Below, in pieces: positions 1 through 64,000 of a stretch of 64,000 nucleotides of DNA (positions are counted from its first letter, which is position 1; every line of letters starts with the position of its first letter). The position numbers were made by a program, and so were the translations under genes. The DNA is taken from positions 62,001-126,000 of the forward strand of contig NZ_BAHE01000007.1 in the NCBI RefSeq assembly GCF_000298235.1, written 5' to 3'. Below the pieces are notes generated by a model that saw only the letters and a program-made list of their open reading frames with translations, made no database searches and had not been told where the DNA came from. This DNA comes from Gordonia namibiensis NBRC 108229. Its GTDB lineage: Bacteria > Actinomycetota > Actinomycetes > Mycobacteriales > Mycobacteriaceae.

Positions 1-632
1 CAGGTCCCCGGGTCCCGCGGGATCGGCAAACCGTTCTCGCCGTGTGCGGCGGACTCGCGGTAGCGGGTCGCCGCCGCATCGATGTCGTCGAGAAGCTCTC
101 TGGCCAAACGGATCTCGGACTCGAAGTAGCGCTGCGACCACCGCAGACTCATCTGCGAGAAGGCCCAGGCCGGTTCGTCGTCGGAGTGCTCGGCGTGGAC
201 CCCGGCGCGGCGGGCCTGCTCGGTGAGATTGTCAATGTGGGCGTGCACCAGCTCCTTGAGTTGTTCCGGTTCCTGCAGATGACCCATCCAGAGGCGAAGC
301 ATCACACCGTGTTTGAGAACCGGCAGCTCCACGTCGGCGTCACTGGACCAGCTCCGCAACGCCGACACCCCCGCGTCGGTGATGCCGTACAGGCGCCTTC
401 CCCGCTCACCGTCACCGGCGACCATCCGTGAGGTCACGAGCCCACGATCCTCGAGCCTCTTCAGTTCGGTGTACACCTGGCTCACCGAGGGACTCCAGTA
501 GAAGAACCCGATGCTCCAGTCGGCCCACTTCTTCAGGTCGTTGCCCGTCAGTTCCTCGCCGAACGACAGCATCCCCAGCACCGCCCAGCTGGTCGCCGGG
601 AGGTGCGGATGAGCAGCGCGGTCAGGTCCCAT
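1..632 (-). CDS. PadR-family transcriptional regulator (3' end outside window)
   Basis: A reading frame starts at ATG 632 on the minus strand and is still open at base 1, so about 210 residues are visible and the C-terminus is missing. The N-terminal part (residues about 10-85) reads as a winged helix: an ATSWAVLGMLSFGEELTG helix opening, then SVSQVYTELKRLEDRGLV, the recognition-helix signature of PadR proteins, then a strand with GERGRRLYGIT. The C-terminal half is helical with WSQRYFESEIRLARELL, as in the Vir-like PadR C-terminal domain that makes the dimer. PadR proteins are usually repressors answering small aromatic or toxic ligands. It is divergent from the Dabb-like genes at 736-1729, the likely targets. 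Family assignment is firm; ligand unknown. Confidence 0.85.
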   Translation of the reverse strand, partial: MGPDRAAHPHLPATSWAVLGMLSFGEELTGNDLKKWADWSIGFFYWSPSVSQVYTELKRLEDRGLVTSRMVAGDGERGRRLYGITDAGVSALRSWSSDADVELPVLKHGVMLRLWMGHLQEPEQLKELVHAHIDNLTEQARRAGVHAEHSDDEPAWAFSQMSLRWSQRYFESEIRLARELLDDIDAAATRYRESAAHGENGLPIPRDPGT

Positions 633-723
633 GGTCGTCTACCTTACAAAGCGCACCATGTCCTCGCGGTGGGTCAGCTCCCGGCTACCGGGAACCGTTG
701 TCCGGAGCGGTGATACGGGCACC

Positions 724-729
724 TACCGT
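724..729 (+). promoter_or_regulatory. Candidate -10 element of a leaderless transcript
   Basis: TACCGT lies 6 bases before the ATG at 736 and no Shine-Dalgarno sequence is visible in front of that start. Such spacing places the predicted transcription start at or next to the start codon, as in the leaderless mRNAs common in mycobacteria and relatives. No clear -35 is visible. Inference only. Confidence 0.35.
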
Positions 730-735
730 GGTCAC

Positions 736-1083
736 ATGCCCGACGCCACCATCTACATCGTCGATCAGGTCGTCGTCCGACCCGGCCGCGCCCCGGAGTT
801 CATCGACGCGTACCTGCACGAGTACGCGCCGTCCGCCCGCGAACGCGGCCTGACACTCGACCGGGTCCTGGTGAGTCCGCCGGCGTGGATCGACGGGGAG
901 AACAACACGGTGACGGCGACGTGGACCGTGTCCGGGCCCGGCGACTGGTGGGCCGCGGCGGTCCGTGGCCGGCACGACCCCGAACCGTCCCGATGGTGGA
1001 CGTCCATGGAGCCACTGATCGTCGAGCGCACCCGTTCGATGGCGGCCTCCGCCGACGATGTGGAGAAGCTGAACGATGTATAA
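736..1083 (+). CDS. Small alpha/beta-barrel (Dabb/EthD-like) hypothetical protein
   Basis: A 115-residue protein starting at ATG 736. The opening segment (TIYIVDQVVVRPGRAPEFIDAYL) and the later paired tryptophans (GDWWAAA, SRWWTSMEPLI) resemble ferredoxin-like dimeric alpha/beta-barrel proteins such as EthD/Dabb or antibiotic-monooxygenase-like folds. No catalytic residues can be assigned. It overlaps the next gene by 8 bases, so the two are co-translated and may form a functional pair. Proteins of this fold often accompany degradative oxygenase genes in actinobacteria, which fits the catabolic genes downstream. An in-frame upstream start exists, but ATG 736 matches the conserved-looking N-terminus and the candidate promoter. 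Exact function unknown. Confidence 0.7.
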   Translation: MPDATIYIVDQVVVRPGRAPEFIDAYLHEYAPSARERGLTLDRVLVSPPAWIDGENNTVTATWTVSGPGDWWAAAVRGRHDPEPSRWWTSMEPLIVERTRSMAASADDVEKLNDV

Positions 1084-1729
1084 GGTCACCGCGCTCCTCC
1101 ACCTGGCCGACCCAGGAGACGACCTCGAGACCGCGGTCCTCGTCAAACGTCTCCGCGGCGTCGCCGAAGAGTCTCGGGCGCAGCGCATCCTGATCGAACC
1201 GACCCTGCCCGGGGTCCGCAACGGCGGGGATCTGCTCGTCCATCTCCAGTTCGCCGACGCCGGGGACTGGGAGGACACACGGGCGGTGCTCGACGCGGCC
1301 CTCGGGCACAGCGCGGTGCGACATGTCGATGCGGTGGAGTACCTCGGTGCGGACGGTCCGGGCACCACCGGCCGACGCGACGACGGCCCCTCGCCCACCG
1401 TCTACCGGACGCTGCTCCTGCGGGTCGACGAGACCGCACCGGCCGCCGAGGTCGACCGCTTCGAGAACGCCACGCTGGCGATGCCCGATCACCTGTCGGG
1501 AATCAGGGCATGGCAGTTGAGCCCGGTGATCCGGGCACGTGGCGCGTCGACGTGGACCCACGTCTGGGAGCAGGAGTTCGCCGATGTCGACGCTCTCACC
1601 GGCCAGTACATGATGCATCCGGTCCACTGGGGACTGGTCGACCGTTGGTTCGACCCGGAATGCCCGGATCGGATCATCTCCGATCGTGTCTGCCACAGCT
1701 ACTGCCGGCTGCGGGCCCCGGTCATCTGA
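1076..1729 (+). CDS. Dabb-like two-domain hypothetical protein
   Basis: A 217-residue protein whose ATG (1076) lies inside the end of the previous gene, giving tight coupling. Two similar halves can be seen: residues about 1-95 (MYKVTALLHLADPGDD... LLVHLQFADAGDWEDTRAVLD) and about 110-215 (VYRTLLLRVDETAPAAEVDRFENATLAMPDH... WTHVWEQEFADVDALTGQYMMHPVHWGLVDRWF). The second half carries the HPxH-type ending and the THVWEQEF strand typical of stress-responsive alpha/beta-barrel (Dabb) proteins, suggesting an internal duplication. These domains bind small hydrophobic molecules or act as small monooxygenases or cyclases. The partner is probably the 115-residue protein encoded upstream. Substrate unknown. 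Confidence 0.65.
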   Translation: MYKVTALLHLADPGDDLETAVLVKRLRGVAEESRAQRILIEPTLPGVRNGGDLLVHLQFADAGDWEDTRAVLDAALGHSAVRHVDAVEYLGADGPGTTGRRDDGPSPTVYRTLLLRVDETAPAAEVDRFENATLAMPDHLSGIRAWQLSPVIRARGASTWTHVWEQEFADVDALTGQYMMHPVHWGLVDRWFDPECPDRIISDRVCHSYCRLRAPVI

Positions 1730-1762
1730 TCCACCGACGAGACGACCGGGACCCGCACCTCC

Positions 1763-2662
1763 CTAGCGGGCCAGGAACGCCAGGACCACCGACTCCCAGG
1801 CTTCTTTCTGCTCGATCATCACCCAGTGGCCGCAGTTCGGGAAGATGTGGATCTCACCGTGGGGGATCATCCGCATCGGCAGGATGGACATGTCGACCGG
1901 GCTGACCCGGTCGTCACGTCCCCACGTGATCAGCGTCGGGACGGACAGCTTGCGCAGGTTCGCCCATCCGGGTGTCGCCTCCGACGACCGCATCGCCTGC
2001 GCCATCCGGTCGAGTGCGGCCCGCCCGTACATGGCCCTCGAACTGGCCAGCGTGTCCGGGTCGGTGGCCTGCTCCCACCGTTCGTCGATCATCTGATCGG
2101 TGATCAGCGATCGGTCGTAGACCATCGAATTCAGCCAGGCCACCAGGGATTCGCGGGACGGGTTGTCGACGAACTCGCCGAGCCGGATGATGCCCTCACC
2201 CGGTTGCGGGCCGAACAGACTCGTCCCGGCACCGCCGACCGTCACCAGCTTCTCCACCCGCTCCGGATCGGAGAGCGCGAAGTCGGTGGCGACGAAGCCG
2301 CCCATGGAGTTGCCGATGAGTCGCACACGGTCGAGGCCGAGGCCGTCGAGGAGAGCCCGGACAGCGGTCGGGGCCGAGTGCATCGGGTGAGGCGCGCCGA
2401 AACTGTCGCTGACCCCGAAGCCGGGGAACTCCAGGACGATGGTCCGGTAGTGCCGGGCGAGAACCGGCATGTTGCCGCTGAAGTTGCGCCAGCCGGTCAC
2501 TCCGGGGCCGGAGCCGTGCAGCAACAGCAGAGGTGGTCCGTCGCCGGCCTCCCGATATCGCAATGTGCCGTGTTCGGTGGCGAGTTCACGGAGTTCGGGG
2601 ACGCCCGACGTCTCCGTCTTCTCGCTCGCTCCGGTTGTCTCGATCGCGCTGTCGGTCACCAT
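1763..2662 (-). CDS. Meta-cleavage product (HsaD-like) alpha/beta hydrolase
   Basis: A 299-residue hydrolase, counted from ATG 2662 (an upstream start at 2710 is possible but adds a basic, unconserved tail). The HGSGPG oxyanion motif (residues 50-54 region) is characteristic of meta-cleavage product hydrolases (BphD, HsaD). The nucleophile is Ser119 in GNSMGG, the acid lies in GRDDRVSP (about 250) and His279 is in CGHW. In steroid ring-A/B degradation HsaD hydrolyses the C-C bond of the extradiol cleavage product, giving 2-hydroxyhexa-2,4-dienoate and the C/D-ring acid. It lies 62 bp downstream of a run that includes HsaA-, HsaB- and HsaC-like genes, so the analogous step is likely. Hydrolysis of another ring-fission product is the alternative. 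Confidence 0.85.
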   Translation of the reverse strand: MVTDSAIETTGASEKTETSGVPELRELATEHGTLRYREAGDGPPLLLLHGSGPGVTGWRNFSGNMPVLARHYRTIVLEFPGFGVSDSFGAPHPMHSAPTAVRALLDGLGLDRVRLIGNSMGGFVATDFALSDPERVEKLVTVGGAGTSLFGPQPGEGIIRLGEFVDNPSRESLVAWLNSMVYDRSLITDQMIDERWEQATDPDTLASSRAMYGRAALDRMAQAMRSSEATPGWANLRKLSVPTLITWGRDDRVSPVDMSILPMRMIPHGEIHIFPNCGHWVMIEQKEAWESVVLAFLAR

Positions 2663-2724
2663 ACTCGCAGAGTCCCACCTCCGCGACCGGCGTGACGGCA
2701 CCCTTCCCATTCACCGGGCGTCGT

Positions 2725-3000
2725 TCAGTGCAGACGCGGAACGTTTTGTCCCACAGGGAGTTCGATACCACTCTCGGTGAGGGATTGCTCCGCGAACGCT
2801 TGATCGATGGTGCGGAGGAGCTGCTCGCACCCGTGGGTGTTCGCGCCGAAACCGGCACCGCTTCCGGCGTTCTCACGGGCCGCGATGAAAGGGCACTCGC
2901 GTGCGTCGAACGGCCACTGGATCGAGGTGTGCGCCGCGCTGAACTTCTCGACCAGCACCTCCCGGCCGCACCCGTGGCACGAGATGGGTTGCATGGTCAT
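2725..3000 (-). CDS. Small Cys-containing hypothetical protein
   Basis: A 91-residue soluble protein starting at ATG 3000, whose first four bases overlap the stop of the flavin reductase (ATGA). It opens with MTMQPISCHGCGREVLVEKF, a CxxC knuckle (Cys8, Cys11), followed by a conserved-looking DARECPF and a later HGCEQLL. The four cysteines (8, 11, and those in ECPF and HGCEQ) could bind a metal, most simply zinc. I do not recognise a named family. Its tight position in a catabolic operon between the flavin reductase and the HsaD-like hydrolase suggests an accessory role. An alternative start is the second Met at 2994. Confidence 0.6.
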   Translation of the reverse strand: MTMQPISCHGCGREVLVEKFSAAHTSIQWPFDARECPFIAARENAGSGAGFGANTHGCEQLLRTIDQAFAEQSLTESGIELPVGQNVPRLH

Positions 3001-3524
3001 ACAACGCCTCCGGCCGGATCCTCCGGACGAGCGATCCGACCGTAACCGCCGCGGTAGAACAACAGCGGCTCCTGGTCGGACGCGCGGAGATGATGCGCCC
3101 GCGCCACGACGATGGTGTGATCGCCCGCTGCGTGCTCGGCATCGAGCTCGGCGTCGATCCAGGCCAGTGCACCCGTCAGGACCGGGGCGCCCGAGGGCGC
3201 CGGTGTCCAGTCGACGTCGCGGAACTTGTCCGCACCGGGTGACGCCAGACGACGACAGACCGCTTCCTGCGAGTCGGCGAGGATGTTGATCGTGAACCGG
3301 CCTGCGGCACGCACGAGAGGCCATGACGTGCTGGTCAGGCCCACGCAGAACGCCACCAGCGGCGGATCGAGGGACACCGAGGTGAACGAGTTCGCCGCCA
3401 GCCCGACCGGTTCCCCGGAATCGGGATGGATACCGGTGATCGCCACGACGCCGGTGGCGAAGTGGCCCAGCACATGTCGCATCGATGCGCCGTCGACGAT
3501 CGGCCCGTCGGTCATCTGGCTCAC
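2997..3524 (-). CDS. Flavin reductase (HsaB-like), FMN-binding split barrel
   Basis: A 175-residue flavin:NAD(P)H reductase. The core reads RHVLGHFATGVVAITG, then GLAANSFTSVSLDPPLVAFCVG, FTINILADSQE, and HTIVVARAHHLRASDQEPLLFYRGGYG, which is the standard order of the flavin reductase (HpaC/HsaB) family. Such enzymes supply reduced flavin to two-component monooxygenases. The HsaA-like oxygenase at 12650-13834, in the same run, is the obvious partner; in the cholesterol pathway HsaA/HsaB hydroxylates the phenolic A ring of 3-HSA. The start may be Met1 or Met4. The end overlaps the small CxxC gene by 4 bp. Serving the BVMOs is unlikely because those use NADPH and bound FAD directly. Confidence 0.88.
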   Translation of the reverse strand: MSQMTDGPIVDGASMRHVLGHFATGVVAITGIHPDSGEPVGLAANSFTSVSLDPPLVAFCVGLTSTSWPLVRAAGRFTINILADSQEAVCRRLASPGADKFRDVDWTPAPSGAPVLTGALAWIDAELDAEHAAGDHTIVVARAHHLRASDQEPLLFYRGGYGRIARPEDPAGGVV

Positions 3525-3528
3525 CGTG

Positions 3529-5214
3529 TCACCCCGCGAGCCGGCCGGCCGCGCTCAGTGCGGCGATGTACCCGTAGACAAGGCCCTGTCCGATGGTCGC
3601 GCCCGCACCGGGGTAGGTCGCGCCGAACGCATTCGCCGCGGTGTTGCCGGTGGCGTACAGACCGTCGATCACCGATCCGTCCTCGCGCAGCACACGAGCC
3701 CGGTCGTCGGCCTGCAGACCGCCGCACGTCCCGAGATCGCTCAACTCCAGGCGTACGGCGAACAGTCCGCCGCCGAGCGCGCGGAGCGTGGGATTCGGGC
3801 TGATGGTCGGATCGCCGTAGTACTGCTCGTAGGCGTTGGTGCCGCGCCCGAACTCATGGTCGACGCCGACGGCGGCCGCCGCGTTGAACGCGTCGAAGGT
3901 GTTCCGGAACGCGGTCTCGTCGACACCCATGTGGATGGCCAGGTCACCCGGATCATCCGCGCGGACCGCGATGCCGTGCTCGTACCACGCTCGGGGCAGC
4001 GGCTGCCCGGGGAAGAGGCTGCCCGCCATGAGGTAGCTGTTGCGGTATCGCTGGTCGAAGACCAGCCACATGGTCCCGACCGGGTCGCCCGCCTGCTCCC
4101 GGGCGAGTACCCGCTGCCCGAAGGTCATGTAGTCGAGTGCCTCGTTGATGAAGCGGCGCCCGGACGCATCGACGATGAACGACCCCGGCAGTGACCGCTC
4201 GGCCAAGAGCACCGACGGCGACCCGCCGGGTACGGCCGCGACCGCGGGGAACCACCACGCCTGATCCATCGACGCCACCCCCGCGCCCAGGTCCTGACCG
4301 ATCTTGATCGCATCGCCCGTGTTCGTCGTGCAGCCCAGGCTGCTGTTCGCCGACAACGACTCCGATTGGAACTTGTGCCGCATCTCCATGTCGTGATCGA
4401 AACCGCCGGCCGCCAACACAACGCCTCGGCGCGCCCGCACGGTGACGTCGACGCCCTCCCGGTTCACCACGGCCCCCACCACCCGGCCGTCCTCGACGAC
4501 GAGATCGACCATGGGGGTGTCGGTCCAGATCGGGATGTCCGCGGCCAGCGCGCCCGCGAACAGCCCGGCGGCGATCGCCTGTCCGCCGGCGGCATACCGG
4601 CGCTTGACGACGAGCCCCCCGAGCCCGATACCCAATGCCTTCACGATGCGGCGGAGCGAACGACTCGGCGTGCTGCGCAACAGGTTCAGCCATTTGTAGT
4701 CGGCACCGGTGATGGGCATGGGCAGGGGTGATTCCATCAACCCCGGTCGCAGACGTGCCTGTTCGGGGCCGAGCGTGGCGACGTCGAAGGGCTTGCACTC
4801 GCAGGTGCGGCCGACGGCGGAACCGCCCGGCTCGTCGGGGTGGTAGTCGGAGTAGCCGCGCGCCCACATGAACGTCATCGGCGTCGTCCGCTCGAGCATC
4901 GCGATGGCCTCGGGACCGTGTTCGAGGAAGGCGGCACCCCTCTCGGCAGGGGCGCTGTCGCCCACCACCGCGCGCACGTAGTCGGCCGCGGCCGCCGGGC
5001 CGTCGTCGGGTTGCTCACGGCGCAGGATCGGATTGCCAGGCACCCAGAATGCCCCGCCGGAGCGCGCCGTCGAACCCCCGACGTACTCCGACTTCTCCAC
5101 CACCAGCGTCGACAGGGCTAGTTCGTGGCCGGCCAGGGCGGCCGCCAGTCCGGTACCCGAGCCGACGACCAGGAGATCGACGGTCGCAACGGTCTGTCCT
5201 ACGGTCTCGCTCAT
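3529..5214 (-). CDS. KstD-family FAD-dependent 3-ketosteroid dehydrogenase-like protein
   Basis: A 561-residue flavoprotein starting at ATG 5214 in an ATGA overlap with the BVMO stop. The residues known to be catalytic in Rhodococcus KstD1 (Tyr119, Tyr318, Tyr487, Gly491) are all present as Tyr124 (YSDYHP), Tyr362 (NEALDYM), Tyr534 (FGATYPGAG) and Gly538. The ring-substrate domain retains DLGTCGGL where other KstDs have DLGTKGG. The N-terminal dinucleotide loop reads VVGSGTGLAAA, one residue shorter than the usual GxGxxG. Family knowledge: 1,2-desaturation of 3-ketosteroids. It is the most divergent of three KstD relatives here and may act on a modified ring system, for example a 5alpha, oxygenated or degraded steroid. 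Confidence 0.82.
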   Translation of the reverse strand: MSETVGQTVATVDLLVVGSGTGLAAALAGHELALSTLVVEKSEYVGGSTARSGGAFWVPGNPILRREQPDDGPAAAADYVRAVVGDSAPAERGAAFLEHGPEAIAMLERTTPMTFMWARGYSDYHPDEPGGSAVGRTCECKPFDVATLGPEQARLRPGLMESPLPMPITGADYKWLNLLRSTPSRSLRRIVKALGIGLGGLVVKRRYAAGGQAIAAGLFAGALAADIPIWTDTPMVDLVVEDGRVVGAVVNREGVDVTVRARRGVVLAAGGFDHDMEMRHKFQSESLSANSSLGCTTNTGDAIKIGQDLGAGVASMDQAWWFPAVAAVPGGSPSVLLAERSLPGSFIVDASGRRFINEALDYMTFGQRVLAREQAGDPVGTMWLVFDQRYRNSYLMAGSLFPGQPLPRAWYEHGIAVRADDPGDLAIHMGVDETAFRNTFDAFNAAAAVGVDHEFGRGTNAYEQYYGDPTISPNPTLRALGGGLFAVRLELSDLGTCGGLQADDRARVLREDGSVIDGLYATGNTAANAFGATYPGAGATIGQGLVYGYIAALSAAGRLAG

Positions 5215-7226
5215 GACCGGACCGCCTCGGCGGCTGGACTGCGGACGGTGGCGTCGACGAACGTCAGATCCTCGGGGTGTGGTTCTCGCAGCATCGTCCA
5301 GTAGTCGACGAGACGCCACGGGCACGGCACCACGGCCCGGCCGGCACTGTTCCGGTAGTAGCTGTTGACCTGACCTCCCGGATGCATCCACACCGTCTCG
5401 TCGAGCGCTTCGTCCACCCGCGCGTTGTACTCCGCGAGCGCCTCGGGTCGCACATCCATGGACTGGTGATCGTTCTCGATCAGGTACTGCAGGCACTCGA
5501 CGATGTAGTGCACCTGCTCCTCGCTCGTGATGTTGTGCCCGGCACCGTGATTGGGTCCGGAGTTGGGTCCGGAGGTGACGAACAGGTTCGGGAATCCAGA
5601 CACCTGCACGCCCAGGTATGCACGCGGGTCCTCGCCGCCGTCCCACACCTGCGCCAGGCTCCTGCCGTCGCGGCCGACGATGTCGATCGCGGTGGTGAAC
5701 TGCAGTTTGAACCCGGTGGCCAGGATGATGACGTCGGCCTCGAGGAACTCCCCCTCGGTGGTGCGCACCCCGTCGGCGGTCACCTCGGCGAACGACGCGC
5801 GATGCAAGGAGACGTGATCGCGTTTGAGGGCCGCGTAGAAACCGGGGTCCTTGACGATCCGCTTGGCGTAGGGCCGGAAGTCGGGGGTCAGCTTCGCCAT
5901 GAGTTCGGGATCGTCGGCGAAGTTGTCCTGCAGATACTTCTGCGCGTTGCGGAGCACCATGTCGTTCTCGGCCGAGGCCGAGAAATGCGTCGCCGCCCAT
6001 TCCGGGTCCACTCGCGGCAGGCGGTACAGGTTGTCCGACGCGAACCAGTAGGACCGCAACCGGAACCACTCGTGGTAGAAGGGCAGGTGAGCGAGGGCCC
6101 ACCGTTGTTCTGCGGCAACGTCGTTGACGACTGCTCGCTCCGGAACGATCCAGTGGGGGGATCGTGCGACGACGTCGAGAGAGGCGACCTGGTCGACGAT
6201 GCTCGCCACCACCTGCACCGAGGTGCACCCGGTGCCGAGAACGATCACCTTCTTGCCGGCCAGATCCAGCGCCGGATCCCATTGCGCGGTGTGCACAACC
6301 GTCCCGGCGAAGGTGTCGAGGCCCGGGACGTCGGGGATGTTGGGTGCGTTCAACATGCCGAGTGCACTGACCACCGCACGCGCCGAACGCGTCGAGATCG
6401 TGCCCGCGGCATCGCGGATGACGACCTGCCACCGCTGATCACCCTCGGACCAGGTCGCGGAGACCACCTCGGTGTTCAGCCGGATGTGTTCGCGGAGGCT
6501 GTATTTGTCCACCACGGACAGCAGGTACCGCTGGTACTCGGGTCCGGTCGGGTAGTACCGGGTCCACTCGGGGTTGAGTTCGAACGAGTAGGAGTAGTAG
6601 TGACTCGGCGTGTCGACCGCTGCACCGGGGTAGAGGTTGCGGTGCCAGGTGCCGCCGATGTCGCTGCGCGCCTCGAACACCGTGTAGGAGAAGCCGGCCT
6701 CCCCCAGCTTGATCGCCGCGTTGATACCCGTGATCCCGGCGCCGATGACGATGACATCGAAGTCGGCGGGAGGAGCCACCGTCACCGGGACGTTCCGCCG
6801 GTCGCTGACGAATCCGGCCTGCTCCAAGAGGAGAGGGACGAACTCATCGTCGACCACCTGCGAGGTCGCCACCCGAGCCATGTCGGCGAAGACCTCGTCC
6901 GGCGGCACCCCCATGACGGCGGTCAGGTCGGAACCGACGAGGAGTTCGACGGCGCGTTCACGGATGTCGGCGACCACGTCCGCGGGGTACACGCCGGCAG
7001 GCAGGGCGTTGCTGTTCGCCGTCTGGTAGTGCGTTCCCGGTACGGAGATCTCGAGCCTGGACCCGAACTCCTCGAGCAGACCCAGATCGCCGGTCACGTG
7101 GATCAGTGACATCAGCAGGGGCGCCGGATCACAGTTCGCGATCGCGGCTCGCAGGGCTGCCTCGTCGACGGATGCCGAATCGGCGGCGCCTGAGTGGGTG
7201 GTCGCAGATACTGCGTTGGTCATCAT
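5211..7226 (-). CDS. Baeyer-Villiger monooxygenase with HAPMO-type N-terminal extension
   Basis: A 671-residue FAD/NADPH monooxygenase starting at ATG 7226 (ATGATG, overlapping the SDR stop). Residues about 1-150 are a helical extension like that of 4-hydroxyacetophenone monooxygenase. The first Rossmann motif is GAGITG (162-167), the BVMO fingerprint FxGxxxHxxxW is FAGTVVHTAQWD (306-317), and the NADPH motif is GTGCTS (331-336). The enzyme inserts oxygen beside a ketone to give an ester or lactone. It sits between an SDR (which could make the ketone) and a KstD-like dehydrogenase. Possible substrates are a side-chain or ring-D ketone. It is clearly different from the second BVMO of this cluster (10105-11724). 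Confidence 0.9.
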   Translation of the reverse strand: MMTNAVSATTHSGAADSASVDEAALRAAIANCDPAPLLMSLIHVTGDLGLLEEFGSRLEISVPGTHYQTANSNALPAGVYPADVVADIRERAVELLVGSDLTAVMGVPPDEVFADMARVATSQVVDDEFVPLLLEQAGFVSDRRNVPVTVAPPADFDVIVIGAGITGINAAIKLGEAGFSYTVFEARSDIGGTWHRNLYPGAAVDTPSHYYSYSFELNPEWTRYYPTGPEYQRYLLSVVDKYSLREHIRLNTEVVSATWSEGDQRWQVVIRDAAGTISTRSARAVVSALGMLNAPNIPDVPGLDTFAGTVVHTAQWDPALDLAGKKVIVLGTGCTSVQVVASIVDQVASLDVVARSPHWIVPERAVVNDVAAEQRWALAHLPFYHEWFRLRSYWFASDNLYRLPRVDPEWAATHFSASAENDMVLRNAQKYLQDNFADDPELMAKLTPDFRPYAKRIVKDPGFYAALKRDHVSLHRASFAEVTADGVRTTEGEFLEADVIILATGFKLQFTTAIDIVGRDGRSLAQVWDGGEDPRAYLGVQVSGFPNLFVTSGPNSGPNHGAGHNITSEEQVHYIVECLQYLIENDHQSMDVRPEALAEYNARVDEALDETVWMHPGGQVNSYYRNSAGRAVVPCPWRLVDYWTMLREPHPEDLTFVDATVRSPAAEAVRS

Positions 7227-8104
7227 GCACCTTCCGGTACTGGCACACCCATTCGGGTGAGCATGTCTCGTGGGTCGGCGGGCGGGGCGAGGTCGAGCAG
7301 TTGCCGGCCCCGCCGATGCGCTGCGGCCATGCACATCTCGTCGTCGGAGTGGATCCAGAACTCACCGGCCGCGATCTGATCGAGCATGTGGGCAGCGGCG
7401 TCGAGGGGATCGAGTCCGCGTTCGACGTTGTCGCGCTGCATCGCGGCGAACACCGCGTTGGCCGTGGGATTGTCGGTCGGGGCCTCGCGCAGTGCCGACC
7501 GGAAGATGTCGCTGCGGATCGAGTGCGGTATCACCGCACTCACCTGGATCGGTGCGCCGACGATGGACAGGTCCTGGTGGAGGCACTCGGTCATCGCCAG
7601 CACAGCATGCTTGCTGACGATGTACGGGGCCTGCACCGCAACGGCATTCAGGCCGCCGACCGAGGAGAGGTTGGCGATGCACGACGGGGTCCCGGCCGCG
7701 ATCATCCGCGGCACGAACGACTTGATGCAGTAGAAGACACCGTCGACGTTGATCTGCATGAGCCGCCGCCACCGGGCGTCGTCGATCTCCCAGATCAACC
7801 CGGCCGATTCGATCCCGGCGTTGTTGATCAGCAATTCCACACTGCCGTGGCCCTCGAACACCGCGGCCGCGAACTCCTCGACCCCGCGGGGGTCACCGAC
7901 GTCGACGGCGTAGGCGCTCGCCCGACCGCCGGCAGCACCGATGCCGTCGGCGACGGCCGCGGCGCGATCGCGATCGATGTCGGCCACCACCACGTGCATC
8001 CCGAGAAGGCCCACGCGACGCGCGAATCCCTCGCCGATACCGGCCGCGGCACCGGTGACCACTGCAGTCCCCGACGAAAACCGCTGTGCTGCTTCGTTGG
8101 TCAT
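7223..8104 (-). CDS. Short-chain dehydrogenase/reductase
   Basis: A 293-residue classical SDR with a long C-terminal tail. Residues 15-23 give TGAAAGIG, NNAG follows near 93, and the active site is SSVGG ... YIVSK. ADIDRD after strand 2 carries an Asp, which favours NAD(H). The extra C-terminal region (DEMCMAAAHRRGRQLLDLAPP) resembles SDRs found next to BVMOs in ketone degradation. It likely interconverts a secondary alcohol and the ketone used by the adjacent BVMO. The stop overlaps the BVMO start (ATGA). A 51-bp gap separates it from the upstream SDR, the largest break in this part of the run. Confidence 0.88.
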   Translation of the reverse strand: MTNEAAQRFSSGTAVVTGAAAGIGEGFARRVGLLGMHVVVADIDRDRAAAVADGIGAAGGRASAYAVDVGDPRGVEEFAAAVFEGHGSVELLINNAGIESAGLIWEIDDARWRRLMQINVDGVFYCIKSFVPRMIAAGTPSCIANLSSVGGLNAVAVQAPYIVSKHAVLAMTECLHQDLSIVGAPIQVSAVIPHSIRSDIFRSALREAPTDNPTANAVFAAMQRDNVERGLDPLDAAAHMLDQIAAGEFWIHSDDEMCMAAAHRRGRQLLDLAPPADPRDMLTRMGVPVPEGA

Positions 8105-8155
8105 GATTCCTGTCTCGCTCGATTCTGATCGTGGCCCGTCACGTCTGTTCGGCGT

Positions 8156-9061
8156 TCACACGCCGGCCGGCACGATGTGGGGGTTGGCCCAGGACGGTGG
8201 TTCGAGTGGCGGGAGCTGGGTGCGGCCGTCCACCGAGAACACCGGTGTCCCGGTGGCCCACGGATAGTGGAGGCTGAAGGCGACGAGGCCTGTGCGCTCG
8301 GCGGCCGGGAGCGTGCACATCTCCAGGACGGTCTGTGCCAGATAGTCCACCGGCTCGGTCTCGTAGCCGGCCGGCAGCAACGCCTCGGCGCCGGGGGTCA
8401 TGATCGCCGTCGACGGTCCGACCGCGTTGACCGCGATGTTGTCGTCGAGCAACTCGGCCGCGAGGCCCTGGGTGAACCGGTGCTGCGCCGCCTTGGCCGA
8501 TGCGTAGATCACGTCGCCGGAGGTCTTGTTGTACTCCCGGAACGGCCGGATGGGGCTCAGCCCGGTCGAGGAGCCGATGTTCACGATCCAACCCGCACCG
8601 TTGCGCCGCATGTGCGGGATCGCCTTCTGGGACAGGAGGAACGGCACCTTGAGGTAGTGCTCGATCGTCCGGTCGAAGGTCGCCACGCTCATGTCCTCGA
8701 CGGACGAGTAGTCGGCGAAGCCGGCGTTGTTGACCAGGATGTCGATGCCGCCGGCGGCCTCGACCACCTCGTCGACGAGGCGGTCGCGCTGTGCGGGATT
8801 CTCGAGATCGGCGGTGATCGCGTGGGCGGTTCCCCCGGCCTCCTCGATCAGGTGCACGGTCTCGTCGAGGGTTCCGGAGATCAACAGCTTCTCGCCGTTG
8901 CGGATCGACGGCGACGGCGTCGAGGATCGCGCGGTCACCACGACGGTCGCCCCGGCGCTCGCGAGCCGCCGGGCGATGCCGCGCCCGATCCCGCGGCTGC
9001 TGCCGGTCACCAGCGCGACCTTGCCGCTCAACTGCTGTGTCCCCGACTGCTGCGGTGTCAC
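8156..9061 (-). CDS. Short-chain dehydrogenase/reductase (second of the cluster)
   Basis: A 301-residue SDR starting at GTG 9061, which overlaps the hydrolase stop as GTGA; a much longer open frame upstream is only the antisense-rich continuation. Motifs: TGSSRGIGRGI near residue 18, NNAG, then NIGSSTGLSPIRPFREYNKTSGDVIYASAK. Two tyrosines (EYNK and YASAK) compete for the catalytic position; the YASAK one fits YxxxK. The insertion before it and the tail PWATGTPVFSVDGRTQLPPLEPPSW are unusual. A 3- or 17-hydroxysteroid dehydrogenase-like role is plausible from context, after ester hydrolysis by the neighbouring esterase. Substrate not proven. Confidence 0.85.
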   Translation of the reverse strand: MTPQQSGTQQLSGKVALVTGSSRGIGRGIARRLASAGATVVVTARSSTPSPSIRNGEKLLISGTLDETVHLIEEAGGTAHAITADLENPAQRDRLVDEVVEAAGGIDILVNNAGFADYSSVEDMSVATFDRTIEHYLKVPFLLSQKAIPHMRRNGAGWIVNIGSSTGLSPIRPFREYNKTSGDVIYASAKAAQHRFTQGLAAELLDDNIAVNAVGPSTAIMTPGAEALLPAGYETEPVDYLAQTVLEMCTLPAAERTGLVAFSLHYPWATGTPVFSVDGRTQLPPLEPPSWANPHIVPAGV

Positions 9062-10044
9062 GGTGCGCTCCTGACATCGTCGTCCGCAGGAGTCGCCGCG
9101 AGAACGTCGCGGATCATCTGCCAGACCTTCTCGCGAGCGGGTGGCGTGAGCGAGAGTTGCGGAAAGGTGAGGAAGCCGTGGAAGAGTCCGTCGAATCGAT
9201 GAGCGATCACCGGGACACCGGCGGCCTCGAGCAATCGGGCGTACTCCTCCCCGGCCGAACACGGCGGGTCGAGTTCGGCGGTGGCCACCACCGCCGGGGG
9301 CAGACCGGCCAATGTGTCTGCGCTGGTGGGGATCACCAGGGCGCTGTGCCGCCCCTGGGGTGCGTACTGCTCCCAATACCACCGCATGGCCTTGGTCGTG
9401 TTGTAGTACCCGACTCCGTAGTCGCGGTACGACGCGGTGTCGAAATCGTCGTCGATCACCGGGTACAGCAGGACCTGGGCGCACACCTTCGGCCCGTTGC
9501 GGTCGCGGGCGGCCAGACTGGTCGTGGCGGCCAGGTTTCCGCCCGCGCTGTCGCCGGCGAGCGCGATGCGGTGCGGGTCCCCACCGAACCCGGAGATGTT
9601 CTCCGACGTCCAGCACAGTGCCCGATAGACATCCTCCATCGCTGCCGGGGCCCGGTGTTCGGGCGCGAGACGGTAGTCGACCGCCACCACGACCGCACCC
9701 ACTTCCGCCGCCATCGATCGACAGAACTCGTCGTGGCTGTCCAGGTCGCAGAAGACGAACCCGCCGCCGTGGGCGAACACGACGACCGGCAGACCTCCGC
9801 TCCTGTCCGCGTCGTCGGAATCGCGGTGCGGCACGAACACTCGCAGCGCCAGGTCGCCGCCCGGTCCGTCGATCGTGAGATCGCGGGCGGTCGCCATGTC
9901 CGGCTGTCGGGTGAGCGGAGCACGCCGAGACACGATGATCTCCCGCAGCTCGCGGGGATCATGTTCGGTCACGTCGGGGAATCCTGCTTCGAGGGCGGTC
10001 AGCATCGCTTCGACGTCGGGATGCAGGTCGCTACGACGACTCAT
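9058..10044 (-). CDS. HSL-family (family IV) esterase/lipase
   Basis: A 328-residue alpha/beta hydrolase. FAHGGGFVFCD gives the HGGG oxyanion hole of hormone-sensitive-lipase-type esterases, VDYRLAPEH follows, and GDSAGG carries the nucleophile. The acid is expected in AELDPPCSAGEEYA and the His is in FDGLFHGF. These enzymes hydrolyse short acyl esters. It lies directly downstream of the PAMO-type BVMO, an arrangement in which the BVMO makes an acetate ester from a methyl ketone and the esterase releases acetate plus the alcohol. That job assignment is an inference from order; the family call is firm. The end is coupled to the SDR by a GTGA overlap. Confidence 0.9.
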   Translation of the reverse strand: MSRRSDLHPDVEAMLTALEAGFPDVTEHDPRELREIIVSRRAPLTRQPDMATARDLTIDGPGGDLALRVFVPHRDSDDADRSGGLPVVVFAHGGGFVFCDLDSHDEFCRSMAAEVGAVVVAVDYRLAPEHRAPAAMEDVYRALCWTSENISGFGGDPHRIALAGDSAGGNLAATTSLAARDRNGPKVCAQVLLYPVIDDDFDTASYRDYGVGYYNTTKAMRWYWEQYAPQGRHSALVIPTSADTLAGLPPAVVATAELDPPCSAGEEYARLLEAAGVPVIAHRFDGLFHGFLTFPQLSLTPPAREKVWQMIRDVLAATPADDDVRSAP

Positions 10045-10104
10045 GTCGGTGTCCTATCCGTCGGTGTTCCATCCGTCTGGATGGTGTGGGATCGCGTCAT
10101 CGGG

Positions 10105-11724
10105 TCAGGTGATCTCGAAGCCCTTGTAACCGGCCTCGGCCACCTCGGCGCACACGTTCGCGTAGTTCCCGAACCCGCCGATGTACGGCATGAAGACGCG
10201 GGGTTTACCCTCGATGTTGGCGCCCATGTACCACGAGTTCGCCGAGGGGAACAGGGTGCCGGCCGCCTTGGCCGAACACTCGGCGACCCAGCTGTCGACC
10301 GCGTCGTTCTCCGCCTCGATGGTCGCCGAATTGTGTTCGTCGAGATGACGGATGGCGTCGGCGACCCAGTCCACATGCTGTTCGGCACCGAGGACCATGT
10401 TGGCCAGGACGCTCGGGCTCCCCGGCCCGGTGAGGATGAACATGTTCGGGAAGCCGTGCACCGCCAGGCCGAGGTAGGTGCGGGGCCCCGCGGCCCATTC
10501 CTCGGTGAGAGTGCGTTCGCCACGTCCGCGGATGTCGATGCGGGACAACGATCCGGTCATCGCGTCGAACCCGGTGGCGAAGATGAGCATGTCGAGCTCG
10601 ATGTTCTCCCCCGAGGTCCGGACCCCGGTCCTGGTGATCTCCTCGATCGGGGTCTCGCGCAGGTTGACCAGGGTCACGTTGCTGCGGTTGAACGTCTCGA
10701 AATACCCACTGTCGGTGACGATCCGCTTGGTGCCGATCGGGTGATCCGTCGGGATCAGGATGTCGGCGACGGCCGGGTCCCGGACGATCTCCCGGATGCG
10801 CGCCTCGACGTATTCACGCGCGGTGTCGTTGGCCGCGAGGTTGGTGGTCTGGTCGGGGAACGCCTTGGCGAACAGATAGCCGCCGCGTTGCCACCACTCG
10901 TCGTAGACGCGGGTACGTTCCGCCTCGTCCACCTCGAGTGCACCCTTGGGGTACGGAGCGTTCGGGGTCCCTCCCCCGCTCATCCGGGAGAGCCGGCGGC
11001 GTTCGGCGTAGTTGGCCTTGACCTCGGCGATGGTCTCCTCGGACAGCGGCCGGTTACCCGCGGGGATGGAGTAGTTGGGACTGCGCTGGAACACCACGAG
11101 GTGTTCGGCACTCTCGGCGATCACCGGGATCGACTGGATGCCCGACGACCCGGTGCCGATGACACCCACGCGTTTGCCGGCGAAATCGACGTCGTGATGC
11201 GGCCATTCACCGGTGTGGTAGGTCTCACCGGCGAACAGATCACGGCCCGGGATGTCGGGTTTGTTGGTCGCGGAGAGAACGCCGGTCGCCATGATCAGGA
11301 ACCGCGCGGTCACGGTGGAGCCGGTGTCGGTGCTCACCGACCACTGCGCGAGTTCCTCGTCGTAGGTGGCCGCGGTGACCCGTGTGAGGAAGTCGAAGGC
11401 ACTTCGGAGGTCGAACCGGTCCGCGACATGACGCAGGTAGGCGAGGATCTCCGCCTGCGTCGCGAAACGCTCGGTCCAGGTCCATTCCTGTTGCAGGTCT
11501 TCGTCGAATGAGTACGAGTAGTCGATGCTCTCCACATCGCACCGCGCCCCGGGGTACCGATTGTGGTACCAGGTTCCGCCGACGTCCGCGGCGGACTCGA
11601 AACCGTGCACGTCGAGGCCCTCGCCGCGGAGCTTGTGGACGGCGTAGAGGCCGGAGATGCCCGCGCCGATGACGATCACGTCGTGATCGGTCGTCCGCGC
11701 CCCCTGCGTGTCTGAGATGGTCAC
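10105..11724 (-). CDS. Baeyer-Villiger monooxygenase (PAMO/steroid monooxygenase type)
   Basis: A 539-residue enzyme starting at GTG 11724 in a GTGA overlap with the dioxygenase stop; 539 residues is the normal type I BVMO length. Motifs: GAGISG (20-25), GGTWYHNRYPGARCD, the fingerprint FAGETYHTGEWP (164-175), GTGSSG for NADPH, and a C-terminal FPNMFILTGPGSPS / SWYMGANIEGKPR typical of phenylacetone and steroid monooxygenases. Such enzymes convert a methyl ketone to an acetate ester; the Rhodococcus steroid monooxygenase turns progesterone into testosterone acetate. Next to an HSL esterase and SDRs this supports side-chain removal from a C21-like steroid. A cyclic-ketone substrate remains possible. 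Confidence 0.92.
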   Translation of the reverse strand: MTISDTQGARTTDHDVIVIGAGISGLYAVHKLRGEGLDVHGFESAADVGGTWYHNRYPGARCDVESIDYSYSFDEDLQQEWTWTERFATQAEILAYLRHVADRFDLRSAFDFLTRVTAATYDEELAQWSVSTDTGSTVTARFLIMATGVLSATNKPDIPGRDLFAGETYHTGEWPHHDVDFAGKRVGVIGTGSSGIQSIPVIAESAEHLVVFQRSPNYSIPAGNRPLSEETIAEVKANYAERRRLSRMSGGGTPNAPYPKGALEVDEAERTRVYDEWWQRGGYLFAKAFPDQTTNLAANDTAREYVEARIREIVRDPAVADILIPTDHPIGTKRIVTDSGYFETFNRSNVTLVNLRETPIEEITRTGVRTSGENIELDMLIFATGFDAMTGSLSRIDIRGRGERTLTEEWAAGPRTYLGLAVHGFPNMFILTGPGSPSVLANMVLGAEQHVDWVADAIRHLDEHNSATIEAENDAVDSWVAECSAKAAGTLFPSANSWYMGANIEGKPRVFMPYIGGFGNYANVCAEVAEAGYKGFEIT

Positions 11725-12632
11725 GATGCTGACTCCTTGGCCTGCCGGGCCCACATCCACTCGTGGCCCCAATAACTGTCGGCGGTGATTTCTTCTGCGG
11801 TGTAATGAGTTTCGTCGACCAGCATCCCGCCGGTGCCGTACTCGATGTCCCAACCACCCGGTACCCGGACGTAGAACGAGACCATCTTGTCGTTGGTGTG
11901 CCTGCCCAGAGTCGATGAGACCGGGAAGTCGCGGGCCATGACCTGGTCGTACGCCCGGCCGACGGCGTCGAGTTCGTCGACCTCGACCATCACGTGGATG
12001 AGCCCGGGGTCACGCCCTTCCAGCGCCGGCATTATGGCGAGGCTGTGGTGCCGCTGGTTGATCCCGAGGAAGCGGATCCTCGACGGCGGCATCCCGGGCG
12101 GCGTGGGCATCCGGAACGCCCCCCGCGGCAGGAATCCCAGTGTCTCGGTGTAGAACACGTAGGACTCGTCGAAGTTGGCCGTCGGCATCACGACGTGCCC
12201 CAGCCCCTGGGGGCCGGTGATGAACTTCTGTCCGTACCTGGTGAGAACCGGGCTGTGGTCGAGCACCGGGCCGTGGAAGATCTCGAGCGGCGTTCCGCCG
12301 GGATCCTTCAGGCTGATGCCGGCCTCGATCCGTCGGTGATCACACAGGTCCTGGTCCATCTCCGAGTACGGGGTCCCGGCCTCGTCGAGCACTCGCCGGA
12401 GTTCGGCGAGTGCGAGGTGGTCGCGCACCTCCCAGCCGACTGCCGTGACCCGGTCGGCATTGCCTCGTTCCACAGTTATCCGAGCTGTGCGCTCGTCCAT
12501 CCGGAAGTGAAGCGCATCCTCTTCGGGTCCGGTCCCCGGCGCGAATCCTAGTACCTCGAAACCCAACTCGCGCCACCGATCGATGTCGGTGGCCATCACC
12601 CGTACGTAGCCGAGCGCTGCGATCAGACCCAT
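11721..12632 (-). CDS. Type I extradiol dioxygenase (HsaC/BphC-like)
   Basis: A 303-residue two-domain VOC protein. The C-terminal domain carries the Fe(II) ligands His146 (GLGHVVM), His213 (LIHVMVE) and Glu264 (WDIEYG). The second-sphere residues His195 (QRHHS), His245 (GRHTND) and Tyr254 (SFYVRV) line up with BphC His195, His241 and Tyr250. It should cleave a catechol ring next to the hydroxyls. In the steroid pathway HsaC opens ring A of 3,4-DHSA. The upstream HsaA-like oxygenase would supply the catechol and the HsaD-like hydrolase would process the product. Full active site, normal length; the exact catechol is inferred. Confidence 0.92.
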   Translation of the reverse strand: MGLIAALGYVRVMATDIDRWRELGFEVLGFAPGTGPEEDALHFRMDERTARITVERGNADRVTAVGWEVRDHLALAELRRVLDEAGTPYSEMDQDLCDHRRIEAGISLKDPGGTPLEIFHGPVLDHSPVLTRYGQKFITGPQGLGHVVMPTANFDESYVFYTETLGFLPRGAFRMPTPPGMPPSRIRFLGINQRHHSLAIMPALEGRDPGLIHVMVEVDELDAVGRAYDQVMARDFPVSSTLGRHTNDKMVSFYVRVPGGWDIEYGTGGMLVDETHYTAEEITADSYWGHEWMWARQAKESAS

Positions 12633-12649
12633 CGTCGTGATCCCCCGGC

Positions 12650-13834
12650 TCAGATCATCACCCGCAGGGGACCTGCGGGGACCTCGACACCCAGGGACGC
12701 CAGCGCGGCGGCGTGATAGGTGGTGCTGGTGACATGGATCGCGTGGTGCAGTCCGGCGTGCGCGTCCCGCCAGAACCGCTGCAACGGATTGTCCATCCGC
12801 AGCGCGTTGCCGCCAGACCGATCGAAGATCTCGTCGGCCGCGCGGACCGCGCGCCAGGCGGCACGGATCTGATTGCGTCGCGAGGTGGCCCGCATCTCGA
12901 AGTCGATCTCGGTACCGGCGTCGACGAGGTCGTAGATGCGATCGACGTTGCCCAAGAGCTGTTGCCGGGCGGCGTCGATCTCGGCGGCCGCCTCACCGAG
13001 TGCGTGCAGGACGTAGGGGTCGTCCTTGATCGCGCCACCCGTTGCGGCCACCCGATCGCGCTGATAGGCGATTCCCGCTGCCAGCACACCTTCACAGATA
13101 CCGATGGTCGCCGAGGTGATCCCCAGCGGGAACATCGTCGACCACGGCATCTTGTAGAGCGTCTCGGTGACGCCGTACTCCTTCGCCGCAGTGCCGTCGA
13201 TGACGTCCCCGGAGCGCATCACACGATGTGCCGGGATGAAGGCGTCCTCGACGATGATGTCCTTGCTGCCGGTTCCCCGGAGCCCCACCACATCCCAGGA
13301 ATCCTCGACGATCTGGTAGTCCGACCGCGGCAGGATGACATGCAGACCGACCGGCGGCATCAGCGGTTTGCCGTCCGCGTCACCGGTGAAGGCGCCGAGG
13401 AAGATCCAGTCGCAGTGGTCGGTGCCGGAGGAGAACTGCCACCGCCCCGTCATCCGGTAACCGCCCTCGACGGGTGTTGCGACACCACCGGGCATGTAGG
13501 GCGACGCCTGCCAGGTGTCCGAGTCGCCGCCGAGCACTTCGTCCTGGACCCGCGGGTCGGCGAAGGCCAGCTGCCACGGGTGGACGCCGACGATCCCGCC
13601 GATCCATCCGGCCGACCCGTAGATGCCCGCCGTCCCCATCACGGTTTCGGCGAACTCCCTCGGGTGCGCCTCGTACCCGTCGTAGGTCTTGCGCTGGAGC
13701 AGCCGGATGATGCCGGATTGCTTGAGTCCCTTCGCGACATCGTCGGAGAGTCGTCCGAGTTTCTCGGACTCCTCCGCACCCGCGCGCAGTTCGTCGGCCA
13801 TGTCCATGACCTTGTCGAGCACTTCGTGGCTCAT
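12650..13834 (-). CDS. HsaA-like flavin-dependent monooxygenase, oxygenase component
   Basis: A 394-residue protein of the acyl-CoA-dehydrogenase fold. Instead of acyl-CoA residues it has the pattern of class D flavin monooxygenases: GIIRLLQRKTYDGYEAHPREFAETV, then GWIGGIVGVHPWQLAFADPRVQDEV, GRWQFSSGTDHCDWIFLGA, VGLRGTGSKDIIVEDAFIPAHRV, and a C-terminal FWRDAHAGLHHAIH. These match HsaA of the cholesterol pathway in order and length. HsaA hydroxylates 3-HSA to the catechol using reduced flavin from HsaB, here probably the product of 2997-3524. A clear Shine-Dalgarno GAGGAG precedes ATG 13834. A distinct phenolic substrate is possible because this is a paralogous set away from the KstR boxes. 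Confidence 0.9.
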   Translation of the reverse strand: MSHEVLDKVMDMADELRAGAEESEKLGRLSDDVAKGLKQSGIIRLLQRKTYDGYEAHPREFAETVMGTAGIYGSAGWIGGIVGVHPWQLAFADPRVQDEVLGGDSDTWQASPYMPGGVATPVEGGYRMTGRWQFSSGTDHCDWIFLGAFTGDADGKPLMPPVGLHVILPRSDYQIVEDSWDVVGLRGTGSKDIIVEDAFIPAHRVMRSGDVIDGTAAKEYGVTETLYKMPWSTMFPLGITSATIGICEGVLAAGIAYQRDRVAATGGAIKDDPYVLHALGEAAAEIDAARQQLLGNVDRIYDLVDAGTEIDFEMRATSRRNQIRAAWRAVRAADEIFDRSGGNALRMDNPLQRFWRDAHAGLHHAIHVTSTTYHAAALASLGVEVPAGPLRVMI

Positions 13835-13886
13835 AGGTGTTCTCCTCAGAAGTGAGCGCCGGCGGCGCTCGGTGTTGTCGATGGGG

Positions 13887-15092
13887 TCAGGACACGGACT
13901 GGCCGGCGCCCTCGCGGTTCGGTGCCGAGGCCGGGTTCTGCGCCAGGGCGCTTCGCCCGGCGGCGAGGTTCTCGTCGACCTCGGCTTGCCAGCTCTTCAG
14001 TGCGCGTTCGGTGTCGATCTGGTACTCGAATCGATTGACCATCTCCGGCGCGATGTCCTCGACGTCGACGTAGAACTGCTCGTACCAGCGCCGGAGCTGG
14101 TAGACAGGCCCGTCTTCTTCGCACAGCAGAGGATTGTCGATGCGCGACTTGTTCTTCCAGATCTGCACGTCCTGTTCGAAGCCGATGGCGACTCCCTTCG
14201 CAACGGCCTGTGCGATCTGGTTCGCCTGCTCGTCGGCCATCCCCGCGGGCTTCTCGACGAGCACGCCGTACTGCAGCCGGAACGATGTCGGCGAGATCGG
14301 ATAGTGGCAGTTGACCAGGTAGATGTTCGGGTCGCCGTCGTGATCACGGCCGCCGCTCCAGAGCTTGTCGATCATGTACGAGGGTCCGAAATACGATGCG
14401 TCGGACTGGCTCTCGGTGCTGTAGTTGGTGCTCTGGCTCACCCCGGCCGCATCCGCGCGGGGTCGCGACCGCATGACCTGACTGGCGATGTGCCCCTCGA
14501 AGACGTTCTTGAAGTAGGTCGGCATGCCGTAGTGCACGTAGAAGAAGTGCGCCATGTCGACGACGTTGTCGACGATCTCGCGGCAGTGCGATCCGGTCAC
14601 GTCGATCGAGTTCCACACCCAGTCGGTCCAGCCCTCGTCGCCGTAGGTCGGGATCTCCGGGATGGCGAGCTCGGGGGGCGGAACCGATCCCTGCGGATCG
14701 TGCCAGACGAACAGCTGGCCACTCACCACCGTGGACGTCCAGGCCCGTGTTCGCGCAATGGGCGGAACCCTTTTCGCGTACGGGATCCCGGCGCACTTGC
14801 CGTCGCCGCGCCAACGCCAGTCGTGGAAGGGGCAGGCGATCGTGTTGCCCTTGACGGTTCCGAGCGCCAGGTTGCCGCCCATGTGCCGGCAGAAGGCGTC
14901 GAGCACGTTCAACGTGCCGCCCTCGCCGGCGAAGACCACGAGTTCGGTACCGAACGCGGCCACCTGGTGCGGAGCTCCGTCGGCGAAATCGCGAACCAGT
15001 CCGAGGCAGTGCCATCCCCGGGCGTAACGCTGTGGCGGCGCACCGGTGTCGATGTCCCTGACTTCGCCGCTGGGTTCGATGGTCGTACTCAC
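13887..15092 (-). CDS. KshA-like Rieske non-haem iron oxygenase
   Basis: A 401-residue oxygenase starting at GTG 15092 with AGGAGG just upstream; the longer frame from 15185 lacks a ribosome site. The Rieske cluster ligands are Cys68-His70 (FCRHMGG) and Cys87-His90 (CPFHDW). The catalytic iron ligands are His182 and His187 (DMAHFFYVH) and Asp308 (FEQDVQIW), as in KshA. Also KshA-like are GRDHDGDPNIYLV and the C-terminal YEQFYVDVEDI. KshA 9alpha-hydroxylates 3-ketosteroids, which with KstD breaks ring B. The reductase gene lies directly upstream. It may be a KshA paralogue with a different substrate preference; a 3-ketosteroid is the best guess. Confidence 0.92.
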   Translation of the reverse strand: MSTTIEPSGEVRDIDTGAPPQRYARGWHCLGLVRDFADGAPHQVAAFGTELVVFAGEGGTLNVLDAFCRHMGGNLALGTVKGNTIACPFHDWRWRGDGKCAGIPYAKRVPPIARTRAWTSTVVSGQLFVWHDPQGSVPPPELAIPEIPTYGDEGWTDWVWNSIDVTGSHCREIVDNVVDMAHFFYVHYGMPTYFKNVFEGHIASQVMRSRPRADAAGVSQSTNYSTESQSDASYFGPSYMIDKLWSGGRDHDGDPNIYLVNCHYPISPTSFRLQYGVLVEKPAGMADEQANQIAQAVAKGVAIGFEQDVQIWKNKSRIDNPLLCEEDGPVYQLRRWYEQFYVDVEDIAPEMVNRFEYQIDTERALKSWQAEVDENLAAGRSALAQNPASAPNREGAGQSVS

Positions 15093-15218
15093 AACGCCTC
15101 CTGATCGGATGATCGCGACCGTGCCACTCGTCGCGGTGTCCTCAGCTTGGCAACCAGGGCGCCCGGTGTGACGTGGGTCTCCCATCGAGTGGGAGGGCTT
15201 TTCGGCACCACCGCGAGT

Positions 15219-16292
15219 TCAGTACTCGATCGTGATCTTCTCGCCCACCGACTCGGCCTGGCAGGCCAGGATGTATCCCTCGGCGATCTCGTCGTCGGAC
15301 AGAATCTCGTTGTGCGCCAATCGAACCTCACCCGAGGTGAGACTGCAGACGCACGCGCTGCACGCCCCTTCCCGGCAGGAGAACGGCGCATCGAGACCCG
15401 CCTCCAGCAGCGCGTCGAGGAGCTTCTTCCGGCCCCTCCAGGGCACCACGTGCGATTCGCCGTCGAGGTGGACCTCGACCGAACACCCCGGATCGTCGTC
15501 GTCCTCGGGCGCCTCGTCCCCGACGGGGCCGGCGGCGTCGAAGGGGTTGCCCTGCAACGAGACGAACCGCTCCGCATGAACCCGACCACGCTCGATGCCC
15601 AGCGCCTCGCACACCGAGGCGACGAGGTCCATCAGCGGCGGCGGTCCGCACACGTAGACCTGCCGGTCGAGGTATGGCTGCAGCAGAGCAGACAGGCCCG
15701 CACCGGTCGGCCGCCCCTGGACGGAGTCCAGCAGGTGGACGACGCTGAACCGGGTGCCGTGGCGATCCGCGAGCTCACGCAGCTCCTCCGCGAAGACGAC
15801 CGACCGCTCGTCGCGGTTGGCGTAGATGAGCGCGACGTGTCCGGAACCCGCGACGAGGATCGACTTCGCGATCGAGATCACCGGGGTGATGCCGCTCCCG
15901 CCGGCGATGAGCACGACCGACTCGTCGAGCGACTTCGGGCCGAACGTACCCGCCGGCGGGAGGACCTCGAGTTCATCCCCCGACGTGATCGTGTCGCAGA
16001 CCCAGTTGGAGCCGTGACCGCCGTGCACGCGTTTGACCGTGACCTTGAGGGTCGTGTCCACGTGAGGCGAACTCGCGAGCGAATAGCATCGCGCTCCCCC
16101 TCGGCCCTGGTCGGGCACCCGGATGGTCAAGAACTGGCCCGCGGAGTAGCCGAACGCCGCAGTGTCCTCGGGCGCGGGTTCGACCAGCAACGACCTGGTG
16201 TCGTGCGTCTCGTCGACGACACCGACGACCCTGACTCTCCGGCCGCGCCGATCGTCACGGCCGTCAATCCTGTCCCAGATCATGGTGCCCAC
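15219..16292 (-). CDS. KshB-like ferredoxin-NAD(P)H reductase with C-terminal [2Fe-2S] domain
   Basis: A 357-residue electron-transfer protein. The order is an FAD domain (RCYSLASSP near 85), an NAD(P)H domain (GGSGITP, then YVCGPPPLMD) and a plant-type [2Fe-2S] domain with CREGACSACVC and the last Cys in LACQAES. This is the KshB/HmpA arrangement. It should reduce the adjacent Rieske oxygenase. It is first in the minus-strand run, facing the IclR gene. Start: GTG 16292 or ATG 16283 (Met4); both have only a weak G-rich ribosome site. An acidic linker (EAPEDDDDPG, about 270) separates reductase and ferredoxin parts. Confidence 0.92.
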   Translation of the reverse strand: MGTMIWDRIDGRDDRRGRRVRVVGVVDETHDTRSLLVEPAPEDTAAFGYSAGQFLTIRVPDQGRGGARCYSLASSPHVDTTLKVTVKRVHGGHGSNWVCDTITSGDELEVLPPAGTFGPKSLDESVVLIAGGSGITPVISIAKSILVAGSGHVALIYANRDERSVVFAEELRELADRHGTRFSVVHLLDSVQGRPTGAGLSALLQPYLDRQVYVCGPPPLMDLVASVCEALGIERGRVHAERFVSLQGNPFDAAGPVGDEAPEDDDDPGCSVEVHLDGESHVVPWRGRKKLLDALLEAGLDAPFSCREGACSACVCSLTSGEVRLAHNEILSDDEIAEGYILACQAESVGEKITIEY

Positions 16293-16327
16293 CCATCCGA
16301 TGTGTCATGTACCGTTTCGACATCCGA

Positions 16328-16349
16328 TCGAGTGACCCAGGCCACTCGA
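16328..16349. promoter_or_regulatory. Inverted repeat, candidate IclR operator
   Basis: TCGAGTG and CACTCGA flank an 8-base spacer in the 237-bp gap between the divergent reductase and IclR genes. The position, between two divergent starts, is what an operator for local and autoregulation needs. The rest of the gap shows no better palindrome. Assignment to the IclR protein is inference. Confidence 0.45.
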
Positions 16350-16529
16350 AGCGCCGAACAGACGGGAATCATACGAATCGGCGCCCCCGATTCCGGCGGT
16401 CGTTCCGCTGGACGGGAAGCCCATCGGCGGAGGCCGTCCGCCGGGGCGAAGATGGGCAACCGGACCAGCACCCCGTGGCGAGAGCCACAACACGCGGGGT
16501 ACTGTGACGAGCATCACGGAGGAGGATTG

Positions 16530-17327
16530 GTGAGGACGACACAGACGAGCGACGGACCCATCTCGGTCGTGGATCGGATCTCGGCGGTACTCGAGGCGTT
16601 CAACGGATCGGCCCCGATGACACTGGCGCAGGTCACTGCGCGCACCAAACTACCCCGATCGTCCGTGCATCGGCTGCTCGAGCAGCTCGCCAGTGCCGGC
16701 TGGCTGGCCCGGTCACCGGAACAGACCTACGAGCTCGGGGTCAAGGCCTATGAGATGGGCCAGGCCGCACTCAACCAGAATCGTCTGCTCCGAGCCGCAC
16801 GGCCGGTGATGCACGCATTCGCCCAGCGGACGGGTTACACGATCCAGTTGGGCGTCGTCGACGGCGGTGACACCGTCTACCTCGCGAAGGTGAACGGGCG
16901 GCTCAGCGGCCCGACACCCACCGCGGTGGGCCAGCGGGTTCCCGCCCATCTGACCGCCCTCGGGAAGGTCATCATCGCGTACGCGGAGGTCGCCCCGCGG
17001 CAATCTCCCCGGGGTCTGCACAAGCTCGACGACGGCACGCTCGTCAAGCAGACCGCCCTGTCGATCACGAGCCCCGCCCAGTTCGACGCCGAGCTCGCCC
17101 AGATCCGGGACCGCGGTGCAGCTTTCGACCGCGGTGAGGCCTTCCCCGGCGTCGCCTGCGTGGGCGTCTCGATCGGACCGCACGATCACATCTACGGCAA
17201 TCTCGCCGGCCTCTCGGTCTGTGCTCCGGTGGGCGCGGTTGATCTCCGAAAGCTCATGGGGCCGGCCCGTATCGTGGCCGGTGAGATCTGGGAACGTTGC
17301 GTCGCAGCAGATCTCACCGACCACTGA
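16530..17327 (+). CDS. IclR-family transcriptional regulator
   Basis: A 265-residue regulator starting at GTG 16530, with GGAGGAGG just upstream; a longer open frame before it is antisense to the reductase. Residues about 12-75 form the winged helix (VVDRISAVLEAF, MTLAQVTARTKLPRSSVHRLLEQLASAGWLAR), followed by the effector domain (YTIQLGVVDGGDTVYLAKVNG, RVPAHLTALGKVIIAY, RDRGAAFDRGEAFPGVACVGVSI). IclR proteins bind aromatic or other small acids. It is divergent from the long catabolic run and convergent with the KstD1-like gene, so it likely controls the cluster. Whether it represses or activates cannot be told from sequence. Confidence 0.92.
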   Translation: MRTTQTSDGPISVVDRISAVLEAFNGSAPMTLAQVTARTKLPRSSVHRLLEQLASAGWLARSPEQTYELGVKAYEMGQAALNQNRLLRAARPVMHAFAQRTGYTIQLGVVDGGDTVYLAKVNGRLSGPTPTAVGQRVPAHLTALGKVIIAYAEVAPRQSPRGLHKLDDGTLVKQTALSITSPAQFDAELAQIRDRGAAFDRGEAFPGVACVGVSIGPHDHIYGNLAGLSVCAPVGAVDLRKLMGPARIVAGEIWERCVAADLTDH

Positions 17328-17334
17328 GGACCCT

Positions 17335-18912
17335 CTACGTGGTGGTACCCGGGGCGCCGGCCAGATGGGCCGCCATGTCGGCGACGGCACGGTAGGCGAA
17401 CACCATCCCCGATCCGAGTGGTGTACCGGGCCCCGGATAGACCTCACCCGAGACCGAGGCCGAGGAGTTCCCCGCCGCGTACAGACCACGGATCACGCTG
17501 CCGTCTGCTCGACACACCGCGCCCTCGGTGGAGATGACCGCACCACCTTTCGTACCGAGGTCACCCAGCACCAGGCGGACCGCATGGAATCGCGAACCGT
17601 CGAGGGACGGCAGGCACTGTGCGGCGTCCTGCGCCCCGACGAAGAACCGGCCGTAGGGATCTTCTCCGCGCGCGAAGTCCTCGTCCCGGCCCGCTACGGC
17701 GAAGCCGTTGTACCGATCGATTGTCGCCGTGAGCTTCTCGACGTCGAGGCCGGTGGCCGCCGCGAGCTCTCCCACGGTCGAGGCGGTGTGCCACAGGCCC
17801 GCCTCGGTCATCGCGGCGCGCTCCGGCGCGGGCACGCAGATCGCCGGGAGTTCGTCGCCGAACCGGTTGTCGAAGACGAACCAGAACACCTCGCCGGCCC
17901 CGTCGCGCATCCGCTGCAACATCGCCCGGCCCATCTGGTCGTAGGGCAACATCTCGTTGGCGAACCGCTGCCCCGTCGAATCGACGATGATCCCCGCCCG
18001 GACCCCGAGGGTGAACGCGGCGCGGCCGTTCGGGAACAGAGTGGCGGGACACCACCAGGACTGGTCGAGCAGGTCCACCTGCGCCCCCACCTCCGACAGC
18101 ATCCGCAAGGCGTCACCGCTGCCGGTGTCCGGATGGGACGCCGACCAGTCTGCGGTCGGCATCTGCTGGTGAACGCGCCGCAGTTCGGCGTTGCGCTCGT
18201 AACCCCCTGCGGCAACGATGATCCCGGCCCGGGCCCGGATCGTCCGTCGGTGTGCGCCGGCGCTGACCTCGAGCCCAACGACGTCCCCCGCGTCGTCGAC
18301 GATCAAACGCTCCGCCGCCGTGCCGAGATGCAGGTCGGCACGGCCCGACTCGTCGAGCGCCAGCACCATCCGGGCTATCCAGGCCTGGCCACCGTCGAGT
18401 ACGGAGCGGTCGACCTCCATGCCGAACTGATCGGCAGGGACCGGCGGCCGGATGTCCCGCAGGCGGTCACCCAGCTCGTCGGCCGAGATGGAGGCCGCGA
18501 AGATGCTCCGGCCGTGGTCCTTCCGGCCGGGGGCCGCGTAGTAATCCGGAAATGGGCGGTGCTCCAGGGGGATTCCCACCTCGTCCTCCAGGAAACGCGC
18601 CACCTCCGGGCCGGTTTCCAGGAACGTCCGCTGCAGGGCCTCGGCGGTGCGGTCGCCCACGAGTGACCGAAAATAGGCCAGCCCGTTTTCGACGGAATCG
18701 TCGACACCCTGCCGTTCCAGTACGTGGTTACCCGGTAGCCACACGCTTCCACCGGAATACGCCGACGTACCGCCGAAGTACGAACTCTTCTCCACCACAC
18801 ACACCGACAGCCCGCGCTTCACCGCGGCCAGCGCACCGGCGAGCGCGGCGCCACCCGAGCCGATCACGACGACGTCGTAACTGCTGTCCCACTGCTGATC
18901 ATCCACGGCCAT
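17335..18912 (-). CDS. 3-Ketosteroid delta1-dehydrogenase, KstD1 type
   Basis: A 525-residue flavoenzyme from ATG 18912 (an upstream start at 18924 adds four residues). It follows Rhodococcus KstD1 closely: GSGGAAL loop, GGTSAYSGGSVWLPGN, FPDYYAAPGR, NEMLPYDQMGRA, DLGTKGG, YPGPGTPLGSGMVF. The catalytic set Tyr119/Tyr318/Tyr487/Gly491 of KstD1 is Tyr124, Tyr324, Tyr492 and Gly496 here. It should introduce the C1-C2 double bond in a 3-ketosteroid, the step that with 9alpha-hydroxylation opens ring B. The gene ends 7 bp from the convergent IclR stop and no KstR box is seen near it, so it is probably regulated with this cluster rather than by KstR. Confidence 0.9.
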   Translation of the reverse strand: MAVDDQQWDSSYDVVVIGSGGAALAGALAAVKRGLSVCVVEKSSYFGGTSAYSGGSVWLPGNHVLERQGVDDSVENGLAYFRSLVGDRTAEALQRTFLETGPEVARFLEDEVGIPLEHRPFPDYYAAPGRKDHGRSIFAASISADELGDRLRDIRPPVPADQFGMEVDRSVLDGGQAWIARMVLALDESGRADLHLGTAAERLIVDDAGDVVGLEVSAGAHRRTIRARAGIIVAAGGYERNAELRRVHQQMPTADWSASHPDTGSGDALRMLSEVGAQVDLLDQSWWCPATLFPNGRAAFTLGVRAGIIVDSTGQRFANEMLPYDQMGRAMLQRMRDGAGEVFWFVFDNRFGDELPAICVPAPERAAMTEAGLWHTASTVGELAAATGLDVEKLTATIDRYNGFAVAGRDEDFARGEDPYGRFFVGAQDAAQCLPSLDGSRFHAVRLVLGDLGTKGGAVISTEGAVCRADGSVIRGLYAAGNSSASVSGEVYPGPGTPLGSGMVFAYRAVADMAAHLAGAPGTTT

Positions 18913-19017
18913 CAGGCGCCACACCCCTGCTCGGAATCATCGCCGATCGCGCATCGATCGGCGCCACATCACGAGACGCTAGCCGCGGCGGCCGCAACCC
19001 ACGTGGGGGTCTCCCGC

Positions 19018-19437
19018 TCAGAGGGAGCCGTTCCTGGAGACCAGCTCCAGGCGGTGGCCGTCGGGGTCGGCGAGGACGCCGATCGCCATCCCGTAGGAGG
19101 CGTGCTCGACCACCGGGGACACCTCGGTCCCGCCGCAGTCGACCCCGCGTCGCAGGGCGGCCGCCGCGTCGGCGACGTTCAGGACCAGCTTGTTGAACAT
19201 GTTCCCGTGATCGGGTTTTTCCTCCCCCGCGGCACCTTTCGGGCGGATCAGCTCGATCCCCGCCGTGCCGGCGCGCAGGATGACCGCATCGAATGCCGGA
19301 GTGGCGAATTCACGCTCGACGACGAATCCCAACCCGCGAGCGTAGAAATCGGTCGATCCGCGCAGGTCGGACACCCGAACCGCGGCGAGCGACAAGACGA
19401 TCCCAGTCTCGTTCGGGGCCGCTGGGCTCGGGTTCAT
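19018..19437 (-). CDS. VOC-family (glyoxalase/dioxygenase superfamily) protein
   Basis: A 139-residue single-domain VOC protein starting at ATG 19437, overlapping the SDR stop (ATGA). The fold signature is AAVRVSDLRGSTDFYARGLGF in the first half, and MFNKLVLNVADAAAALRRG with VLADPDGHRLELVSRNGS in the second; the terminal LADPDGHRLEL carries the usual metal-binding Glu. Related proteins isomerise or cleave CoA esters, dicarbonyls or catechols. Its pairing with an SDR suggests processing of a ring-degradation intermediate. No specific substrate can be assigned. Confidence 0.8.
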   Translation of the reverse strand: MNPSPAAPNETGIVLSLAAVRVSDLRGSTDFYARGLGFVVEREFATPAFDAVILRAGTAGIELIRPKGAAGEEKPDHGNMFNKLVLNVADAAAALRRGVDCGGTEVSPVVEHASYGMAIGVLADPDGHRLELVSRNGSL

Positions 19438-20192
19438 CGGGTTTGGGACCCGCCGTTGAAATCGAGTGTCTGGCCGGTCATCCCGCCGGCCTCGTGAGAG
19501 GCGAGGTACGCGCAGAAGGCACCGACCTCGATGGGATCCCCCAGCCTCCCGATCGGGATCTGGGTGAGGATTCGTTCGATCATCTCCGGAGGCATCTTGT
19601 CCTCGAGATTCTTCTGATGGCCGAGTGCCACGATGTTCGCGGTGACCCCGTACTGGCCGGTCTCGGCTGCGAGGTGCCGGATGAATCCCTCGATCCCGCT
19701 CTTGCCCGTGGCGTACATCGTCTGGTTGATGTTCTGACCGGTCCGTGCCGAGCCGGAGGAGATCTGCACGATGCGTCCCCAACCGTTGTCGCACATACCG
19801 TCCAGGACGACCTTGATGCAGTTCATGGCGCCGAAGATGTTGAGGTCGATCGGCGCACGCCACTCCTCCGGGGCGAGGTCACGGAAGGGCTTGATGACCC
19901 GACCCTCGGCCACACCGGCGTTGTTCACGAGGATGTCGACGTGCCCGCCGAGTTCGGCCTCGGCCGCCCGCACGGCCTCCGCGGTGGCGTCGATGTCGGT
20001 GACGTCGAAGGCGGCGGCGATCCCGCGATTGCCCTCCTCGGCGATGGCCGCGGCGACCTTCTCGGCCCGGTCGGCATGCAGGTCGTTCACGATCACCGAA
20101 GCGCCTTGGCGTGCCAGCACTTTGGCGATCCCCTCACCGACGCTCTGTCCGGCACCACTGACCAATGCGATATGTCCGGTCAAATTGAACAA
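19434..20192 (-). CDS. Short-chain dehydrogenase/reductase
   Basis: A 252-residue SDR starting at TTG 20192, supported by AAGGAG six bases upstream. The nucleotide loop is atypical, SGAGQSVGEGI in place of TGxxxGIG; NDLHAD suggests NAD(H). NNAG and the active site QISSGSARTGQNINQTMYATGK are present. The ending GQTLDFNGGSQTR is typical of 3-oxoacyl or hydroxysteroid SDRs. It is coupled to the VOC gene and is divergent from the operon starting at 20345. It may oxidise a hydroxyacyl or hydroxysteroid intermediate. Confident family call, unknown substrate. Confidence 0.88.
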   Translation of the reverse strand: MFNLTGHIALVSGAGQSVGEGIAKVLARQGASVIVNDLHADRAEKVAAAIAEEGNRGIAAAFDVTDIDATAEAVRAAEAELGGHVDILVNNAGVAEGRVIKPFRDLAPEEWRAPIDLNIFGAMNCIKVVLDGMCDNGWGRIVQISSGSARTGQNINQTMYATGKSGIEGFIRHLAAETGQYGVTANIVALGHQKNLEDKMPPEMIERILTQIPIGRLGDPIEVGAFCAYLASHEAGGMTGQTLDFNGGSQTR

Positions 20193-20304
20193 GGAAGTCT
20201 CCTTCGAAGAATGGAATCGGCCAGAGGGTCTCGCGGCGGTGCGCGGAGACGACGATCGGCTCGTGCAGTCAGTTCACCGCAGTCGCTCCGGCAAGTCAAT
20301 GATT

Positions 20305-20326
20305 TTGGATCGCTTTTTGAATCCAA
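20305..20326. promoter_or_regulatory. Inverted repeat TTGGAT-N10-ATCCAA, candidate operator
   Basis: A 6-bp perfect inverted repeat (22 bp in all) in the 152-bp gap between the divergent SDR (20192) and crotonase (20345) genes. It lies just upstream of a possible -10 element. The GntR/FCD regulator encoded in the plus-strand operon (24684) is the natural candidate to bind here. Confidence 0.45.
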
Positions 20327-20331
20327 TCAGC

Positions 20332-20337
20332 TACGCT
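20332..20337 (+). promoter_or_regulatory. Candidate -10 element of a leaderless transcript
   Basis: TACGCT ends 7 bases before the ATG at 20345, and the start has no Shine-Dalgarno sequence (CCCCTGC precedes it). The predicted transcript would begin at or very near the start codon. It overlaps the region just downstream of the 20305-20326 inverted repeat, a good place for repression. Confidence 0.35.
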
Positions 20338-20344
20338 CCCCTGC

Positions 20345-21157
20345 ATGACGTCCGATACAGCTCCCAGCGCGCAGCCTTCCGACGACGAAGCAGCGTCGAT
20401 CATCACGTCGTTCACCGACGGCGTCGCCCGGCTGACCCTGAACAATCCGCGTCGCAAGAACGCCATCACCCTCGACATGGCCGCCGCCATCGAGCAGTTC
20501 TGCGACCAGGTCGCCGCCGACGACAGCATCGGCGCAGTCGTCGTCGACGCCGCGGGCACCTACTTCTGCAGCGGTGCCGACACCCGCATCCTCGCCGCCG
20601 CCTCCGCCGATCCCGCCTCGCCGGAGTCGGTCGTGCAGTTGTCCGCGGTCTACAAGGCCTTCATGCGCGTGGGTTCGCTGCCCGTGCCGACCGTCGGCGT
20701 GGTGGTCGGCGGGGCGGTGGGCGCGGGCCTCAACCTGGCACTCGCGGTCGACCTGCTCATCGCCACCCCGGACGCCAAGCTGGACAGCGGTTTCCTCGCT
20801 CGGGGTATCCACCCGGGAGGCGGGCACATCACTCTGCTGAACCGGGCGATGGGACGGGCGAACACCATCGCGCTCGCCGCGTGCGGTCAGTCACTCACCG
20901 GCGAACAGGCCGTCGAACGCGGTCTGGCCTACGCCGCCGCCCCGATCGAGGACATCCCCGCGATCGTGGACGGACTCACCGCACCCGCCGCACGTGATCC
21001 CGAGTTGACCCGCCGCGTCATGTCCAGCGTGCGACTCGAGCTCGGTCCGCCCGCGGTCACCTGGGACTCGGCGGTCGAGATCGAGCGCGGTACCCAGATG
21101 TGGTCGATGGCCCGCAAGGGGCAGAACTGGTCGTCGCGCGGACCCGGCCGGTCATGA
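20345..21157 (+). CDS. Enoyl-CoA hydratase/isomerase (crotonase) family protein
   Basis: A 270-residue crotonase. Oxyanion-hole elements are AAGTYFCSGADTRIL (about 75-90) and VGGAVGAGLNLALAVDLLIATPDAKLDSGFLARGIHPGGGHITLL (about 120-165). The glutamate common in hydratases at the GxxP/GG stretch is not clearly present (GFLARGIHPGGG), so an isomerase, hydrolase or ring-opening activity is possible. It is first in a five-junction coupled operon with two acyl-CoA dehydrogenases and a CoA-transferase. It probably acts on an alpha,beta-unsaturated or cyclic acyl-CoA. The stop overlaps the next start (ATGA). Confidence 0.88.
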   Translation: MTSDTAPSAQPSDDEAASIITSFTDGVARLTLNNPRRKNAITLDMAAAIEQFCDQVAADDSIGAVVVDAAGTYFCSGADTRILAAASADPASPESVVQLSAVYKAFMRVGSLPVPTVGVVVGGAVGAGLNLALAVDLLIATPDAKLDSGFLARGIHPGGGHITLLNRAMGRANTIALAACGQSLTGEQAVERGLAYAAAPIEDIPAIVDGLTAPAARDPELTRRVMSSVRLELGPPAVTWDSAVEIERGTQMWSMARKGQNWSSRGPGRS

Positions 21158-22320
21158 CCGCCCTCCACGAGACCCGCGGCTCGTCGGTCGGGGTCGACGA
21201 CGCCGCCCTGGAGGCTCTGCGCACCGAGGTCCGCGAGTTCCTCCGCGACGAGATCGCCCGCGGCGCATTCGTTCCCGACGTCGACAGCTGGATGACCGGC
21301 TTCGACCCCGCGTTCAGTCGACGACTGGGCGACCGCGGATGGCTCGGCATGACGATGCCGACCGAATACGGCGGCCGGGGACGCACCCCCGTCGAACGAT
21401 TCGTCATCACCGAGGAACTCCTCGCCCACGGGGCCCCGGTCGCCGCACACTGGATCGCCGACCGGCAGATGGCCCCGGGCATCCTCGCGAACGGCACCGA
21501 AGAGCAGAAGCGCCGCTACCTTCCCGGGATCGCTTCGGGCGAGATCTATTTCGCGATCGGGATGTCCGAACCGGATGCCGGTTCGGATCTCGCGAGCGTC
21601 CGCACCCGGGCGAGGGACACCGGTGACAGCTGGACCGTCAGCGGCACCAAGGTCTGGACCACCGGCGCCCACATCTCCCACGCGATGGTCCTGCTGGCAC
21701 GCACCGACGGCACCCCGGAGGATCGGCAGCAGGGCCTGTCCCAGATCCTCGTCGACCTGTCCCATCCGGACATCGAGGTACGCCCACTGCGGAGCATCGA
21801 CTGCCAGGCCCACTTCAACGAGGTGATCTTCCACGATGCCGTCGTCGACAAGTCGGCACTGCTCGGGCGCCGGGGCAACGGGTGGCAACAGGTGATGAGC
21901 GAGTTGGCCTTCGAACGTTCCGGCCCCGAGCGATACCTCAGCACACTGCCGCTCTTGCGGGCATGGGCGGATCATCTCCGCGGGACCGGGGCGACCCCCG
22001 CACAGCGCCGTACCCTCGGCACCCTCACCGCGCAGGCGTGGGCGTTACGACAGATGTCCTTACGCGTGGCGGCCGAACTGTCTGCCGGCGGCAAACCGGA
22101 TGTGCTGGCCGCCATGGTCAAAGACCTGGGCTCGACGTTCGAGGGCGAACTCGTCGATGCTGTTCGCAGCGCGTCGGGCGTCATCGCACGAAGGAGCGGA
22201 GGCACTCCGCTGGAGCGTCTCCTCGGCCAGAGTGTGCTGCACACACCCGCTTTCACCCTCCGGGGCGGAACCAACGAGATCCTGCGCGGCATCGTGGCGC
22301 GGGGAATGGGGATTCGATGA
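21154..22320 (+). CDS. Acyl-CoA dehydrogenase, subunit of a likely heteromeric pair
   Basis: A 388-residue acyl-CoA dehydrogenase from ATG 21154. The N-terminal region has GWLGMTMPTEYGGRGRTPVERFVITEELL, the middle domain FAIGMSEPDAGSDLASVRTRA and TVSGTKVWTTGAHISHAMVLLARTD, and the C-terminal FAD-contact segment LRGGTNEILRGIVARGMG. This is the FadE29-like larger type. A second, shorter dehydrogenase follows with a 4-bp overlap, as in the alpha2beta2 enzymes of steroid side-chain oxidation (FadE28/FadE29, ChsE4/E5). It should desaturate a branched or cyclic acyl-CoA. Substrate not known; the neighbouring CoA-transferase probably makes the thioester. Confidence 0.9.
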   Translation: MTALHETRGSSVGVDDAALEALRTEVREFLRDEIARGAFVPDVDSWMTGFDPAFSRRLGDRGWLGMTMPTEYGGRGRTPVERFVITEELLAHGAPVAAHWIADRQMAPGILANGTEEQKRRYLPGIASGEIYFAIGMSEPDAGSDLASVRTRARDTGDSWTVSGTKVWTTGAHISHAMVLLARTDGTPEDRQQGLSQILVDLSHPDIEVRPLRSIDCQAHFNEVIFHDAVVDKSALLGRRGNGWQQVMSELAFERSGPERYLSTLPLLRAWADHLRGTGATPAQRRTLGTLTAQAWALRQMSLRVAAELSAGGKPDVLAAMVKDLGSTFEGELVDAVRSASGVIARRSGGTPLERLLGQSVLHTPAFTLRGGTNEILRGIVARGMGIR

Positions 22321-23411
22321 GCGAACTGGCCGCCGAACTCGTCGCGGCGACGACCTCGATTCTGGACCGGGTCACCGTCGGCACCGAGACACCGCCGACG
22401 GGCATCGACACGGAACTGTGGGCAGCCCTGGCGGATTCGGGCTTCACCAATCTCGATGTTTCCGACGCCGCCGACGGGCAGGGCGCCGATCTCGAGGACG
22501 CGCTCGCCGTGCTGTCCGCGGTGACCGCAGCCGGGGCGATCACCCCGTACGTCGAACATGCGCTCCTGGCCGCATGGCTCGCCGGCGCAGTCGGAAAGTC
22601 ACCGGAGGGGACCACCGCGACGATCGCGGTCGCCGACGCCCTCGACTCGCGTCTCGACCGCACTGCCGACGGTGAGGACCGCCTGATACTCAACGGGATC
22701 GTGCGCGACGTCGTCCACGCGACCTCCGCCGACTCCGTTGTCCTACTCCTACCCACCGCCGACGGACCTCTGGTGGCGATCGTCGACCTCGGTGATCCCG
22801 GGGTGAACGTCGCAGACGGCACGGACCTGCTCGGGGTGTCGTTCGGCGACATCCGATTCGACGAGGCGGTGGCCGACTTCCACGCCGATTCCCCGTTCGA
22901 GGCCGCCGATGTCCGGTTGCGAGGCGCGCTGGCGTATTCGACGGCACTGGCCGCAGCCGCACGCACCGTCCACGACCTGACCGTGCAGTACGCCTCGGAA
23001 CGCATCCAGTTCGGCCGACCGCTCGCCAAGTTCCAGGCCATCCAACAGCGACTCGCGGTGATGGCGGCCCGGACCACCATGATGGAGACCGCGACACGAG
23101 TCGCCGCCGAGGCGACCTCGCACGATCCGGGCGGCGCCCGGGCCGCGGTGGCCGCGGCAAAGGTGGTGACGTCGGCATACGCCGACGAGGTGGCCGCGGC
23201 CGGACACCAGATCCACGGTGCGATCGGCTTCACCGCGGAGCACCGGCTCGGCCGGTCGACGACGGCGCTCTGGACATGGCGCGACCGGCACGGGACCGAA
23301 GCCGAATGGGCCGATGTCCTCGCCGGGCGGGTGCTCGACGGTGGCGCCGACCCGTGGGAGATCATCACCGGGACCGAAGCGCCGGAAGCCTCGCCGGAGA
23401 GTGCCCGATGA
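22317..23411 (+). CDS. Acyl-CoA dehydrogenase, second subunit of the pair
   Basis: A 364-residue acyl-CoA dehydrogenase-fold protein starting at ATG 22317 (ATGA overlap). The N-terminal and middle domains are degenerate and rich in Ala and Asp, with only short FAD-like segments. The C-terminal domain is conserved (TVQYASERIQFGRPLAKFQAIQQRLAVMAARTTMM, then AGHQIHGAIGFTAEHRLGRSTTALW). The shape is that of FadE28-type partners, which pair with a FadE29-type subunit and share FAD and active sites. It is very unlikely to act alone. The stop overlaps the CoA-transferase start. Confidence 0.88.
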   Translation: MSELAAELVAATTSILDRVTVGTETPPTGIDTELWAALADSGFTNLDVSDAADGQGADLEDALAVLSAVTAAGAITPYVEHALLAAWLAGAVGKSPEGTTATIAVADALDSRLDRTADGEDRLILNGIVRDVVHATSADSVVLLLPTADGPLVAIVDLGDPGVNVADGTDLLGVSFGDIRFDEAVADFHADSPFEAADVRLRGALAYSTALAAAARTVHDLTVQYASERIQFGRPLAKFQAIQQRLAVMAARTTMMETATRVAAEATSHDPGGARAAVAAAKVVTSAYADEVAAAGHQIHGAIGFTAEHRLGRSTTALWTWRDRHGTEAEWADVLAGRVLDGGADPWEIITGTEAPEASPESAR

Positions 23412-24673
23412 GCGCGGATCTCGTGGGTGACGAGAAGACCGGGGTCGATCCCCGGGCAGCGTGGCGTGCCGCCGAGTCGGCCGTCGACCACGGAATCCTC
23501 AGCGGTCTGCGGGTTCTCGACCTGAGTCGGGTCCTGGCCGGCCCCTACACGGCGCAGATCCTCGCCGATCACGGTGCCGAGGTGATCAAGGTCGAGGCGC
23601 CCGCGGGTGACGAGACCCGAGGGTGGGGACCCCCGTTCGAGGACGAGGGCGCCACGAGCGCCTATTACCAGAGCCTCAACCACAGCAAGGAGAACATCTG
23701 CCTCGACCTCCGAACCGACGCGGGACGGGAGGTCCTCGCCGATCTCCTGGCCGGTGCCGACATCGTGACCGAGAACTTCAAGGCCGGCACGATGGCGCGG
23801 TGGGGTTTCGACTACGACACCGTTCTCGCCGAGCGGCACCCTCGGATGATCTATTGCCGCATCACGGGTTTCGGCGTCGACGGACCGATGGGCGGGCTAC
23901 CCGGATACGACGCGGTCCTCCAGTCGTTCGGCGGTCTGATGAGCGTGAACGGTTACCCCGATGGCAATCCGCTGCGCGTGGGCATCCCCATCGTGGACAT
24001 CGTCGCCGCCAACATGGCGGTGAGCGGCATACTCCTGGCGCTGTACGAGCGGGACCGGAGCGGCCGCGGGCAACTGGTGGACATGACACTGCTCGACTCG
24101 GTGATCTCCATCCTGCATCCGCATGCCGCGAACTGGGTCTCCGGCGGTGCGATACCGCAGCGCACCGGCGACTTCCACCCGACCGTGGTGCCCTACCAGG
24201 TCTTCTCCGCTCGAGACGGCGACTTCTTCGTCAGTGCGGCCAACGACCGTCAGTTCCGTTCGCTCGTCGAGGTTCTCGGGGTGCCCGGGCTCGCCGACGA
24301 CCCGCGGTTCGTGCACAACGGCGAGCGGTCGCAGCATCGCGTCGAGTTGACCACCCTTCTGGGCGAACGTATCGCGCAGTGGGACCGGGACGATCTCGCG
24401 GAACGGCTCGAGCGCGCGGGAGTCCCGGCGAGCCCGGTCAACAATGTCGCGGAGGCACTGACCTCGCTGCAGGTCCGGCATCGGGAGTTGTTCCTCGACA
24501 CCGACGAGTATCGCGGCGTCGGTGTCCCGATCTCGTTGAGCAGGTCGACTCACCGCTCACCCCGCCCGGCGGTACGTCGCGGCGAGCACACCGAGGAAGT
24601 CCTCGCCGCCCTGGGCTACGACCCGAGCCGGTTGGCCGAGCTCCGGTCGTCGGGCGTGTTCGGCGACGGGTAG
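23408..24673 (+). CDS. CaiB/BaiF family (class III) CoA-transferase
   Basis: A 421-residue enzyme starting at ATG 23408. It has the usual order: LRVLDLSRVLAGPYTAQILADHGAEVIKVEAP, then SLNHSKENICLDLRTDAGR, DIVTENFKAGTMARWGFDY, GGLPGYDAVLQSFGG, and GRGQLVDMTLLDSVISI. In the last, the Asp five residues after VD corresponds to the nucleophilic Asp of formyl-CoA transferase and CaiB. The small domain (ARDGDFFVSAANDRQFRSL) and the GVPASPVNNVAEAL segment follow. It moves CoA between acids, so it activates the substrate of the dehydrogenase pair without ATP. Donor and acceptor cannot be told. Confidence 0.92.
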   Translation: MSADLVGDEKTGVDPRAAWRAAESAVDHGILSGLRVLDLSRVLAGPYTAQILADHGAEVIKVEAPAGDETRGWGPPFEDEGATSAYYQSLNHSKENICLDLRTDAGREVLADLLAGADIVTENFKAGTMARWGFDYDTVLAERHPRMIYCRITGFGVDGPMGGLPGYDAVLQSFGGLMSVNGYPDGNPLRVGIPIVDIVAANMAVSGILLALYERDRSGRGQLVDMTLLDSVISILHPHAANWVSGGAIPQRTGDFHPTVVPYQVFSARDGDFFVSAANDRQFRSLVEVLGVPGLADDPRFVHNGERSQHRVELTTLLGERIAQWDRDDLAERLERAGVPASPVNNVAEALTSLQVRHRELFLDTDEYRGVGVPISLSRSTHRSPRPAVRRGEHTEEVLAALGYDPSRLAELRSSGVFGDG

Positions 24674-24683
24674 GAAGGACACC

Positions 24684-25361
24684 ATGGGACGCAACACGAC
24701 CGCGCCATCCGAACCCGCACAGTCGCGGTCGGTCAGACGTGTCGTCGCCGAGATCGAGCGCATGATGGCGACCGGTGAGCTACTTCCGGGACAGCCGATC
24801 CGACAAGAGTGGATGGCCGAGCGTCTGGGTGTCAGCCGACTCCCCATCCGGGAGGCCCTGCGCGAGTTGACCGCTCAGGGGTTGGTGGCCCACCGGCAGA
24901 ATGTCGGGTACACCGTCGTGCGGTTGGACCAGGACGAGTTCGACCAGATCTACCTCATGCGTTCGGCGCTGGAGCGCGAGGTCCTCGGTCGGCTCCCCCG
25001 GTTCGACGCCGCGGCACTCGACGAGATGCACGTCATCGCCACGCGGATCACCGAGGCCGCGGACCGCGGTGACATCGTCACGATGCGCACCGAGAACCAG
25101 ATCTTCCACTTCGCGATGTTCGAGCGCTCCGGGCTTCACCTGGTGGTCGCCGAACTGCGCCGGCTCTGGAAACTCGCCATGCCCTATCACGCTGCGTACC
25201 TGTACGACCCGGCCGGACGGCAACGTGTGTGCGGGGAACACGAAGAGATGATCGACGCCCTGGCCGAGGGTGACAACGCCCGCCTCATCGAGCTGATGAA
25301 CGAGCACCGGCGCGGCGGCGAGGCCAACACCGGGATGATCCTGGGTGGTGGCCGGCCGTGA
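24684..25361 (+). CDS. GntR-family regulator, FCD (FadR) subfamily
   Basis: A 225-residue regulator with AGGAAGGA ahead of ATG 24684. Residues about 15-80 form the winged helix (VVAEIERMMATGELLPGQPI, MAERLGVSRLPIREALRELTAQGLVA). The FCD ligand domain follows, with helices starting LDQDEFDQIYLMRSALEREVL; its likely metal-binding His residues lie in NQIFHFAMFE, MPYHAAYLYD and CGEHEEMIDAL. FCD proteins sense organic acids or acyl-CoAs. It is co-transcribed with the degradation genes it probably controls; the 20305-20326 palindrome is a candidate site. Confidence 0.9.
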   Translation: MGRNTTAPSEPAQSRSVRRVVAEIERMMATGELLPGQPIRQEWMAERLGVSRLPIREALRELTAQGLVAHRQNVGYTVVRLDQDEFDQIYLMRSALEREVLGRLPRFDAAALDEMHVIATRITEAADRGDIVTMRTENQIFHFAMFERSGLHLVVAELRRLWKLAMPYHAAYLYDPAGRQRVCGEHEEMIDALAEGDNARLIELMNEHRRGGEANTGMILGGGRP

Positions 25362-26317
25362 CATCACCGTGGGATCCCGACCTGGCGGCCATCGTCGACC
25401 GGATGGCCGCTGCCGGCGCCAAGTCGGTTCGCGAACAAGGTGTGGCCGGCATCCGGAAGAGTCTGGAATCGATCGTGCGCCCACCCGGCCCGGACATGTT
25501 CTCGGTCACCGACGCGGTCGCCGATGGCCACGGCGCCCCGGTCCCGGTCCGGATCTATCGCCCGCATGCCGCTCCGAAGACCGGTGCGGCAGCGCTGGTC
25601 TGGTATCACGGCGGCGGGATGATCATGGGATCGCTGAACTCCTTCGACCGCCTGGCCCGCGACCTGGCCGAGGCCACCGGCGCCGTCATCGTCAACGTCG
25701 ACTATCGGCTCGCGCCCGAATACACCTATCCCGCAGGAAACGACGACGCGTACGCGGCGCTCGTGTGGACCCACCGGGTCGCGGCCGACCTCGGCGTCGA
25801 CCCGTCGATGATCGGCGTCGGGGGCGACAGTGCGGGAGGCGGACTCGCCGCCGCAACTGCGCTGCGCAGCCGAAACGAGCAGGGACCGGCCATCGCCCAG
25901 CAGGTTCTGTTCTATCCCGGTGTGGAGCGGCGTCGTGATCGGCCGTCGATGCGCGAATTCGGTGACAGCCCGTTCCTCACCGCCGAGGACATCGACTGGA
26001 TGAAAAATCTCTACCTCGGCAGCGATTCCTCACTCGACGACGAGTACGGGACACCTGCGCTCGCCGCCGACCTCTCCGGACTCCCGCCTGCGATCATCGC
26101 GGTCGGACACGGTGATCCGCTGCGCGATGGCATCGAGGAATTCGGAGAGCGTCTCCGCGAGGCCGGTGTGCCCACCGCCCAGTTGCGCTATCCCGGTGTG
26201 GGACACGGGTTCGCGATGCAGGCGCCGTCGGTGGCGCGGGGTCGTGCGGCGCTCGCCGAGGTCGGCGCCCTGGTCGCCGCGCGCTTCCGCCATCCCGTGC
26301 CCGCGGCGAAGCACTGA
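25358..26317 (+). CDS. HSL-family alpha/beta hydrolase
   Basis: A 319-residue esterase-like protein starting at GTG 25358, coupled to the regulator by GTGA. Motifs: WYHGGGMIMGSLNSFDRLARDL (HGGG oxyanion hole), VDYRLAPEYTYPAGNDDAYAAL, GGDSAGGGLAA (nucleophile Ser), an acid expected in AVGHGDPLRDGIEEF and His in YPGVGHGFAMQ. It is a second family IV esterase in the window, after 9058-10044, but of clearly different sequence. It may release the acid that enters the coupled acyl-CoA pathway, from an ester. Family firm, substrate unknown. Confidence 0.9.
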   Translation: MTSPWDPDLAAIVDRMAAAGAKSVREQGVAGIRKSLESIVRPPGPDMFSVTDAVADGHGAPVPVRIYRPHAAPKTGAAALVWYHGGGMIMGSLNSFDRLARDLAEATGAVIVNVDYRLAPEYTYPAGNDDAYAALVWTHRVAADLGVDPSMIGVGGDSAGGGLAAATALRSRNEQGPAIAQQVLFYPGVERRRDRPSMREFGDSPFLTAEDIDWMKNLYLGSDSSLDDEYGTPALAADLSGLPPAIIAVGHGDPLRDGIEEFGERLREAGVPTAQLRYPGVGHGFAMQAPSVARGRAALAEVGALVAARFRHPVPAAKH

Positions 26318-26319
26318 TC

Positions 26320-26337
26320 CCCGCGCTCAGGCGCGGG
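26320..26337. terminator. Hairpin between convergent genes
   Basis: CCCGCGC, loop TCAG, GCGCGGG: a perfect 7-bp GC stem lying across the 9-bp gap between the convergent hydrolase (ends 26317) and ferredoxin reductase (ends 26327). No T-run follows. It could end transcription from both sides, as is common for I-shaped terminators in actinobacteria. Confidence 0.5.
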
Positions 26338-27613
26338 CGGGCGCCAGCAGCTTCTTGATCGGGACGCTCTCGTCCGCGAACAGCTCCGGGGGTGGACGGT
26401 GACCGCGATTCAGTGCGGTCCGCAACGTCATGAAATCGGCCGGCGAGTTGAGGCACTCCGCGGCGACCAGCCGGCCGCCGGAGAAGTACAACGACACCTG
26501 ACGGTCGGGCCGCTTCGGGTCGGTCCGGTGCACCACTTCGCTGTGCCCGCCGGACAATCCGACGATCTGGAGCTTCTGCGCCCCCTGGTCGGACCAGAAC
26601 CACGGCGTGGGTCGGGTCGCCGGTTCGGCGCCGAGAAGGATCGCCACCGCCGTATTCGCCTGCTCGGTGGCATTGTCGACGGATTCCAGCCGGTAGCGCC
26701 GCCCACTCGCGGACACGTGGATCGTGCAGTCCCCGATCGCGAGTGTCCATCCGTCGGAGGCCAGACAGTTGTCGTCGACGACGATCCCACCGTCGCACTC
26801 CAGTCCGAGCATCTCCCCGAGTTCGGTCCGTGGTTCGGCACCTATCCCGACGATCACCGTCGCCGCGGGAACGACCACGCCGTCATCGAGACGCACGCCC
26901 CGGATGCGGTTCGGGCCGCCGTCGTCGGTATCGGTGTCGGAGCGGACGATCTCGACAGGTCGCCGGCCCAGCAGGACGACGGTTCCCATCGACTCGTGCG
27001 CGTTGAGAAGCGCTGCTGCGGTATGGGTCCCGACCGCACGGGCCAGCAGACGATCGGCCGTCTCGATGACCGTTACGTCGCTACCGGCGGCACGGAGACC
27101 CGCGGCGACCTCGAGACCGATGAAACCGCCGCCGATCACCACCGCCGGACCGGCGGTGGCCCGCTCCCGGAGCAGATCGGCATCGTCGAGGTCGCGGAGG
27201 ACGAGGACGTCGGGATGGTCCGCACCCGGCAGTGCAAGGCGACGGGCTCGAGCGCCGGTGGCGAGGACGAGTCGATCGAAAGCCTCGCTCCGACTACCGT
27301 TCTCGTCGGACAGATCCAGCACCACACCATCGTTGGTGCGATGCACACCGGTGACGCGGGTCCGCCGATGCAGCTCGATGTGCTGATCGTCGAAGTAGGA
27401 CTCCGCCCGCAACGACAGCGTCGAGGGATCGATCGCGCCCTTGAGCAACCCCTTCGAAAGCGGCGGCCGATGGTAGGGCACGTGCGGTTCGTCGGTGAAC
27501 AACGCGATCCGGCCGGTGAAGCCGTCCGTGCGCAGCCGGTCCGCGAGATGAACTGCAGCGTGCGACGCACCGACGACCGCGACGCTGTGTGGCGTCACCT
27601 CAGACCTGTTCAT
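26327..27613 (-). CDS. NAD(P)H-dependent ferredoxin reductase (rhodocoxin/putidaredoxin reductase type)
   Basis: A 428-residue FAD protein. It starts with SVAVVGASHAAVHLADRLR, then VPYHRPPLSKGLL, LVLATGARARRLALPG, the NAD(P)H motif VVIGGGFIGLEVAAGLRAAG, LAIGDCTIH and TPWFWSDQGAQKLQIVG, all in the order of class I P450 reductases. The first loop is GASHAA rather than GxGxxG, as often seen in this family. It reduces the ferredoxin encoded just upstream (27600-27917, 14-bp overlap), which feeds the P450 at 27927-29177. Together they form a complete three-component monooxygenase. Confidence 0.92.
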   Translation of the reverse strand: MNRSEVTPHSVAVVGASHAAVHLADRLRTDGFTGRIALFTDEPHVPYHRPPLSKGLLKGAIDPSTLSLRAESYFDDQHIELHRRTRVTGVHRTNDGVVLDLSDENGSRSEAFDRLVLATGARARRLALPGADHPDVLVLRDLDDADLLRERATAGPAVVIGGGFIGLEVAAGLRAAGSDVTVIETADRLLARAVGTHTAAALLNAHESMGTVVLLGRRPVEIVRSDTDTDDGGPNRIRGVRLDDGVVVPAATVIVGIGAEPRTELGEMLGLECDGGIVVDDNCLASDGWTLAIGDCTIHVSASGRRYRLESVDNATEQANTAVAILLGAEPATRPTPWFWSDQGAQKLQIVGLSGGHSEVVHRTDPKRPDRQVSLYFSGGRLVAAECLNSPADFMTLRTALNRGHRPPPELFADESVPIKKLLAPARA

Positions 27614-27917
27614 CGGGGATGGTGACGTGGAGGTCGGTGTCGGCCAGGGTGAGCTGGCACGACAGACGCGAGGTGTCCTCGCGATCCGACGACGTGCAGT
27701 CGAGCATGTCGTCCTCGTCCTCGCTGATCTCGGGGAACAGGTGGGCTTCTTCGGGATCGAGGTAGACGTGGCACGTCGCGCAGGACAGGGTGCCGCCGCA
27801 CTGGCCGACGATCCCGCTGACCCCGTTCTTGACCGCGGTCGCCATCACCGAGTCGCCCGCCGTGCCGTCGATCACCTTCACCGCCCCGTCGGGCTGTGTG
27901 TAGAACACCTTGGGCAT
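27600..27917 (-). CDS. [2Fe-2S] ferredoxin of the P450 system
   Basis: A 105-residue adrenodoxin/putidaredoxin-type ferredoxin. The cluster ligands are the cysteines of GQCGGTLSCATCHVYL (C-x5-C-x2-C) and the later Cys in RLSCQLTL. The C-terminal part VTIPDEQV is usual for the family. It lies 9 bp after the P450 gene and overlaps the reductase gene by 14 bp, so the three should be made together. It carries single electrons to the haem. An acidic face (EISEDEDDMLD) is the likely docking surface. Confident. Confidence 0.93.
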   Translation of the reverse strand: MPKVFYTQPDGAVKVIDGTAGDSVMATAVKNGVSGIVGQCGGTLSCATCHVYLDPEEAHLFPEISEDEDDMLDCTSSDREDTSRLSCQLTLADTDLHVTIPDEQV

Positions 27918-27926
27918 GCGGACCTC

Positions 27927-29177
27927 CTACCAGCTGACCGGGAGATCGACGATCGGCTGGGTCAGGTTGTCGTTGTTGATGACCGGGTCACCGGCGAGCT
28001 GCAGGCCGGGAAGGCGGCGGAACAGCTCGGCGATGGCGACCTGCATCTCCATCCGGGCCAGCGGAGCGCCCAGGCAGTGATGCATGCCGTAACTCAGTGT
28101 CAGGTGTGGGTTGGACTGCCGGCGGATGTCGAACGTGTCGACGTGGTCGATCGCCGCCCCGTCGTGGTTGGCCGACGCCGGGTCGCCCATGATCGCCTCA
28201 CCCTTGCGGACGAGCTGGCCGTCGAGCTCGACGTCCTCGGTGGCCACGAAGGGCACCAGCCCGCTGGGTCCGCCGACCTTGCCGTTCAGCTCGAAGCGCC
28301 CATGACGCAGGATCTCCTCGACCGCGGTGGGCGTCACCCCGTCGATGTCCTCGAGCAGCACTCGGAGCTGGTCGGTGTTGTGCAGGAGCGACAGGACCCC
28401 GGCGCAGATGAAGTTGGCCGTGTTGTCGAAGCCGCCGATGATGAGAACCAGTGCCACGGACAGGATCTCACCGTCGGTGAGGGTGTCGTCCTTGTCCTGC
28501 GCGCTGGTGAGGTCGCTGAGCAGATCCTCCCGCGGATTCTTCCGGCGCTCCTCGATGAGGGCGAACATGTACATGACCAGCTCGGTCATGTTGGCGGTGG
28601 CTTCCTCCTCGGGCATGTTCGCGACCGCGAGCGTCGCCGAGCTCCACTTCTGGAACTTGGGTCGATCCTCCGGCGGCACCCCGATGAGGTTGGCCAGCAT
28701 CTGGATCGGCAACGCCACCGCGTAGTCGTCGACCAGGTTGGTCGGCGCTCCCTTGGCGAGCATGTCGTCGATCAGCTTGTTGGCGAACTCGACCGCCGAG
28801 TCCCGCATCGCCTTGACCCGTTTCGGCGAGATCGACTTCTGCACGAGCTTGCGCAGCTTGGTGTGTTGCGGCGGGTCCTCGAACTGCAGTGTGGTCTTGA
28901 GGAAGTCGGGGAACTCCACGAAGTAGGGCACCACCCGCTCTCCGGTACGGAAGGGCTCGCGGACGAATCGGGGGTCGCCGAGCATCTCGCGCGCCACGGC
29001 ATTGCGGTGGATGATCCAGGCCTCGCCGCCGTAGGGCATGGTGATCTTGGTCATCGGCCGGTCCTCGGCGATCGCCTTGTAGCGCAGGGCCGCCTCGGAC
29101 GGGGACACCGGCGAGAACGGATAGACCGTGTAGGCCTCGTCCAACTCGGCTGCGCCGGCAGTGGTTTCGGTACTCAT
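27927..29177 (-). CDS. Cytochrome P450 with unusual I-helix Asn and haem-loop Leu
   Basis: A 416-residue P450 starting at ATG 29177. The ExxR pair is Glu288/Arg291 (VEEILR) and the haem ligand is Cys368 in LSYGMHHCLGAPLAR. Two departures from the norm: the I-helix reads GGFDNT (248-253), so the position of the conserved Thr of the acid-alcohol pair is Asn252, and the first residue of the haem loop, usually Phe, is Leu361. An Asn here is known in P450cin (CYP176A1). It hydroxylates a C-H bond using the ferredoxin and reductase encoded downstream. The neighbouring SDR and SMP-30 lactonase suggest further oxidation to a ketone or lactone. Substrate unknown. Confidence 0.93.
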   Translation of the reverse strand: MSTETTAGAAELDEAYTVYPFSPVSPSEAALRYKAIAEDRPMTKITMPYGGEAWIIHRNAVAREMLGDPRFVREPFRTGERVVPYFVEFPDFLKTTLQFEDPPQHTKLRKLVQKSISPKRVKAMRDSAVEFANKLIDDMLAKGAPTNLVDDYAVALPIQMLANLIGVPPEDRPKFQKWSSATLAVANMPEEEATANMTELVMYMFALIEERRKNPREDLLSDLTSAQDKDDTLTDGEILSVALVLIIGGFDNTANFICAGVLSLLHNTDQLRVLLEDIDGVTPTAVEEILRHGRFELNGKVGGPSGLVPFVATEDVELDGQLVRKGEAIMGDPASANHDGAAIDHVDTFDIRRQSNPHLTLSYGMHHCLGAPLARMEMQVAIAELFRRLPGLQLAGDPVINNDNLTQPIVDLPVSW

Positions 29178-29214
29178 GTCAGGACTCCAGGGCTGTGGGA
29201 ACGTTCGGTGGCGG

Positions 29215-30120
29215 TCAGACCGGCATCTGTGCCGGGGCGACGACCTGCGGGATCGCCTCGGGCGTGATCGACATGATCTGGTCCCACTGTTGGGCGACGG
29301 TCTCGACGGTGAGGGCGGGGTCGTGGATGCCCGTGGTGTTGACCAGTGCGAGCCGGTTGACGATCCCACCCGCGACGTTGAAGACCTCGCCGGTGACCTC
29401 ACAGGACGGGTGGACGAGGAACGCCGCGACGGGAGCGACGTGCTCCGGCCGGAGCTGAGTCCGCATGTACTCCATGATCTCCGGCGACAAGGTGTCGGCA
29501 GCGGCCTCGGCCATACGGGTGCCTGCGCCCGGTGCGATCGCGTTGACCTTCACGCCGGCTTCGAGGCCCTCGAGCGCGAGATTTCGGGTCAGGCCGAACA
29601 GTGCGCCCTTCGAACCGCCGTAGTGGGCCATTCCCGGGTTGCCGAGCATCGCCTGCGAGATCGTATTGACCACGCGCGGCGCCGGCGACTCGAGCAGATG
29701 GGGCCACGCGGCACGGAGCAGACGCATCGGTCCGAGGAAGTGCACGTCGAGGTGGCGCTGGTATTCGGCGTCGGGCACCTCGCGGAAGGGCGCCGCCCGG
29801 ACGATGCCCGCGTTGTTGATGACCGCGTCGATCCGTCCGAAGTTCGAGATCGCCGCGTCGACGAGCGCTTGCGCGCCCTCATCGGTGGTGATGTCGGAGG
29901 CGACCGCCACCGCTTTCCCGCCGGCGGCGGTGATCTCCGCGGCGACGTCGGCGGCCGGGTCACCCGCCTCGACACCGGAGCCGTCGGTGGTCGAGCCCAG
30001 GTCGCCGACCACGACCGAGGCGCCGCGCGAGCCCAGGAGAAGGGCGTGTGCACGGCCGATGCCGCGGCCCGCGCCGGTCACGATCACGACGCGATCGGTG
30101 AAGTCGAGTTGTGCTGTCAT
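29215..30120 (-). CDS. Short-chain dehydrogenase/reductase
   Basis: A 301-residue SDR. TGAGRGIGRAHALLL begins the fold, followed by VVGDLGSTTDGSGVEAGDPAADV, an insertion after strand 2 typical of the SDRs paired with P450s and of mycofactocin-dependent families. NNAG near 107 and ISQAMLGNPGMAHYGGSK give the active site. It probably oxidises the alcohol formed by the P450 encoded 37 bp downstream. Mycofactocin dependence is only a possibility suggested by the insert; no mycofactocin genes are in the window. Confidence 0.88.
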   Translation of the reverse strand: MTAQLDFTDRVVIVTGAGRGIGRAHALLLGSRGASVVVGDLGSTTDGSGVEAGDPAADVAAEITAAGGKAVAVASDITTDEGAQALVDAAISNFGRIDAVINNAGIVRAAPFREVPDAEYQRHLDVHFLGPMRLLRAAWPHLLESPAPRVVNTISQAMLGNPGMAHYGGSKGALFGLTRNLALEGLEAGVKVNAIAPGAGTRMAEAAADTLSPEIMEYMRTQLRPEHVAPVAAFLVHPSCEVTGEVFNVAGGIVNRLALVNTTGIHDPALTVETVAQQWDQIMSITPEAIPQVVAPAQMPV

Positions 30121-30164
30121 GTTGTCGTCCTCGAATCGGTTCAGAACAGGTGGGTGGTCGGAGC

Positions 30165-31112
30165 TCAGGGGCGCGTCTGGCCGCCGTGGTGCTTGACGTC
30201 GGCGACCCAGATGGTGCCCAGTGCTTCACGTGCGGACTTCTCGAAGTCGAAAACCTCGTAACCGACCGTCATGTAGAGGGTGCTGCGATCGGGTCCGCCG
30301 AGCAGGCAGGCCGAGGCGATCCCGCCTTCGAGCGGCATCGGCACCGCGTCCGTCAGGCCGTCCTCGGTGAAGCGTGCGACGTAACCGCCCCCGGGCATCG
30401 CTGCCCAGACGCCACCGTCCTCGTCCAGGCCGATGCCGTCGGGCATGAACGGGCAGGTGGCGAAATCCCGTGCGTTCGACAGTGATCCGTCGGCGGCGCG
30501 GTCGATCACGGTGATCTTCTGCGCCATGACCTCTGCGACGTAGACCTTGGAACCGTCCGCACTGATACCGATTCCGTTGCCGCAGTTCAGCTCCGGGATA
30601 CCGGCCGGCACGTGCGCGGTACCGTCGGGTTCGACGACGATCAGCGGCGAGGTGATCGGGGTCTCGCCCTGGAAGATGTCGAAACCCAGCTGGGTGATGT
30701 AGGCACGACCGTCGGCGTCGACGACCATGTCGTTGACGGCCTTGATCGCGAACTCGCTGACATCGGCGTACACGGTGAGATCGTCGATGCCGTTGCCGCC
30801 GTGGACGAGCACCTTCTGCTCGTGCATCGAGTTCACGATCAGCCGACCGTCGGGCAGCCAGCCGAAACCGCCCAGGGTGATCGGGACATCGGTGTCGGCC
30901 GCGCGTCCGTTCGCGTCGATGACCACGGTCGCGTTGCCGTCTGCGTCCAGGGTCTTGAGCGTCCCGGTGTACATGTCCGAGAACCAGAGTGCCCCGTCGT
31001 GCCAGCGCGGACATTCCGGCCAGGAGAACCCCGACGCGATCTTGCGGGCCTCGAATGTGGGTGCGTCCGCGGCGGCTACGGCAGCTGCGACGGTGTCGAC
31101 TGGAGTGGTCAT
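30165..31112 (-). CDS. SMP-30/gluconolactonase-family beta-propeller lactonase
   Basis: A 315-residue protein from ATG 31112, with GGAAGG upstream. Family signatures: FSWPECPRWHDGALWFSDMYTGTL, with the metal-binding Glu in WPECP, then VNDMVVDADGRAYIT carrying the metal-binding Asn, NCGNGIGISADGSKVYVAE and MPDGIGLDEDGGVWAA carrying the catalytic Asp. SMP-30 lactonases hydrolyse aldono- and other lactones. In this operon a lactone could arise from P450/SDR action, or from a BVMO product. A 17-bp palindrome lies 34 bp upstream. Confidence 0.88.
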   Translation of the reverse strand: MTTPVDTVAAAVAAADAPTFEARKIASGFSWPECPRWHDGALWFSDMYTGTLKTLDADGNATVVIDANGRAADTDVPITLGGFGWLPDGRLIVNSMHEQKVLVHGGNGIDDLTVYADVSEFAIKAVNDMVVDADGRAYITQLGFDIFQGETPITSPLIVVEPDGTAHVPAGIPELNCGNGIGISADGSKVYVAEVMAQKITVIDRAADGSLSNARDFATCPFMPDGIGLDEDGGVWAAMPGGGYVARFTEDGLTDAVPMPLEGGIASACLLGGPDRSTLYMTVGYEVFDFEKSAREALGTIWVADVKHHGGQTRP

Positions 31113-31145
31113 CGGTGAACCTTCCGGAACGTGAGGTGCTGAGTT

Positions 31146-31162
31146 ACGTTGTGCGACAACGT
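31146..31162. promoter_or_regulatory. 17-bp palindrome ACGTTGT-GCG-ACAACGT, candidate operator
   Basis: Perfect 7-bp arms around a 3-base spacer, 34 bp upstream of the SMP-30 start on the minus strand. The length and symmetry fit a TetR- or LacI-type operator. No regulator gene is adjacent, so the binding protein would be encoded elsewhere in the genome. Confidence 0.5.
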
Positions 31163-31284
31163 GGTGGGCGGCCATCCAGGCTCGTCGTGAGCTGGATCAC
31201 AGGGCCGCGTACAGAGGTACGTTAAGTGTTCGACGGCGGGGCGGTCGGGACCTTCCCATTCAGTGGACCACCCCGCCCGAACGG

Positions 31285-31803
31285 TCAGTCGGGGACGGTC
31301 TCCGGGTACACCGCGGCGAACCACGCCCGCTGTTCGTCGTCGAAGGTCCCCAGCTCCATCGCACGACGCCCCCACGCCTTGATGAGGTCCAGGAAGGTCG
31401 TCACGTCGTAGACGTCCCGCTGCTGGGAGAACTTCCCGTCACCGGCGTAGTCGAGGACGCTGATGTGCGGGGCCGCGAACCGGCTTCCGTCACCGGGATC
31501 GCTCATCACGTTGTCGAGGCGTGCGACGATCGTCCCCTTGGTCTCGTCGATGACATGCCAGTGCTCGGGAAAACTCTCGGTGTGCGAGCCGGGGAACTGC
31601 GCCAGGCTGGGCTCGGCCCACGCCCAGATGCCTTCCCTGCCCTTCAGCTCCCCGGCCATCTGCTCGTGATAGACGACGTCCTCGGTGAACAGGTCGAGGA
31701 AGTCCCGCCAGCTCCCCTCCCCCGACCCCGCGCGGTTGATCGTGGTGAACCACCGCTGATACGCCTCTTCGAGTTCCTGCCTGGACCATGTGTTGTTCGC
31801 CAT
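31285..31803 (-). CDS. SnoaL-like/NTF2-fold protein
   Basis: A 172-residue protein from ATG 31803. It has an NTF2-like fold: an N-terminal helix (LEEAYQRWFTTIN), then WRDFLDLFTEDVVYHEQMAGELKGREGIWAWAE, then ESFPEHWHVIDETKGTIVARLDNVMSDPGDGSRFAAPHISVLDYAGDGKFSQQRDVYD. This is the pattern of SnoaL-type polyketide cyclases and related isomerase-like proteins. A TAACGT element 7 bases before the ATG suggests a leaderless transcript. It is divergent from the ketosteroid isomerase-like gene at 31905 and shares the fold with it. It may act on the substrate of the P450 operon downstream. Confidence 0.78.
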   Translation of the reverse strand: MANNTWSRQELEEAYQRWFTTINRAGSGEGSWRDFLDLFTEDVVYHEQMAGELKGREGIWAWAEPSLAQFPGSHTESFPEHWHVIDETKGTIVARLDNVMSDPGDGSRFAAPHISVLDYAGDGKFSQQRDVYDVTTFLDLIKAWGRRAMELGTFDDEQRAWFAAVYPETVPD

Positions 31804-31810
31804 GGGCGGC

Positions 31811-31816
31811 ACGTTA
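31811..31816 (-). promoter_or_regulatory. Candidate -10 element of a leaderless transcript
   Basis: On the minus strand TAACGT lies 7 bases upstream of ATG 31803 with no Shine-Dalgarno sequence between. This fits a transcript starting at the start codon of the SnoaL-like gene. Confidence 0.35.
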
Positions 31817-31904
31817 GGCTCGGCCACCGCCGTGGGAGTGGGGCCGTTTCCGCTCAGCGGGAGGTAGGGACCTCGAACCGGACGCGGGCTGTCAGTGTTC
31901 GACC

Positions 31905-31934
31905 ATGCCCAGTTCGACCGTGCCCAGTTCGACC
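31905..31934 (+). repeat. Two tandem 15-bp repeats at the start of the KSI-like gene
   Basis: ATGCCCAGTTCGACC and GTGCCCAGTTCGACC follow each other exactly, with a partial copy (TTCGACC) just before. They encode MPSST-VPSST. Each unit begins with a possible start codon, so copy number could change the N-terminus or the start choice without altering the frame. Confidence 0.8.
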
Positions 31935-32330
31935 GCGCCCACCGTGTCCGATCACATCGACACCGCCGCCCTGGTGTCGCGTTACCTCGCGACCATCTCG
32001 ACCGGAACCGCAGCCGAGATCGCGGAGCTCTACGCACCCGACGCCCGGCTCGAGGATCCGGTCGGCTCCGAACCGCGTATCGGTCGTCCCGCGATCGAGG
32101 AGTTCTACCGCGGCCTGGACGGCACCGACAGCACCGCCGAGCTCCTCGTCGTACGCGCGGTCGGCGGCCAGGCAGCCTTCCACTTCCGGGTGACCACACG
32201 CCTGCCGGGGCGCACCATCGTGATGGAGCCGATCGACATGATGACCTTCGACGACTCCGGGCTCATCACCTCGATGCGCGCGTTCTGGGCGCCGGCCGAC
32301 ATGACCGTGCAGGTCAACGCCTCGACCTGA
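31905..32330 (+). CDS. Ketosteroid isomerase (steroid delta5-isomerase)-like protein
   Basis: A 141-residue NTF2-fold protein. It resembles Pseudomonas and Comamonas ketosteroid isomerase over its length: LVSRYLATI, EDPVGSEPRIGRPAIEEFY, then MEPIDMMTFDDSGLITSMRAFW. The three catalytic residues are present: the oxyanion-hole Tyr (Tyr27, Tyr14/16 in the model enzymes), the proton-shuttling Asp (Asp51, Asp38/40) and the second oxyanion Asp (Asp111, Asp99/103). It should shift a 5,6 double bond to 4,5 in a 3-ketosteroid. The first 13 residues come from a 15-bp tandem repeat; starting at GTG 31944 would give 128 residues, the usual KSI length. It lies just before kstD. Confidence 0.85.
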   Translation: MPSSTVPSSTAPTVSDHIDTAALVSRYLATISTGTAAEIAELYAPDARLEDPVGSEPRIGRPAIEEFYRGLDGTDSTAELLVVRAVGGQAAFHFRVTTRLPGRTIVMEPIDMMTFDDSGLITSMRAFWAPADMTVQVNAST

Positions 32331-32373
32331 CGGTTTCCGGTAAATGAGGCGACTGACCCTGGCGGCACGTTTC

Positions 32374-32408
32374 TGTAACGTGTTCTAATTCAGGTAGAAC
32401 ACGTTACA
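32374..32408. promoter_or_regulatory. Two KstR boxes as a perfect inverted repeat upstream of kstD
   Basis: TGTAACGTGTTCTA and TAGAACACGTTACA are exact reverse complements around the 7-base spacer ATTCAGG. Each 14-mer fits the known mycobacterial KstR site TnnAACnnGTTnnA. The pair ends 23 bp before the kstD ATG. KstR is a TetR-family repressor released by steroid side-chain CoA thioesters, and a kstR gene is in this window (48364-49014). Confidence 0.88.
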
Positions 32409-32431
32409 GCTGCGCGCACGAAGGGGACCCC

Positions 32432-34165
32432 ATGGCCGGCTCGTCCGATCCACAACAGACCAGCACCGAACCCGAGACCTACGACGTCATCGTCGTCGGT
32501 GCCGGTGGTGCCGGTCTGGCCGCCGCGATCACCGCGGCCCGCAAGGGCCTCAAGACCGTTCTGATCGAGAAGTCGCCCTACTGGGGCGGTTCGACCTCCC
32601 GGTCCGGCGGCGGCGTGTGGATCCCCAACAACTCGGTGCTGAAGCGCGACGGCGTGAGTGATACGCCGGAGAAGGCCCGTGAGTACGTGCACGCGATCAT
32701 CGGCGAGCACGCACCGGCCGACCGTATCGACGCCTACATCGATCGCGGACCCGAGGCCCTCGACTTCCTGCTCGAGCACGCACCCCTCGACCTCGAGTGG
32801 GTGAAGAACTACTCGGACTACTACCCCGAGGCACCGGGTGGACGTCTCGGCGGCCGGTCGATCGAACCGCGGCCGTTCGATGCGCGCCGGCTCGGCGACG
32901 ATCTCGAAACGCTGCACCCGCAGTACACCAAGGCCCCGCTCAACATGGTCGTGCTGCAGTCCGACTACCGCTGGCTCAACACCGGCCTCCGCCACTGGCG
33001 CGGACCGCTGCGCATGGCCAAGGTCGGCAGCCGCTTCTTCTGGGCCCGCAGCCGCGGCAAGAAGCTGATCGCGATGGGTGCGGCGCTGGCCGCCGAGCTG
33101 CTCATCGGCGTGCGCGAGGCCGGGGTCCCGCTCCGCCTCAACACCGGCCTCGTCGACCTCATCACCTCCGACGACCGGGTCGTCGGCGTGATCGCGGAGT
33201 CGGACGGCAAGCAGTTCGAGATCCATGCGCGTCAGGGCGTGATCCTCGCCTGCGGTGGCTTCGAGCACAACGAGGAGATGCGCAAGAAGTACCAGCGCGA
33301 GCCCATCGGGTCCGACTGGACCACCGGCGCACCGAGCAACACCGGTGACGGCATCAACGCCGGACTCAAGATCGGCGCCGCGGTCTCCCTCATGGACGAC
33401 GCCTGGTGGGGTCCGACGATCCCGCTGCCGCGCGGACCCTGGTTCGCACTGTCGGAGCGGTCGGTCCCCGGCACCTTCATCGTGAACATGCGCGGCAAGC
33501 GCTACATGAACGAGTCGCTGCCGTATGTCGAAGCGGTGCACCAGATGTACGGCGGCGAGTTCGGTCACGGCGAGGGCCCGGGCGAGAACGTGCCGTCGTG
33601 GCTGATCTTCGACCAGCGGTGCCGCAACCGCTACCTCTTCGCCGGTATCACTGCGCGCCAGCCGCTTCCGAAGAAGTGGTACGAGTCGGGCGTCGTCGTG
33701 AAGGCGGACAGCATCTCCGCGCTCGCCGAGAAGATCGGTGTCCCCGCCGAGTCGCTCGTCGAGACCACCGAACGCTTCAACGGCTTCGCCCGCAACGGCA
33801 TCGACGAGGACTTCGGCCGTGGCGCAAGCGGTTACGACCACTACTACGGAGACATCACCAACAAGCCCAACCCGAGCCTCGGCGAGGTCAGCAAGGGCCC
33901 GTTCTACGCGGTCAAGATGGTTCCCGGTGACCTCGGCACCAAGGGCGGCATCAACGCCGATGCCGCGGGTCGCGCACTCCGCGCCGACGGGTCGGTCATC
34001 GAGGGCCTGTACGCCGCCGGCAACACCAGCGCCCCGATGATGGGCCACACCTACGCCGGTCCCGGCGCCACCATCGGCCCCGCGATCGTCTTCGGCTACC
34101 TCGCCGCCAGCGACATCGCCGCCAAGGCCTCGGCCACCACCCCGACGTCCCAGACAGGAGCCTGA
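32432..34165 (+). CDS. kstD: 3-Ketosteroid delta1-dehydrogenase
   Basis: A 577-residue flavoenzyme with GAAGGGGA before ATG 32432. The sequence follows M. tuberculosis KstD (Rv3537) closely: GAGGAGLAAA (FAD loop), GGSTSRSGGGVWIPNN, SDYYPEAPGGR, ILACGGFEHNEEMR, DDAWWGPTIPL, NESLPYVEA, DLGTKGGI, GHTYAGPGATIGPA. Catalytic positions of KstD1 correspond to Tyr130, Tyr365, Tyr541 and Gly545. It desaturates C1-C2 of 3-ketosteroids such as androstenedione in the central cholesterol pathway. It is followed 3 bp later by chsH3, the same pair as Rv3537-Rv3538. Two KstR boxes precede it, so it should be induced on cholesterol. Confidence 0.95.
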   Translation: MAGSSDPQQTSTEPETYDVIVVGAGGAGLAAAITAARKGLKTVLIEKSPYWGGSTSRSGGGVWIPNNSVLKRDGVSDTPEKAREYVHAIIGEHAPADRIDAYIDRGPEALDFLLEHAPLDLEWVKNYSDYYPEAPGGRLGGRSIEPRPFDARRLGDDLETLHPQYTKAPLNMVVLQSDYRWLNTGLRHWRGPLRMAKVGSRFFWARSRGKKLIAMGAALAAELLIGVREAGVPLRLNTGLVDLITSDDRVVGVIAESDGKQFEIHARQGVILACGGFEHNEEMRKKYQREPIGSDWTTGAPSNTGDGINAGLKIGAAVSLMDDAWWGPTIPLPRGPWFALSERSVPGTFIVNMRGKRYMNESLPYVEAVHQMYGGEFGHGEGPGENVPSWLIFDQRCRNRYLFAGITARQPLPKKWYESGVVVKADSISALAEKIGVPAESLVETTERFNGFARNGIDEDFGRGASGYDHYYGDITNKPNPSLGEVSKGPFYAVKMVPGDLGTKGGINADAAGRALRADGSVIEGLYAAGNTSAPMMGHTYAGPGATIGPAIVFGYLAASDIAAKASATTPTSQTGA

Positions 34166-34168
34166 ACC

Positions 34169-35029
34169 ATGCCGATCGATCCCGCCGTCGCCGTCGGAGC
34201 GGAACTGCCCGAGGTCTCGTTCGAGTGGTCGGCATCGGATATCGCGCTCTACCACCTCGCCGTGGGGGCCGCGACCGACCCGATGAACACCGAATCGCTG
34301 GCCTATGTCCATGATTCGGCGCCCAAGGTCCTGCCGACCTTCGCGACCGTCGCCGCCGGTTTCCACACCACCGAACCGCCGAAGGTCTCCTTCCCGGGCG
34401 TCGACATCGACCTCGCGAAGGTCGTCCACGGAAGTCAGAAGGTCACCGCGCACCGTCCGCTTCCTCCGAGCGGCAAGGCGACCACCCGTACCCGCATCGC
34501 CGAGGTCCAGGACAAGGGTTCGGCCGCCGTCATCATCCAGGAGTCGGTGACCACCGACGACGCCGGTCAGACGCTGTGGACCGCGCGGTCGTCGATCTTC
34601 GCCAAGGGCGAGGGCGGCTTCGGCGGGGAGCGCGGCACATCGGAGAAGGTCGAGTACCCCGACCGCGAACCCGATCACAAGCTGCGGATCCCGACGCTTC
34701 CCAATCAAGCGCTTCTCTACCGACTGTGCGGCGACCGCAACCCGTTGCACTCCGACCCCGAGTTCGCCTCGCGCGCAGGCTTTCCGCGCCCAATCCTGCA
34801 CGGTCTGTGCACCTACGGCACGGTCGCGCGCGCCATCGCCGACGAACTGCTCGACGGAGACGTCGCCGCCGTCGCGGAGTTCTCCGCATCGTTCGCCGGC
34901 GTGGTCTTCCCCGGCGAGACCCTCGAGGTCGCGGTCTGGGACGACGGCGCCCGTTTCCTGGCCACCGCGAGTGTCATCGAACGGGAGGGCGCGAAGGCCC
35001 TCGCCAATGTGGTGTGCGCGCGTAACTGA
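34169..35029 (+). CDS. chsH3: MaoC-like double hot-dog enoyl-CoA hydratase (Rv3538/ChsH3 type)
   Basis: A 286-residue protein 3 bp after kstD, with AGGAGCC before ATG 34169. It has an N-terminal hot-dog half (about 1-140, DIALYHLAVGAATDPMNTESLAYV) and a C-terminal MaoC half with the hydratase motif YRLCGDRNPLHSDPEFASRAGFPRPILHGLCTYG; the Asp and His of GDRNPLH are catalytic. Length and order match Rv3538 (also called Hsd4B/ChsH3), a 2-enoyl-CoA hydratase acting on the C24 or later cholesterol side-chain thioester. Shared control with kstD through the twin KstR boxes is likely. A hairpin terminator follows. Confidence 0.9.
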   Translation: MPIDPAVAVGAELPEVSFEWSASDIALYHLAVGAATDPMNTESLAYVHDSAPKVLPTFATVAAGFHTTEPPKVSFPGVDIDLAKVVHGSQKVTAHRPLPPSGKATTRTRIAEVQDKGSAAVIIQESVTTDDAGQTLWTARSSIFAKGEGGFGGERGTSEKVEYPDREPDHKLRIPTLPNQALLYRLCGDRNPLHSDPEFASRAGFPRPILHGLCTYGTVARAIADELLDGDVAAVAEFSASFAGVVFPGETLEVAVWDDGARFLATASVIEREGAKALANVVCARN

Positions 35030-35065
35030 GTCGCCGGCCGGTCAGCGGCGGCCAGTACGCTCTAC

Positions 35066-35093
35066 ACGCGGACCGGGAACGGCCGGTCCGCGT
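35066..35093 (+). terminator. Hairpin terminator after chsH3
   Basis: Perfect 11-bp inverted repeat (ACGCGGACCGG and CCGGTCCGCGT) with a 6-base loop, 37 bp after the chsH3 stop and before the next gene's ribosome site. There is no T-run, as usual in this GC range. Confidence 0.65.
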
Positions 35094-35124
35094 GAACCAC
35101 GTCGCATATTCACAAGGAGACCGC

Positions 35125-35556
35125 ATGAGCGATTCGCTGACGCCCCTACTTGCCGACAACCGCAGCGCACTGGTGACCGACCTGGTCGGTGTCATCGATG
35201 CCGAGGTGGCCGACCAGTCGGGTCTGAGCGGCGCCGCTGTGAAGACCGCCTACTCGGCGGTCCAGAAGGTGAAGCCCGGCGTGGTGCGCAGTGCCACGGA
35301 TCAGCTGGCCGAGGACTTCCTGACGGCCCTGGCGCCGTTCTGGGACACGAAGCCTGCTGGTGTCGCCTTCGGCGATCATCTCTCGGCCAACGGCGATGCC
35401 GCGGCCGAGGCACTGCTGGCGGTCACCGACGCCCAGGCCGATTCGGCCAAGCCCGGATTGGCGAAGGCCTACAACTCGCTGCGCGGGAAGGCCAAGAACT
35501 ATGTGGTCGCGGCCCTGCCGCGACTCGGCGCTGCCATCGAGAAGCACGCCGGGTAA
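35125..35556 (+). CDS. Small helical actinobacterial hypothetical protein
   Basis: A 143-residue protein starting at ATG 35125 with AAGGAG upstream; an earlier in-frame start (35092) overlaps the terminator and is not preferred. It is Ala-rich and predicted helical: VVGVIDAEV-like first helix, SGLSGAAVKTAYSAVQKVKPGVVRSA in the middle, and SLRGKAKNYVVAALPRLGAAIEKHAG at the end. It looks like a conserved family of about 140-residue actinobacterial proteins of unknown function (possibly DUF6918, recalled and not checked). No signal peptide or membrane segment. Not obviously linked to steroid genes. Confidence 0.75.
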   Translation: MSDSLTPLLADNRSALVTDLVGVIDAEVADQSGLSGAAVKTAYSAVQKVKPGVVRSATDQLAEDFLTALAPFWDTKPAGVAFGDHLSANGDAAAEALLAVTDAQADSAKPGLAKAYNSLRGKAKNYVVAALPRLGAAIEKHAG

Positions 35557-35567
35557 CCACCCGGTCA

Positions 35568-35600
35568 CGCGTCGTCGGCGGTCACACCGCCGACGACGCG
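35568..35600. terminator. 15-bp-stem hairpin between convergent genes
   Basis: CGCGTCGTCGGCGGT, CAC, ACCGCCGACGACGCG: a perfect 15-bp stem with a 3-base loop. It lies 12 bp after the stop of the 143-residue gene and covers the last codons of the minus-strand small membrane gene. Likely a bidirectional terminator. Confidence 0.75.
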
Positions 35601-35779
35601 ATGACCACCAGCGTCACGATGACGCCGATGAGCGCCGCCAGCATCGTCAGCACACGCCAGATGTGGAGGCGCGCAGGCGAAGCGTCGGTGGTGTTCGGAG
35701 AAGCGATCGGGGTCGCGCCGGTACTGGGTCCTGCAGCGGCGGACGCGACTGTGTTCGACGCAATGTGGGGTGAGGCCAT
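35582..35779 (-). CDS. Small single-span membrane protein
   Basis: A 65-residue protein from ATG 35779 (GTGAAAGGTC upstream). The first 35 residues are rich in Ala, Ser, Thr and Pro; the end (IWRVLTMLAALIGVIVTLVVIASSAV) is one hydrophobic span with an Arg just before it. The Arg placement predicts N-terminus inside. It lacks family features. Support comes from ORF position between a good terminator and a promoter-like AT-rich gap, and from a clear membrane segment. It might be a false call. Confidence 0.5.
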   Translation of the reverse strand: MASPHIASNTVASAAAGPSTGATPIASPNTTDASPARLHIWRVLTMLAALIGVIVTLVVIASSAV

Positions 35780-36004
35780 GACCTTTCACCACTTTCGATT
35801 GTCCGGGGCCAACTTCGACCATGACGGCCTGCGGTTCACAGACCGGAGCGGACTCGCCCGGTTCTGGTACTGCAGTGATAAATGTGTCATAAGTTACCCA
35901 CGTTGCGGTGGTTCCCCTCACGCGTGTCGCGATAACGAAACCGCAACGCGGCGGACGGCAACCCTGAGATCCTACGAGTCACACATCGAAGTCGGGGGCG
36001 GAAG
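35780..36004. other. Intergenic region with an 8-bp inverted repeat
   Basis: This 225-bp gap separates the small membrane gene from the MFS gene. It is less GC-rich than its surroundings (TGATAAATGTGTCATAAGTTAC at 35876-35897 region) and contains CGTTGCGG (35901-35908) matched by CCGCAACG (35941-35948), spacer 32. It probably holds divergent promoters. No gene is seen. Confidence 0.4.
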
Positions 36005-37675
36005 ATGAAATTGCCGAACGGATTCCGGATGGATGCGCGCTCCGCGTGGCTCGTCCTCGTCGCGTGCTTGTCCGTGAGCATGGTGGTAGCAGCGATGGCG
36101 GCACTCAACACGGCACTGCCCGACATCGCCGTCGACACCGGTGCCGACGCCGGTCAGATGACGTGGATCGTCGACGGCTACACGCTCGCCCTCGCCGCCC
36201 TCCTGCTGCCCGCCGGTGCGATCGGTGACCGCTTCGGACGGCGCGAGGTCCTCATCGTCGGTCTGGTGCTGTTCGGGCTCGCGTCGCTCGCCGCGATCTG
36301 GGTCGACGGCCCGGAACAACTGATCATCACCCGCTGCCTGGCCGGCGCAGCCGCCGCGCTGATCATGCCGACGACGCTGTCGCTCATCACCTCCGGGATG
36401 CCGGACGGCCAGCGAGCCGTCGGCATCAGCATCTGGTCGGCGATCGCCGGTGGCGGTGCGATCGCCGGTTTCCTCGTGACCGGCCTCCTGCTCGAGTTCT
36501 TCTCCTGGCATTCGATCTTCATCACCTTCGCCGCGTCATCGGGCGTCTCGGCGCTGCTGTGCTTCACCATCGGCACGTCGAAGGACACCGATCCCGGCCG
36601 CTTCGACATCCCGGGCACCCTGTGCTCGGTCCTGGCGATAGCCGGCGTGGTCTTCGGTCTCCTGGAGGCGCCCCACCGCGGGTGGGCCGATCCGTTGGTA
36701 CTCTGCTGCCTCGTCGGTGGTCTCTTCCTCGCCGCACTGTTCGTGGTCGTCGAGGTGCGTTCGGCCTCCCCGCTCTTCGATGTCCGACTGCTCCGCAACC
36801 GGGCCTTCGGTTCGGGATCGCTGTCGGTGGCGGTGCAGTTCCTCGCCTCCTTCGGCATGTTCTACCTCGTCCTGCAGTTGCTGCAGCTGGTGTTCGGCTA
36901 CTCCCCGCTGCAGTCCGCCGTGGCGCTCATGCCGTTCGTCGCCGGCGTCGGGATCTTCTCACTCCTCTCCAACTGGCTGGCGGTGCGGCTGGACTCGCTC
37001 AAGTTCGTGATCGCCGGCGGCGCCCTGCTGTCCGGGATCGGCCTGACCCTCATGGGTCTGATCCGGGTCGGCGACTACTGGACACTGGCCGCGATCCTGG
37101 CGGTGGTCGCCATCGGCATCGGCCTCGCTTCCGCCCCGGCGACCACGGCCATCATGTCCAACACACCCCTCGACAACCAGGGCGTCGGTTCGGCGATCAA
37201 CGACACCGCTCGCGAGATCGGTGCGGCCATCGGTATCGCGATCGCCGGTTCCATGGTCGCCGCCGGCTACAAGGCACGGATCGGACCGACCGCGGACCTC
37301 GCCCGCGAGCAGCTCACCGCCGCCGGACAGCAGCAGATCGCCGCGGGTGACCCGACCGGCGGTCAGGCCACCATCGCCCAGGCCGAACAGGCCGGAACAC
37401 TCATCGAGCGTTCCCTCGCCGAGGCGAGGGTCGTCGTCGACAATCTGTCCGCGCAGTCCGGCGAGCTCGCCGACGAGATCGCCGACGGCAGTCAGGCCGC
37501 CTTCGACGTGCCGTTCGAGCACGCGTCGTTGATCCTGGGCGGCATCATGCTCGCCAGCGCCGTCGTCCTGTTGTGGATCACTCCGCGTCGCGTCGTCGAG
37601 GGCCCGGTCATCACGAGCCGGACCGGCGACTTCGAACCCGATCCCGACCTCGACGACACCTACGCCCGCGACTGA
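36005..37675 (+). CDS. MFS transporter, DHA2 (EmrB/QacA) drug exporter family
   Basis: A 556-residue membrane protein with GGGGGCGGAAG before ATG 36005. The family signs are DIAVDTGADAGQMTWIVDGYTLALAALLLPAGAIGDRFGRREVLIVGLVLFG (helices 1-3 with the MFS motif A in GDRFGRR), a motif-C like GGGAIAGFLVTGLLL, and about 14 hydrophobic spans. A hydrophilic loop (about 430-500, LTAAGQQQIAAGD...) precedes the last span, typical of the QacA group. It should export a lipophilic compound using the proton gradient. Role here may be tolerance to steroids or other toxic hydrophobics, an inference from context. Confidence 0.92.
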   Translation: MKLPNGFRMDARSAWLVLVACLSVSMVVAAMAALNTALPDIAVDTGADAGQMTWIVDGYTLALAALLLPAGAIGDRFGRREVLIVGLVLFGLASLAAIWVDGPEQLIITRCLAGAAAALIMPTTLSLITSGMPDGQRAVGISIWSAIAGGGAIAGFLVTGLLLEFFSWHSIFITFAASSGVSALLCFTIGTSKDTDPGRFDIPGTLCSVLAIAGVVFGLLEAPHRGWADPLVLCCLVGGLFLAALFVVVEVRSASPLFDVRLLRNRAFGSGSLSVAVQFLASFGMFYLVLQLLQLVFGYSPLQSAVALMPFVAGVGIFSLLSNWLAVRLDSLKFVIAGGALLSGIGLTLMGLIRVGDYWTLAAILAVVAIGIGLASAPATTAIMSNTPLDNQGVGSAINDTAREIGAAIGIAIAGSMVAAGYKARIGPTADLAREQLTAAGQQQIAAGDPTGGQATIAQAEQAGTLIERSLAEARVVVDNLSAQSGELADEIADGSQAAFDVPFEHASLILGGIMLASAVVLLWITPRRVVEGPVITSRTGDFEPDPDLDDTYARD

Positions 37676-37694
37676 CGCGTAGCCGGTCTGCGCG

Positions 37695-37700
37695 TACTCT
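37695..37700 (+). promoter_or_regulatory. Candidate -10 element of a leaderless transcript
   Basis: TACTCT ends 7 bases before GTG 37708; no Shine-Dalgarno is visible (TTCTGCG precedes the start). This suggests the permease gene has its own leaderless promoter in the 32-bp gap after the MFS gene. Confidence 0.35.
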
Positions 37701-37707
37701 TTCTGCG

Positions 37708-38988
37708 GTGCTCACCGTGGACAGTGTCGCCGGCTGCATCGTCAGCATCGCCGGCCTCGTCGTGGTGATCGTCGCAACCCTTGCCGCGCAGCGTGTTCCG
37801 GCCGTCGTGGTGGCGGCTCCGGTCGCCGGGTTGCTCATCCTGCTCGGTCTGACCGACCTCGACGCCGCGGCCGACGAGGTCATGACGATGGCCCCGACCA
37901 TCGGCTTCCTCGCCGCGATGCTGGTGGTCGCGGACGTGTGCGCCCGCGAAGGCGTCTTCACCTGGGTCGGGACGGTCCTCGCCGGCTGGAGCCGAGCCTC
38001 GCCATACCGGCTGCTGCGCATCGTTTTCGTGGCCGCGGCGGTGACCACCGCCATCCTCAGCCTCGACACCACGATCGTGCTGCTGACGCCGGTCGCCGTC
38101 GCCACCGCGCGCCACATCGGCGCACGGGTGACCCCGATCGCCTTCTCCAGCGCCCATCTGGCGAACACCGCGTCGACGCTGCTGCCGGTCTCCAACCTGA
38201 CCAACCTGCTGGCGTTCTCCGCCACCGGGTTCGGCTTCCTCGGCTTCACCGGGGTGATGTTGGCACCGTGGATCGCGGCGATCCTCGTGGAGTACCTGAT
38301 CTTCCGGTGGTACTTCGCCGGCGCACTCGGCAGTCCCACGCCCGGCGATCCCGCGCCTCGACCCCCAGACGCACAGCCCCGGCCGGACGCGCCTCGGCCC
38401 ACCCTTCTGCTCGTCGGCCTGGCCCTGTTGCTCGTCGCGTTCGTGGTCGCCGAACCGTTCGGTGTACCGCTCGCCGCAGTCGCCGGGGTGGGCGCGGTGC
38501 TCTTCACGCTGCCCGAGCTGCTCCGCTCCCCGATGGCCACGCTGCGCAGCACCGTCACCGCGGTGAACATCCCGTTCCTGGGGTTCGTCGCCACGCTCGG
38601 CGTCGTCATCCTGCCGGTCCGCGACGGCCCGCTCGGCGACTGGATCGGCGGACTCATACCGTCGTCGTCGACGCTGCTCGGCATCCTGGCGGTCGCCGTT
38701 CTCGCCGCGGTCCTCGCGAACTTGGTCAACAACCTCCCGGCGACGCTGCTGCTGATCCCGCTGGTGGCCCACGACCCCGGTCTGGTCATGGCGATGCTGC
38801 TCGGCGTCAACATCGGCCCGAACCTGGCCTACTTCGGGTCGCTGGCCAACCTGCTCTGGCGGGAGATCATGCACCGCGACGTCGCCGCCCCGACCTCACG
38901 CGAGTACCTGAGGCTCGGCGCGCTCACCGTCCCCGCGACGCTGGGTGTCGCCGTGCTCGCGCTGTGGGCGAGCCTGCAGCTCACCTGA
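37708..38988 (+). CDS. ArsB/SLC13-type ion transporter superfamily permease
   Basis: A 426-residue membrane protein starting at GTG 37708. About 11 spans can be seen, with MAPTIGFLAAMLVVADVCAREGVFTWVG, then ILSLDTTIVLLTPVAVATARHIG, FSSAHLANTASTLLPVSNLTNLLAF and NLVNNLPATLLLIPL. The two half-sequences with SNLTN and NNLPAT are the paired helix-break motifs of the ion transporter superfamily (arsenite exporter ArsB, Na+/dicarboxylate symporters). ArsB-like function is likely on length and these motifs, but no ars genes are adjacent and the ion is unproven. Confidence 0.85.
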   Translation: MLTVDSVAGCIVSIAGLVVVIVATLAAQRVPAVVVAAPVAGLLILLGLTDLDAAADEVMTMAPTIGFLAAMLVVADVCAREGVFTWVGTVLAGWSRASPYRLLRIVFVAAAVTTAILSLDTTIVLLTPVAVATARHIGARVTPIAFSSAHLANTASTLLPVSNLTNLLAFSATGFGFLGFTGVMLAPWIAAILVEYLIFRWYFAGALGSPTPGDPAPRPPDAQPRPDAPRPTLLLVGLALLLVAFVVAEPFGVPLAAVAGVGAVLFTLPELLRSPMATLRSTVTAVNIPFLGFVATLGVVILPVRDGPLGDWIGGLIPSSSTLLGILAVAVLAAVLANLVNNLPATLLLIPLVAHDPGLVMAMLLGVNIGPNLAYFGSLANLLWREIMHRDVAAPTSREYLRLGALTVPATLGVAVLALWASLQLT

Positions 38989-39003
38989 GCGCCCCCTCCG
39001 CTC

Positions 39004-39250
39004 CCGAGGTGCGGGCGAAGCACGTCTCCGCTCCCTGATCCGAAAGAGCGTGACGCACCCAGGTCAGATGCCTGAGGTGCGAGCGCAGCACCTCTCCGCT
39101 CCCTGAGGTGCGAGCGAAGCGAGCCACGAAGGGCCTGGCGAGACAATGTCACCAGGCCCTTCGTGGCTCGTCGCTATCGCTCCTCGCACCTCAGGGAACG
39201 AGAAGGTCCACGCGCTGTCGCTCCTCGCACCCAGGGAGCGAGAAGGTCCG
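39004..39250. repeat. Cluster of GAGGTGCGAGCGAAGC-type palindromic repeats; bidirectional terminator
   Basis: The 267-bp gap between convergent genes is filled with related short repeats. Copies of CCGAGGTGCGGGCGAAGCAC, CTGAGGTGCGAGCGCAGCAC and CTGAGGTGCGAGCGAAGCGAG run forward at 39004-39121. Their reverse complements run at 39171-39250, where CAGGGAACGAGAAGGTCC is also repeated. In the centre, CGAGCCACGAAGGGCCTGG (39120-39138) pairs exactly with 39152-39170 over a 13-base loop. Such REP-like units recur near gene ends in Gordonia-like genomes by my recollection. Likely function: terminating transcription from both sides. Confidence 0.8.
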
Positions 39251-39255
39251 CTCGA

Positions 39256-40887
39256 CTAGACGGGAGTGCTCTCCTTGGCCGCCTCGGCCTTGGCCCAGCG
39301 ATAGTCGGCCTTGCCGGCCGGCGTGCGCTTGACCTCGTCGACGAACACGACGGTGCGCGGGACCTTGTAGCGGGCGAGGGTCTCGCGGCAGTGTTCCTGG
39401 ATCTCCTCGAGCGTCGGCTCCTCGGCTCCCTCGGCGAGCGAGATCACCGCGGCGACCCGCTGGCCGTACTTCTCGTCGGGGACCGGGACAACCAGCGCGT
39501 CGGCGACGGCCGGGTGCCCGTGCAGGGTGGCCTCGACCTCCTCGGCGTAGACCTTCTCGCCACCGGTGTTGATGCACTGCGAACCGCGGCCGAGGAAGAC
39601 GATCGAGCCGTCGGCCTCGACGGTGCCCATGTCACCCAGGATCGAGATGCGGGTGCCGTCCGGCAGCGTCGGGAAGGTCTTGGCGGTCTTCTCCTCGTCC
39701 TTGTAGTAACCGAGGGGGACGTTGCCGATGCGCGCGATGTACCCGACGTTGCCCGAGCCCGGCTCGATCTTGTTGAGGCTCTCGTCGACGACCATCATCT
39801 TGTCGGTCGGCGGCACCTTGAGGTTGCCGTTGTCGTCCATCATGATCTCGCCGTCGTTGCCCGACTCCGACGCGCCGAAGTTGTCGCGCAGCACCAGATC
39901 CGGCTTCACCGCGAGCATGCGGTCGCGCACGTGCTGCGACCAGATGGCGCCACCGGAGGTGATGGAGAACATCGACGACAGGTCGACCTCGTCCTTCCGC
40001 TTCTCCAGTTCCTCCACGAGCGGCATACCCATGGCGTCGCCGACGATGAGGACGATGTTGACCTTTTCCTTCTCGACCTCGGTGACGATGGCCTCCGGGT
40101 CGAAATCGCGCTGGATCACCAGGCGACCGCCGAGGGTGAAGAACGTGAACAGCGAGTACGACGCCGCGCCGTGCATGAGCGGGGCCGCGAGCAGGAAGGC
40201 GATGGACGGGAAATCCTTGACCGCTGTGCCGATCTCCTCGAGGTCCTTGCGGGCCTCGCCGTAGGGGTTACCACCCGAGAGCGGCTTGCGGAAGAAGTCG
40301 TCGTGCTGCCACATGACGCCCTTGGGGTAACCCGTGGTGCCGCCCGTGTAGAGCAGGTACAGCTCTTCGCCGTTGCGCGGCTCGAAGTCGCGGTTGTCCG
40401 GCTTGGAATGGGCATCGGCGAAGGACACGATCTCGACCGTGCGCCCGTCGGGCAGGTCGGCTGCCGCCCGGGTGAGCTCCTCGACGACGTCACCGATGAC
40501 GAACACCGTTCGCACGGTGGGCGTCTCGGCGAGTAGCGTGGCGACGCTGCGCTGGTGTTCGGGGAGCTCGACGATGATCGCGCGCGAGTCGGAGTTGTCG
40601 AAGATGTACTGCAGTTCGGCGTTGGTGTACCGGTAGTTGATGTTGACCGGTACCGCGCGGACCTTCAGCAGGCCGAGGAGGCTCGTGACGTGTTCGACGC
40701 TGTTCTTGAGGAACAGGGCGACGTTGTCGAAGGCGCCCACTCCGGCACCCGCGAGCAGGTGTGCCACCTGGTTGGACAGCTTGTCGAGTTCGGCGTAGCT
40801 GATCTGGCGGCCCTGATAGCTGAGCGCGATCCGCTCGGGCACCGAATCGGCGACCGTCTCGAAGACATCGGCGAGGTTGAACTTCAT
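39256..40887 (-). CDS. Acyl-CoA synthetase (FadD17/FadD19-like) of the side-chain locus
   Basis: A 543-residue AMP-forming ligase. The phosphate loop is YLLYTGGTTGYPKGVMW, followed by GDAMGMPLVEELEKR, DNFGASESGNDG, LGDMGTVEADGSIVFLGRGSQCINTGGEKVYAEEVE, and the C-terminal catalytic lysine region RTPAGKADYRW. The GDAM and VKRxPAGKxDYRWAK features are shared with steroid side-chain synthetases such as FadD19. It converts a carboxylic acid with ATP to its CoA thioester, the entry into the beta-oxidation steps encoded upstream. It is the last gene of the igr-like minus-strand run, 79 bp after ltp2. C8, C5 or C3 side-chain preference cannot be decided. Confidence 0.88.
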   Translation of the reverse strand: MKFNLADVFETVADSVPERIALSYQGRQISYAELDKLSNQVAHLLAGAGVGAFDNVALFLKNSVEHVTSLLGLLKVRAVPVNINYRYTNAELQYIFDNSDSRAIIVELPEHQRSVATLLAETPTVRTVFVIGDVVEELTRAAADLPDGRTVEIVSFADAHSKPDNRDFEPRNGEELYLLYTGGTTGYPKGVMWQHDDFFRKPLSGGNPYGEARKDLEEIGTAVKDFPSIAFLLAAPLMHGAASYSLFTFFTLGGRLVIQRDFDPEAIVTEVEKEKVNIVLIVGDAMGMPLVEELEKRKDEVDLSSMFSITSGGAIWSQHVRDRMLAVKPDLVLRDNFGASESGNDGEIMMDDNGNLKVPPTDKMMVVDESLNKIEPGSGNVGYIARIGNVPLGYYKDEEKTAKTFPTLPDGTRISILGDMGTVEADGSIVFLGRGSQCINTGGEKVYAEEVEATLHGHPAVADALVVPVPDEKYGQRVAAVISLAEGAEEPTLEEIQEHCRETLARYKVPRTVVFVDEVKRTPAGKADYRWAKAEAAKESTPV

Positions 40888-40966
40888 TCTGCGCGCTCCT
40901 CGTTCTCAAGAGTGTTGTTGCACTGGACTGGCTGGTCGGGACTGATGTGGGTGCGTACGGTTCCGG

Positions 40967-42139
40967 TCATGCGGTGAGCACCAACCCGCTTGTGGGAACG
41001 CCGGTTCCGGCGGTGACGACGACCTTCTCGGCGTCGTCGACCTGGTTGACGGAGGTTCCCCGGATCTGACGGACGGCTTCGGCGATGCCGTTCATGCCGT
41101 GGATGTAGGCCTCGCCGAGCTGACCGCCGTGGGTGTTGAGCGGTAGGCGGCCGCCCACCTCCAGGGCACCGGGTTCCCGGACGAAGTCCTTGGCCTCCCC
41201 GCGTCCGCAGAAGCCCAGCTCTTCAAGCTGGAGCAGCGTGTACGGGGTGAAGTGGTCGTAGAGGACGGCCATGTCCATGTCCTCGGGACCGAGGCCGGAC
41301 TGCGACCACAGCTGCCGTCCGACGAGCCCCATCTCGGGTAGGGATGCCAGTTCGTCACGGTAATAGCTGGTCATGATGAACTGGTCGGCCGCCGAACCGG
41401 CTGCGGCCGCGGCGATCACGGCCGGCGTGTGCGGCAGGTCCTTGGCCCGCTCGGCCGACACGATCACCAGGGCGACACCGCCGTCGGACTCCTGGCAGCA
41501 GTCGAGCAGATGGAGCGGCTCGGCGATGTACCGCGAATTCTGGTGGTCTTCCAGGGTGATCGGCTTCTCGTAGAAGAAGGCGTCGGGATTGACCGCGGCA
41601 TGCTTGCGGTCGACGACCGCGATACGGCCGAAGTCCTCGCTGGTGGCGCCGTAGTCGTGCATGTACCGCTGGGCGATCATCGCGACGAACGCCGCCGGCG
41701 TCGACAACCCGTGCGGGTAGCTGAAGGCGTTCTCCGTGCCCGAGGAGTTCTCCTGATTGGCGACCGCCGAATTCACCTGTCCGAACCGTAATCCCGATCG
41801 CTCGTTGAACGCGCGGTAGGCGACGACGACGTCGGCGACCCCGGTCGCCACCGCCATCGCGGCCTGCTGCACGGTCGCGCACGCTGCGCCGCCGCCGTAG
41901 TGGATCCGCGAGAAGTAGGTGAGCTCGGGGATTCCGACGGCCCGGGCGACCGAGATCTCACTGTTGGTGTCCATGGTGAACGTGACGAGACCGTCGACGT
42001 CGGCCGGCGTGAGACCCGCGTCGGCGATCGCCGCCGACACCGCCTCCGCCGCGAGCCGCAGCTCGCTGCGCCCGGAGTCCTTGGAGAACTCGGTGGCCCC
42101 GATGCCGGCGATCGCCGCCTGTCCGGACAGCCCGCCCAT
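40967..42139 (-). CDS. ltp2: Ltp2-type steroid side-chain aldolase (thiolase fold)
   Basis: A 390-residue protein of the thiolase superfamily, starting at ATG 42139 (ATGA overlap with chsH1). It begins GQAAIAGIGATEFSKDSGRSELRLAAEA and ends NTHGGQLGEAYIHGMNGIAEAVRQ, as in Rv3540c. The active-site Cys of true thiolases is not in the expected place (YGGGAACATVQQAA); Ltp2 proteins are retro-aldolases that split 17-hydroxy-pregnane-carboxyl-CoA to androstenedione and propionyl-CoA, in complex with the DUF35 domain of ChsH2. The same partner is encoded two genes upstream. It completes removal of the cholesterol side chain. Confidence 0.93.
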   Translation of the reverse strand: MGGLSGQAAIAGIGATEFSKDSGRSELRLAAEAVSAAIADAGLTPADVDGLVTFTMDTNSEISVARAVGIPELTYFSRIHYGGGAACATVQQAAMAVATGVADVVVAYRAFNERSGLRFGQVNSAVANQENSSGTENAFSYPHGLSTPAAFVAMIAQRYMHDYGATSEDFGRIAVVDRKHAAVNPDAFFYEKPITLEDHQNSRYIAEPLHLLDCCQESDGGVALVIVSAERAKDLPHTPAVIAAAAAGSAADQFIMTSYYRDELASLPEMGLVGRQLWSQSGLGPEDMDMAVLYDHFTPYTLLQLEELGFCGRGEAKDFVREPGALEVGGRLPLNTHGGQLGEAYIHGMNGIAEAVRQIRGTSVNQVDDAEKVVVTAGTGVPTSGLVLTA

Positions 42140-42582
42140 CAGTGCCCCTCCCCTTGCGTCGCATCCGAGGCGCCCTCGCCGATGGTGAGGGTCACGGTCG
42201 AGATGACGTGCTTGCCCAGCGAATTGGTTCCCGTGACCGCGACCGTAAACAGACCGTCGTCGGCGACCTCGGTGACCTCACCGGTGAAGGTGACCGAGTC
42301 GTAGGCGTACCACGGCACGCCCAATTTCAGTGCGATCGAACGGATTCGGGCGGTGGGCCCGGCCCAGTCGGTGACGAATCGTTCGACCAGACCGGTGTCG
42401 GTCAGGATGTTGACGAAGATGTCCTTGGACCCCTTGGCCTGCGCGAGGTCGCGGTCGTGGTGCACATCCTGGAAGTCGCGGGTGGCCAGTGCCGTCGCGA
42501 CGACGAAGGTCGGGGTCGCGTCGATGACCAAGGGCGGCAGTGTGGTTCCGACGCCCACCGCCGGAGTGGCGACACTGGTCAT
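42139..42582 (-). CDS. chsH1: MaoC-like hydratase subunit ChsH1
   Basis: A 147-residue hot-dog protein. The central sequence LATRDFQDVHHDRDLAQAKGSKDIFVNILTDTGLVERFVTDWAGP is nearly that of Rv3541c, followed by LGVPWYAYDSVTFTGEV. The DVHHD segment holds the catalytic Asp/His pair of the MaoC-like hydratase. With ChsH2 it forms the heteromeric enzyme that hydrates the C22 enoyl-CoA made by FadE28/FadE29. The order chsH2-chsH1-ltp2 with 4-bp overlaps is the igr operon order of M. tuberculosis. The N-terminus is about 18 residues longer than the mycobacterial protein. Confidence 0.95.
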   Translation of the reverse strand: MTSVATPAVGVGTTLPPLVIDATPTFVVATALATRDFQDVHHDRDLAQAKGSKDIFVNILTDTGLVERFVTDWAGPTARIRSIALKLGVPWYAYDSVTFTGEVTEVADDGLFTVAVTGTNSLGKHVISTVTLTIGEGASDATQGEGH

Positions 42583-43631
42583 GCTTCTCCCCCTTCACTC
42601 ACCGGTTCCCAGGCGTACAGCGTCCACGCCGGCGTTCCGGCCTCATCGCGGGCCGGGAAGTCCAGGAACGTCGCCCGGACCGACATCCCGATCTCGACGT
42701 CCTCCGGTTCGACGCCACGCAGTTCACCCAGCATCCGCACACCTTCATCGAGCTCGACAAGTGCCACGACGAACGGCAGCTGCCGGCCGGGGACCTTGGG
42801 TGCACGATGAACGACGTAGCTGTAGACGGTTCCGGTTCCCGAGGCGACGACGTAGTCGGTCTCCGGGACCGATCCATCGGCCTCTCGTGGCTTCCAGGTA
42901 GCCGGGACCGGCGGATGACGCAGGGCGCCCTCGCCGTCTCGCTGGATGCGCAGTTCGTGTGCGGCGACACCTTCCCAGAAGAAGGCGGTGTCCCGCGAGA
43001 CGCTCGGCCTCAGCAGACGCGCCGGGTCGAGATCGTCGGGCACCGACGAAACCGGCTCGGGTGCAGCATCCTTGGCGGCCGGGCGGAACTTCAGGATGCG
43101 GAACCGCATCTCCGCGACGACCTCGTCCGCACCGTTCTCGTCGGGCACCGACCACACGTTGCGGGTCGTGAAGAACCAACCCTCACCGAGCGCGGTGTTC
43201 TTCGGTCCGGCGATCTCGACGAGTTCGGCCGACAGCGACACCTGCTCACCCGGCCGGGTGTAGCGGTGATAGACGGTGTCGCAGTTGGTCGCGACCACCG
43301 AGGTGAAGCCCGCGTCATCGAAGAGCTGTGTCGCACGCCCGAGCGGATCGTCGGCCGTGCGGACGCCGTTGAGACCGCGCATGGTCCACACCTGGGCCAT
43401 CGCCGGCGGTGCCACCACACCCGGATGTCCGGCAGCACGCGCCGCGGCGGCGTCGACGTAGATGGGATTCTCGTCGCCCATCGCCTCGACCCAGTTGTTG
43501 ATCATCGGCTGGTTGATCGGGTCGCGCCCACGCACCGGTGCGCTCGCACCGTCGTCCATGATCGCCTGCGCCGCAGCGCGGATCGCCTCGTCCCCGGTCA
43601 ACTCGGTCCCGGTCATCTCGGGCGCGCTCAC
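42579..43631 (-). CDS. chsH2: ChsH2: MaoC-like hydratase fused to a DUF35 domain
   Basis: A 350-residue protein starting at GTG 43631 (GTGA overlap with fadE29); ATG 43616 is the alternative. Residues about 20-170 are the MaoC-like half (NNWVEAMGDENPIYVDAAAARAAGHPGVVAPPAM). Residues about 230-350 are the OB-fold DUF35 half (LRHPPVPATWKP, DYVVASGTGTVYSYVVHRAPKVPGRQLPFVVALVELDEGVRMLGEL). No zinc-finger cysteines are seen before the DUF35, as expected for ChsH2. The first half pairs with ChsH1 as hydratase and the DUF35 half binds Ltp2, so hydration and aldol cleavage are physically linked. Confidence 0.94.
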   Translation of the reverse strand: MSAPEMTGTELTGDEAIRAAAQAIMDDGASAPVRGRDPINQPMINNWVEAMGDENPIYVDAAAARAAGHPGVVAPPAMAQVWTMRGLNGVRTADDPLGRATQLFDDAGFTSVVATNCDTVYHRYTRPGEQVSLSAELVEIAGPKNTALGEGWFFTTRNVWSVPDENGADEVVAEMRFRILKFRPAAKDAAPEPVSSVPDDLDPARLLRPSVSRDTAFFWEGVAAHELRIQRDGEGALRHPPVPATWKPREADGSVPETDYVVASGTGTVYSYVVHRAPKVPGRQLPFVVALVELDEGVRMLGELRGVEPEDVEIGMSVRATFLDFPARDEAGTPAWTLYAWEPVSEGGEA

Positions 43632-44791
43632 CGCTTGGCCCTCGGGAGTCCGAGGCCGGCGGTGGCGATCATATCGCGCATGACCTCGTTGACCCCACCG
43701 CCGAAGGTGATGACGACGTGACGCTTCTGCTGGACGTCGAGCCAGTCCACCAGGGCGGCGGTCTCGGGATCGGTGAAATCGCCGTAGCGACCGATGATCT
43801 CGTTGGCCATCCGGCACACCGACTGGATGCGTTCGGTGGAGAACACCTTCGTCGCGGCGGCGTCGGCCATCGAGATCGCCTCGCCGGTGGAGGCGACCTG
43901 CCAGTTCAGGAGTTCGTTGATCCGGCCGTAGGCGTCGATGGTGGCCAGGGCCCGGCGCACATCGGGATGCTTGGCGATCACGGTGCCGTCGGGACCCGGA
44001 CGCTGCGCCCAGGCCCGCAGCCGTGCCGCCAGACCGTCGATGCGGCCGGCCGGTCCGAGCATGACGCGTTCGTGGTTGAGCTGGGTGGTGATCAGCTTCC
44101 AGCCGTCGCCCTCCTCGCCCACTCGCATCGACACCGGGACCTTCACGTCCTGGTAGTAGGTGGCGTTCACGTGGTGGGCACCGTCGGCGGTGATGATCGG
44201 CGTCCATCTGAACCCCGGATCCTTGGTGTCCACGATGAGGATCGAGATGCCCTTGTGCTTGGGCGCGTCCTTGTCGGTGCGCACGGCCAGCCAGATGTAG
44301 TCGGCGTCGTGACCACCGGTGGTGAAGATCTTCTGGCCGTTGACCACATAGTGGTCGCCGTCGAGCACGGCGGTGGTGCTCAACGACGCCAGGTCGGTAC
44401 CGGCCTCGGGTTCGGTGTAACCGATGGCGAAATGCACATCGCCGGCCAGGATCGCGGGCAGGAACTTTCGCTTCTGCTCCTCGGTGCCGTGGACCTGCAG
44501 GGTCGGGCCGACGGTCTGCAGGGTGACCGACGGCAGCGGGACGTCGGCACGAACGGCCTCGTTGGTGAAGATCTGCTGTTCGATCTCCCCGAATCCCTTG
44601 CCGCCGAACTCCTTCGGCCAGCCCACACCGAGCCAGCCGTCGTCACCCATGCGCTTGATGACCTTGCGGTACGTGGGTCCGTGCCGCTCGGTCAGCATGA
44701 CTTCCGCTTCTTCCGGGGTCACCAGGTCGGCGAAGTACTCCCGGAGTTCCTCCCGCAGCGCGCGCTGCTCGGGCGTCAGATCGATGAACAT
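43628..44791 (-). CDS. fadE29: Acyl-CoA dehydrogenase FadE29 (ChsE1-ChsE2 subunit)
   Basis: A 387-residue acyl-CoA dehydrogenase, the same length as Rv3543c and close to it throughout: MFIDLTPEQRALREELREYFADL, RHGPTYRKVIKRMGDDGWLGVGWPKEFGGKGFGEIEQQIF, FAIGYTEPEAGTDLASLSTTA, NGQKIFTTGGHDADYIWLAVRTD, and FGGGVNEVMRDMIATAGL. It forms an alpha2beta2 enzyme with FadE28 that desaturates the 3-carbon cholesterol side-chain thioester (3-oxo-4-pregnene-20-carboxyl-CoA). The start at ATG 44791 lies 2 bp after the fadE28 stop. The catalytic base of the pair lies in this subunit by family knowledge. Confidence 0.95.
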   Translation of the reverse strand: MFIDLTPEQRALREELREYFADLVTPEEAEVMLTERHGPTYRKVIKRMGDDGWLGVGWPKEFGGKGFGEIEQQIFTNEAVRADVPLPSVTLQTVGPTLQVHGTEEQKRKFLPAILAGDVHFAIGYTEPEAGTDLASLSTTAVLDGDHYVVNGQKIFTTGGHDADYIWLAVRTDKDAPKHKGISILIVDTKDPGFRWTPIITADGAHHVNATYYQDVKVPVSMRVGEEGDGWKLITTQLNHERVMLGPAGRIDGLAARLRAWAQRPGPDGTVIAKHPDVRRALATIDAYGRINELLNWQVASTGEAISMADAAATKVFSTERIQSVCRMANEIIGRYGDFTDPETAALVDWLDVQQKRHVVITFGGGVNEVMRDMIATAGLGLPRAKR

Positions 44792-44793
44792 GC

Positions 44794-45918
44794 TCACCCC
44801 TGTGCTCGGTCGGCCGGGGCAGCGCCCTCGGTGATGTCGGCGAGTTCGTCGAGCCGCACGGCGGCCCCGCCCACCAGGCGGGCGAGGTCCTTGGCGACGG
44901 AGAAATACCGGTGCAGCGGATAGGTGATGTCCACGCCGATGCCGCCGTGGAGGTGGGTCATCGTGCGCAGCGTCGGCGGGATCTCCTCGGCGAGCCAGTA
45001 TGCGGCGACGCCGAGATCCGTTGCGGCGTCGAGGCCTTCGGAGAGTCGCCACGCCGCAGCGGTGGTCGAGAGCTCCATCGACCGACCGACGACGTAGATG
45101 TCGGCGAGCTGCTGGCCGACGGCCTGGAACAGCGCGATCGGCTTGCCGAACTGTTCGCGGGTCGAGACGTGGTCGGCGGTGAGCCGGGTGGCCCCGGCGA
45201 CGAGACCGTCGGCATAGGCACACAGTGCCAATCGGTAGCGGTCGCGCAGGACCGACAGCTCACGACTGATGACGTCGGCATCGTCGACGGCGACGTCGTC
45301 GAAGGTGACCGTGTACTCGCCCCAACCGCTCGACGACGGAGTACGCGTGAGCGTGACGCCGTCGGCCGACGGCGAGACGGCCACGACGCCGGCATCGGAC
45401 GTGACGAGCAGAACCGAGGCCCCCTCGGCGTGCAGGACCCCGACCTTGGTGCCGTTGAGCTTTCCGCCCCGAACGCTCGTCTGCGGGGTCGGCGTCAGCG
45501 GGTCGCCGTGTTCACCGATCGCGATCGCGGCCCAGCGGCCACCGGTCAGGGAGCCGGCCCAGCGCGACCACACATCCGCACCATCGCCGGCGGCCTTGGC
45601 GAAGACGAGCGCGGCGGTCAGAGTGCCGAGCGCCGGGGTCACCGCGGCCGCCCGCCCCATCCGACGGAACAGCGGCAGCAGTCCAGACTCGTCGACCTCG
45701 TCACCGTCGTGGTGCGCCGGCAACGGCAACGCGAGCAGCCCGGCGTCGACGAGCGCCTGCCAGGTCTCGGCGTCGAAGCCACCGACCTGATCATCTGCTC
45801 CCGACCCGCCGGAATCCCCCTTGCCGAAAGTCGACTCCCAGTCGGGTTGTCGTCGTGCGAACACGTCCTCCGCGACGTCGCGAACCGCGATCGCCGTGCC
45901 GTCCAGGGCAAAGTCCAC
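44794..45918 (-). CDS. fadE28: Acyl-CoA dehydrogenase FadE28 (partner of FadE29)
   Basis: A 374-residue protein starting at GTG 45918, with GAGGAG seven bases upstream; GTG 45933 is in frame but would sit inside that ribosome site. It follows Rv3544c in the second half (ALCAYADGLVAGATRLTADHVSTREQFGKPIALFQAVGQQLADIYV, HLHGGIGVDITYPLHRYFSVAKDLARLVGG). An acidic and glycine-rich insertion (about 35-50, STFGKGDSGGSGADDQVGG) makes it longer than the mycobacterial protein (339 residues, from memory). It is the non-catalytic-looking partner of FadE29. A KstR box at 45953-45966 controls the operon. Confidence 0.93.
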   Translation of the reverse strand: MDFALDGTAIAVRDVAEDVFARRQPDWESTFGKGDSGGSGADDQVGGFDAETWQALVDAGLLALPLPAHHDGDEVDESGLLPLFRRMGRAAAVTPALGTLTAALVFAKAAGDGADVWSRWAGSLTGGRWAAIAIGEHGDPLTPTPQTSVRGGKLNGTKVGVLHAEGASVLLVTSDAGVVAVSPSADGVTLTRTPSSSGWGEYTVTFDDVAVDDADVISRELSVLRDRYRLALCAYADGLVAGATRLTADHVSTREQFGKPIALFQAVGQQLADIYVVGRSMELSTTAAAWRLSEGLDAATDLGVAAYWLAEEIPPTLRTMTHLHGGIGVDITYPLHRYFSVAKDLARLVGGAAVRLDELADITEGAAPADRAQG

Positions 45919-45952
45919 CCTGTGTCTCCTCACCGTGCGCGAACTACAGAAC

Positions 45953-45966
45953 TAGAACTTGTTCTA
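45953..45966. promoter_or_regulatory. KstR box upstream of the fadE28 (igr) operon
   Basis: TAGAACTTGTTCTA fits the TnnAACnnGTTnnA KstR site and is flanked by AC/GT that extend the symmetry. It lies 35 bp upstream of fadE28 GTG 45918 in the 119-bp gap after fadE34. Repression by KstR in the absence of sterol is expected. Confidence 0.88.
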
Positions 45967-46037
45967 GTTGTATCAGAGTCGGCCCATCGGAGGGTAGAGA
46001 TCCGGTTTTATCTGCGGTTTCGTACGGCCGCGAACGG

Positions 46038-48227
46038 TCAGCCGCGCGGCAAACCGAGAATGCGTTCCGCCGCCGCGGTCTTGAGGATCTGGGTCGTACC
46101 ACCGGCGATCGACAGGCAGCGGTTCTGCAGCACGGCGTCGGACGCATCGGTGGCCGCGAGGCCCTGCACGCCGAGGAGCTGCAGGGCGAGATCGGGTACC
46201 GACTGGCGGTGCTGCACGCCGATCAGTTTGCGAACGCTGGACAGCGCCCCCGGGTCGAGTCCGGCGAGCTGCTGGGTGGCGGCGCGGGCGTCGAGAACCC
46301 GGCCGACGTGTGCGTCGGCGAACTGGCTGCCGAGTGCGACGCGTTCGGCGTCGGAGAGGTCGCGCGTCATGCCCTGCACCTGCCGCAGCAGCGACTCCAT
46401 CTCCTTGCCGAGTCCCGACCCGCCCATCGCCACGCGTTCGTTCGCGAGGGTGGTGCGGGCGAGCCGCCAGCCGTTGTTCACCTCGCCGACCACGCAGTCG
46501 TCGGGCACCACGACATCGTCGAGGAAGACCTCGTTGAAGTTGGCGCGACCGGTCAGCTCGCGGAGTGGCCGGATGTCGATGCCCGGCGAGGACATGTCGA
46601 CGAGGAAGTAGGTGATCCCCTTGTTCTTGGGAGCCTCGGCGTCGGTGCGTGCCAGGCAGATGGCCCACTGCGCATTGTGCGCCTGCGAGGTCCAGATCTT
46701 CTGGCCCGACAGTTTCCAGCCGCCGTCGACGCGTTCGGCCTTGGTACGCAGCGCGGCGAGGTCGGAACCGGCCTCGGGCTCGCTGAACAGCTGGCACCAC
46801 ATGATCTCGCCGGCGAGGGTCGGGCGGACGAAGCGTTCGCGCTGGGCATCGGTGCCGTGCGACAGGATCGTCGGGATCGCCCAGGCGCCGATGACGAGGT
46901 CGGGGCGGACGACGCCGGCCGCGTCGAGCTCGGTGTCGATCAGCAATTGCAGGGCAGCATCGGCCCCGAGTCCGTACGGCGCCGGCCAGTGCGGGGTGAG
47001 GTAACCGGTCTCGGCGAGGACGCGCCGCTGGTCGTCGGCGTCGGCCTCCGCAGCGATGCGGGCGACCGTCTCACGGACCTCGTCGCGCTGGTCCTCGACC
47101 TGCGACAGATCAAGCGCGAAGCGTCGGCGCGCACCGGCGAGCCCACGGTCGGCGAGCGCGGTGGCGGCCGCATGGGCGTGGTCCAGGGCGGCCTGCGCGG
47201 CGAGCGCGGACCGCAGGTAGAGATGCGCGTCGTGTTCGAAGGTGAATCCGATCCCGCCGAGCACCTGGATGCAGTCCTTGGCCGTGGCCACCGGCGCTTC
47301 GGCCACCACGACGTCGGCGGCGAGCCTGCTGATCTCGAGTTGCTCACGCGCAGCGGCCAGTTCATCGGGGGACGCACCGAGCACCTCGTCGACCGCAGCG
47401 GCCACGTCCCATGCGACGGCGGTGACCTCCTCACTGCGGCAGAGCATCTCGGCGCAGATGTGCTTGATCGCCTGGAACGATCCGATCGGCGCACCGAACT
47501 GCGTGCGGACCTTGGCGTAGTCGACGGCGGTGTCGAGCGACCAGCGCGTCACACCGCTCTGATACGCCGCGAAGGTCGCCGACAGCAGCCCCTCGACGAG
47601 CGGCGCGTCGGGAAGTTCGACGAGGTCGTCGGCGGTGACACCGGTCAGTCGTACGCGCGCCACCGAGGTCGTGCCGTCGAGCGGGGCCTCCGGCGCGATG
47701 TCGGCGCTGCCGACGTGCGGCGGGATGATCCACCAGCGACCGTCCCGACCGGGGATATCCAGCGCCGCGAGGACTGCAACACCCTCGGAGTGACCGCCGA
47801 CGAGACCGAGATCGAGGACATCGGTCAGCGTCGTGGTCGCCCCACCTGCGTAGCTCACGACGGGCGTCACGACGGGTACCGCACCTTCGAGAATCTGGTC
47901 GAGGAGCGCCTGCGCCCGGGCATCGGTGCTGGTGGAAAGTGCGATGGCGGCGGTCACCGTCGGCGCGATGGGCCCCGGCACCAGCTCGATGCCGCATTGC
48001 TCGATCATCGCCGCCACGTCGACGAATTCCGCTCCGAGCCCGCCGGACGCCTCCGGCACCGCGGCTGCGAACACGCCGAACTCCGCAAGCTGACCGAACA
48101 GCTGTGTCCACTGGTCGCGCGGTTTGTCGATGTCGGAACGGACGAGTTCGGTCACCTTCGCGGCGCGCGCCCAGGACTCGATGCTGTGGCATACGGCTTG
48201 CTGTTCGGGAGACGTGGCGATTGTCAC
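46038..48227 (-). CDS. fadE34: Fused acyl-CoA dehydrogenase FadE34 (ChsE3)
   Basis: A 729-residue protein starting at GTG 48227 (GAGGA upstream), made of two acyl-CoA dehydrogenase units in one chain. The first (about 1-350) ends SLDTAVDYAKVRTQFGAPIGSFQAIKHICAEMLCR and CIQVLGGIGFTFEHDAHLYLRSA; the second (about 380-729) has LTPHWPAPYGLGADA, WCQLFSEPEAGSDLAALRTKA, LSGQKIWTSQAHNAQWAICLARTD and CLSIAGGTTQILKTAAAERILGLPR. This matches Rv3573c, which desaturates the 5-carbon side-chain thioester 3-oxo-chol-4-en-24-oyl-CoA. It is divergent from kstR, as in M. tuberculosis, and a KstR box lies 36 bp upstream. Confidence 0.95.
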   Translation of the reverse strand: MTIATSPEQQAVCHSIESWARAAKVTELVRSDIDKPRDQWTQLFGQLAEFGVFAAAVPEASGGLGAEFVDVAAMIEQCGIELVPGPIAPTVTAAIALSTSTDARAQALLDQILEGAVPVVTPVVSYAGGATTTLTDVLDLGLVGGHSEGVAVLAALDIPGRDGRWWIIPPHVGSADIAPEAPLDGTTSVARVRLTGVTADDLVELPDAPLVEGLLSATFAAYQSGVTRWSLDTAVDYAKVRTQFGAPIGSFQAIKHICAEMLCRSEEVTAVAWDVAAAVDEVLGASPDELAAAREQLEISRLAADVVVAEAPVATAKDCIQVLGGIGFTFEHDAHLYLRSALAAQAALDHAHAAATALADRGLAGARRRFALDLSQVEDQRDEVRETVARIAAEADADDQRRVLAETGYLTPHWPAPYGLGADAALQLLIDTELDAAGVVRPDLVIGAWAIPTILSHGTDAQRERFVRPTLAGEIMWCQLFSEPEAGSDLAALRTKAERVDGGWKLSGQKIWTSQAHNAQWAICLARTDAEAPKNKGITYFLVDMSSPGIDIRPLRELTGRANFNEVFLDDVVVPDDCVVGEVNNGWRLARTTLANERVAMGGSGLGKEMESLLRQVQGMTRDLSDAERVALGSQFADAHVGRVLDARAATQQLAGLDPGALSSVRKLIGVQHRQSVPDLALQLLGVQGLAATDASDAVLQNRCLSIAGGTTQILKTAAAERILGLPRG

Positions 48228-48263
48228 GAGCGATCCTCTGTATGTCGAGTTGTGAGGAATAAT

Positions 48264-48277
48264 TAGAACCTGTTCTA
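48264..48277. promoter_or_regulatory. KstR box between fadE34 and kstR
   Basis: TAGAACCTGTTCTA fits TnnAACnnGTTnnA. It lies in the divergent gap, 36 bp from the fadE34 start and 86 bp from ATG 48364 of kstR. One site can repress both promoters, giving negative autoregulation as in mycobacteria. Confidence 0.9.
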
Positions 48278-48363
48278 ATATGCCATGGGTGGAGGTGATC
48301 GGGTAGCCACCCGTGAATCCCCGCCTCCCCGGTCGCCGATCACGTGAGGATGTTCGTAAACAC

Positions 48364-49014
48364 ATGGCCCGCTCTGCACCAGGCAACGCCGCGGTCGACG
48401 CCCCAGCCGGGGCCACGACCCCTGCCGCGTCGCCCGAAGCCGGTTCCACCGCGCAGCGCGAACGCCGCCGCCGCATCCTCGACGCGACGCTCGCACTGGC
48501 CTCCAAGGGCGGCTACGACGCCGTCCAGATGCGCACCGTCGCCGACAAGGCCGACGTGGCGGTCGGCACGCTCTACCGCTACTTCCCGTCCAAGGTCCAC
48601 CTGCTGGTCACGGCGCTGGCGCGCGAGTTCGAACGCGTCGAGTCGAAGGTCGACCGCTCACAGTTGCGGGGCGACACCCCGGTCGACCGGCTGCGCCACG
48701 TCCTGGACATGATCACCTTCGCGATGCAGCGCGACCCGCTGCTCACCGAGGCCATGACCCGCGCCTTCATGTTCGCCGACGCGTCGGCGACCGCCGAGGT
48801 CGATCAGGTCGCCGGCATCATCGACCGACTCCTCGCCGGTGCCATCGTCGGCGTGGGCGAGCCCACGGAAGAGGATCTTGCGATCGCCCGTGTGCTCTCG
48901 GACGTGTGGATGTCGAACCTCGTGCAGTGGCTGACCCGGCGCGCGTCGGCCACCGACGTCACCAACCGCCTCGAACTCACGGTCCGGCTCCTGCTCAAGG
49001 ACCGCGCCAACTGA
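48364..49014 (+). CDS. kstR: TetR-family cholesterol regulator KstR
   Basis: A 216-residue repressor from ATG 48364 (GTG 48313 would add 17 residues not seen in mycobacterial KstR). After an Ala/Pro-rich tail, QRERRRRILDATLALASKGGYDAVQMRTVADKADVAVGTLYRYFPSKVHLLVTAL is nearly identical to M. tuberculosis KstR (Rv3574) in the DNA-binding domain. The ligand domain keeps MQRDPLLTEAMTRAFMFADASATAEVDQV and LSDVWMSNLVQWLTRRASATDVTNRLEL. KstR represses cholesterol uptake, side-chain and ring genes and is released by 3-oxo-cholestenoyl-CoA type ligands. Three KstR-box loci in this window are its likely targets. Confidence 0.96.
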   Translation: MARSAPGNAAVDAPAGATTPAASPEAGSTAQRERRRRILDATLALASKGGYDAVQMRTVADKADVAVGTLYRYFPSKVHLLVTALAREFERVESKVDRSQLRGDTPVDRLRHVLDMITFAMQRDPLLTEAMTRAFMFADASATAEVDQVAGIIDRLLAGAIVGVGEPTEEDLAIARVLSDVWMSNLVQWLTRRASATDVTNRLELTVRLLLKDRAN

Positions 49015-49020
49015 GCTTAT

Positions 49021-49503
49021 TCAGTCGTTCCGGTCGGCCGGCAGAGGGGTGCCGGCCGACCGAGCGTGTACGTATGCCTCGACGACGGTCCGCATCACCG
49101 GTTTGCCTGCTTCGTTCACCAGCTCCGAGGTAGACGTCACCAGCGCGCGATCACGGTTGTCGAATTCGACCGAGTTGATCGTCATCGAGCCGGTCAGGAC
49201 GTCGCCCGGACGCACCGGCCGCAGGAACACGACGTCGGCAAGTCGCTTGCCTGCGATCACTTTCCAGCGGTACAGGACCCCGGTGACCGCCAGCTTCTGG
49301 TAGATCGACATCGTGTGCAGGCCGCTGGCGATGAGTCCGCCGTAGGCGCCGGCTTCGGCCGCGGCCTTGTCCGTGTGGAAGTCCTGCGGGTCCCACGCGC
49401 GGGCGAAGTCGAGCAGTTCGTCCTCGGTCACATGGTGAGTGCCGAATCCGAACACCTGCCCGACCTCGAGATCATCCGCCCACAGTCGATCGGCGTCGCT
49501 CAC
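49021..49503 (-). CDS. MaoC-family hot-dog dehydratase
   Basis: A 160-residue single hot-dog protein starting at GTG 49503 (GTGA overlap with the esterase stop). It opens LWADDLEVGQVFGFGTHHVTEDELLDFARAWDPQDFHTDKAAAEAGAYGGLIASGLHT, which is the MaoC hydratase motif with the catalytic Asp and His in DPQDFH. The later part (GKRLADVVFLRPVRPGDVLTGSMTI) is also typical. It may hydrate enoyl-CoA thioesters. It is convergent with kstR, 6 bp away. Coupling to an exported esterase gene is odd for a cytosolic hydratase and suggests chance or a shared lipid role. Confidence 0.88.
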   Translation of the reverse strand: MSDADRLWADDLEVGQVFGFGTHHVTEDELLDFARAWDPQDFHTDKAAAEAGAYGGLIASGLHTMSIYQKLAVTGVLYRWKVIAGKRLADVVFLRPVRPGDVLTGSMTINSVEFDNRDRALVTSTSELVNEAGKPVMRTVVEAYVHARSAGTPLPADRND

Positions 49504-50510
49504 TTCAGATCTTTGGCGATCATCGGCCACGTCGTCTTGAGGTCGCGCTCCCAGTAACCCCAGGAGTGGGTGCCGTCGGGCCGGAACAGGACCTTGTGCG
49601 GAACCTTCAACGCGCGCATGCGTTCTGCCATTTGCTTGGTGCACTCGTTGACGGCGGCTTCGATGACACCGCCGAGGACCACCTGGTTGGCCAGCGTCAA
49701 CGGGTCACCGGCGATCAAAGGTGCCTCGAGGCGGTCGTACCAGCCGGGGAGGCCCGTGCCGCTGGTCATGTAGACCTTGGTGCCCCGGAGCTTCGCGGCG
49801 TTGACGTACGGGTCGTTCTTGCGCCAGCCCGCCGAGTTGACCGGGCCCCACATGTTGTCGACATTGCCCATGCCACGATCGGCGACGACCATCCGGATGT
49901 AGGTCTGGCCCAACGGATCACTGGTTCGAGCGCAACCGCTGTAGGCGGCCACCGACTTGTAGAGCTTCGGGGCGGAGATGGCGAGGTTCAGCACCGAGGT
50001 GCCGGCCATCGAGATGCCCGCGATCGCGTTCTTGCGGGTGGTGTTGAATTCCTTGTCGACCAGCGGCGGCAGTTCTTTGGTGAGGAACGTCGTCCACTTG
50101 TTGCGGCCGAGCACCGGGTCGTCGCGCTGCCAGTCGGTGTAGTACGAGAACGCGCCACCGATGGGCGTCACGACGTTGACCTGCTTGTCGCGGAAGAACT
50201 TGGAGTACTGCGTCTTCGCCGCCCAGGTCGCGGAGTCCTCGCCACCACCGGCACCGTTGAGGAGGTACAGGGTCGGGCGCGGCTTGGTGAGGTCCTTGGG
50301 GCGCAGCACGTTGACCGGGACCAGCCGGCGCATCGCGGCCGAGTAGACGATCAGGGTCGTCTGCTGGGCCGAGTCGTGGATGACGGTGTCGATCCGGGCG
50401 CGGTTGGGGTCGGGGGCCGGCGCAGCAAGAGCCGCCGGTGCCCATCCGGTCGCCGCCACTGCAACGGCACACGCGACGACGCTCAGTCGCCTCTTCCACG
50501 AGGAACGCAC
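49500..50510 (-). CDS. Secreted Ag85/mycolyltransferase-like esterase
   Basis: A 336-residue protein starting at GTG 50510 with AGGGG eight bases upstream. A signal peptide is clear: KRR, a hydrophobic Ala/Val stretch, then a likely cut after ALAAPA (about 30). The mature part is an alpha/beta hydrolase of the esterase D/antigen 85 family: LYLLNGAGGGEDSATWA, VTPIGGAFSYYTDWQRDDP, nucleophile Ser in AGISMAGTS, and the C-terminal His in RPDGTHSWGYWERDL. Ag85 proteins attach mycolates to trehalose and arabinogalactan in the cell envelope. A role in mycolate transfer is likely but a plain esterase cannot be excluded. Confidence 0.88.
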   Translation of the reverse strand: MRSSWKRRLSVVACAVAVAATGWAPAALAAPAPDPNRARIDTVIHDSAQQTTLIVYSAAMRRLVPVNVLRPKDLTKPRPTLYLLNGAGGGEDSATWAAKTQYSKFFRDKQVNVVTPIGGAFSYYTDWQRDDPVLGRNKWTTFLTKELPPLVDKEFNTTRKNAIAGISMAGTSVLNLAISAPKLYKSVAAYSGCARTSDPLGQTYIRMVVADRGMGNVDNMWGPVNSAGWRKNDPYVNAAKLRGTKVYMTSGTGLPGWYDRLEAPLIAGDPLTLANQVVLGGVIEAAVNECTKQMAERMRALKVPHKVLFRPDGTHSWGYWERDLKTTWPMIAKDLK

Positions 50511-50641
50511 CAATAGCCCCTTTGGTTAACAATATTCTCAGACTTAACAAAGGTAACCGGGATCGATGAAGCACCCCAAGCCGAGACGGTCGTCGTTGTG
50601 CTTTTGTGATGTGGGGCAAGTGCACAGTGCGGCAACCTCGG

Positions 50642-51412
50642 TCAGCGCGGCTGAAACCGCTGTGCACCGTCGAGGCGCACGATCTCGCCGTTGATGTAGC
50701 TGTTCTCCAGCAGGTGCTGCGCCAGCGCGGCGAATTCGTCGGGAAGACCGAGACGCTTGGGGTAGGGCACACCGGCGGCGAACTTGGTGAGCGCCTCCTC
50801 CCCCATCGACTCCATGATCGGCGTCCGCATCGTGCCGGGAGCGATGGTGTTCAGGCGCACGGCAACCGAGCCGAGGTCGCGCGCGCCGGAGAGGGTGAGA
50901 CCCATGACCCCGGCCTTGGCGGCCGCGTAGGCGGTCTGCCCGATCTGCCCCTCGTAGCCGGCGATCGAGCTGGTCATCACGATCGCGCCGCGCTCTCCGG
51001 ACTCCTTGGGTTCACCGGCCGCCAGCTTCGCCGCGGTCAGCCGCAGGACGTTGTAGGTGCCGGTGAGATACAGGTTCAGGGTCTTGACGAACCCCTTCAT
51101 CTCGGCGGGCGATCCGTCACGGCCGACGAGCCTCTGCGCCACACCGAATCCGCCGTGTGCGATGACCGCGTAGCGCAGGTCGCCGAGTTCGCCCGCCTGC
51201 TCGAGTGCGGCGTTCACGGAATCGTCGTCGAGCACGTCGGTGCGCGCATAGATCGCACGCTCCGCCAGTTCTTCGGCGAGCTCCTTCGCCGGCTGGTCGG
51301 CCAGGTCGGCGATCACGACCGAAGCGCCGGCGGCATGCAGCCGACGCACCGTCGCCGCACCGAGTCCGCCTGCACCGCCGGTGACTACTGCGACTTCACC
51401 CTCGAACGACAT
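50642..51412 (-). CDS. Short-chain dehydrogenase/reductase (type-10 HSD-like)
   Basis: A 256-residue SDR starting at ATG 51412 with GAGGAG upstream. TGGAGGLGAATVRRL is the cofactor loop and VIADLAD suggests NAD(H). NNAG is replaced by IAHGGFG. The active site is TSSIAGYEGQIGQTAYAAAK. The end APGTMRTPIMESMGEEALTKFAAGVPYPKRLGLPDEFAALAQHLLENSYINGEIVRLDGAQR resembles 17beta-HSD type 10 and 3-hydroxyacyl-CoA dehydrogenases. It is followed upstream on the same strand by two crotonases, so it may oxidise the 3-hydroxyacyl-CoA they produce. Confidence 0.88.
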   Translation of the reverse strand: MSFEGEVAVVTGGAGGLGAATVRRLHAAGASVVIADLADQPAKELAEELAERAIYARTDVLDDDSVNAALEQAGELGDLRYAVIAHGGFGVAQRLVGRDGSPAEMKGFVKTLNLYLTGTYNVLRLTAAKLAAGEPKESGERGAIVMTSSIAGYEGQIGQTAYAAAKAGVMGLTLSGARDLGSVAVRLNTIAPGTMRTPIMESMGEEALTKFAAGVPYPKRLGLPDEFAALAQHLLENSYINGEIVRLDGAQRFQPR

Positions 51413-51464
51413 CTGTTCTCCTCGTATCGATTTCACGTGCTGATCGGCCGGGTGTTCACGAGAC

Positions 51465-52226
51465 CTAGGCGCCCGTCCACTCGGGCTTGCGCTTCTCGGC
51501 AAAGGCGCGGGCACCCTCGATCGCATCCTTCGAGGTGAAGACCGGAGCGAGCAAGTGTCCCTGGCGGTCCCACTTCTCGTCGTCGCTCCACGATTCCGAC
51601 TCGGCGATGATCCGCTTGGTGACCGCGACGGCCAGCGGGCCGTTCTCGGTGATGCGCTCCGCCAGGGCGAGGGCACCGTCGAGCGCCCCACCCTCGTCGG
51701 TGAGGATGTTGACGAATCCCCAGTCGGCGGCCTGTTCGGCGGTGAAGTTGTCGCCGGTCAGCGCCAGTTCGAGGGCCTTGGAGTACGGGATCTTCTTGGG
51801 CAGGCGCAGGAGTCCGCCGGCACCCGCCACGAGGCCACGCTTGACCTCGGGGATGCCGAACTTCGCCGACTTCGACGCGACGACGAGATCGGTGGCGAGA
51901 ACCAGCTCGGTTCCGCCCGCGAGCGCGAAGCCCTCGACGGCGGCGATGACGGGCTTGGCCGGCGGCTTCTGCGTGAAGCCCAGACCGCGACCCTCGATGG
52001 CCACCGACTCACCGGCGGCGAAAGCCTTGAGATCCATTCCGGCACAGAAGTTCCCACCAGCACCGGTCAGGATGGCAACTGACAGGTCCGGACTGTCGTC
52101 GAGCTCGTCCATCGCGTCGGCGAGCGACTGGCTCACCTCGTGGTTGATCGCATTGCGCGCCTGCGGCCGATTGATCGTGATGACGAGGATGCGCCCCCGG
52201 CGCTCCACGAGAACTTCGTCGGACAT
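51465..52226 (-). CDS. Enoyl-CoA hydratase (crotonase) family protein
   Basis: A 253-residue crotonase from ATG 52226. Oxyanion-hole parts are TGAGGNFCAGMDLKAFAAG and EGFALAGGTELVLATDLVVASKSAKFGIPEVKRGLVAGAGGLLRLP. The Glu in PEVKRG corresponds to one catalytic acid; the second is replaced (GAGG). It ends RAFAEKRKPEW as do hydratases of this clade, including the cholesterol side-chain EchA19 of M. tuberculosis, to which it bears partial likeness. It is 52 bp upstream of the SDR. Probably hydrates an enoyl-CoA; a side-chain substrate is only a guess. Confidence 0.88.
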   Translation of the reverse strand: MSDEVLVERRGRILVITINRPQARNAINHEVSQSLADAMDELDDSPDLSVAILTGAGGNFCAGMDLKAFAAGESVAIEGRGLGFTQKPPAKPVIAAVEGFALAGGTELVLATDLVVASKSAKFGIPEVKRGLVAGAGGLLRLPKKIPYSKALELALTGDNFTAEQAADWGFVNILTDEGGALDGALALAERITENGPLAVAVTKRIIAESESWSDDEKWDRQGHLLAPVFTSKDAIEGARAFAEKRKPEWTGA

Positions 52227-52398
52227 ATGTCGCTGACCCCTCACCGATTTCGACGATCGCTGCGGCACGCTCACACGAGATCGGGCGGCGTCAGCCGCAG
52301 CTCAGCAGTGATCGTAATCGGAGACCGCCCGCCGAATGGGAGAAATAAATGAACTGAGTTAGATAAGTGGACCGGCCGTGTTCACAAACCCGCCCCAC
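52227..52398. other. Intergenic gap with AT-rich promoter-like stretch
   Basis: This 172-bp gap lies between two minus-strand crotonase genes. It contains the only AT-rich run nearby (AGAAATAAATGAACTGAGTT at about 52341-52360), a likely promoter for the downstream crotonase-SDR pair. No KstR-like site was found in it. Confidence 0.35.
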
Positions 52399-53463
52399 CT
52401 ACTCACCGATCGCGTCGACCAACCCCCACTCGAGGGCCCGCGCGGCGTCGATCTCGGCGCCGGTGACGAACAGATGCAGGGCACGCCAACGGCCGATGCG
52501 CCGGGGGACGCTGACGGTACCGCCGGCTCCGGGGATGAGACCCATCGACACCTCGGGCAGGCGTATCCGGGTGTCCGGGGCAGCGACGACGCGGCCCGCG
52601 AAGGCCGGGATCTCGATGCCCGCGCCCACGCAGTGACCGTGCAGGTGAACCTCGACGCGGTCGGCGAGCACGGCCACGAGCCGTCCTGCTCCCCCGCGGG
52701 TGCGGATCAGGTGGGCTGTCGACGCATCGGGCATGTGCCCGAACTCATCGAGATCCCCACCGGCGCAGAACGAGCTGCCCGCCCCGTCGAGGATGACGTG
52801 ATGGATCGAGTCGTCGAGGACCGCAAGGCGCAATGCCTCGACGAGCGCGTCGCGGATGGCGGTGCCATAAGCATTGCGACGCTCCGGACGGTTGAGGGTG
52901 ATGCGCAGAGTGTTGTCCTGACGGTCGAGAAGCACCGGGTCGACGGCGGGCGGTGGGAGCGGTCGTCCTTTCGCTCGACGCTCCTTCAGCCACCGACCGA
53001 ACTCGTCGCCGTCCTGAAGGGTCGAATAGCCCAGGGATTCGACGTCGATGGCCGCAACGGGGCCGAGCGGTTCGGTTGCGCGGACGACCTGCGCGGCGAC
53101 GAGAGAGGCCTGCGGGCAGCGTGAGACGGCGTCGGTGAATGCCGAGATCGCTGCATCGACGTCGTCGGTGGCGACCACCGCGCGATGCTTCGCTCCACTC
53201 GGGGCATAGGTGAGGTCGAGTGCTTCCAGCAGCGGGTGCTGCGCTCCATCGACCGGGCCCGTCGCTCTCCCCAGCAGGATGACATCCGACGCAGAGGCAC
53301 GGTCGGCGGCTCGGGACAGGTCCTCGGCCGGCACGTCGGTTGCCGTGTCGAGGTCCACCAGCGCGACCGGCGACGCGATGGCGGCAGCGTCCCCGAGCAG
53401 GTCCCCGCCTCCGATGGCCGGGGCGGCGGCCAGGTCTGTGATCGAGATACGACGGGTCGGCAT
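52399..53463 (-). CDS. Crotonase with a degenerate N-terminal crotonase-like half
   Basis: A 354-residue protein. Residues about 175-354 form a crotonase core (ITLNRPERRNAYGTAIRDALVEAL, DGAGSSFCAGGDLDEFG, HGHCVGAGIEIPAFAGRVVAAPDTRIRLPEVSMGLIPGAGGTVSVPRR, WGLVDAIGE) that stops early, without the usual C-terminal helices. Residues 1-170 look like a worn copy or alternative half, rich in Ala and Asp (VVATDDVDAAISAFTDAVSRCPQASLVAAQVVRATEPL). The arrangement is odd: the extra N-terminal part may replace the missing C-terminal helices. It is divergent from the unusual CoA-transferase at 53511, which probably supplies or uses the same CoA ester. Confidence 0.82.
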   Translation of the reverse strand: MPTRRISITDLAAAPAIGGGDLLGDAAAIASPVALVDLDTATDVPAEDLSRAADRASASDVILLGRATGPVDGAQHPLLEALDLTYAPSGAKHRAVVATDDVDAAISAFTDAVSRCPQASLVAAQVVRATEPLGPVAAIDVESLGYSTLQDGDEFGRWLKERRAKGRPLPPPAVDPVLLDRQDNTLRITLNRPERRNAYGTAIRDALVEALRLAVLDDSIHHVILDGAGSSFCAGGDLDEFGHMPDASTAHLIRTRGGAGRLVAVLADRVEVHLHGHCVGAGIEIPAFAGRVVAAPDTRIRLPEVSMGLIPGAGGTVSVPRRIGRWRALHLFVTGAEIDAARALEWGLVDAIGE

Positions 53464-53497
53464 GGCGGTGAACCTCCTGAGCTTTACGTGCGGACGG

Positions 53498-53503
53498 TAA
53501 CAT
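53498..53503 (+). promoter_or_regulatory. Candidate -10 element of a leaderless transcript
   Basis: TAACAT ends 7 bases before GTG 53511; the intervening TTCGCGC has no Shine-Dalgarno. It lies in a 47-bp divergent gap, so the promoters for both genes must overlap here. Confidence 0.45.
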
Positions 53504-53510
53504 TTCGCGC

Positions 53511-54695
53511 GTGTCCAACCCTGCGTCCCGTGATCCGGTGCGCGACTGGGCCGCCAGCGGCATCCCGCATCTCACCGGCAGATCCGACGGCCCGCCACAC
53601 ATCCCGCCGGGCCGGGCCGCGACCGTCGCCCGTGAACTCGGCGACTGGATTCGGGTGGCGAGCAACGGCACGGTCGACATCGACGGCGCTGCACTGCTCG
53701 CCGAGCGCGCGGCGATGACCGGACACACCCGTCACGGCGACCTCACGCCGGGCGGATCGGGGCGCCTCCTCCCGGCGTCCGACGGTTGGGTGGCGGTGAG
53801 TTGCGCCCGCCCCGACGACCCGCTGCTGCTGGGTGCGCTGATCGAACACGAGGTCGTCGAAGACGATCTCTGGCCACAGGTCACCGACTGGCTCGCCCGG
53901 CACACGAGAGCCGAGTTCGACGAACGCGCCACGCTCCTGGGCGTCGCCGGCGGAGGTGTCGCTCGTAGCGACGAGATCGCCGCGGCCGCACGTGACGCGG
54001 TGCAACCGAGCGGTGTTCCCCGTTCGGTGGAGGGGTTGCTCGTCGTCGATTTCAGCGCACTGTGGGCCGGACCGTTGTGCGCACAGTTGCTGGGCCTGGC
54101 CGGGGCGCGGGTGGTGAAAGTCGAGACGCCGCAACGTCCAGACGGGGCACGACGGGGCAATGCGGACTTCTACCGGTTGCTCCATGACGGGCACGAATCG
54201 GCTGTCCTCGACCCCGCACTACCGGCAGAACGAGCCACGCTGCAACGGCTCGTCGCCGACGCCGACATCGTGATCGAGGCATCCCGACCCCGAGCATTGC
54301 GTGGGTTCGGCTTGTACGCCGAAGATTTCGTCGCCGACGGCACCACCTGGTTGTCCATCACCGCTGCCGGTCGCGACTCCGACCGGGTCGGCTTCGGCGA
54401 CGACATCGCCGCATCGGCCGGGCTGGTCACCTCCGACGACGCAGGTTTGATGTTCGTGGGCGACGCGATCGCCGACCCCCTGGCCGGTCTCACCGCGGCC
54501 GCCCTCGCGATGTGTGATCCCGGCCCCGGGAAGCTGTGGGACCTCTCGATGCGAGCAACAGTTGCCGCGACGCTCGGCGGGCCACATCCGCCGAAAGCAC
54601 GTCGCGACGGCGATCAGTGGGTCGTCGACACCACCACCGGCACGGCGCCACTCGATCCACCCCGGGCGCGCAACAGTGCCAGGGAAACGCGATGA
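53511..54695 (+). CDS. Class III CoA-transferase-like protein, domain-permuted and lacking the nucleophilic Asp
   Basis: A 394-residue protein starting at GTG 53511. The part that opens normal CaiB/BaiF enzymes (SVEGLLVVDFSALWAGPLCAQLLGLAGARVVKVETP) begins only near residue 175. Before it comes what looks like the small domain usually found later (RLLPASDGWVAVSCARPDDPLLLGAL, then LARHTRAEFDERATLLGVAGGGV). In the segment KLWDLSMRATVAAT the position of the catalytic Asp (VDMTLLDSV in the 23408 enzyme) is Ala. So the order appears permuted and the active site altered. It may bind CoA esters without transferring CoA. Its ATGA overlap couples it to the amidohydrolase. Confidence 0.75.
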   Translation: MSNPASRDPVRDWAASGIPHLTGRSDGPPHIPPGRAATVARELGDWIRVASNGTVDIDGAALLAERAAMTGHTRHGDLTPGGSGRLLPASDGWVAVSCARPDDPLLLGALIEHEVVEDDLWPQVTDWLARHTRAEFDERATLLGVAGGGVARSDEIAAAARDAVQPSGVPRSVEGLLVVDFSALWAGPLCAQLLGLAGARVVKVETPQRPDGARRGNADFYRLLHDGHESAVLDPALPAERATLQRLVADADIVIEASRPRALRGFGLYAEDFVADGTTWLSITAAGRDSDRVGFGDDIAASAGLVTSDDAGLMFVGDAIADPLAGLTAAALAMCDPGPGKLWDLSMRATVAATLGGPHPPKARRDGDQWVVDTTTGTAPLDPPRARNSARETR

Positions 54696-56092
54696 GCCGC
54701 ATCGTCTTCCGCAGGGTGTCCCTCCCCGAGGGTATCCGCGACGTCGCCGTCGACGGCGGCATGGTCACGGCGGTCGGCGTAGATCTCGAGAGCACCGGAT
54801 CCGATGTCATCGACGGCGACGGTGGTGCACTCATCCCCGGTCTCCACGACCATCACATCCACCTCCACGCACTGGCGGCGGCCTCGAGGTCGGTGCAGTG
54901 CGGTCCGCCCGAGGTGACGAACGCCGACGATCTGGCCGCTGCTCTGGCCCGCGCTTCCGACATCTCGGGGTGGGTCCGCGGCGTGGGTTATGTGGAAACG
55001 GTGGCCGGACTGCTGGATCGCAACACGCTCGACCGACTCCATGCGCGCAGGCCGGTACGCATCCAGCATCGCAGCGGGGCCGTGTGGTTCCTCAACACCG
55101 CAGCCGCCGAAGCCGTCGGACTGCGGACCGCCGATCATCCCGGCGTCGAGAGGGACAACTCCGGCGCTCCGACCGGCCGTGTGTGGCGCGCCGACGACTG
55201 GCTCCGTGAGCGGATGGGGCACTCCCGGCCACCGGACCTGTCGAGCGTCGGGTCCGAACTGGCCCGCTTCGGCATCACCGGGGTCACCGATGCGACGCCG
55301 GACCTGCCGGCCGCGTCCCTCGGAGCGCTCGTCGAAGCGCACGCGAACGGGTCGGTGCCACAACGACTCCACCTCCTGGGCGTCCCGCTCGACGCGACAC
55401 CCGACCTTCCGCCGACAGTGACCGTCGGTCCCTTCAAGATCGTCCTCGCCGACTCCGAACTCCCCGACTTCCCCACCCTGTGCGAGCAGATCCGGACCGC
55501 GCACTCGTGGGGACGCGGCGTCGCCGCACACTGCGTCAGCAGAGAAGCGCTGATCCTCGTGCTCGCCGCCTTCGACGAGACCGGCCGGCATCCGGACGAT
55601 CGGATCGAGCACGGCGCGATCATCGCCGCCGACACCGTTGCGGAGCTGGCCGGCAGGAAGATCCCCGTCGTCACCCAGCCCGGCTTCCTGACTGCGCGGG
55701 GCGACGACTACCTCGACCGGCTCGACGCCGCGGAGGTCGCCGACCTCTACCGGTGTGCAACCCTTCTCGAACGGGGTGCACCGCTGGCGATGTCGAGCGA
55801 CGCCCCATATGGCCCTGTCGACCCGTGGACGGTGATCGCCGCTGCCGCAACCCGTCTCGCACCGGACGGCCGCCGGGTCGGGGTCGACGAAAAGGTCAGC
55901 CGCCAAACAGCACTGGATCGCTATCTGACACCGCTGAACGCCCCAGGTGCGGCGTCACGAAGGGTCCACACCGGCGAACCGGCCGACCTCGTCCTGCTCG
56001 ATGCCCCGATCGAGGATGCACTACGGATCGGCGCGGAAGTCGTGCGCCACACCCTCATCTGCGGACACATCGTCTACCGCCGCGAGGGATAG
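54692..56092 (+). CDS. Amidohydrolase family 3 protein
   Basis: A 466-residue TIM-barrel hydrolase starting at ATG 54692. The metal site starts with DHHIHLHAL (about 50-58), then KIVLADSELPDFPTL, AHCVSREALILVLAAF, RIEHGAIIAADTV and MSSDAPYGPVDPWTVIAAA, the Asp of SSDAP being the usual catalytic acid. The tail GEPADLVLLDAPIEDAL...THICGHIVYR-like end forms the outer beta-sandwich. It is translationally coupled to the unusual CoA-transferase. Substrates of this family range from amides to cyclic imides; none can be assigned. Confidence 0.88.
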   Translation: MSRIVFRRVSLPEGIRDVAVDGGMVTAVGVDLESTGSDVIDGDGGALIPGLHDHHIHLHALAAASRSVQCGPPEVTNADDLAAALARASDISGWVRGVGYVETVAGLLDRNTLDRLHARRPVRIQHRSGAVWFLNTAAAEAVGLRTADHPGVERDNSGAPTGRVWRADDWLRERMGHSRPPDLSSVGSELARFGITGVTDATPDLPAASLGALVEAHANGSVPQRLHLLGVPLDATPDLPPTVTVGPFKIVLADSELPDFPTLCEQIRTAHSWGRGVAAHCVSREALILVLAAFDETGRHPDDRIEHGAIIAADTVAELAGRKIPVVTQPGFLTARGDDYLDRLDAAEVADLYRCATLLERGAPLAMSSDAPYGPVDPWTVIAAAATRLAPDGRRVGVDEKVSRQTALDRYLTPLNAPGAASRRVHTGEPADLVLLDAPIEDALRIGAEVVRHTLICGHIVYRREG

Positions 56093-56101
56093 ACGGAATC
56101 G

Positions 56102-56794
56102 TCAGCCGACGCCCGGCACCGGGACCTGCGCGCCGGTCACCGCGGCAGAGGCGTCGGACACCAGGAAGGCGACGGTCTCGGCGATCGTCTCCGGCGACAC
56201 CCAGCCCTTGCGCGAGGAATCCGGCTGACTCTCACGGTTTCCCGGGGTGTCGATGACCGACGGCAGAATCGCGTTGGCCCGGATGGCGTCGTCCTTGTAC
56301 TCGGCCGCGAGGGCGCTGATGAACGCCCACACCGCCGCCTTGGACGTGATGTATCCGGCGGCACCGGAGAACGGCGCGAACGCGGCCTTCGCCGACACCC
56401 CGACGATCGACCCGCCACCGGCCTCGATCAGCTTCGGGATCGCCGCCGCGGACAGCAGATACAGCGGTCGCAGGTTGAGGCGGAGGAGTCGCTCGAACTC
56501 GTCGACCGGAGTCGCGTCCACCCGCTCCCCCATCGCGAAACCGCCGACCAGGTTGACCACCGCCTTCACCGGTGCCGTCGAGTCGCTCGCCGCAGCGGCG
56601 ACGACCTCGGTCACCGATGACTCGTCGAACAGGTCTGCCTGCAGGGTGACCAGGCGATCGGATTCGGGTAGCCGCGACAGTTCGGCCTCGACGACCCACG
56701 GCACCACCACGCGCCAACCGTCGTCGAGCAGTTTCTTCGTGACCGCGGTACCCAAGCCGCCCGTACCGCCCGACACGATCACCGTCTGCACCAT
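56102..56794 (-). CDS. Short-chain dehydrogenase/reductase
   Basis: A 230-residue SDR from ATG 56794 with AGGACGGA upstream; a start at 56833 is possible. The cofactor loop SGGTGGLGTAVTKKLLDDGW and the active site GVSAKAAFAPFSGAAGYITSK are seen, with NNAG replaced by VNLVGGFAMG. The end ETIAETVAFLVSDASAAVTGAQVPVPG is usual. It is convergent with the amidohydrolase (10-bp gap). General oxidoreductase; substrate unknown. Confidence 0.85.
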   Translation of the reverse strand: MVQTVIVSGGTGGLGTAVTKKLLDDGWRVVVPWVVEAELSRLPESDRLVTLQADLFDESSVTEVVAAAASDSTAPVKAVVNLVGGFAMGERVDATPVDEFERLLRLNLRPLYLLSAAAIPKLIEAGGGSIVGVSAKAAFAPFSGAAGYITSKAAVWAFISALAAEYKDDAIRANAILPSVIDTPGNRESQPDSSRKGWVSPETIAETVAFLVSDASAAVTGAQVPVPGVG

Positions 56795-56856
56795 CGTCTG
56801 ATCCGTCCTGTCCGATTGCCCGTTTCGTCTCACCCTATGCGTGAAAGGCTGGGCCG

Positions 56857-57723
56857 ATGAGTACGAATGTCACCGCCGACGCTCCGGAGTGGTTTCGCAC
56901 AGCAGTCGCCTCGGAACCCGAGCACTCGTCGATCACCGTCCACGGCGCACGGATCGCCTATCGCTCCTGGGGCGAACCCGGCGCCCCCGGCCTGATCCTC
57001 GTCCACGGTGGCGCGGCCCATTCCGGGTGGTGGGATCACATCGCCCCGCGGTACGCGCAGGACAGGCGCGTCGTCGCCCTCGACCTGTCCGGACACGGCG
57101 ACAGCGACTGGCGCGACACCTACCGCCTGGGCGCCTGGGCCGACGAGGTCACCGCGGTCGCGGCGGCTGCCGGGGCGACCACCGAGGCAGTCCTGGTGGG
57201 GCACAGCCTCGGCGGGCTCGTCGGCATCCGGACGTCGATCGCCCACCCCGGCCTCGCCGAGAAGCTCGTGCTCGTCGACTCCCGCATCCTCGACGCCGCG
57301 ATGCTCGACGAGATCCAGCGCAATCAGCCCGAGGAGGGTATTCCTCGAGGTAGCAAGCACTACCCGTCACTCGAGGCAGCCCTCGAACGGTTCCGCCTCG
57401 TGCCCGACCACGCGAGCCTCGATTTCGCCCGGGAGTACGTCGCGCGACAGTCGGTCGTCCGCGATGACGACGGCTGGCGGTGGAAGTTCGACCGCGGCTT
57501 CGCCGATGAGCTGACCGATCTGCCGTCATGCCCGCCGAATGACTGCCGACTCAGCGTCGTCTACGGCGAACACGGGGTCGTGACCCCGGCGATGATCGAC
57601 ACGGTCACCGCAGGTCTCGACGAACCGGCGCGCGTCGTCGAACTCGCCGGCGCCGGTCATCACATCCCGCTCGAGCAGCCCCTCGAACTGATGGATGTCA
57701 TCGACGACGTTGTGCGGGCCTAA
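56857..57723 (+). CDS. Alpha/beta hydrolase
   Basis: A 288-residue hydrolase. LILVHGGAAHSGWWDHIAPRYAQDRRVVALDLSGHGDSDWRDTY is the start of a classic core-fold hydrolase; the nucleophile is Ser in VGHSLGGLVG, the acid is probably in VYGEHGVVTP or DSRIL, and His is in AGAGHHIPLEQP. It has a lid region with several charged helices (about 150-215). Its stop TAA is part of a candidate -10 element for the following exporter gene. Epoxide hydrolase or esterase activity is possible. Confidence 0.88.
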   Translation: MSTNVTADAPEWFRTAVASEPEHSSITVHGARIAYRSWGEPGAPGLILVHGGAAHSGWWDHIAPRYAQDRRVVALDLSGHGDSDWRDTYRLGAWADEVTAVAAAAGATTEAVLVGHSLGGLVGIRTSIAHPGLAEKLVLVDSRILDAAMLDEIQRNQPEEGIPRGSKHYPSLEAALERFRLVPDHASLDFAREYVARQSVVRDDDGWRWKFDRGFADELTDLPSCPPNDCRLSVVYGEHGVVTPAMIDTVTAGLDEPARVVELAGAGHHIPLEQPLELMDVIDDVVRA

Positions 57724-57726
57724 CAT
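57721..57726 (+). promoter_or_regulatory. Candidate -10 element overlapping a stop codon
   Basis: TAACAT begins with the stop codon of the hydrolase gene and ends 8 bases before ATG 57735 of the exporter gene. No Shine-Dalgarno precedes that ATG. This suggests a leaderless start in an 11-bp gap. Confidence 0.35.
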
Positions 57727-57734
57727 GGACGTCG

Positions 57735-59003
57735 ATGACCGACGACCGCGCTTCCGAGATCAGCGGCGTCGGCTCGGACTCACCAGGCTCCGCTGACTCA
57801 CGCGACAGCGTCTTCGCCTCGCTGCACATCCCCAACTACCGGCTCTTCTTCGCGGGGATGACGGTGTCGATGACCGGCTCGTGGATGCAGGCCACCGCTC
57901 AGGCCTGGCTGGTCCTGACCCTGAGCGGGTCGGCATCGATCCTGGGCTTGATCGTCGCCCTCCAGGCGCTGCCCGTGCTCCTGATCGGCCCCTACGCCGG
58001 AGTCATCGCCGACCGCGTCGACCGTCGGCGGCTGCTGACGATCCTGCAGGCGATGATGGGTCTGCTCGCCGCGGTCCTCGCCGCGCTCACTCTCGCCGGG
58101 GTGGTGGCGGTGTGGCATGTGGCCGTCCTCGCGGTGCTACTCGGCCTCGGACACGCCTTCGAGCAACCCGCGCGGCAGGCGTTCATCCACCAGATCGTCG
58201 GGAAATCGCTGATCCGTAATGCCGTCACCCTGAACTCGGTGATGGTCAACGCCGCCCGCGCGGTCGGCCCGGCGGTCGCCGGCGTCATCCTCACCCTCGT
58301 CGGGGCTGGTTGGTGTTTCGCGATCAATGCGGTCAGCTTCGTCGCGGTGGTCGCCTCGCTGATCGCGCTCGACAGCACGAAGATCACCCAGGAGACCCCG
58401 GTCCCCCGCGCCAAAGGGCAACTGCGTGAGGGCATCCGCTACGTTCGCGGCGTCCCGTCGCTGTGGATCCCGCTCGCCACGATGGCGCTGGTCGGCACCT
58501 TGGCGTACAACTTCCCGGTCACCCTCACCGCCGCCGCCGATTTCGTCTTCGACGGCGGGCCACAGGCTCTCGGCTTCATGACCTCGGCCATGGGAGTCGG
58601 CGCGGTGGTCGGCGGGCTCGTCGTCGCCGCGCGCGGCACCATCGGACTGCGGCCCCTCACGCTGGCCGCGTTCGGCTTCGGCGTCACCATCGCGGCAGCA
58701 GCGCTGGCCCCGAACCTCGTCACTGCCATCTGCGCGCTGTTCCTCGTCGGTTGGCTCAGCGTGACGTTCATGTCGACCGGCAACGCCACCCTGCAACTCA
58801 ACGCCGAACCCCAGATGCGGGGTCGGGTCATGGCCCTGTGGTCGGTGGCGTTCATGGGGTCGACGCCGATCGGCGGTCCGCTGATCGGCGCGGTCATCGA
58901 GGCCACCAATCCACGCGTGGGTCTGGGCGTCGGTGCCGCCGCATGTCTGGCCGCGGCGGTGCTCGCGTTCGTCGCCGCGAAACGCCTGCGGCCGGCCAGC
59001 TGA
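57735..59003 (+). CDS. MFS transporter (EntS/DHA3-like)
   Basis: A 422-residue protein with about 12 membrane spans. The start NYRLFFAGMTVSMTGSWMQATAQAWLVLTLSGSASILGLIVALQALPVLLIGPYAGVIADRVDRRRLL is the typical first part of enterobactin-exporter-like MFS proteins, with motif A as GVIADRVDRRR. Then GHAFEQPARQAFIHQIVGK and TLNSVMVNAARAVGPAVAGVIL follow. It probably exports a siderophore or another small molecule. No siderophore genes are near. Confidence 0.9.
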   Translation: MTDDRASEISGVGSDSPGSADSRDSVFASLHIPNYRLFFAGMTVSMTGSWMQATAQAWLVLTLSGSASILGLIVALQALPVLLIGPYAGVIADRVDRRRLLTILQAMMGLLAAVLAALTLAGVVAVWHVAVLAVLLGLGHAFEQPARQAFIHQIVGKSLIRNAVTLNSVMVNAARAVGPAVAGVILTLVGAGWCFAINAVSFVAVVASLIALDSTKITQETPVPRAKGQLREGIRYVRGVPSLWIPLATMALVGTLAYNFPVTLTAAADFVFDGGPQALGFMTSAMGVGAVVGGLVVAARGTIGLRPLTLAAFGFGVTIAAAALAPNLVTAICALFLVGWLSVTFMSTGNATLQLNAEPQMRGRVMALWSVAFMGSTPIGGPLIGAVIEATNPRVGLGVGAAACLAAAVLAFVAAKRLRPAS

Positions 59004-59046
59004 GCTGACCGGCTGCGTGCGAGGCTGGGTTCAGAGTGAGGGGTCC

Positions 59047-59373
59047 TCAGACCGCATCGCCCCCGTCGATGCTGCCGAAGTCGCCGACCGAGACGTTGCC
59101 CTCGTCGTCGACGGCGGTGTCGAACGTGCCGTCGCAGTCGGTGTCGGCGACCGCGATGTCGGTGTAACCGTCGCCATCGGAGTCTGCCTCGATCAGGTCG
59201 ATCGCGCCGTCTGAGTTGGTGTCGTAGGCGATCGAATCGGCCGAGCCGTCACCGTCGGTGTCCAGGACGGCGTCGGTGGTGCCGTCCCCGTCGATGTCTG
59301 CGAGAGCGGCGTCGACGAGACCATCGCCGTCGGTGTCGACCAGGACTGCGTCTGCGGGGATCTGGGTGCTCAT
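59047..59373 (-). CDS. Six-repeat DxDGD calcium-binding-like protein without signal peptide
   Basis: A 108-residue protein from ATG 59373, almost entirely made of repeats of the form D-[TIS]-[DN]-x-DG-x-x-D: DTDGDGLVD, DIDGDGTTD, DTDGDGSAD, DTNSDGAID, DSDGDGYTD and DTDCDGTFD, about 12-13 residues apart. The spacing and acidic ligands match the calcium loops of thrombospondin type 3 repeats, dockerins and EF-hands. It ends SVGDFGSIDGGDAV. No signal peptide or membrane span is visible. Net charge is strongly negative. It may be a calcium buffer or a protein exported by an unrecognised route. Function unknown. Confidence 0.75.
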   Translation of the reverse strand: MSTQIPADAVLVDTDGDGLVDAALADIDGDGTTDAVLDTDGDGSADSIAYDTNSDGAIDLIEADSDGDGYTDIAVADTDCDGTFDTAVDDEGNVSVGDFGSIDGGDAV

Positions 59374-59586
59374 GGGTGTTCCTCTCGATGGTGCCCGCCG
59401 GTGCGGGCTGTCTGCTGCGTTCGAATACTTGGAGGGGGTGCGGGCCGACAATGTTCCCGGCGGTCCCGGAGTCGTTCGGACGGCCGACCGGTCCGAACGC
59501 GCGCGTCCCGCGTGGAACTTTCGACAAATCAGCCCCGGCGTCTCAGCCCGGCCGCTAGCGTGGCTCACGTCACGATCGGAGGGGCG
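59374..59586. other. Divergent intergenic region
   Basis: A 213-bp gap between the minus-strand repeat protein and the plus-strand secreted protein. It contains GAGGAACACC (ribosome site of the repeat protein on the minus strand) and GGAGGGGCG just ahead of ATG 59587. No clear operator was found. Confidence 0.4.
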
Positions 59587-61155
59587 ATGACGCCAGATCG
59601 ATTCACTGTGTCCACCGCACGACGGCGATTGCACGCGATCACCTGTCTGGCCGCGGGGGCACTCCTCGCGTCGACGATGTTGGTGTCGGCACCGGCGAGC
59701 GCCGCGAACCATTGGTTCCCCGACATCTCCGACACTTCTGTTCCCAAGGCCGAGTGTGGTCCGGGCTCCAAGCCGGAACCGGGCCTGCAGGGCGACGTCA
59801 GTGCCGAGGACCGACAGTCGGGCCGAAGCAAACAGGGTTACAACTGCAACCTGACCAAGCTCGGCAACGTCACCGGTGCGGGCGGCGGCATCGTGTCGGC
59901 ATCCTTCGAGCACTGCAGTTACACCGGAAGCCTGTTCCCCGGCAACAACTTCCTGCCCCAACCGGGCGTCCAGGTCATCGACGCCTCGAATCCCCGGAAG
60001 CCAAAGGTCGTCGGGTCGCTGACGGATGCGGCGATGCGCGGCGGCACCTGGGAGACATTGAAAGTCAACAAGAAACGCAAGCTCCTCGCTGCGACCGGTG
60101 TGCCACTGGTATGGGGCGCCGGCTTTTTCGCGGTCTACGACATCTCCGATTGCACCCGCCCCAAACTGCTCAACGCCCGCGGCGGCGGCATCGCCTACCC
60201 CATCCCCTTCACCTCGCATGAGGGCGGCTGGTCACCGGACGGCCGAACCTACTGGGCGTCGGGCATCGCGCCTGGTCATCTGAGCGCGATCGACGTCGCC
60301 GACCCGCGGAACCCGAGGGTGATCTGGCAGGGACTGCACAGCTTCCTCGGCCACGGTTTCGGCATCACCCCCGACGGCAACCGGATGTACCTGTCGAACA
60401 TGGCGGGCGTCACCGTCCTCGACATCAGCGCAGTGCAGCGTCGTGCGCCGTATCCGCAGGTCCCGCACGTGGCTGCATACCTGTGGCCGGACGGCCAGCT
60501 CAACCAGCACTCGATTCCGATCACCTATCGCGGCACGCCCCACATCATCACGGCCGACGAGGGTGGCTCGGGCGGCGTGAAGATCTTCGACGTCGCCCGG
60601 GTGAACAAACCGCGTTACGCCGCACAGCTCAAACTCGAGATCAACCTGCCCGAACACCTGGACACCCAGTTCCGTTCGTCCATGGGCGGTTCGTTGTTCG
60701 GCAGCAACCCGCACTATTGCGCGGTCGACCGCCCGAACGATCCGACGGCGCTGGCGTGCGCATGGGAGTCGTCCGGCATCCGCGTGTTCGACATCCGGGA
60801 CTTCTCCGCCATCAAGGAGATCGCCTACTACAACCCGCCGGCGCAGAAGGGCGCCACCGCGATGACCCGACCCAACTCGCCGCATGTGCTCGGGTCGATC
60901 ATCGGCGCACCGGGCATCGAAATCCTCAGCCTCGGAATGTCTCTCGCGAACGGGAAAGCCAAGCTGAACGAGATGATCGGTCCGCGCATGGGCATGGTCG
61001 TCGGGGGTGACATGGCCACCGACTGGTGCTTCTCCCCGCCGGAGTTCCACGGCAACAAGATCCTGACGACCTGTGCCGACGGCGGCTTCTACGCCCTCGA
61101 GTTGAGCAACCGGGTCTACACCCCACCGCCGGATCAGTATTCCTTCCTCGGATGA
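59587..61155 (+). CDS. Secreted LVIVD-repeat beta-propeller protein
   Basis: A 522-residue protein with GGAGGGG before ATG 59587. A signal peptide is clear (RRRLHAITCLAAGALLASTMLVSAPASAANHW, cut near residue 39). The mature part has LVIVD-type beta-propeller blades, seen in PGVQVIDASNPRKPKVVGSL, FFAVYDISDCTRPKLL, HLSAIDVADPRNPRVIWQGL, GVTVLDISAVQ, GVKIFDVARVNKPRYAAQLK and GIRVFDIRDFSAIKEI. Cysteines (near KAECGPG, YNCNL, EHCSY, HYCAV, LACAW, DWCFS, TTCAD) suggest disulfides outside the cell. It is coupled to the DUF305 gene by ATGA. Exported structural or binding protein; no enzyme activity can be assigned. Confidence 0.85.
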   Translation: MTPDRFTVSTARRRLHAITCLAAGALLASTMLVSAPASAANHWFPDISDTSVPKAECGPGSKPEPGLQGDVSAEDRQSGRSKQGYNCNLTKLGNVTGAGGGIVSASFEHCSYTGSLFPGNNFLPQPGVQVIDASNPRKPKVVGSLTDAAMRGGTWETLKVNKKRKLLAATGVPLVWGAGFFAVYDISDCTRPKLLNARGGGIAYPIPFTSHEGGWSPDGRTYWASGIAPGHLSAIDVADPRNPRVIWQGLHSFLGHGFGITPDGNRMYLSNMAGVTVLDISAVQRRAPYPQVPHVAAYLWPDGQLNQHSIPITYRGTPHIITADEGGSGGVKIFDVARVNKPRYAAQLKLEINLPEHLDTQFRSSMGGSLFGSNPHYCAVDRPNDPTALACAWESSGIRVFDIRDFSAIKEIAYYNPPAQKGATAMTRPNSPHVLGSIIGAPGIEILSLGMSLANGKAKLNEMIGPRMGMVVGGDMATDWCFSPPEFHGNKILTTCADGGFYALELSNRVYTPPPDQYSFLG

Positions 61156-61820
61156 CCACCAAGCAGCGGCCCGCGTGGCTGCAGATCGCCGGGCCGGCCT
61201 CGCTGGCCGTCCTGCTCGTGGCGATCGGCGTCGTCGTCGGTTCGGTGTGGTCGCCCGGCTCGCGGGACGACGTGAAGGCGATGAGTGCCGCCGACATCGG
61301 CTTCGCGCAGGACATGTCGACCCATCACGATCAGGCGCTCCTGATGGCCCGCACGATTCTCGCCGCACCCGGCGTGGACCCGACGATCCGCGGCCTGGCC
61401 GATCAGCTCGTCGTCGCTCAGTCTGCGGAGAGCGCGACCATGCGCGGTTGGCTGCAGTTCTTCGAGCTGCCCCTGACCTCGGATGAGCCGATGTCGTGGA
61501 TGTCCCACGGTGATTCGCACGCACACGGTGATCTCTCAGCGGACATGCCTGACGCCCCACTCATGCCGGGTATGGCGAGCACCGACGAACTCGGCCGGCT
61601 CGCCACACTCAGCGGCGATGAGGCCGAGAAACTGTTCCTACAGTTGATGATCCGACACCATCGCGGCGGACTGGAGATGGCGCAAGCGGCGTACAACGAC
61701 GACCGTTCCGGCCCGGCGACCAAGCAACTCGCCCTGAACATGCTCGGCGATCAGGGCAACGAGATCGGCCAGATGTCGATGCTCCTGAAAGAGCGCGGTG
61801 CCGAACCCCTGCCCACCTGA
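61152..61820 (+). CDS. Membrane-anchored DUF305 protein
   Basis: A 222-residue protein starting at ATG 61152. One hydrophobic segment (about 11-34) anchors it with the rest outside. Two ferritin-like DUF305 halves follow: DIGFAQDMSTHHDQALLMARTIL and LFLQLMIRHHRGGLEMAQAAY, each with the HHxx metal motif. Between them lies a His/Met-rich stretch (MSWMSHGDSHAHGDLSADMPDAPLMPGM), suitable for binding copper. DUF305 proteins are linked to copper handling. It is coupled to the secreted propeller protein, so the two may act together at the envelope. Confidence 0.88.
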   Translation: MTTKQRPAWLQIAGPASLAVLLVAIGVVVGSVWSPGSRDDVKAMSAADIGFAQDMSTHHDQALLMARTILAAPGVDPTIRGLADQLVVAQSAESATMRGWLQFFELPLTSDEPMSWMSHGDSHAHGDLSADMPDAPLMPGMASTDELGRLATLSGDEAEKLFLQLMIRHHRGGLEMAQAAYNDDRSGPATKQLALNMLGDQGNEIGQMSMLLKERGAEPLPT

Positions 61821-61843
61821 ACGGTTCTCGCGTTCCCACGCTC

Positions 61844-62341
61844 TCAGTCGGTCTTGGGATGCAGCATGAACATCTCCCAGACCTCTTTCTGGTCGACGGC
61901 CCACGGGTCGTAGACGAAGGGTGCGTGCCGCAAGGCCATGCCGGCTTTCCGCGGGGTTCGGTTGGCCTTGAAACCGTTGCAGGACTTGCACGCCGCGACC
62001 TGGTTGCCGAACGTGCTCGGGCCGCCCTGAGATACGGGGACGATGTGATCCACGGTGTCGGCCGGGCCGTCGCAGTAGGCGCAGATCCATTGGTCGCGCC
62101 GCAGGATCGTCGCATTGGAAGCATAGGAATCCATCGTCTTGCCTGCGTACGGGCGGTAGGCGTCCCGCTTGATGGCCACCACCTTGTGGATGGGCAACGA
62201 GAGGGTCGGCGAATGGACGACGCGCACCAAGGGGGTGCCCTCGACGTTGCGTGCGACCTCGGTGGTCAGCAGGACGGCGGCGCGACGCCAGGTGACGCGC
62301 GCGAGGATCTGTAATCCGGCATTCGTGACGAAGATGGTCAT
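61844..62341 (-). CDS. HNH endonuclease-domain protein
   Basis: A 165-residue protein from ATG 62341, with GAGGAG upstream; the frame could extend to 62392 but no ribosome site is there. The HNH fold is in the second half: CAYCDGPADTVDHIVPVSQGGPSTFGNQVAACKSCNGFKANRTPR, with CxxC and CxxC zinc knuckles around the DHIVP motif. The N-terminal half (about 1-70) is of the type seen in the many stand-alone HNH proteins of actinobacteria (VAIKRDAYRPYAG). No intron, intein or phage genes surround it. Probably a nuclease of unknown target. Confidence 0.88.
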   Translation of the reverse strand: MTIFVTNAGLQILARVTWRRAAVLLTTEVARNVEGTPLVRVVHSPTLSLPIHKVVAIKRDAYRPYAGKTMDSYASNATILRRDQWICAYCDGPADTVDHIVPVSQGGPSTFGNQVAACKSCNGFKANRTPRKAGMALRHAPFVYDPWAVDQKEVWEMFMLHPKTD

Positions 62342-62676
62342 GGATACTCCTCGATGCGTGGGCGAGTGAGCGCGCCGACCATCGAGGTTCACGACCTCAG
62401 GAACTGGTGACGCTGGATGTGATTGGTCCGGACCGGGTTCGGGCTGGTAGCCCGTACCGGCAGCCGGGGTCGGTCATCCGCCACTCGCGAACGAACACCG
62501 CCGTACCGATCGACATCTGCGCCACCTCCTTTCAGCACTCGTCTGGCCTGCTGTTCGCCACGATAACCGCGGTCAGCGCAGCCTGCCACCGTTTATGCCG
62601 CGTGTTCGCGGATGTTCACGTGCGCAATACAAGGCGTTCGCACAGCTGACGAAGGTCCCAGCGGTATCGTCGCGAC
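62342..62676. other. 335-bp intergenic region without a convincing gene
   Basis: Between the divergent HNH and small membrane-protein genes. A short open frame (62407-62649, plus) has no ribosome site and no protein-like composition. The region ends in TATCGT (62665-62670), 6 bases before GTG 62677, a candidate leaderless -10. No operator or RNA gene was recognised. Confidence 0.4.
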
Positions 62677-63027
62677 GTGCCGGACACCAGCGACAACCTC
62701 GACGGGGGCGATCTCGCGGCGTCGATACTGCTCTGGGTACTCCACGTCCCGCTCGCTCTGCTGACGTTCGTCGTCGCGGCGTTCACGGCATTCGTCACGG
62801 ACCCGTGCGGTTACGAGCCCTGCGGTGACCCGCGGTGGACCCAGGTCGCGGACGCGACCGCGATCATAGCGGCGATCGTGCTGTGGACTGGGTCGTTGGC
62901 GCTCGGAATCCGACGTTTGCGACGCCGTGACCGCGCCTGGCCCGTAGCCGCGTGGGCATGTGCTCTACAGCTGCTCATGATCCCGATCGTGATCGCGATC
63001 GGAAACCAGGCCGGCCCCGTCAGCTGA
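62677..63027 (+). CDS. Small membrane protein with about three spans
   Basis: A 116-residue protein starting at GTG 62677. The first 12 residues are acidic; then come three hydrophobic segments (about 13-40, 58-78 and 89-110). The loop after the first contains CGYEPCGDPRW, two cysteines that could form a disulfide outside. The loop before the third is basic (RRLRRRDR), predicting that it faces inward. No family recognised. A perfect hairpin overlaps its stop codon. Confidence 0.7.
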   Translation: MPDTSDNLDGGDLAASILLWVLHVPLALLTFVVAAFTAFVTDPCGYEPCGDPRWTQVADATAIIAAIVLWTGSLALGIRRLRRRDRAWPVAAWACALQLLMIPIVIAIGNQAGPVS

Positions 63028-63043
63028 CAGCTGACGGGGCCGG
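63011..63043. terminator. 15-bp perfect hairpin between convergent genes
   Basis: CCGGCCCCGTCAGCT, GAC, AGCTGACGGGGCCGG. The stem covers the stop codon of the small membrane protein and lies 17 bp before the end of the minus-strand crotonase gene. Without a T-run, but strong and placed between convergent genes, so likely a bidirectional terminator. Confidence 0.7.
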
Positions 63044-63059
63044 ACCTGAACGGCTGAGC

Positions 63060-63926
63060 TCAGAAGATGTCGGGCAGATCCTCCGACACCTTGTTCGGGT
63101 ACGTCGCCGGTCGCTTCTCCAGGAACGACATGACGCCCTCGTAGACGTCACCAGACTGGCCGCGGTAGAAGATCGCCTTCGAGTCGGCGTGGTGGGCGTC
63201 GAGCGGGCTGGGCGCGCCGGCCATCCGCCACAGCAGCTGACGGGTCAGGGCGGCCGAGACGGGGGCGCTGTTCGCCGTCATCTCGCGGGCGACGGCGATC
63301 GCGGTCTCGAGCACCTTCTCCTTGGGCACGACCTGCTGGATCAGTCCACGCTCGAGCGCCTCGTCGACCTGCACCATCTTGGCGCCGACCGTCCACTGCA
63401 GAGCCGTCGGCAGACCGACGAGCCGCGGGAGGAACCAGCTCGACGCCGCTTCCGGGACGAGGCCGCGGGCGGCGAAGACGAAGCCGAATTTCGCATCCTC
63501 GGAAGCGATCCGGACGTCGGCGGGCAGGGTCATGGTGACACCGACGCCGGCCGAGGGGCCGTTGATCGCGGCGATGACCGGCTTGAGCGAGGCGAACATG
63601 CGCAGCGTCAGCTTGCCACCCTCGTCGGCCGGGACCTCGTCGCCCTCGACCACCGAGGACGCGTCGAAGGTCGAGCCGCCCGCTTCGAGGTCGGCCCCGG
63701 CGCAGAACGCCCGGCCGGTGCCGGTGAGCACCACTGCGCGCACCGAGTCGTCGGCGTCGGTCTCGTCGAAGGCCGCCCGCAACTCCTCGCCCATCTGCAG
63801 GGTGAAGGCGTTGAGCCGGTCGGGGCGGTTCAGCCTAAAGATGGCGATCTCGCCGTCCCGCTCGACGGTGATGGTGGGCTCGGCCTGCGTGGCCTTACGG
63901 CCGACCTCTGATGTATCGCTCGTCAC
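63060..63926 (-). CDS. Enoyl-CoA hydratase (crotonase) family protein
   Basis: A 288-residue crotonase. Oxyanion hole: TGTGRAFCAGADLEAGG and NGPSAGVGVTMTLPADVRIASEDAKFGFVFAARGLVPEAASSWFLPRLVG. The Glu in VPEAASSW aligns with the catalytic Glu of hydratases and isomerases such as delta3-delta2-enoyl-CoA isomerase; the first acid is not evident (FVFAARG). The C-terminus (SPLDAHHADSKAIFYRGQSGDVYEGVMSFLEKRPATYPNKVSEDLPDIF) is typical of EchA enzymes in Mycobacteriales. No link to the steroid genes is visible. Minus-strand terminal gene of the window. Confidence 0.9.
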   Translation of the reverse strand: MTSDTSEVGRKATQAEPTITVERDGEIAIFRLNRPDRLNAFTLQMGEELRAAFDETDADDSVRAVVLTGTGRAFCAGADLEAGGSTFDASSVVEGDEVPADEGGKLTLRMFASLKPVIAAINGPSAGVGVTMTLPADVRIASEDAKFGFVFAARGLVPEAASSWFLPRLVGLPTALQWTVGAKMVQVDEALERGLIQQVVPKEKVLETAIAVAREMTANSAPVSAALTRQLLWRMAGAPSPLDAHHADSKAIFYRGQSGDVYEGVMSFLEKRPATYPNKVSEDLPDIF

Positions 63927-64000
63927 AGTGATCGATGGTATCCACCACTGTCACACCTGCCACGGGCAGGCAACACAAAGAGCGGCGGCGCCACCCTCTC
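63927..64000. other. Upstream region of the last crotonase, window edge
   Basis: 74 bp ahead of the minus-strand crotonase at 63060-63926. Nothing else is recognisable here. Confidence 0.4.

Follow-up and report, generated by a model that had tools for sequence, protein, structure and literature searches.

We report a minus-strand run of 13 genes in Gordonia namibiensis (positions 1763-16292 of the 64,000-nucleotide stretch analysed, hereafter the window) that probably forms a second operon for steroid catabolism, one devoted to C21 20-ketosteroids of the progesterone or pregnenolone type and built around Baeyer-Villiger side-chain removal; we put the probability of this reading at roughly three in four. 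The run is a second set, in addition to the canonical hsa genes of the same contig.

Intact frames of the appropriate families cover all seven 9,10-seco ring A/B functions (KshAB, KstD, HsaABCD). The run opens with a KshB-like reductase (15219-16292; FAD, NAD and 2Fe-2S, from Pfam Fer2/FAD/NAD domains and motifs), a KshA-like Rieske 3-ketosteroid 9alpha-hydroxylase oxygenase (13887-15092; KshA_C 286.6 bits, PDB 4qdc 558 bits, Rieske motif), an HsaA-like flavin-dependent hydroxylase (12650-13834) and an HsaC-like extradiol dioxygenase (11721-12632). There follow a steroid-monooxygenase-type Baeyer-Villiger monooxygenase (BVMO, 10105-11724) and, 60 bp downstream, an HSL-family esterase (9058-10044; LipP1 329.5 bits against a cut-off of 350; HGGG and GDSAG motifs), which we propose as a steroid acetate esterase. 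Two proteins matching SDR families with TGxxxGxG and YxxxK motifs, SDR1 (8156-9040) and SDR2 (7223-8104), are proposed hydroxysteroid dehydrogenases. Towards the far end lie the 3-ketosteroid delta1-dehydrogenase KstD-a (3529-5214; NF009479 951.7 bits, above the cut-off of 793), an HsaB-like flavin reductase (2997-3524) and an HsaD-like C-C hydrolase (1763-2662). Every gene that the earlier note had named (KshA/KshB-, KstD- and HsaA/B/C/D-like, BVMO, HSL esterase and SDRs) was thus recovered as an open frame without internal stops and with family matches, as was its IclR-family regulator, which is divergent from the operon (16530-17327, plus strand; GTG start after GGAGG as read from the sequence; Pfam IclR_C 95.7 bits and HTH_IclR 41.3 bits, scored on the shorter frame 16587-17327).

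Three minus-strand genes lay outside that list. One encodes a second BVMO (BVMO2, 5211-7226), a protein of 671 aa with the BVMO fingerprint FAGTVVHTAQWD and an N-terminal extension of ~150 aa, whose best PDB stretches fall within residues 149-402. Another, Orf91 (2725-3000), is a small protein whose four cysteines (CxxC...C...C) are invariant in 5/5 aligned loci; a Pfam search with the window copy found no family. The third, adjoining the run, is KstD-b (17335-18924), likely of the same regulon, whose best PDB match is the 3-ketosteroid dehydrogenase 4c3x (471 bits) and which scores below every NCBIfam cut-off among the families listed. Overlaps of 4 bp join HsaC to the BVMO, SDR2 to BVMO2, BVMO2 to KstD-a and HsaB to Orf91.

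From this gene content we infer a route in which the BVMO would turn progesterone into testosterone acetate by placing an oxygen atom between C17 and C20, the HSL esterase would remove the acetate and an SDR would oxidize the 17-hydroxyl to the ketone. KstD with KshAB would then aromatize ring A and open ring B, and HsaAB, HsaC and HsaD would hydroxylate and cleave ring A to give the C/D-ring acid and a C6 dienoate. HsaE/F/G would be supplied by the canonical KstR-type cluster of the same contig.

The ring A enzymes fell short of the NCBIfam equivalog cut-offs: HsaA scored 385 of 450 bits (NF045629), HsaB 183 of 230 (NF045630), HsaC 327 of 450 (NF045631; also 344 of 366 for TIGR03213) and HsaD 262 of 400 (NF045632, scored on the frame from 2665). 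They therefore appear to be related paralogues of the cholesterol-pathway equivalogs rather than members, and their substrates may differ. Of the five proteins searched by pattern, KshA, KshB, HsaC and HsaD showed catalytic or cofactor motifs, and our dinucleotide-binding pattern gave no match in KstD-a. KstD2 of R. ruber is reported to prefer progesterone, and RHA1 ro09040 is placed in the KstD2 branch (PMC5348764).

The canonical genes lie ~12-25 kb before the run (hsa at 39-42 kb of the contig, C61). They include the single over-cut-off HsaF match in the genome (C61:51092-52090, ~10 kb before the window start), next to HsaE- and HsaG-like genes; three weak HsaF matches elsewhere reached at most 45 bits. 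The expectation that HsaE/F/G-type genes come from elsewhere was thus borne out, and for the same reason the claim that the run is self-contained does not stand; moreover, some relatives (L027) lack kshB2 and hsaB2.

The BVMO is 65% identical over 530 residues (346 identities) to the structurally solved steroid monooxygenase (STMO) of Rhodococcus rhodochrous (PDB 4aos), carries the type I fingerprint FxGxxxHxxxW[P/D] as FAGETYHTGEWP and has the Rossmann motifs GAGISG and GTGSSG. In a tree built without PAMO, it shares with STMO a 27-row clade with an SH-aLRT of 96, supporting its assignment as an STMO orthologue. At least two ring genes occurred in the fetched flank of 19/27 rows in this clade (the window row labelled by hand) versus 1/59 other rows. 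STMO converts progesterone to testosterone acetate (PMC12239570), but sequence similarity predicts BVMO substrates poorly: the Caenibius tardaugens enzyme proven active on progesterone is just 30.4% identical to STMO, and a BVMO with 47.6% identity is reported not to be differentially expressed (PMC12239570). It is conceivable, although very improbable, that the enzyme is instead PAMO-like and acts on non-steroid methyl or cyclic ketones, its ring-gene neighbourhood being coincidental; STMO-like BVMOs of 50-57% identity do have at least two ring genes nearby in just 1/42 loci. However, its best PDB match is STMO (784 bits) rather than PAMO (626) or CHMO (512), its gene overlaps hsaC, and the linkage recurs in Rhodococcus, Nocardia, Amycolatopsis and mycobacteria.

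Across 59 congeneric genomes, the alternative HsaC was found in 14/14 genomes with the BVMO vs 3/45 without it (Fisher p=5e-11, a value that ignores kinship among the genomes), and in one of those three (G025) a BVMO split into two pieces adjoins the cluster. In another genome (G030, locus L028), the BVMO-HSL-SDR1-SDR2 unit stands alone, adjoining the same IclR gene. Both observations count against what we consider the strongest competing explanation, somewhat short of even odds, in which the run chiefly serves C19 androgens, like the C-19+ cluster of M. smegmatis, is induced by an androgen (AD, for example) and has the BVMO as an add-on that broadens the range of inputs. That explanation draws on the fact that any C19 core needs ring genes, on five loci (L138-L142) that combine KshA, HsaA, HsaC and IclR with the palindrome described below (Box B) and lack STMO, and on R. 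ruber kshA2, reported to lack a KstR motif and to be induced 22,438-fold on AD (PMC8228715). One operon could serve both C21 and C19 substrates.

A further proposal, which we regard as unlikely, assigns part of a ring C/D route to this locus: BVMO2 would turn the 17-ketone into a D-ring lactone, which a lactonase, for example the SMP-30 protein at 30165-31112, would then open. Within the genus BVMO2 is indeed confined to genomes with a close STMO (6/6 vs 1/53 at 43% identity), and an SMP-30/SDR/P450 run behind Box B at 31848 is conserved on plasmid pRHL1 of R. jostii RHA1. On the other hand, the analysis identified no steroid D-ring BVMO of the BVMO2 subfamily, the SMP-30 link is one of gene order alone, and in one genome (G017) BVMO2 is in two pieces while most neighbours match at full length, which suggests that it is dispensable.

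Regulation appears to set the run apart from cholesterol catabolism. The KstR box TNNAACNNGTTNNA had 0 exact matches within 1763-16292, in agreement with the earlier note; the four exact matches in the window (32374, 32395, 45953 and 48264), on which that note is silent, are all outside the run, and of 13 window matches with at most one mismatch, the five in the run are all inside genes. Motif searches by EM instead yielded two palindromes. Box A (GTGAYnnnnRTCAC; 16502-16519) lies just 5' of iclR and was present in 10/10 iclR intergenic regions, nine used to build the motif plus L027. Box B, a 15-bp palindrome (TCCCRnTnnnYGGGA) that is new here, precedes kshB (16403-16417; score 14.6, in the training set), kshA (15180-15194; score 16.1, outside the window's training stretch) and kstD-b (19012-19026; score 16.5), and lies between two divergent genes that match SnoaL_2 (31848-31862; score 18.4). 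For the window alone the enrichment is modest (5 weight-matrix sites, where none of 30 resamples exceeded 4, the highest count reached), and a loose IUPAC pattern that allowed up to two mismatches showed none there (82 matches vs 91 expected).

Among 37 held-out related loci, 69 of 106 Box B sites were upstream of core genes (1.3 expected), which suggests an IclR regulon apart from KstR; 79 of the 106 lay ahead of homologues of window genes, at a distance of 300 bp or less (1.9 expected), and 31/37 loci had at least one core site, with none in the other six. By comparison, 59 other STMO-like loci held 20 sites (18.2 expected), four of them upstream of core genes (0.4 expected). Box B directly preceded the BVMO gene in just 5/19 held-out clade loci vs 3/59 others (p=0.018). 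Plasmid pRHL1 had 13 sites in 71 kb vs 1.6 (maximum 5 of 30), and the rest of the window's own contig had 4 in 74 kb, a density (5.4 per 100 kb) that exceeded those of the other controls.

We predict that Box B is an operator at which the divergent IclR protein would hold off transcription of kshB, kshA, kstD-b and the SnoaL-like pair. The recognition helix shared by many linked IclR proteins is not specific to them, since the IclR gene immediately ahead of the window start encodes it too. Since loci L138-L142 have Box B and ring genes without STMO, the regulon is not confined to C21 steroids. On balance, Box B appears to mark an IclR-controlled steroid regulon apart from KstR/KstR2, common to Rhodococcus, Nocardia, Amycolatopsis, Streptomyces and some mycobacteria, and governing C21 and C19 clusters including that of pRHL1; it would be the missing control of KstR-independent kshA/kstD copies. 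Box B is thus a predicted operator for steroid genes that, according to the authors who studied them, must answer to regulators besides KstR (PMC8228715).

Among known steroid clusters, that of pRHL1 has counterpart proteins 49-79% identical to those of the window and shares Box B. There, KshB, KshA, HsaA, HsaC, SDR1, HsaB, Orf91 and HsaD lie at 963-974 kb, and IclR, BVMO, HSL, SDR1 (in two pieces), SDR2, BVMO2 and KstD at 993-1002 kb; unlike in the window, the two halves are ~19 kb apart and on a linear plasmid. An A/B-ring cluster on pRHL1 has been described as 'function, if any, unknown' (PMC4810484), and the gene at 964 kb would be kshA4, listed as ro09003 (PMC4064121). The R. rhodochrous STMO is described as a purified enzyme with no catabolic pathway given (PMC12239570), whereas its orthologue here sits in an operon with an esterase, SDRs and ring-opening genes. 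In C. tardaugens, the BVMO of the pdc cluster likewise converts progesterone into testosterone acetate, which leads into the 9,10-seco pathway, but that cluster comprises four genes (BVMO, LLM, TetR, LuxR), and the hydrolase that removes the acetate is given as unidentified (PMC12239570). Cluster D of Nocardioides simplex has extra kshA, kshB, hsaB, hsaC, hsaD and kstD copies without predicted KstR sites, but the main text of that report has no mention of a Baeyer-Villiger enzyme (PMC7807495), and kstD2 of that species is reportedly tied to the TetR regulator SRTF1. In Pimelobacter simplex (L061), the STMO-like gene has an HSL gene as its neighbour, and the fetched flank contains no ring gene. 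The KstR cholesterol regulon shares the ring-opening chemistry and the lower pathway but comprises a separate set of genes.

Taken together, the reading of the run as a pregnane side-chain and ring-opening set, proposed in the earlier note, is partly supported, in that it fits BVMO orthology, the hsaC overlap, HsaC co-occurrence, the stand-alone BVMO-esterase-SDR-SDR unit, the lack of a KstR box in the run and the shared palindrome, and is amended in that the set is not self-contained and includes a BVMO that had been left out. This set, apparently under separate control, seems adapted to cutting the two-carbon side chain from progesterone-like hormones before opening the rings. It places an orthologue of STMO in an operon with ring-opening genes, offers the HSL enzyme as a candidate acetate-removing esterase, and provides a testable function for the orphan pRHL1 cluster and a predicted operator for steroid genes outside KstR control. 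The locus is relevant to clearing progestogen pollutants and to industrial strains whose additional KshA/KstD copies break products down.

A probable steroid operon of 13 genes occupies positions 1763-16292 of the window (67.7% G+C; genome of 4.94 Mb in 67 contigs) on the minus strand, in the order KshB-like, KshA, HsaA-like, HsaC-like, BVMO (10105-11724), HSL esterase, SDR1, SDR2, BVMO2 (5211-7226), KstD-a, HsaB-like, Orf91 and HsaD-like. Its largest intergenic gap is 126 bp, and four gene pairs overlap by 4 bp (HsaC/BVMO, SDR2/BVMO2, BVMO2/KstD-a and HsaB/Orf91), the first of which ties the BVMO to a gene for ring cleavage. Next to the run lie an IclR gene in divergent orientation (16530-17327) and another KstD, KstD-b (17335-18924). 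The earlier note, which proposed that the run removes the side chain and opens the rings of a C21-like steroid under control apart from cholesterol, called its genes correctly, but left out the 671-residue BVMO2.

In a comparison with the PDB, the best match of the BVMO is the steroid monooxygenase (STMO) of Rhodococcus rhodochrous (4aos), with 346 of 530 residues identical and PAMO far behind. An identity as a simple-ketone BVMO was set aside given this ranking and the placement of the enzyme in the same tree clade as STMO. KshA scores 286.6 bits against KshA_C and also matches solved 3-ketosteroid 9alpha-hydroxylases, and KstD-a scores above the cut-off of its NCBIfam model. All four Hsa-like proteins (HsaA to HsaD) fall under the NCBI equivalog cut-offs and therefore form a paralogous set. 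The best PDB stretches of BVMO2 lie within residues 149-402, after an N-terminal extension, a layout that we take to resemble hydroxyacetophenone monooxygenase; around its homologues (~40%) on Sphingobium plasmids, no steroid ring genes were evident in the two regions read. Orf91 (2725-3000, between hsaB and hsaD) has four cysteines invariant in all five aligned loci, with a weak RNHCP-domain match (E 0.0089) in one of the five. Structure predictions for BVMO2 and Orf91 (mean pLDDT 43 and 63) were too low to use.

In the proposed pathway, the STMO-type BVMO would convert progesterone to testosterone acetate, the HSL esterase would yield testosterone, and an SDR would produce androstenedione. 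KstD and KshAB would then give the 9,10-secosteroid and HsaAB the catechol, from which meta-cleavage by HsaC and hydrolysis by HsaD would generate a C6 dienoate together with the C/D-ring acid. KstD may instead precede the BVMO step: the pathway of C. tardaugens passes through 1,2-dehydroprogesterone (PMC12239570).

A canonical set sits about 12-25 kb before the run on the same contig. It includes an HsaC over its cut-off (557.6 bits; contig positions 39708-40595) adjoined by HsaB and HsaA relatives, a KshA at 42278, and the only HsaF over cut-off in the genome (51092-52090), adjoined by HsaE- and HsaG-like genes with a KstR box before them. The run must therefore share the lower pathway of this set, as the earlier note expected in saying that these functions must come from elsewhere. 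The genome holds three KshA_C genes, the third match lying on another contig (C7:18539-19165, 164.8 bits). Control of the run by the cholesterol regulator KstR was set aside, as the run contains zero exact KstR boxes. Four exact KstR boxes (0.10 expected) lie at window positions 32374-48277 beside a kstD over cut-off (978.8 bits), acyl-CoA dehydrogenases and a lipid-transfer thiolase; this stretch is an ordinary KstR-type steroid set neighbouring the unusual run.

Among 59 genomes of the genus, the BVMO, called present at E 1e-200 or better, was found in 14, which form two identity groups (76-100% in six genomes, 60-62% in eight). An alternative HsaC accompanies it in 14 of 14 (60-100% identity) vs. 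3 of the 45 genomes without BVMO (Fisher p=5e-11, genomes counted without correction for relatedness). The three are G013 (58%), G025 (62%) and G029 (61%), and in G025 the BVMO is present as two pieces in the fetched stretch. Some HsaC-like match occurs in all 59 genomes, the canonical copies being 42-45% identical to the HsaC of the run. BVMO and alternative HsaC lie within ~4 kb of each other in 13 of the 14 genomes and about 50 kb apart in G030, while BVMO2 is found in six of six closer-group genomes and in 1 of 53 others, at 43%. The IclR gene of G030 is followed by BVMO-HSL-SDR1-SDR2 and nothing else of the run, and the run of G017 (BVMO 97% identical) yielded no match for kshB2 or hsaB2; side-chain removal therefore acts as a module, and reductases can be lost. 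BVMO2 of G017 matches as two pieces in different frames (L027:13218-15231, its fetched locus), and this genome carries, in addition to an STMO cluster and a canonical one, two Ksh/Hsa loci that are IclR-linked and lack STMO (both among L138-L142, described below).

A contig search with the BVMO alignment found 589 relatives, of which the 80 best loci were kept; four plasmid loci brought the comparison to 84, some shortened by contig ends. Ring genes were counted at ≥50% identity and HSL at ≥35%, in flanks no longer than 10 kb (12-15 kb on plasmids). Within this sample, at least two ring genes accompany the BVMO at 7/8 loci of ≥70% BVMO identity, 7/13 at 60-70%, 4/21 at 57-60% and 1/42 at 50-57%; the corresponding counts for a nearby HSL esterase are 8/8, 10/13, 12/21 and 7/42. 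A tree of the BVMO (86 rows, quick method) groups the window BVMO with 4aos in a clade of 27 rows (SH-aLRT 96), in which 19 rows, window included, carry the ring-gene label vs. 1 of the 59 other rows. The pairing of BVMO and HSL esterase extends past this clade, which is what hydrolysis of the BVMO's ester product by the esterase would predict.

Plasmid pRHL1 of R. jostii RHA1 carries orthologues of the run, 49-79% identical, in two halves: KshB, KshA, HsaA, HsaC, SDR1, HsaB, Orf91 and HsaD at 962.9-974.1 kb, and IclR, BVMO, HSL, SDR1, SDR2, BVMO2 and KstD at 993.1-1002.3 kb. The SDR1 homologue of the BVMO half is in two overlapping pieces (997242-997778; L115:17790-18326 in the fetched locus), whereas the other half has a full-length homologue (968137). 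For an A/B-ring cluster on pRHL1, Bergstrand et al. 2016 (PMC4810484) give the function, if any, as unknown. On R. erythropolis plasmid pLRE138, the genes for IclR, KshA, HsaA, HsaC, BVMO, HSL, SDR1, SDR2, BVMO2 and Orf91 follow the order of the window; matches to kshB, kstD-a, hsaB and hsaD are absent from the fetched stretch. This plasmid (strain R138) is typed as mobilizable and, as it holds much of the arrangement, the latter may move between strains. At window positions 26327-31112, a cytochrome P450 gene is grouped with genes for a ferredoxin, a ferredoxin reductase, an SDR and an SMP-30/gluconolactonase; pRHL1 has a corresponding run at 944.0-948.7 kb, with identities of 53-74%. A plus-strand run at 20345-26317 (ECH, two acyl-CoA dehydrogenases, CoA-transferase-like, GntR-type gene and esterase) has homologues next to the IclR gene both on pRHL1 and in G030, and may be part of the same catabolic system.

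Two palindromes were recovered when nine intergenic regions next to iclR were analysed by expectation-maximisation, that of G017 being left out as near-identical to the window: Box A (GTGAYnnnnRTCAC), which adjoins iclR, and the 15-bp Box B (TCCCRnTnnnYGGGA), closer to the catabolic genes. Motif scores were 76.1 (width 16) and 59.3 (width 15) vs. 32.9 and 31.7 for the best of 12 resampled sets (80 starts for the real set, 25 per resampled set), which by themselves are weak support, the nine training regions being related by descent. The IUPAC consensus with two mismatches shows no enrichment in the window and was rejected as proof, so Box B sites were called at a PWM score ≥13 and judged on held-out loci. 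Five sites lie in the window (30 resamples: mean 1.2, maximum 4): beside iclR/kshB, before kshA, before kstD-b, between two divergent SnoaL-like genes, and inside SDR1. As a guess, the SnoaL-like pair could serve pregnenolone isomerisation. The 71 kb of pRHL1 hold 13 sites (mean 1.6, maximum 5), seven of them 122-298 bp before KshB, KshA, SDR1, HsaB, KstD, a KstD-b fragment and BVMO. The BVMO site belonged to the training set. Of the other six, one falls inside KshB and five have none of these genes nearby.

The held-out set comprised 37 loci. Eight of an initial 23 had already been scanned for Box B, and one locus siteless in that scan (L040) had been omitted; because of this selection, 14 other held-out clade loci were added. 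These 14 contain 20 sites, 12 upstream of core genes (Ksh, Hsa, KstD, BVMO and HSL homologues), with at least one such site in eight loci. The 37 loci together contain 106 sites. Of these, 79 fall in the 300 bp upstream of a window-gene homologue (1.9 expected) and 69 precede core genes (1.3 expected; at least one in 31 loci). As the loci are related both among themselves and to those used for training, the sites are not independent. The 59 other STMO-like loci, one of which (L092) has ring genes, yield 20 sites (18.2 expected), four upstream of core genes (0.4 expected). Three results are weaker: Box B directly precedes the BVMO gene at 5/19 held-out clade loci vs. 3/59 others, five of nine mycobacterial loci scanned have zero sites, and the density on the contig outside the window is 5.4 per 100 kb. 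Five IclR-linked Ksh/Hsa loci without STMO (L138-L142) carry Box B before hsaA, hsaB, hsaD or kshA. A match within the hsaE-like gene before the window (L024:11361) was rejected as hsaEGF control, being intragenic and below the KstR box at L024:11930.

From its gene position, we infer that IclR binds Box B. Many linked IclR proteins have a similar recognition helix, but the IclR-type gene just before the window (contig positions 61253-61861, 34% identical) encodes it too; a similar gene follows a Dabb gene in two other loci (L035, L037). The published R. ruber kshA2 minimal-promoter primer CH584 (PMC8228715) reads CGCCCAGCGGGA after its EcoRI site, which fits the last 12 Box B positions except position 7 (C for T); according to the authors, regulators besides KstR must act on kshA1 and kshA2. 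A C at position 7 also occurs in the window's own site before kshB.

KstR-independent steroid clusters are known from N. simplex (cluster D, PMC7807495, whose main text names no BVMO) and M. smegmatis (the C-19+ cluster). Searches of the open-access literature turned up neither this operon nor an IclR regulon for steroids, nor a pathway built around STMO in actinobacteria. The chemistry of the run is known; its assembly and control appear to be new.

Follow-up and report, generated by a model that had tools for sequence, protein, structure and literature searches.

Does an asparagine at the position of the proton-delivering threonine of a cytochrome P450, paired with a leucine at the position of the haem-loop phenylalanine, signify a separate way of activating oxygen, a special substrate, or both? 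The question is raised by a P450 gene of Gordonia namibiensis NBRC 108229, for which a sequence-only reading had proposed the first and, more cautiously, the second. We analyzed the gene within a window of 64,000 nucleotides (contig NZ_BAHE01000007.1, positions 62,001 to 126,000), and all coordinates below are those of the window unless another replicon or locus is named.

The P450 open reading frame lies on the minus strand, with its ATG at 29177 and its stop at 27927, and the residue numbers first given to the two unusual positions, Asn252 and Leu361, proved exact. The product scores 62 bits against PF00067 (Pfam cut-off 22.8) and carries the marks of the superfamily: the GxHxCxG loop of the cysteine ligand and the ExxR motif. 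Its motifs are GGFDNT (248-253), ExxR (288-291), and LSYGMHHC (361-368), with Cys368 as the haem ligand. Two other readings of the region were rejected: the plus strand of 27927-29177 does not encode a P450, and a longer minus-strand frame from a GTG at 29402 overlaps the neighboring dehydrogenase gene. The gene and the positions discussed below are as follows.

27927..29177, minus strand: cytochrome P450 of 416 amino acids, class I, CYP107-like (Pfam, motifs, and MycG as nearest solved structure)
28422..28424, minus strand: codon of Asn252, the I-helix alcohol position, flanked by Asp251 and Thr253 (computed from the ATG at 29177)
28269..28292, minus strand: insertion of 7-8 residues, approximate place (exact borders depend on the alignment)
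28248..28250, minus strand: codon of Phe310, replacing the conserved Arg of the (V)PRxAxEDV strand (from alignments)
28095..28097, minus strand: codon of Leu361, the haem-loop Phe position (from motif alignment)

The register of the I helix is central to the question. The helix aligns without gaps to MycG (AGYEST), to RapN (6l39; AGYETT), to paralogues from the same genome, and to outgroups at 33-40% identity (xGHETT); Asp251 falls on the acid, Asn252 on the alcohol, and Thr253 on the second threonine of ETT. The I helix of P450cin in the PDB (LLLGGIDNTARFLS) has the identical register. The first reading had named an alignment of Thr253 with the usual threonine as the result that would count against it. 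Since the alignments are ungapped and none shifts by one, Asn252 is the residue that aligns there, Thr253 was rejected as the true alcohol residue, and the comparison with P450cin at the proton-delivery position stands.

How rare are these residues? We placed 114 distinct actinobacterial P450s from outside the family of this protein in one HMM alignment, a sample that favors actinobacteria and sequences matching PF00067 well. Position 252 is Thr in 109 of them, Ser in 3, and Asn in 2. Position 361, where the LSYGMHHC loop starts, is Phe in 105, Trp in 2, Tyr in 1, and Leu in 1 (1/109), with gaps in 5. Asn252 and Leu361 occur together in none of the 114, which bears out the proposed rarity of the combination. 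Asn is also the native residue at the alcohol position of CYP107X1 (7wex; GYENT), which is 32% identical and differs in having Glu for Asp; an Asn by itself is therefore uncommon but not unique.

There is also a third change, overlooked in the first reading, together with an insertion. The arginine of the (V)PRxAxEDV strand binds a haem propionate, as Arg299 does in P450cam, and position 310, here Phe, is its site. Outside the family, Arg occupies it in 105 of 112 sequences, and both of the non-family sequences with Asn252 retain it. The 7-8 inserted residues, absent from the outgroup P450s, sit between the ExxR helix (EEILR, 287-291) and Phe310.

Relatives at 39-80% identity occur in Nocardia, Rhodococcus, Williamsia, Gordonia, Actinomadura, Actinocorallia, Microbacterium, and others. 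Asn252 is present in all 39 distinct family sequences, and all 39 lack Arg at position 310 (Phe in 38, Tyr in 1); Leu361 is present in 36, the exceptions being three sequences with Phe (L039, L040, L096). In the tree, the family is a single clade (SH-aLRT 100), with one change from Thr to Asn at position 252 and two changes at position 361. The asparagine arose once in the family, convergently with P450cin. Within the genus, the P450 is an accessory gene, found in 3 of 37 genomes.

We found no solved structure for any family member. An AlphaFold model built on 28 family sequences reproduces the P450 fold (mean pLDDT 77) and an I helix that is continuous from 235 to 266; its haem loop at 357-367, with pLDDT below 50, is too unreliable for residue geometry to be read from the model. 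In a fold search, MycG and other CYP107/CYP105 enzymes came out nearest among solved structures, the match to MycG (CYP107E1, PDB 2y46) having a VIA Z of 40.7 and an rmsd of 2.6 A over 381 residues. MycG is also the named CYP107 of known structure with the best identity (36-38%, where the family level is over 40%). Together with RapN (CYP107G1) and OleP, it is closest to this P450 in fold and sequence, but these enzymes act in macrolide biosynthesis, have Ser or Thr rather than Asn, lack the insertion, and have Phe or another usual residue in the haem loop; MycG keeps Arg at the 310 position. P450cin is absent from the best 60 PDB sequence matches, which are CYP107/105 types. Neither P450cin nor P450cam is among the best 50 rows of the fold search, which has no bearing either way.

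P450cin (CYP176A1, PDB 1t2b) appears not to be close in sequence, and its Asn is convergent, but it shares the Asp-Asn-Thr acid-alcohol site (GGIDNT versus GGFDNT here). It is likewise catabolic, with a Baeyer-Villiger step coming next in the cineole pathway; it differs in its redox partner, a flavodoxin-type cindoxin versus a [2Fe-2S] ferredoxin here, and in its context, which here is steroid. Asn242 of P450cin is reported not to be a functional replacement for Thr; instead it determines regio- and stereoselectivity through a hydrogen bond to the substrate's ether oxygen, and the enzyme turns over fast with coupling of about 80% (review PMC8398027). A second threonine aids the hydrogen-bond network in enzymes such as P450 BM3 and CYP199A4 (PMC9366932). 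Given this precedent and the retention of both Asp251 and Thr253, we read Asn252 as a substrate anchor, and the proposal that the asparagine by itself creates a separate oxygen-activation environment is not upheld.

A broader form of that proposal holds that Asn252 and Leu361, with Phe310, give a different oxygen-activation environment retained by selection, for example through proton delivery, stabilised peroxo/hydroperoxo chemistry, or a shifted haem potential. P450 haem potential is modulated both by the haem-loop Phe and by the propionate Arg (Phe393 of BM3 is an example), and here three haem-side changes are fixed together in one clade. However, the asparagine of P450cin, reported to be no stand-in for Thr, goes with coupling of about 80% (PMC8398027), and the acid and the second threonine are both kept here. 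In addition, Asn can occur without the other changes, as the two non-family Asn sequences keep their Arg, and the coupling among the changes is not strict, as L039, L040, and L096 combine Asn and Phe310 with the normal haem-loop Phe. We consider this explanation unlikely.

The gene neighborhood informs the second part of the question, that of the substrate. The P450 lies in an operon whose genes, with three conserved neighbors, are given here.

30165..31118, minus strand: SMP-30/gluconolactonase-like hydrolase (presumed metal-ligand motifs E, N, D conserved)
29215..30120, minus strand: short-chain dehydrogenase/reductase, SDR (nucleotide-binding and YxxxK motifs conserved in relatives)
27600..27917, minus strand: [2Fe-2S] ferredoxin (Fer2), redox partner in the operon
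26327..27613, minus strand: NAD(P)H-dependent ferredoxin reductase, FAD (Pyr_redox_2 and Reductase_C)
25358..26317, plus strand: alpha/beta hydrolase of hormone-sensitive lipase type, convergent, conserved neighbor
24684..25361, plus strand: GntR/FCD regulator, conserved neighbor
23276..24673, plus strand: CaiB-type CoA transferase, conserved neighbor (true start probably downstream)

With a [2Fe-2S] ferredoxin and an FAD ferredoxin reductase in the operon, the P450 belongs to a class I system. The order SMP-30 hydrolase, SDR, P450, ferredoxin, reductase, all in one direction, is conserved in Nocardia, Rhodococcus, Williamsia, and Gordonia, and the hydrolase, regulator, and CoA transferase genes converge on it. 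Literature searches on the operon (SMP-30 with P450 and Baeyer-Villiger; locus tags of RHA1) returned nothing on the P450 gene itself. Two further neighbors recur among the relatives. A protein of about 310-350 residues (L020:2326-3537; L063:24638-25564), with no match in Pfam, NCBIfam, or the PDB, is conserved near the operon in RHA1 and at least 8 relatives. A branched-chain-type ABC transporter (permease and ATPase) lies near the operon in several genomes of Rhodococcus and Nocardia (L009, L012, L018, L022, L063:20770-24290) and is possibly an uptake system for the substrate of the cluster.

On either side of the operon, the window contains genes of steroid-degradation type.

1763..2710, minus strand: alpha/beta hydrolase in HsaD-like position
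2997..3524, minus strand: flavin reductase, HsaB-like
5211..7334, minus strand: Baeyer-Villiger/flavin monooxygenase 1 (true start downstream)
10105..11853, minus strand: Baeyer-Villiger/flavin monooxygenase 2, FMO-like (ORF start uncertain)
11721..12632, minus strand: extradiol dioxygenase, HsaC/BphC-like
12650..13834, minus strand: HsaA-like flavin monooxygenase oxygenase component
13887..15185, minus strand: 3-ketosteroid 9alpha-hydroxylase-type oxygenase (KshA_C, 286 bits, and Rieske; ORF start uncertain)
15219..16292, minus strand: Rieske-oxygenase reductase in KshB-like position
32432..34165, plus strand: 3-oxosteroid 1-dehydrogenase, KstD (NCBIfam NF005882, 978.8 versus cut-off 788)

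Homologues of KshA, KstD, HsaA, and HsaC thus occur together in the window, which at the gene level is the set for 9,10-seco degradation of the A/B rings. The HsaA-like and HsaC-like proteins score below the NCBIfam equivalog cut-offs, so a polycycle other than a steroid may be what the cluster degrades. A separate group at 39256-48506 (acyl-CoA synthetase, lipid-transfer-type thiolase, MaoC-like protein, and acyl-CoA dehydrogenases) looks like a side-chain degradation set; it lies beyond the block that resembles the plasmid described next.

Most genes of the window between 0.6 and 31 kb have counterparts, partly rearranged, at 943.9-996 kb of plasmid pRHL1 of R. jostii RHA1, with identities of 75% for KshA, 79% for HsaA, 71% for HsaC, 77% for CaiB, and 78% and 60% for Baeyer-Villiger enzymes 2 and 1. 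The orthologue of the P450 (pRHL1 945,868-947,067; 72-74% identity) has the same motif set, the same operon, and the same surrounding steroid gene set. The RHA1 locus differs in gene order and in its adjacent Delta4-KSTD homologue, which is split: it consists of ORF pieces (L063, 25847-27129) and looks broken, and is intact in Nocardia and Williamsia. A cluster of orphan function, putatively for A/B-ring steroid degradation only and most like the cholate genes, is reported on pRHL1 (PMC4810484). We infer that the P450 region of pRHL1 is this cluster.

Further links to steroid genes are seen in relatives. A Delta4-(5alpha)-KSTD-like flavoprotein (790 bits to 4at0) adjoins the operon in 8 relatives, KshA adjoins it in L039 and L040, and a homologue of Baeyer-Villiger enzyme 1 adjoins the P450 in Actinomadura (L035-L038) and lies about 13 kb away in RHA1. 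In a set of 301 genomes from the taxonomic family to which the window belongs (P450 at E <=1e-120, this KshA type at E <=1e-185), 22 carry the P450, 22 carry the KshA type, and 20 carry both, leaving 2 carriers of each without the other. The association has a Fisher p of 6.6e-27, which overstates it because genome counts are uncorrected for relatedness. Of the 20 shared carriers, 17 have P450 and KshA on one contig, 9-43 kb apart, and all 23 P450 carriers tested have both KshA and HsaA homologues. Other P450s of steroid catabolism, CYP125 and CYP142, have ETT at the I helix. They resemble this P450 in belonging to actinobacterial steroid catabolism (PMC4810484, PMC6153880), but oxidise the sterol alkyl side chain and are of another family.

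On balance, the probable explanation is a steroid-catabolic three-component P450 in which Asn252 positions the substrate; the special substrate suggested at the outset is judged likely. The P450 would be the oxygenase of a class I system within an island for A/B-ring steroid degradation, and would hydroxylate an oxygen-bearing steroid or steroid-like polycycle. By analogy with Asn242 of P450cin, Asn252 would hold the substrate in one orientation through a hydrogen bond to a carbonyl, hydroxyl, or ether oxygen, and protons would pass through Asp251, Thr253, and water rather than through Asn252. The gene set suggests that the SDR would oxidise the new alcohol or lactol, and that the SMP-30 hydrolase would open a lactone formed either by that oxidation or by the Baeyer-Villiger enzymes. 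Leu361 and Phe310 may tune the potential of the haem and free space next to its propionates, or change the shape of the pocket, although this is a guess.

The same operon could be read without the steroid. A P450cin-like hydroxylase of monoterpenoids or cyclic ethers would hydroxylate beside the ether oxygen to yield a lactol, the SDR would convert it to a lactone, and the SMP-30 enzyme would open the ring, the steroid genes being mere neighbors. The operon of lactonase, SDR, P450, ferredoxin, and ferredoxin reductase suits such a route from lactol to lactone to hydroxy acid, the asparagine has its precedent in P450cin (PMC8398027), and a Baeyer-Villiger enzyme is found in the Actinomadura and RHA1 neighborhoods. 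The tight co-occurrence and linkage with KshA and HsaA, and the Delta4-KSTD and KstD neighbors, argue against mere adjacency, and we regard this route as decidedly unlikely.

A reading of the changes as neutral drift within a single lineage, serving no special function, gains something from common ancestry: the family is of one descent, so fixation represents one event kept under constraint rather than 39 independent ones. Against drift, Asn252 and Phe/Tyr310 persist down to 39% overall identity (L041) though most other positions have changed, and we find it very improbable. That the P450 is the actinobacterial oestrone 4-hydroxylase AedA is, judged by gene neighborhood and plasmid records, more improbable still: AedA is a P450 whose gene lies in a steroid-degradation cluster of a Rhodococcus megaplasmid (PMC12507874), but that cluster is described as having AedB, a CoA ligase, and beta-oxidation genes of a 4,5-seco route, which sets it apart from the KshA, KstD, and HsaA types of the 9,10-seco route found here, and, besides RHA1, no plasmid record exceeds 60% identity to the P450.

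The reading as a steroid-catabolic P450 with a substrate-positioning Asn252 admits a bolder and tentative extension, to which we give a minor chance: this clade reached the asparagine of P450cin independently and rebuilt both haem edges, with Arg and Phe lost and a loop inserted, so as to bind and oxidise an unrecognised class of environmental steroids, for example ones bearing a cyclic ether or lactone, that is handled by the orphan pRHL1-type cluster. The superfamily itself is known; what is new here is the link of this P450 to the orphan steroid cluster. If the substrate-positioning reading is right, the enzyme would allow the idea of Asn as a substrate anchor in place of the proton-delivery Thr to be tested a second time and independently, and would come with its own sequenced redox partners. 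Its substrate would name that of the orphan steroid cluster on pRHL1 of R. jostii RHA1. In addition, the clade-wide loss of the haem-propionate Arg offers a clean natural variant for the study of haem potential.

Lastly, identities within the operon (window 26327-31175) are mosaic. The SDR is 92-93% and the SMP-30 hydrolase 88-90% identical to those of Gordonia lacunae and Williamsia muralis (L029 and L025), and in the same comparison the P450 is only 69-71%, the ferredoxin 74-75%, and the reductase 63% identical, a pattern that suggests recombination within the operon or very unequal rates.
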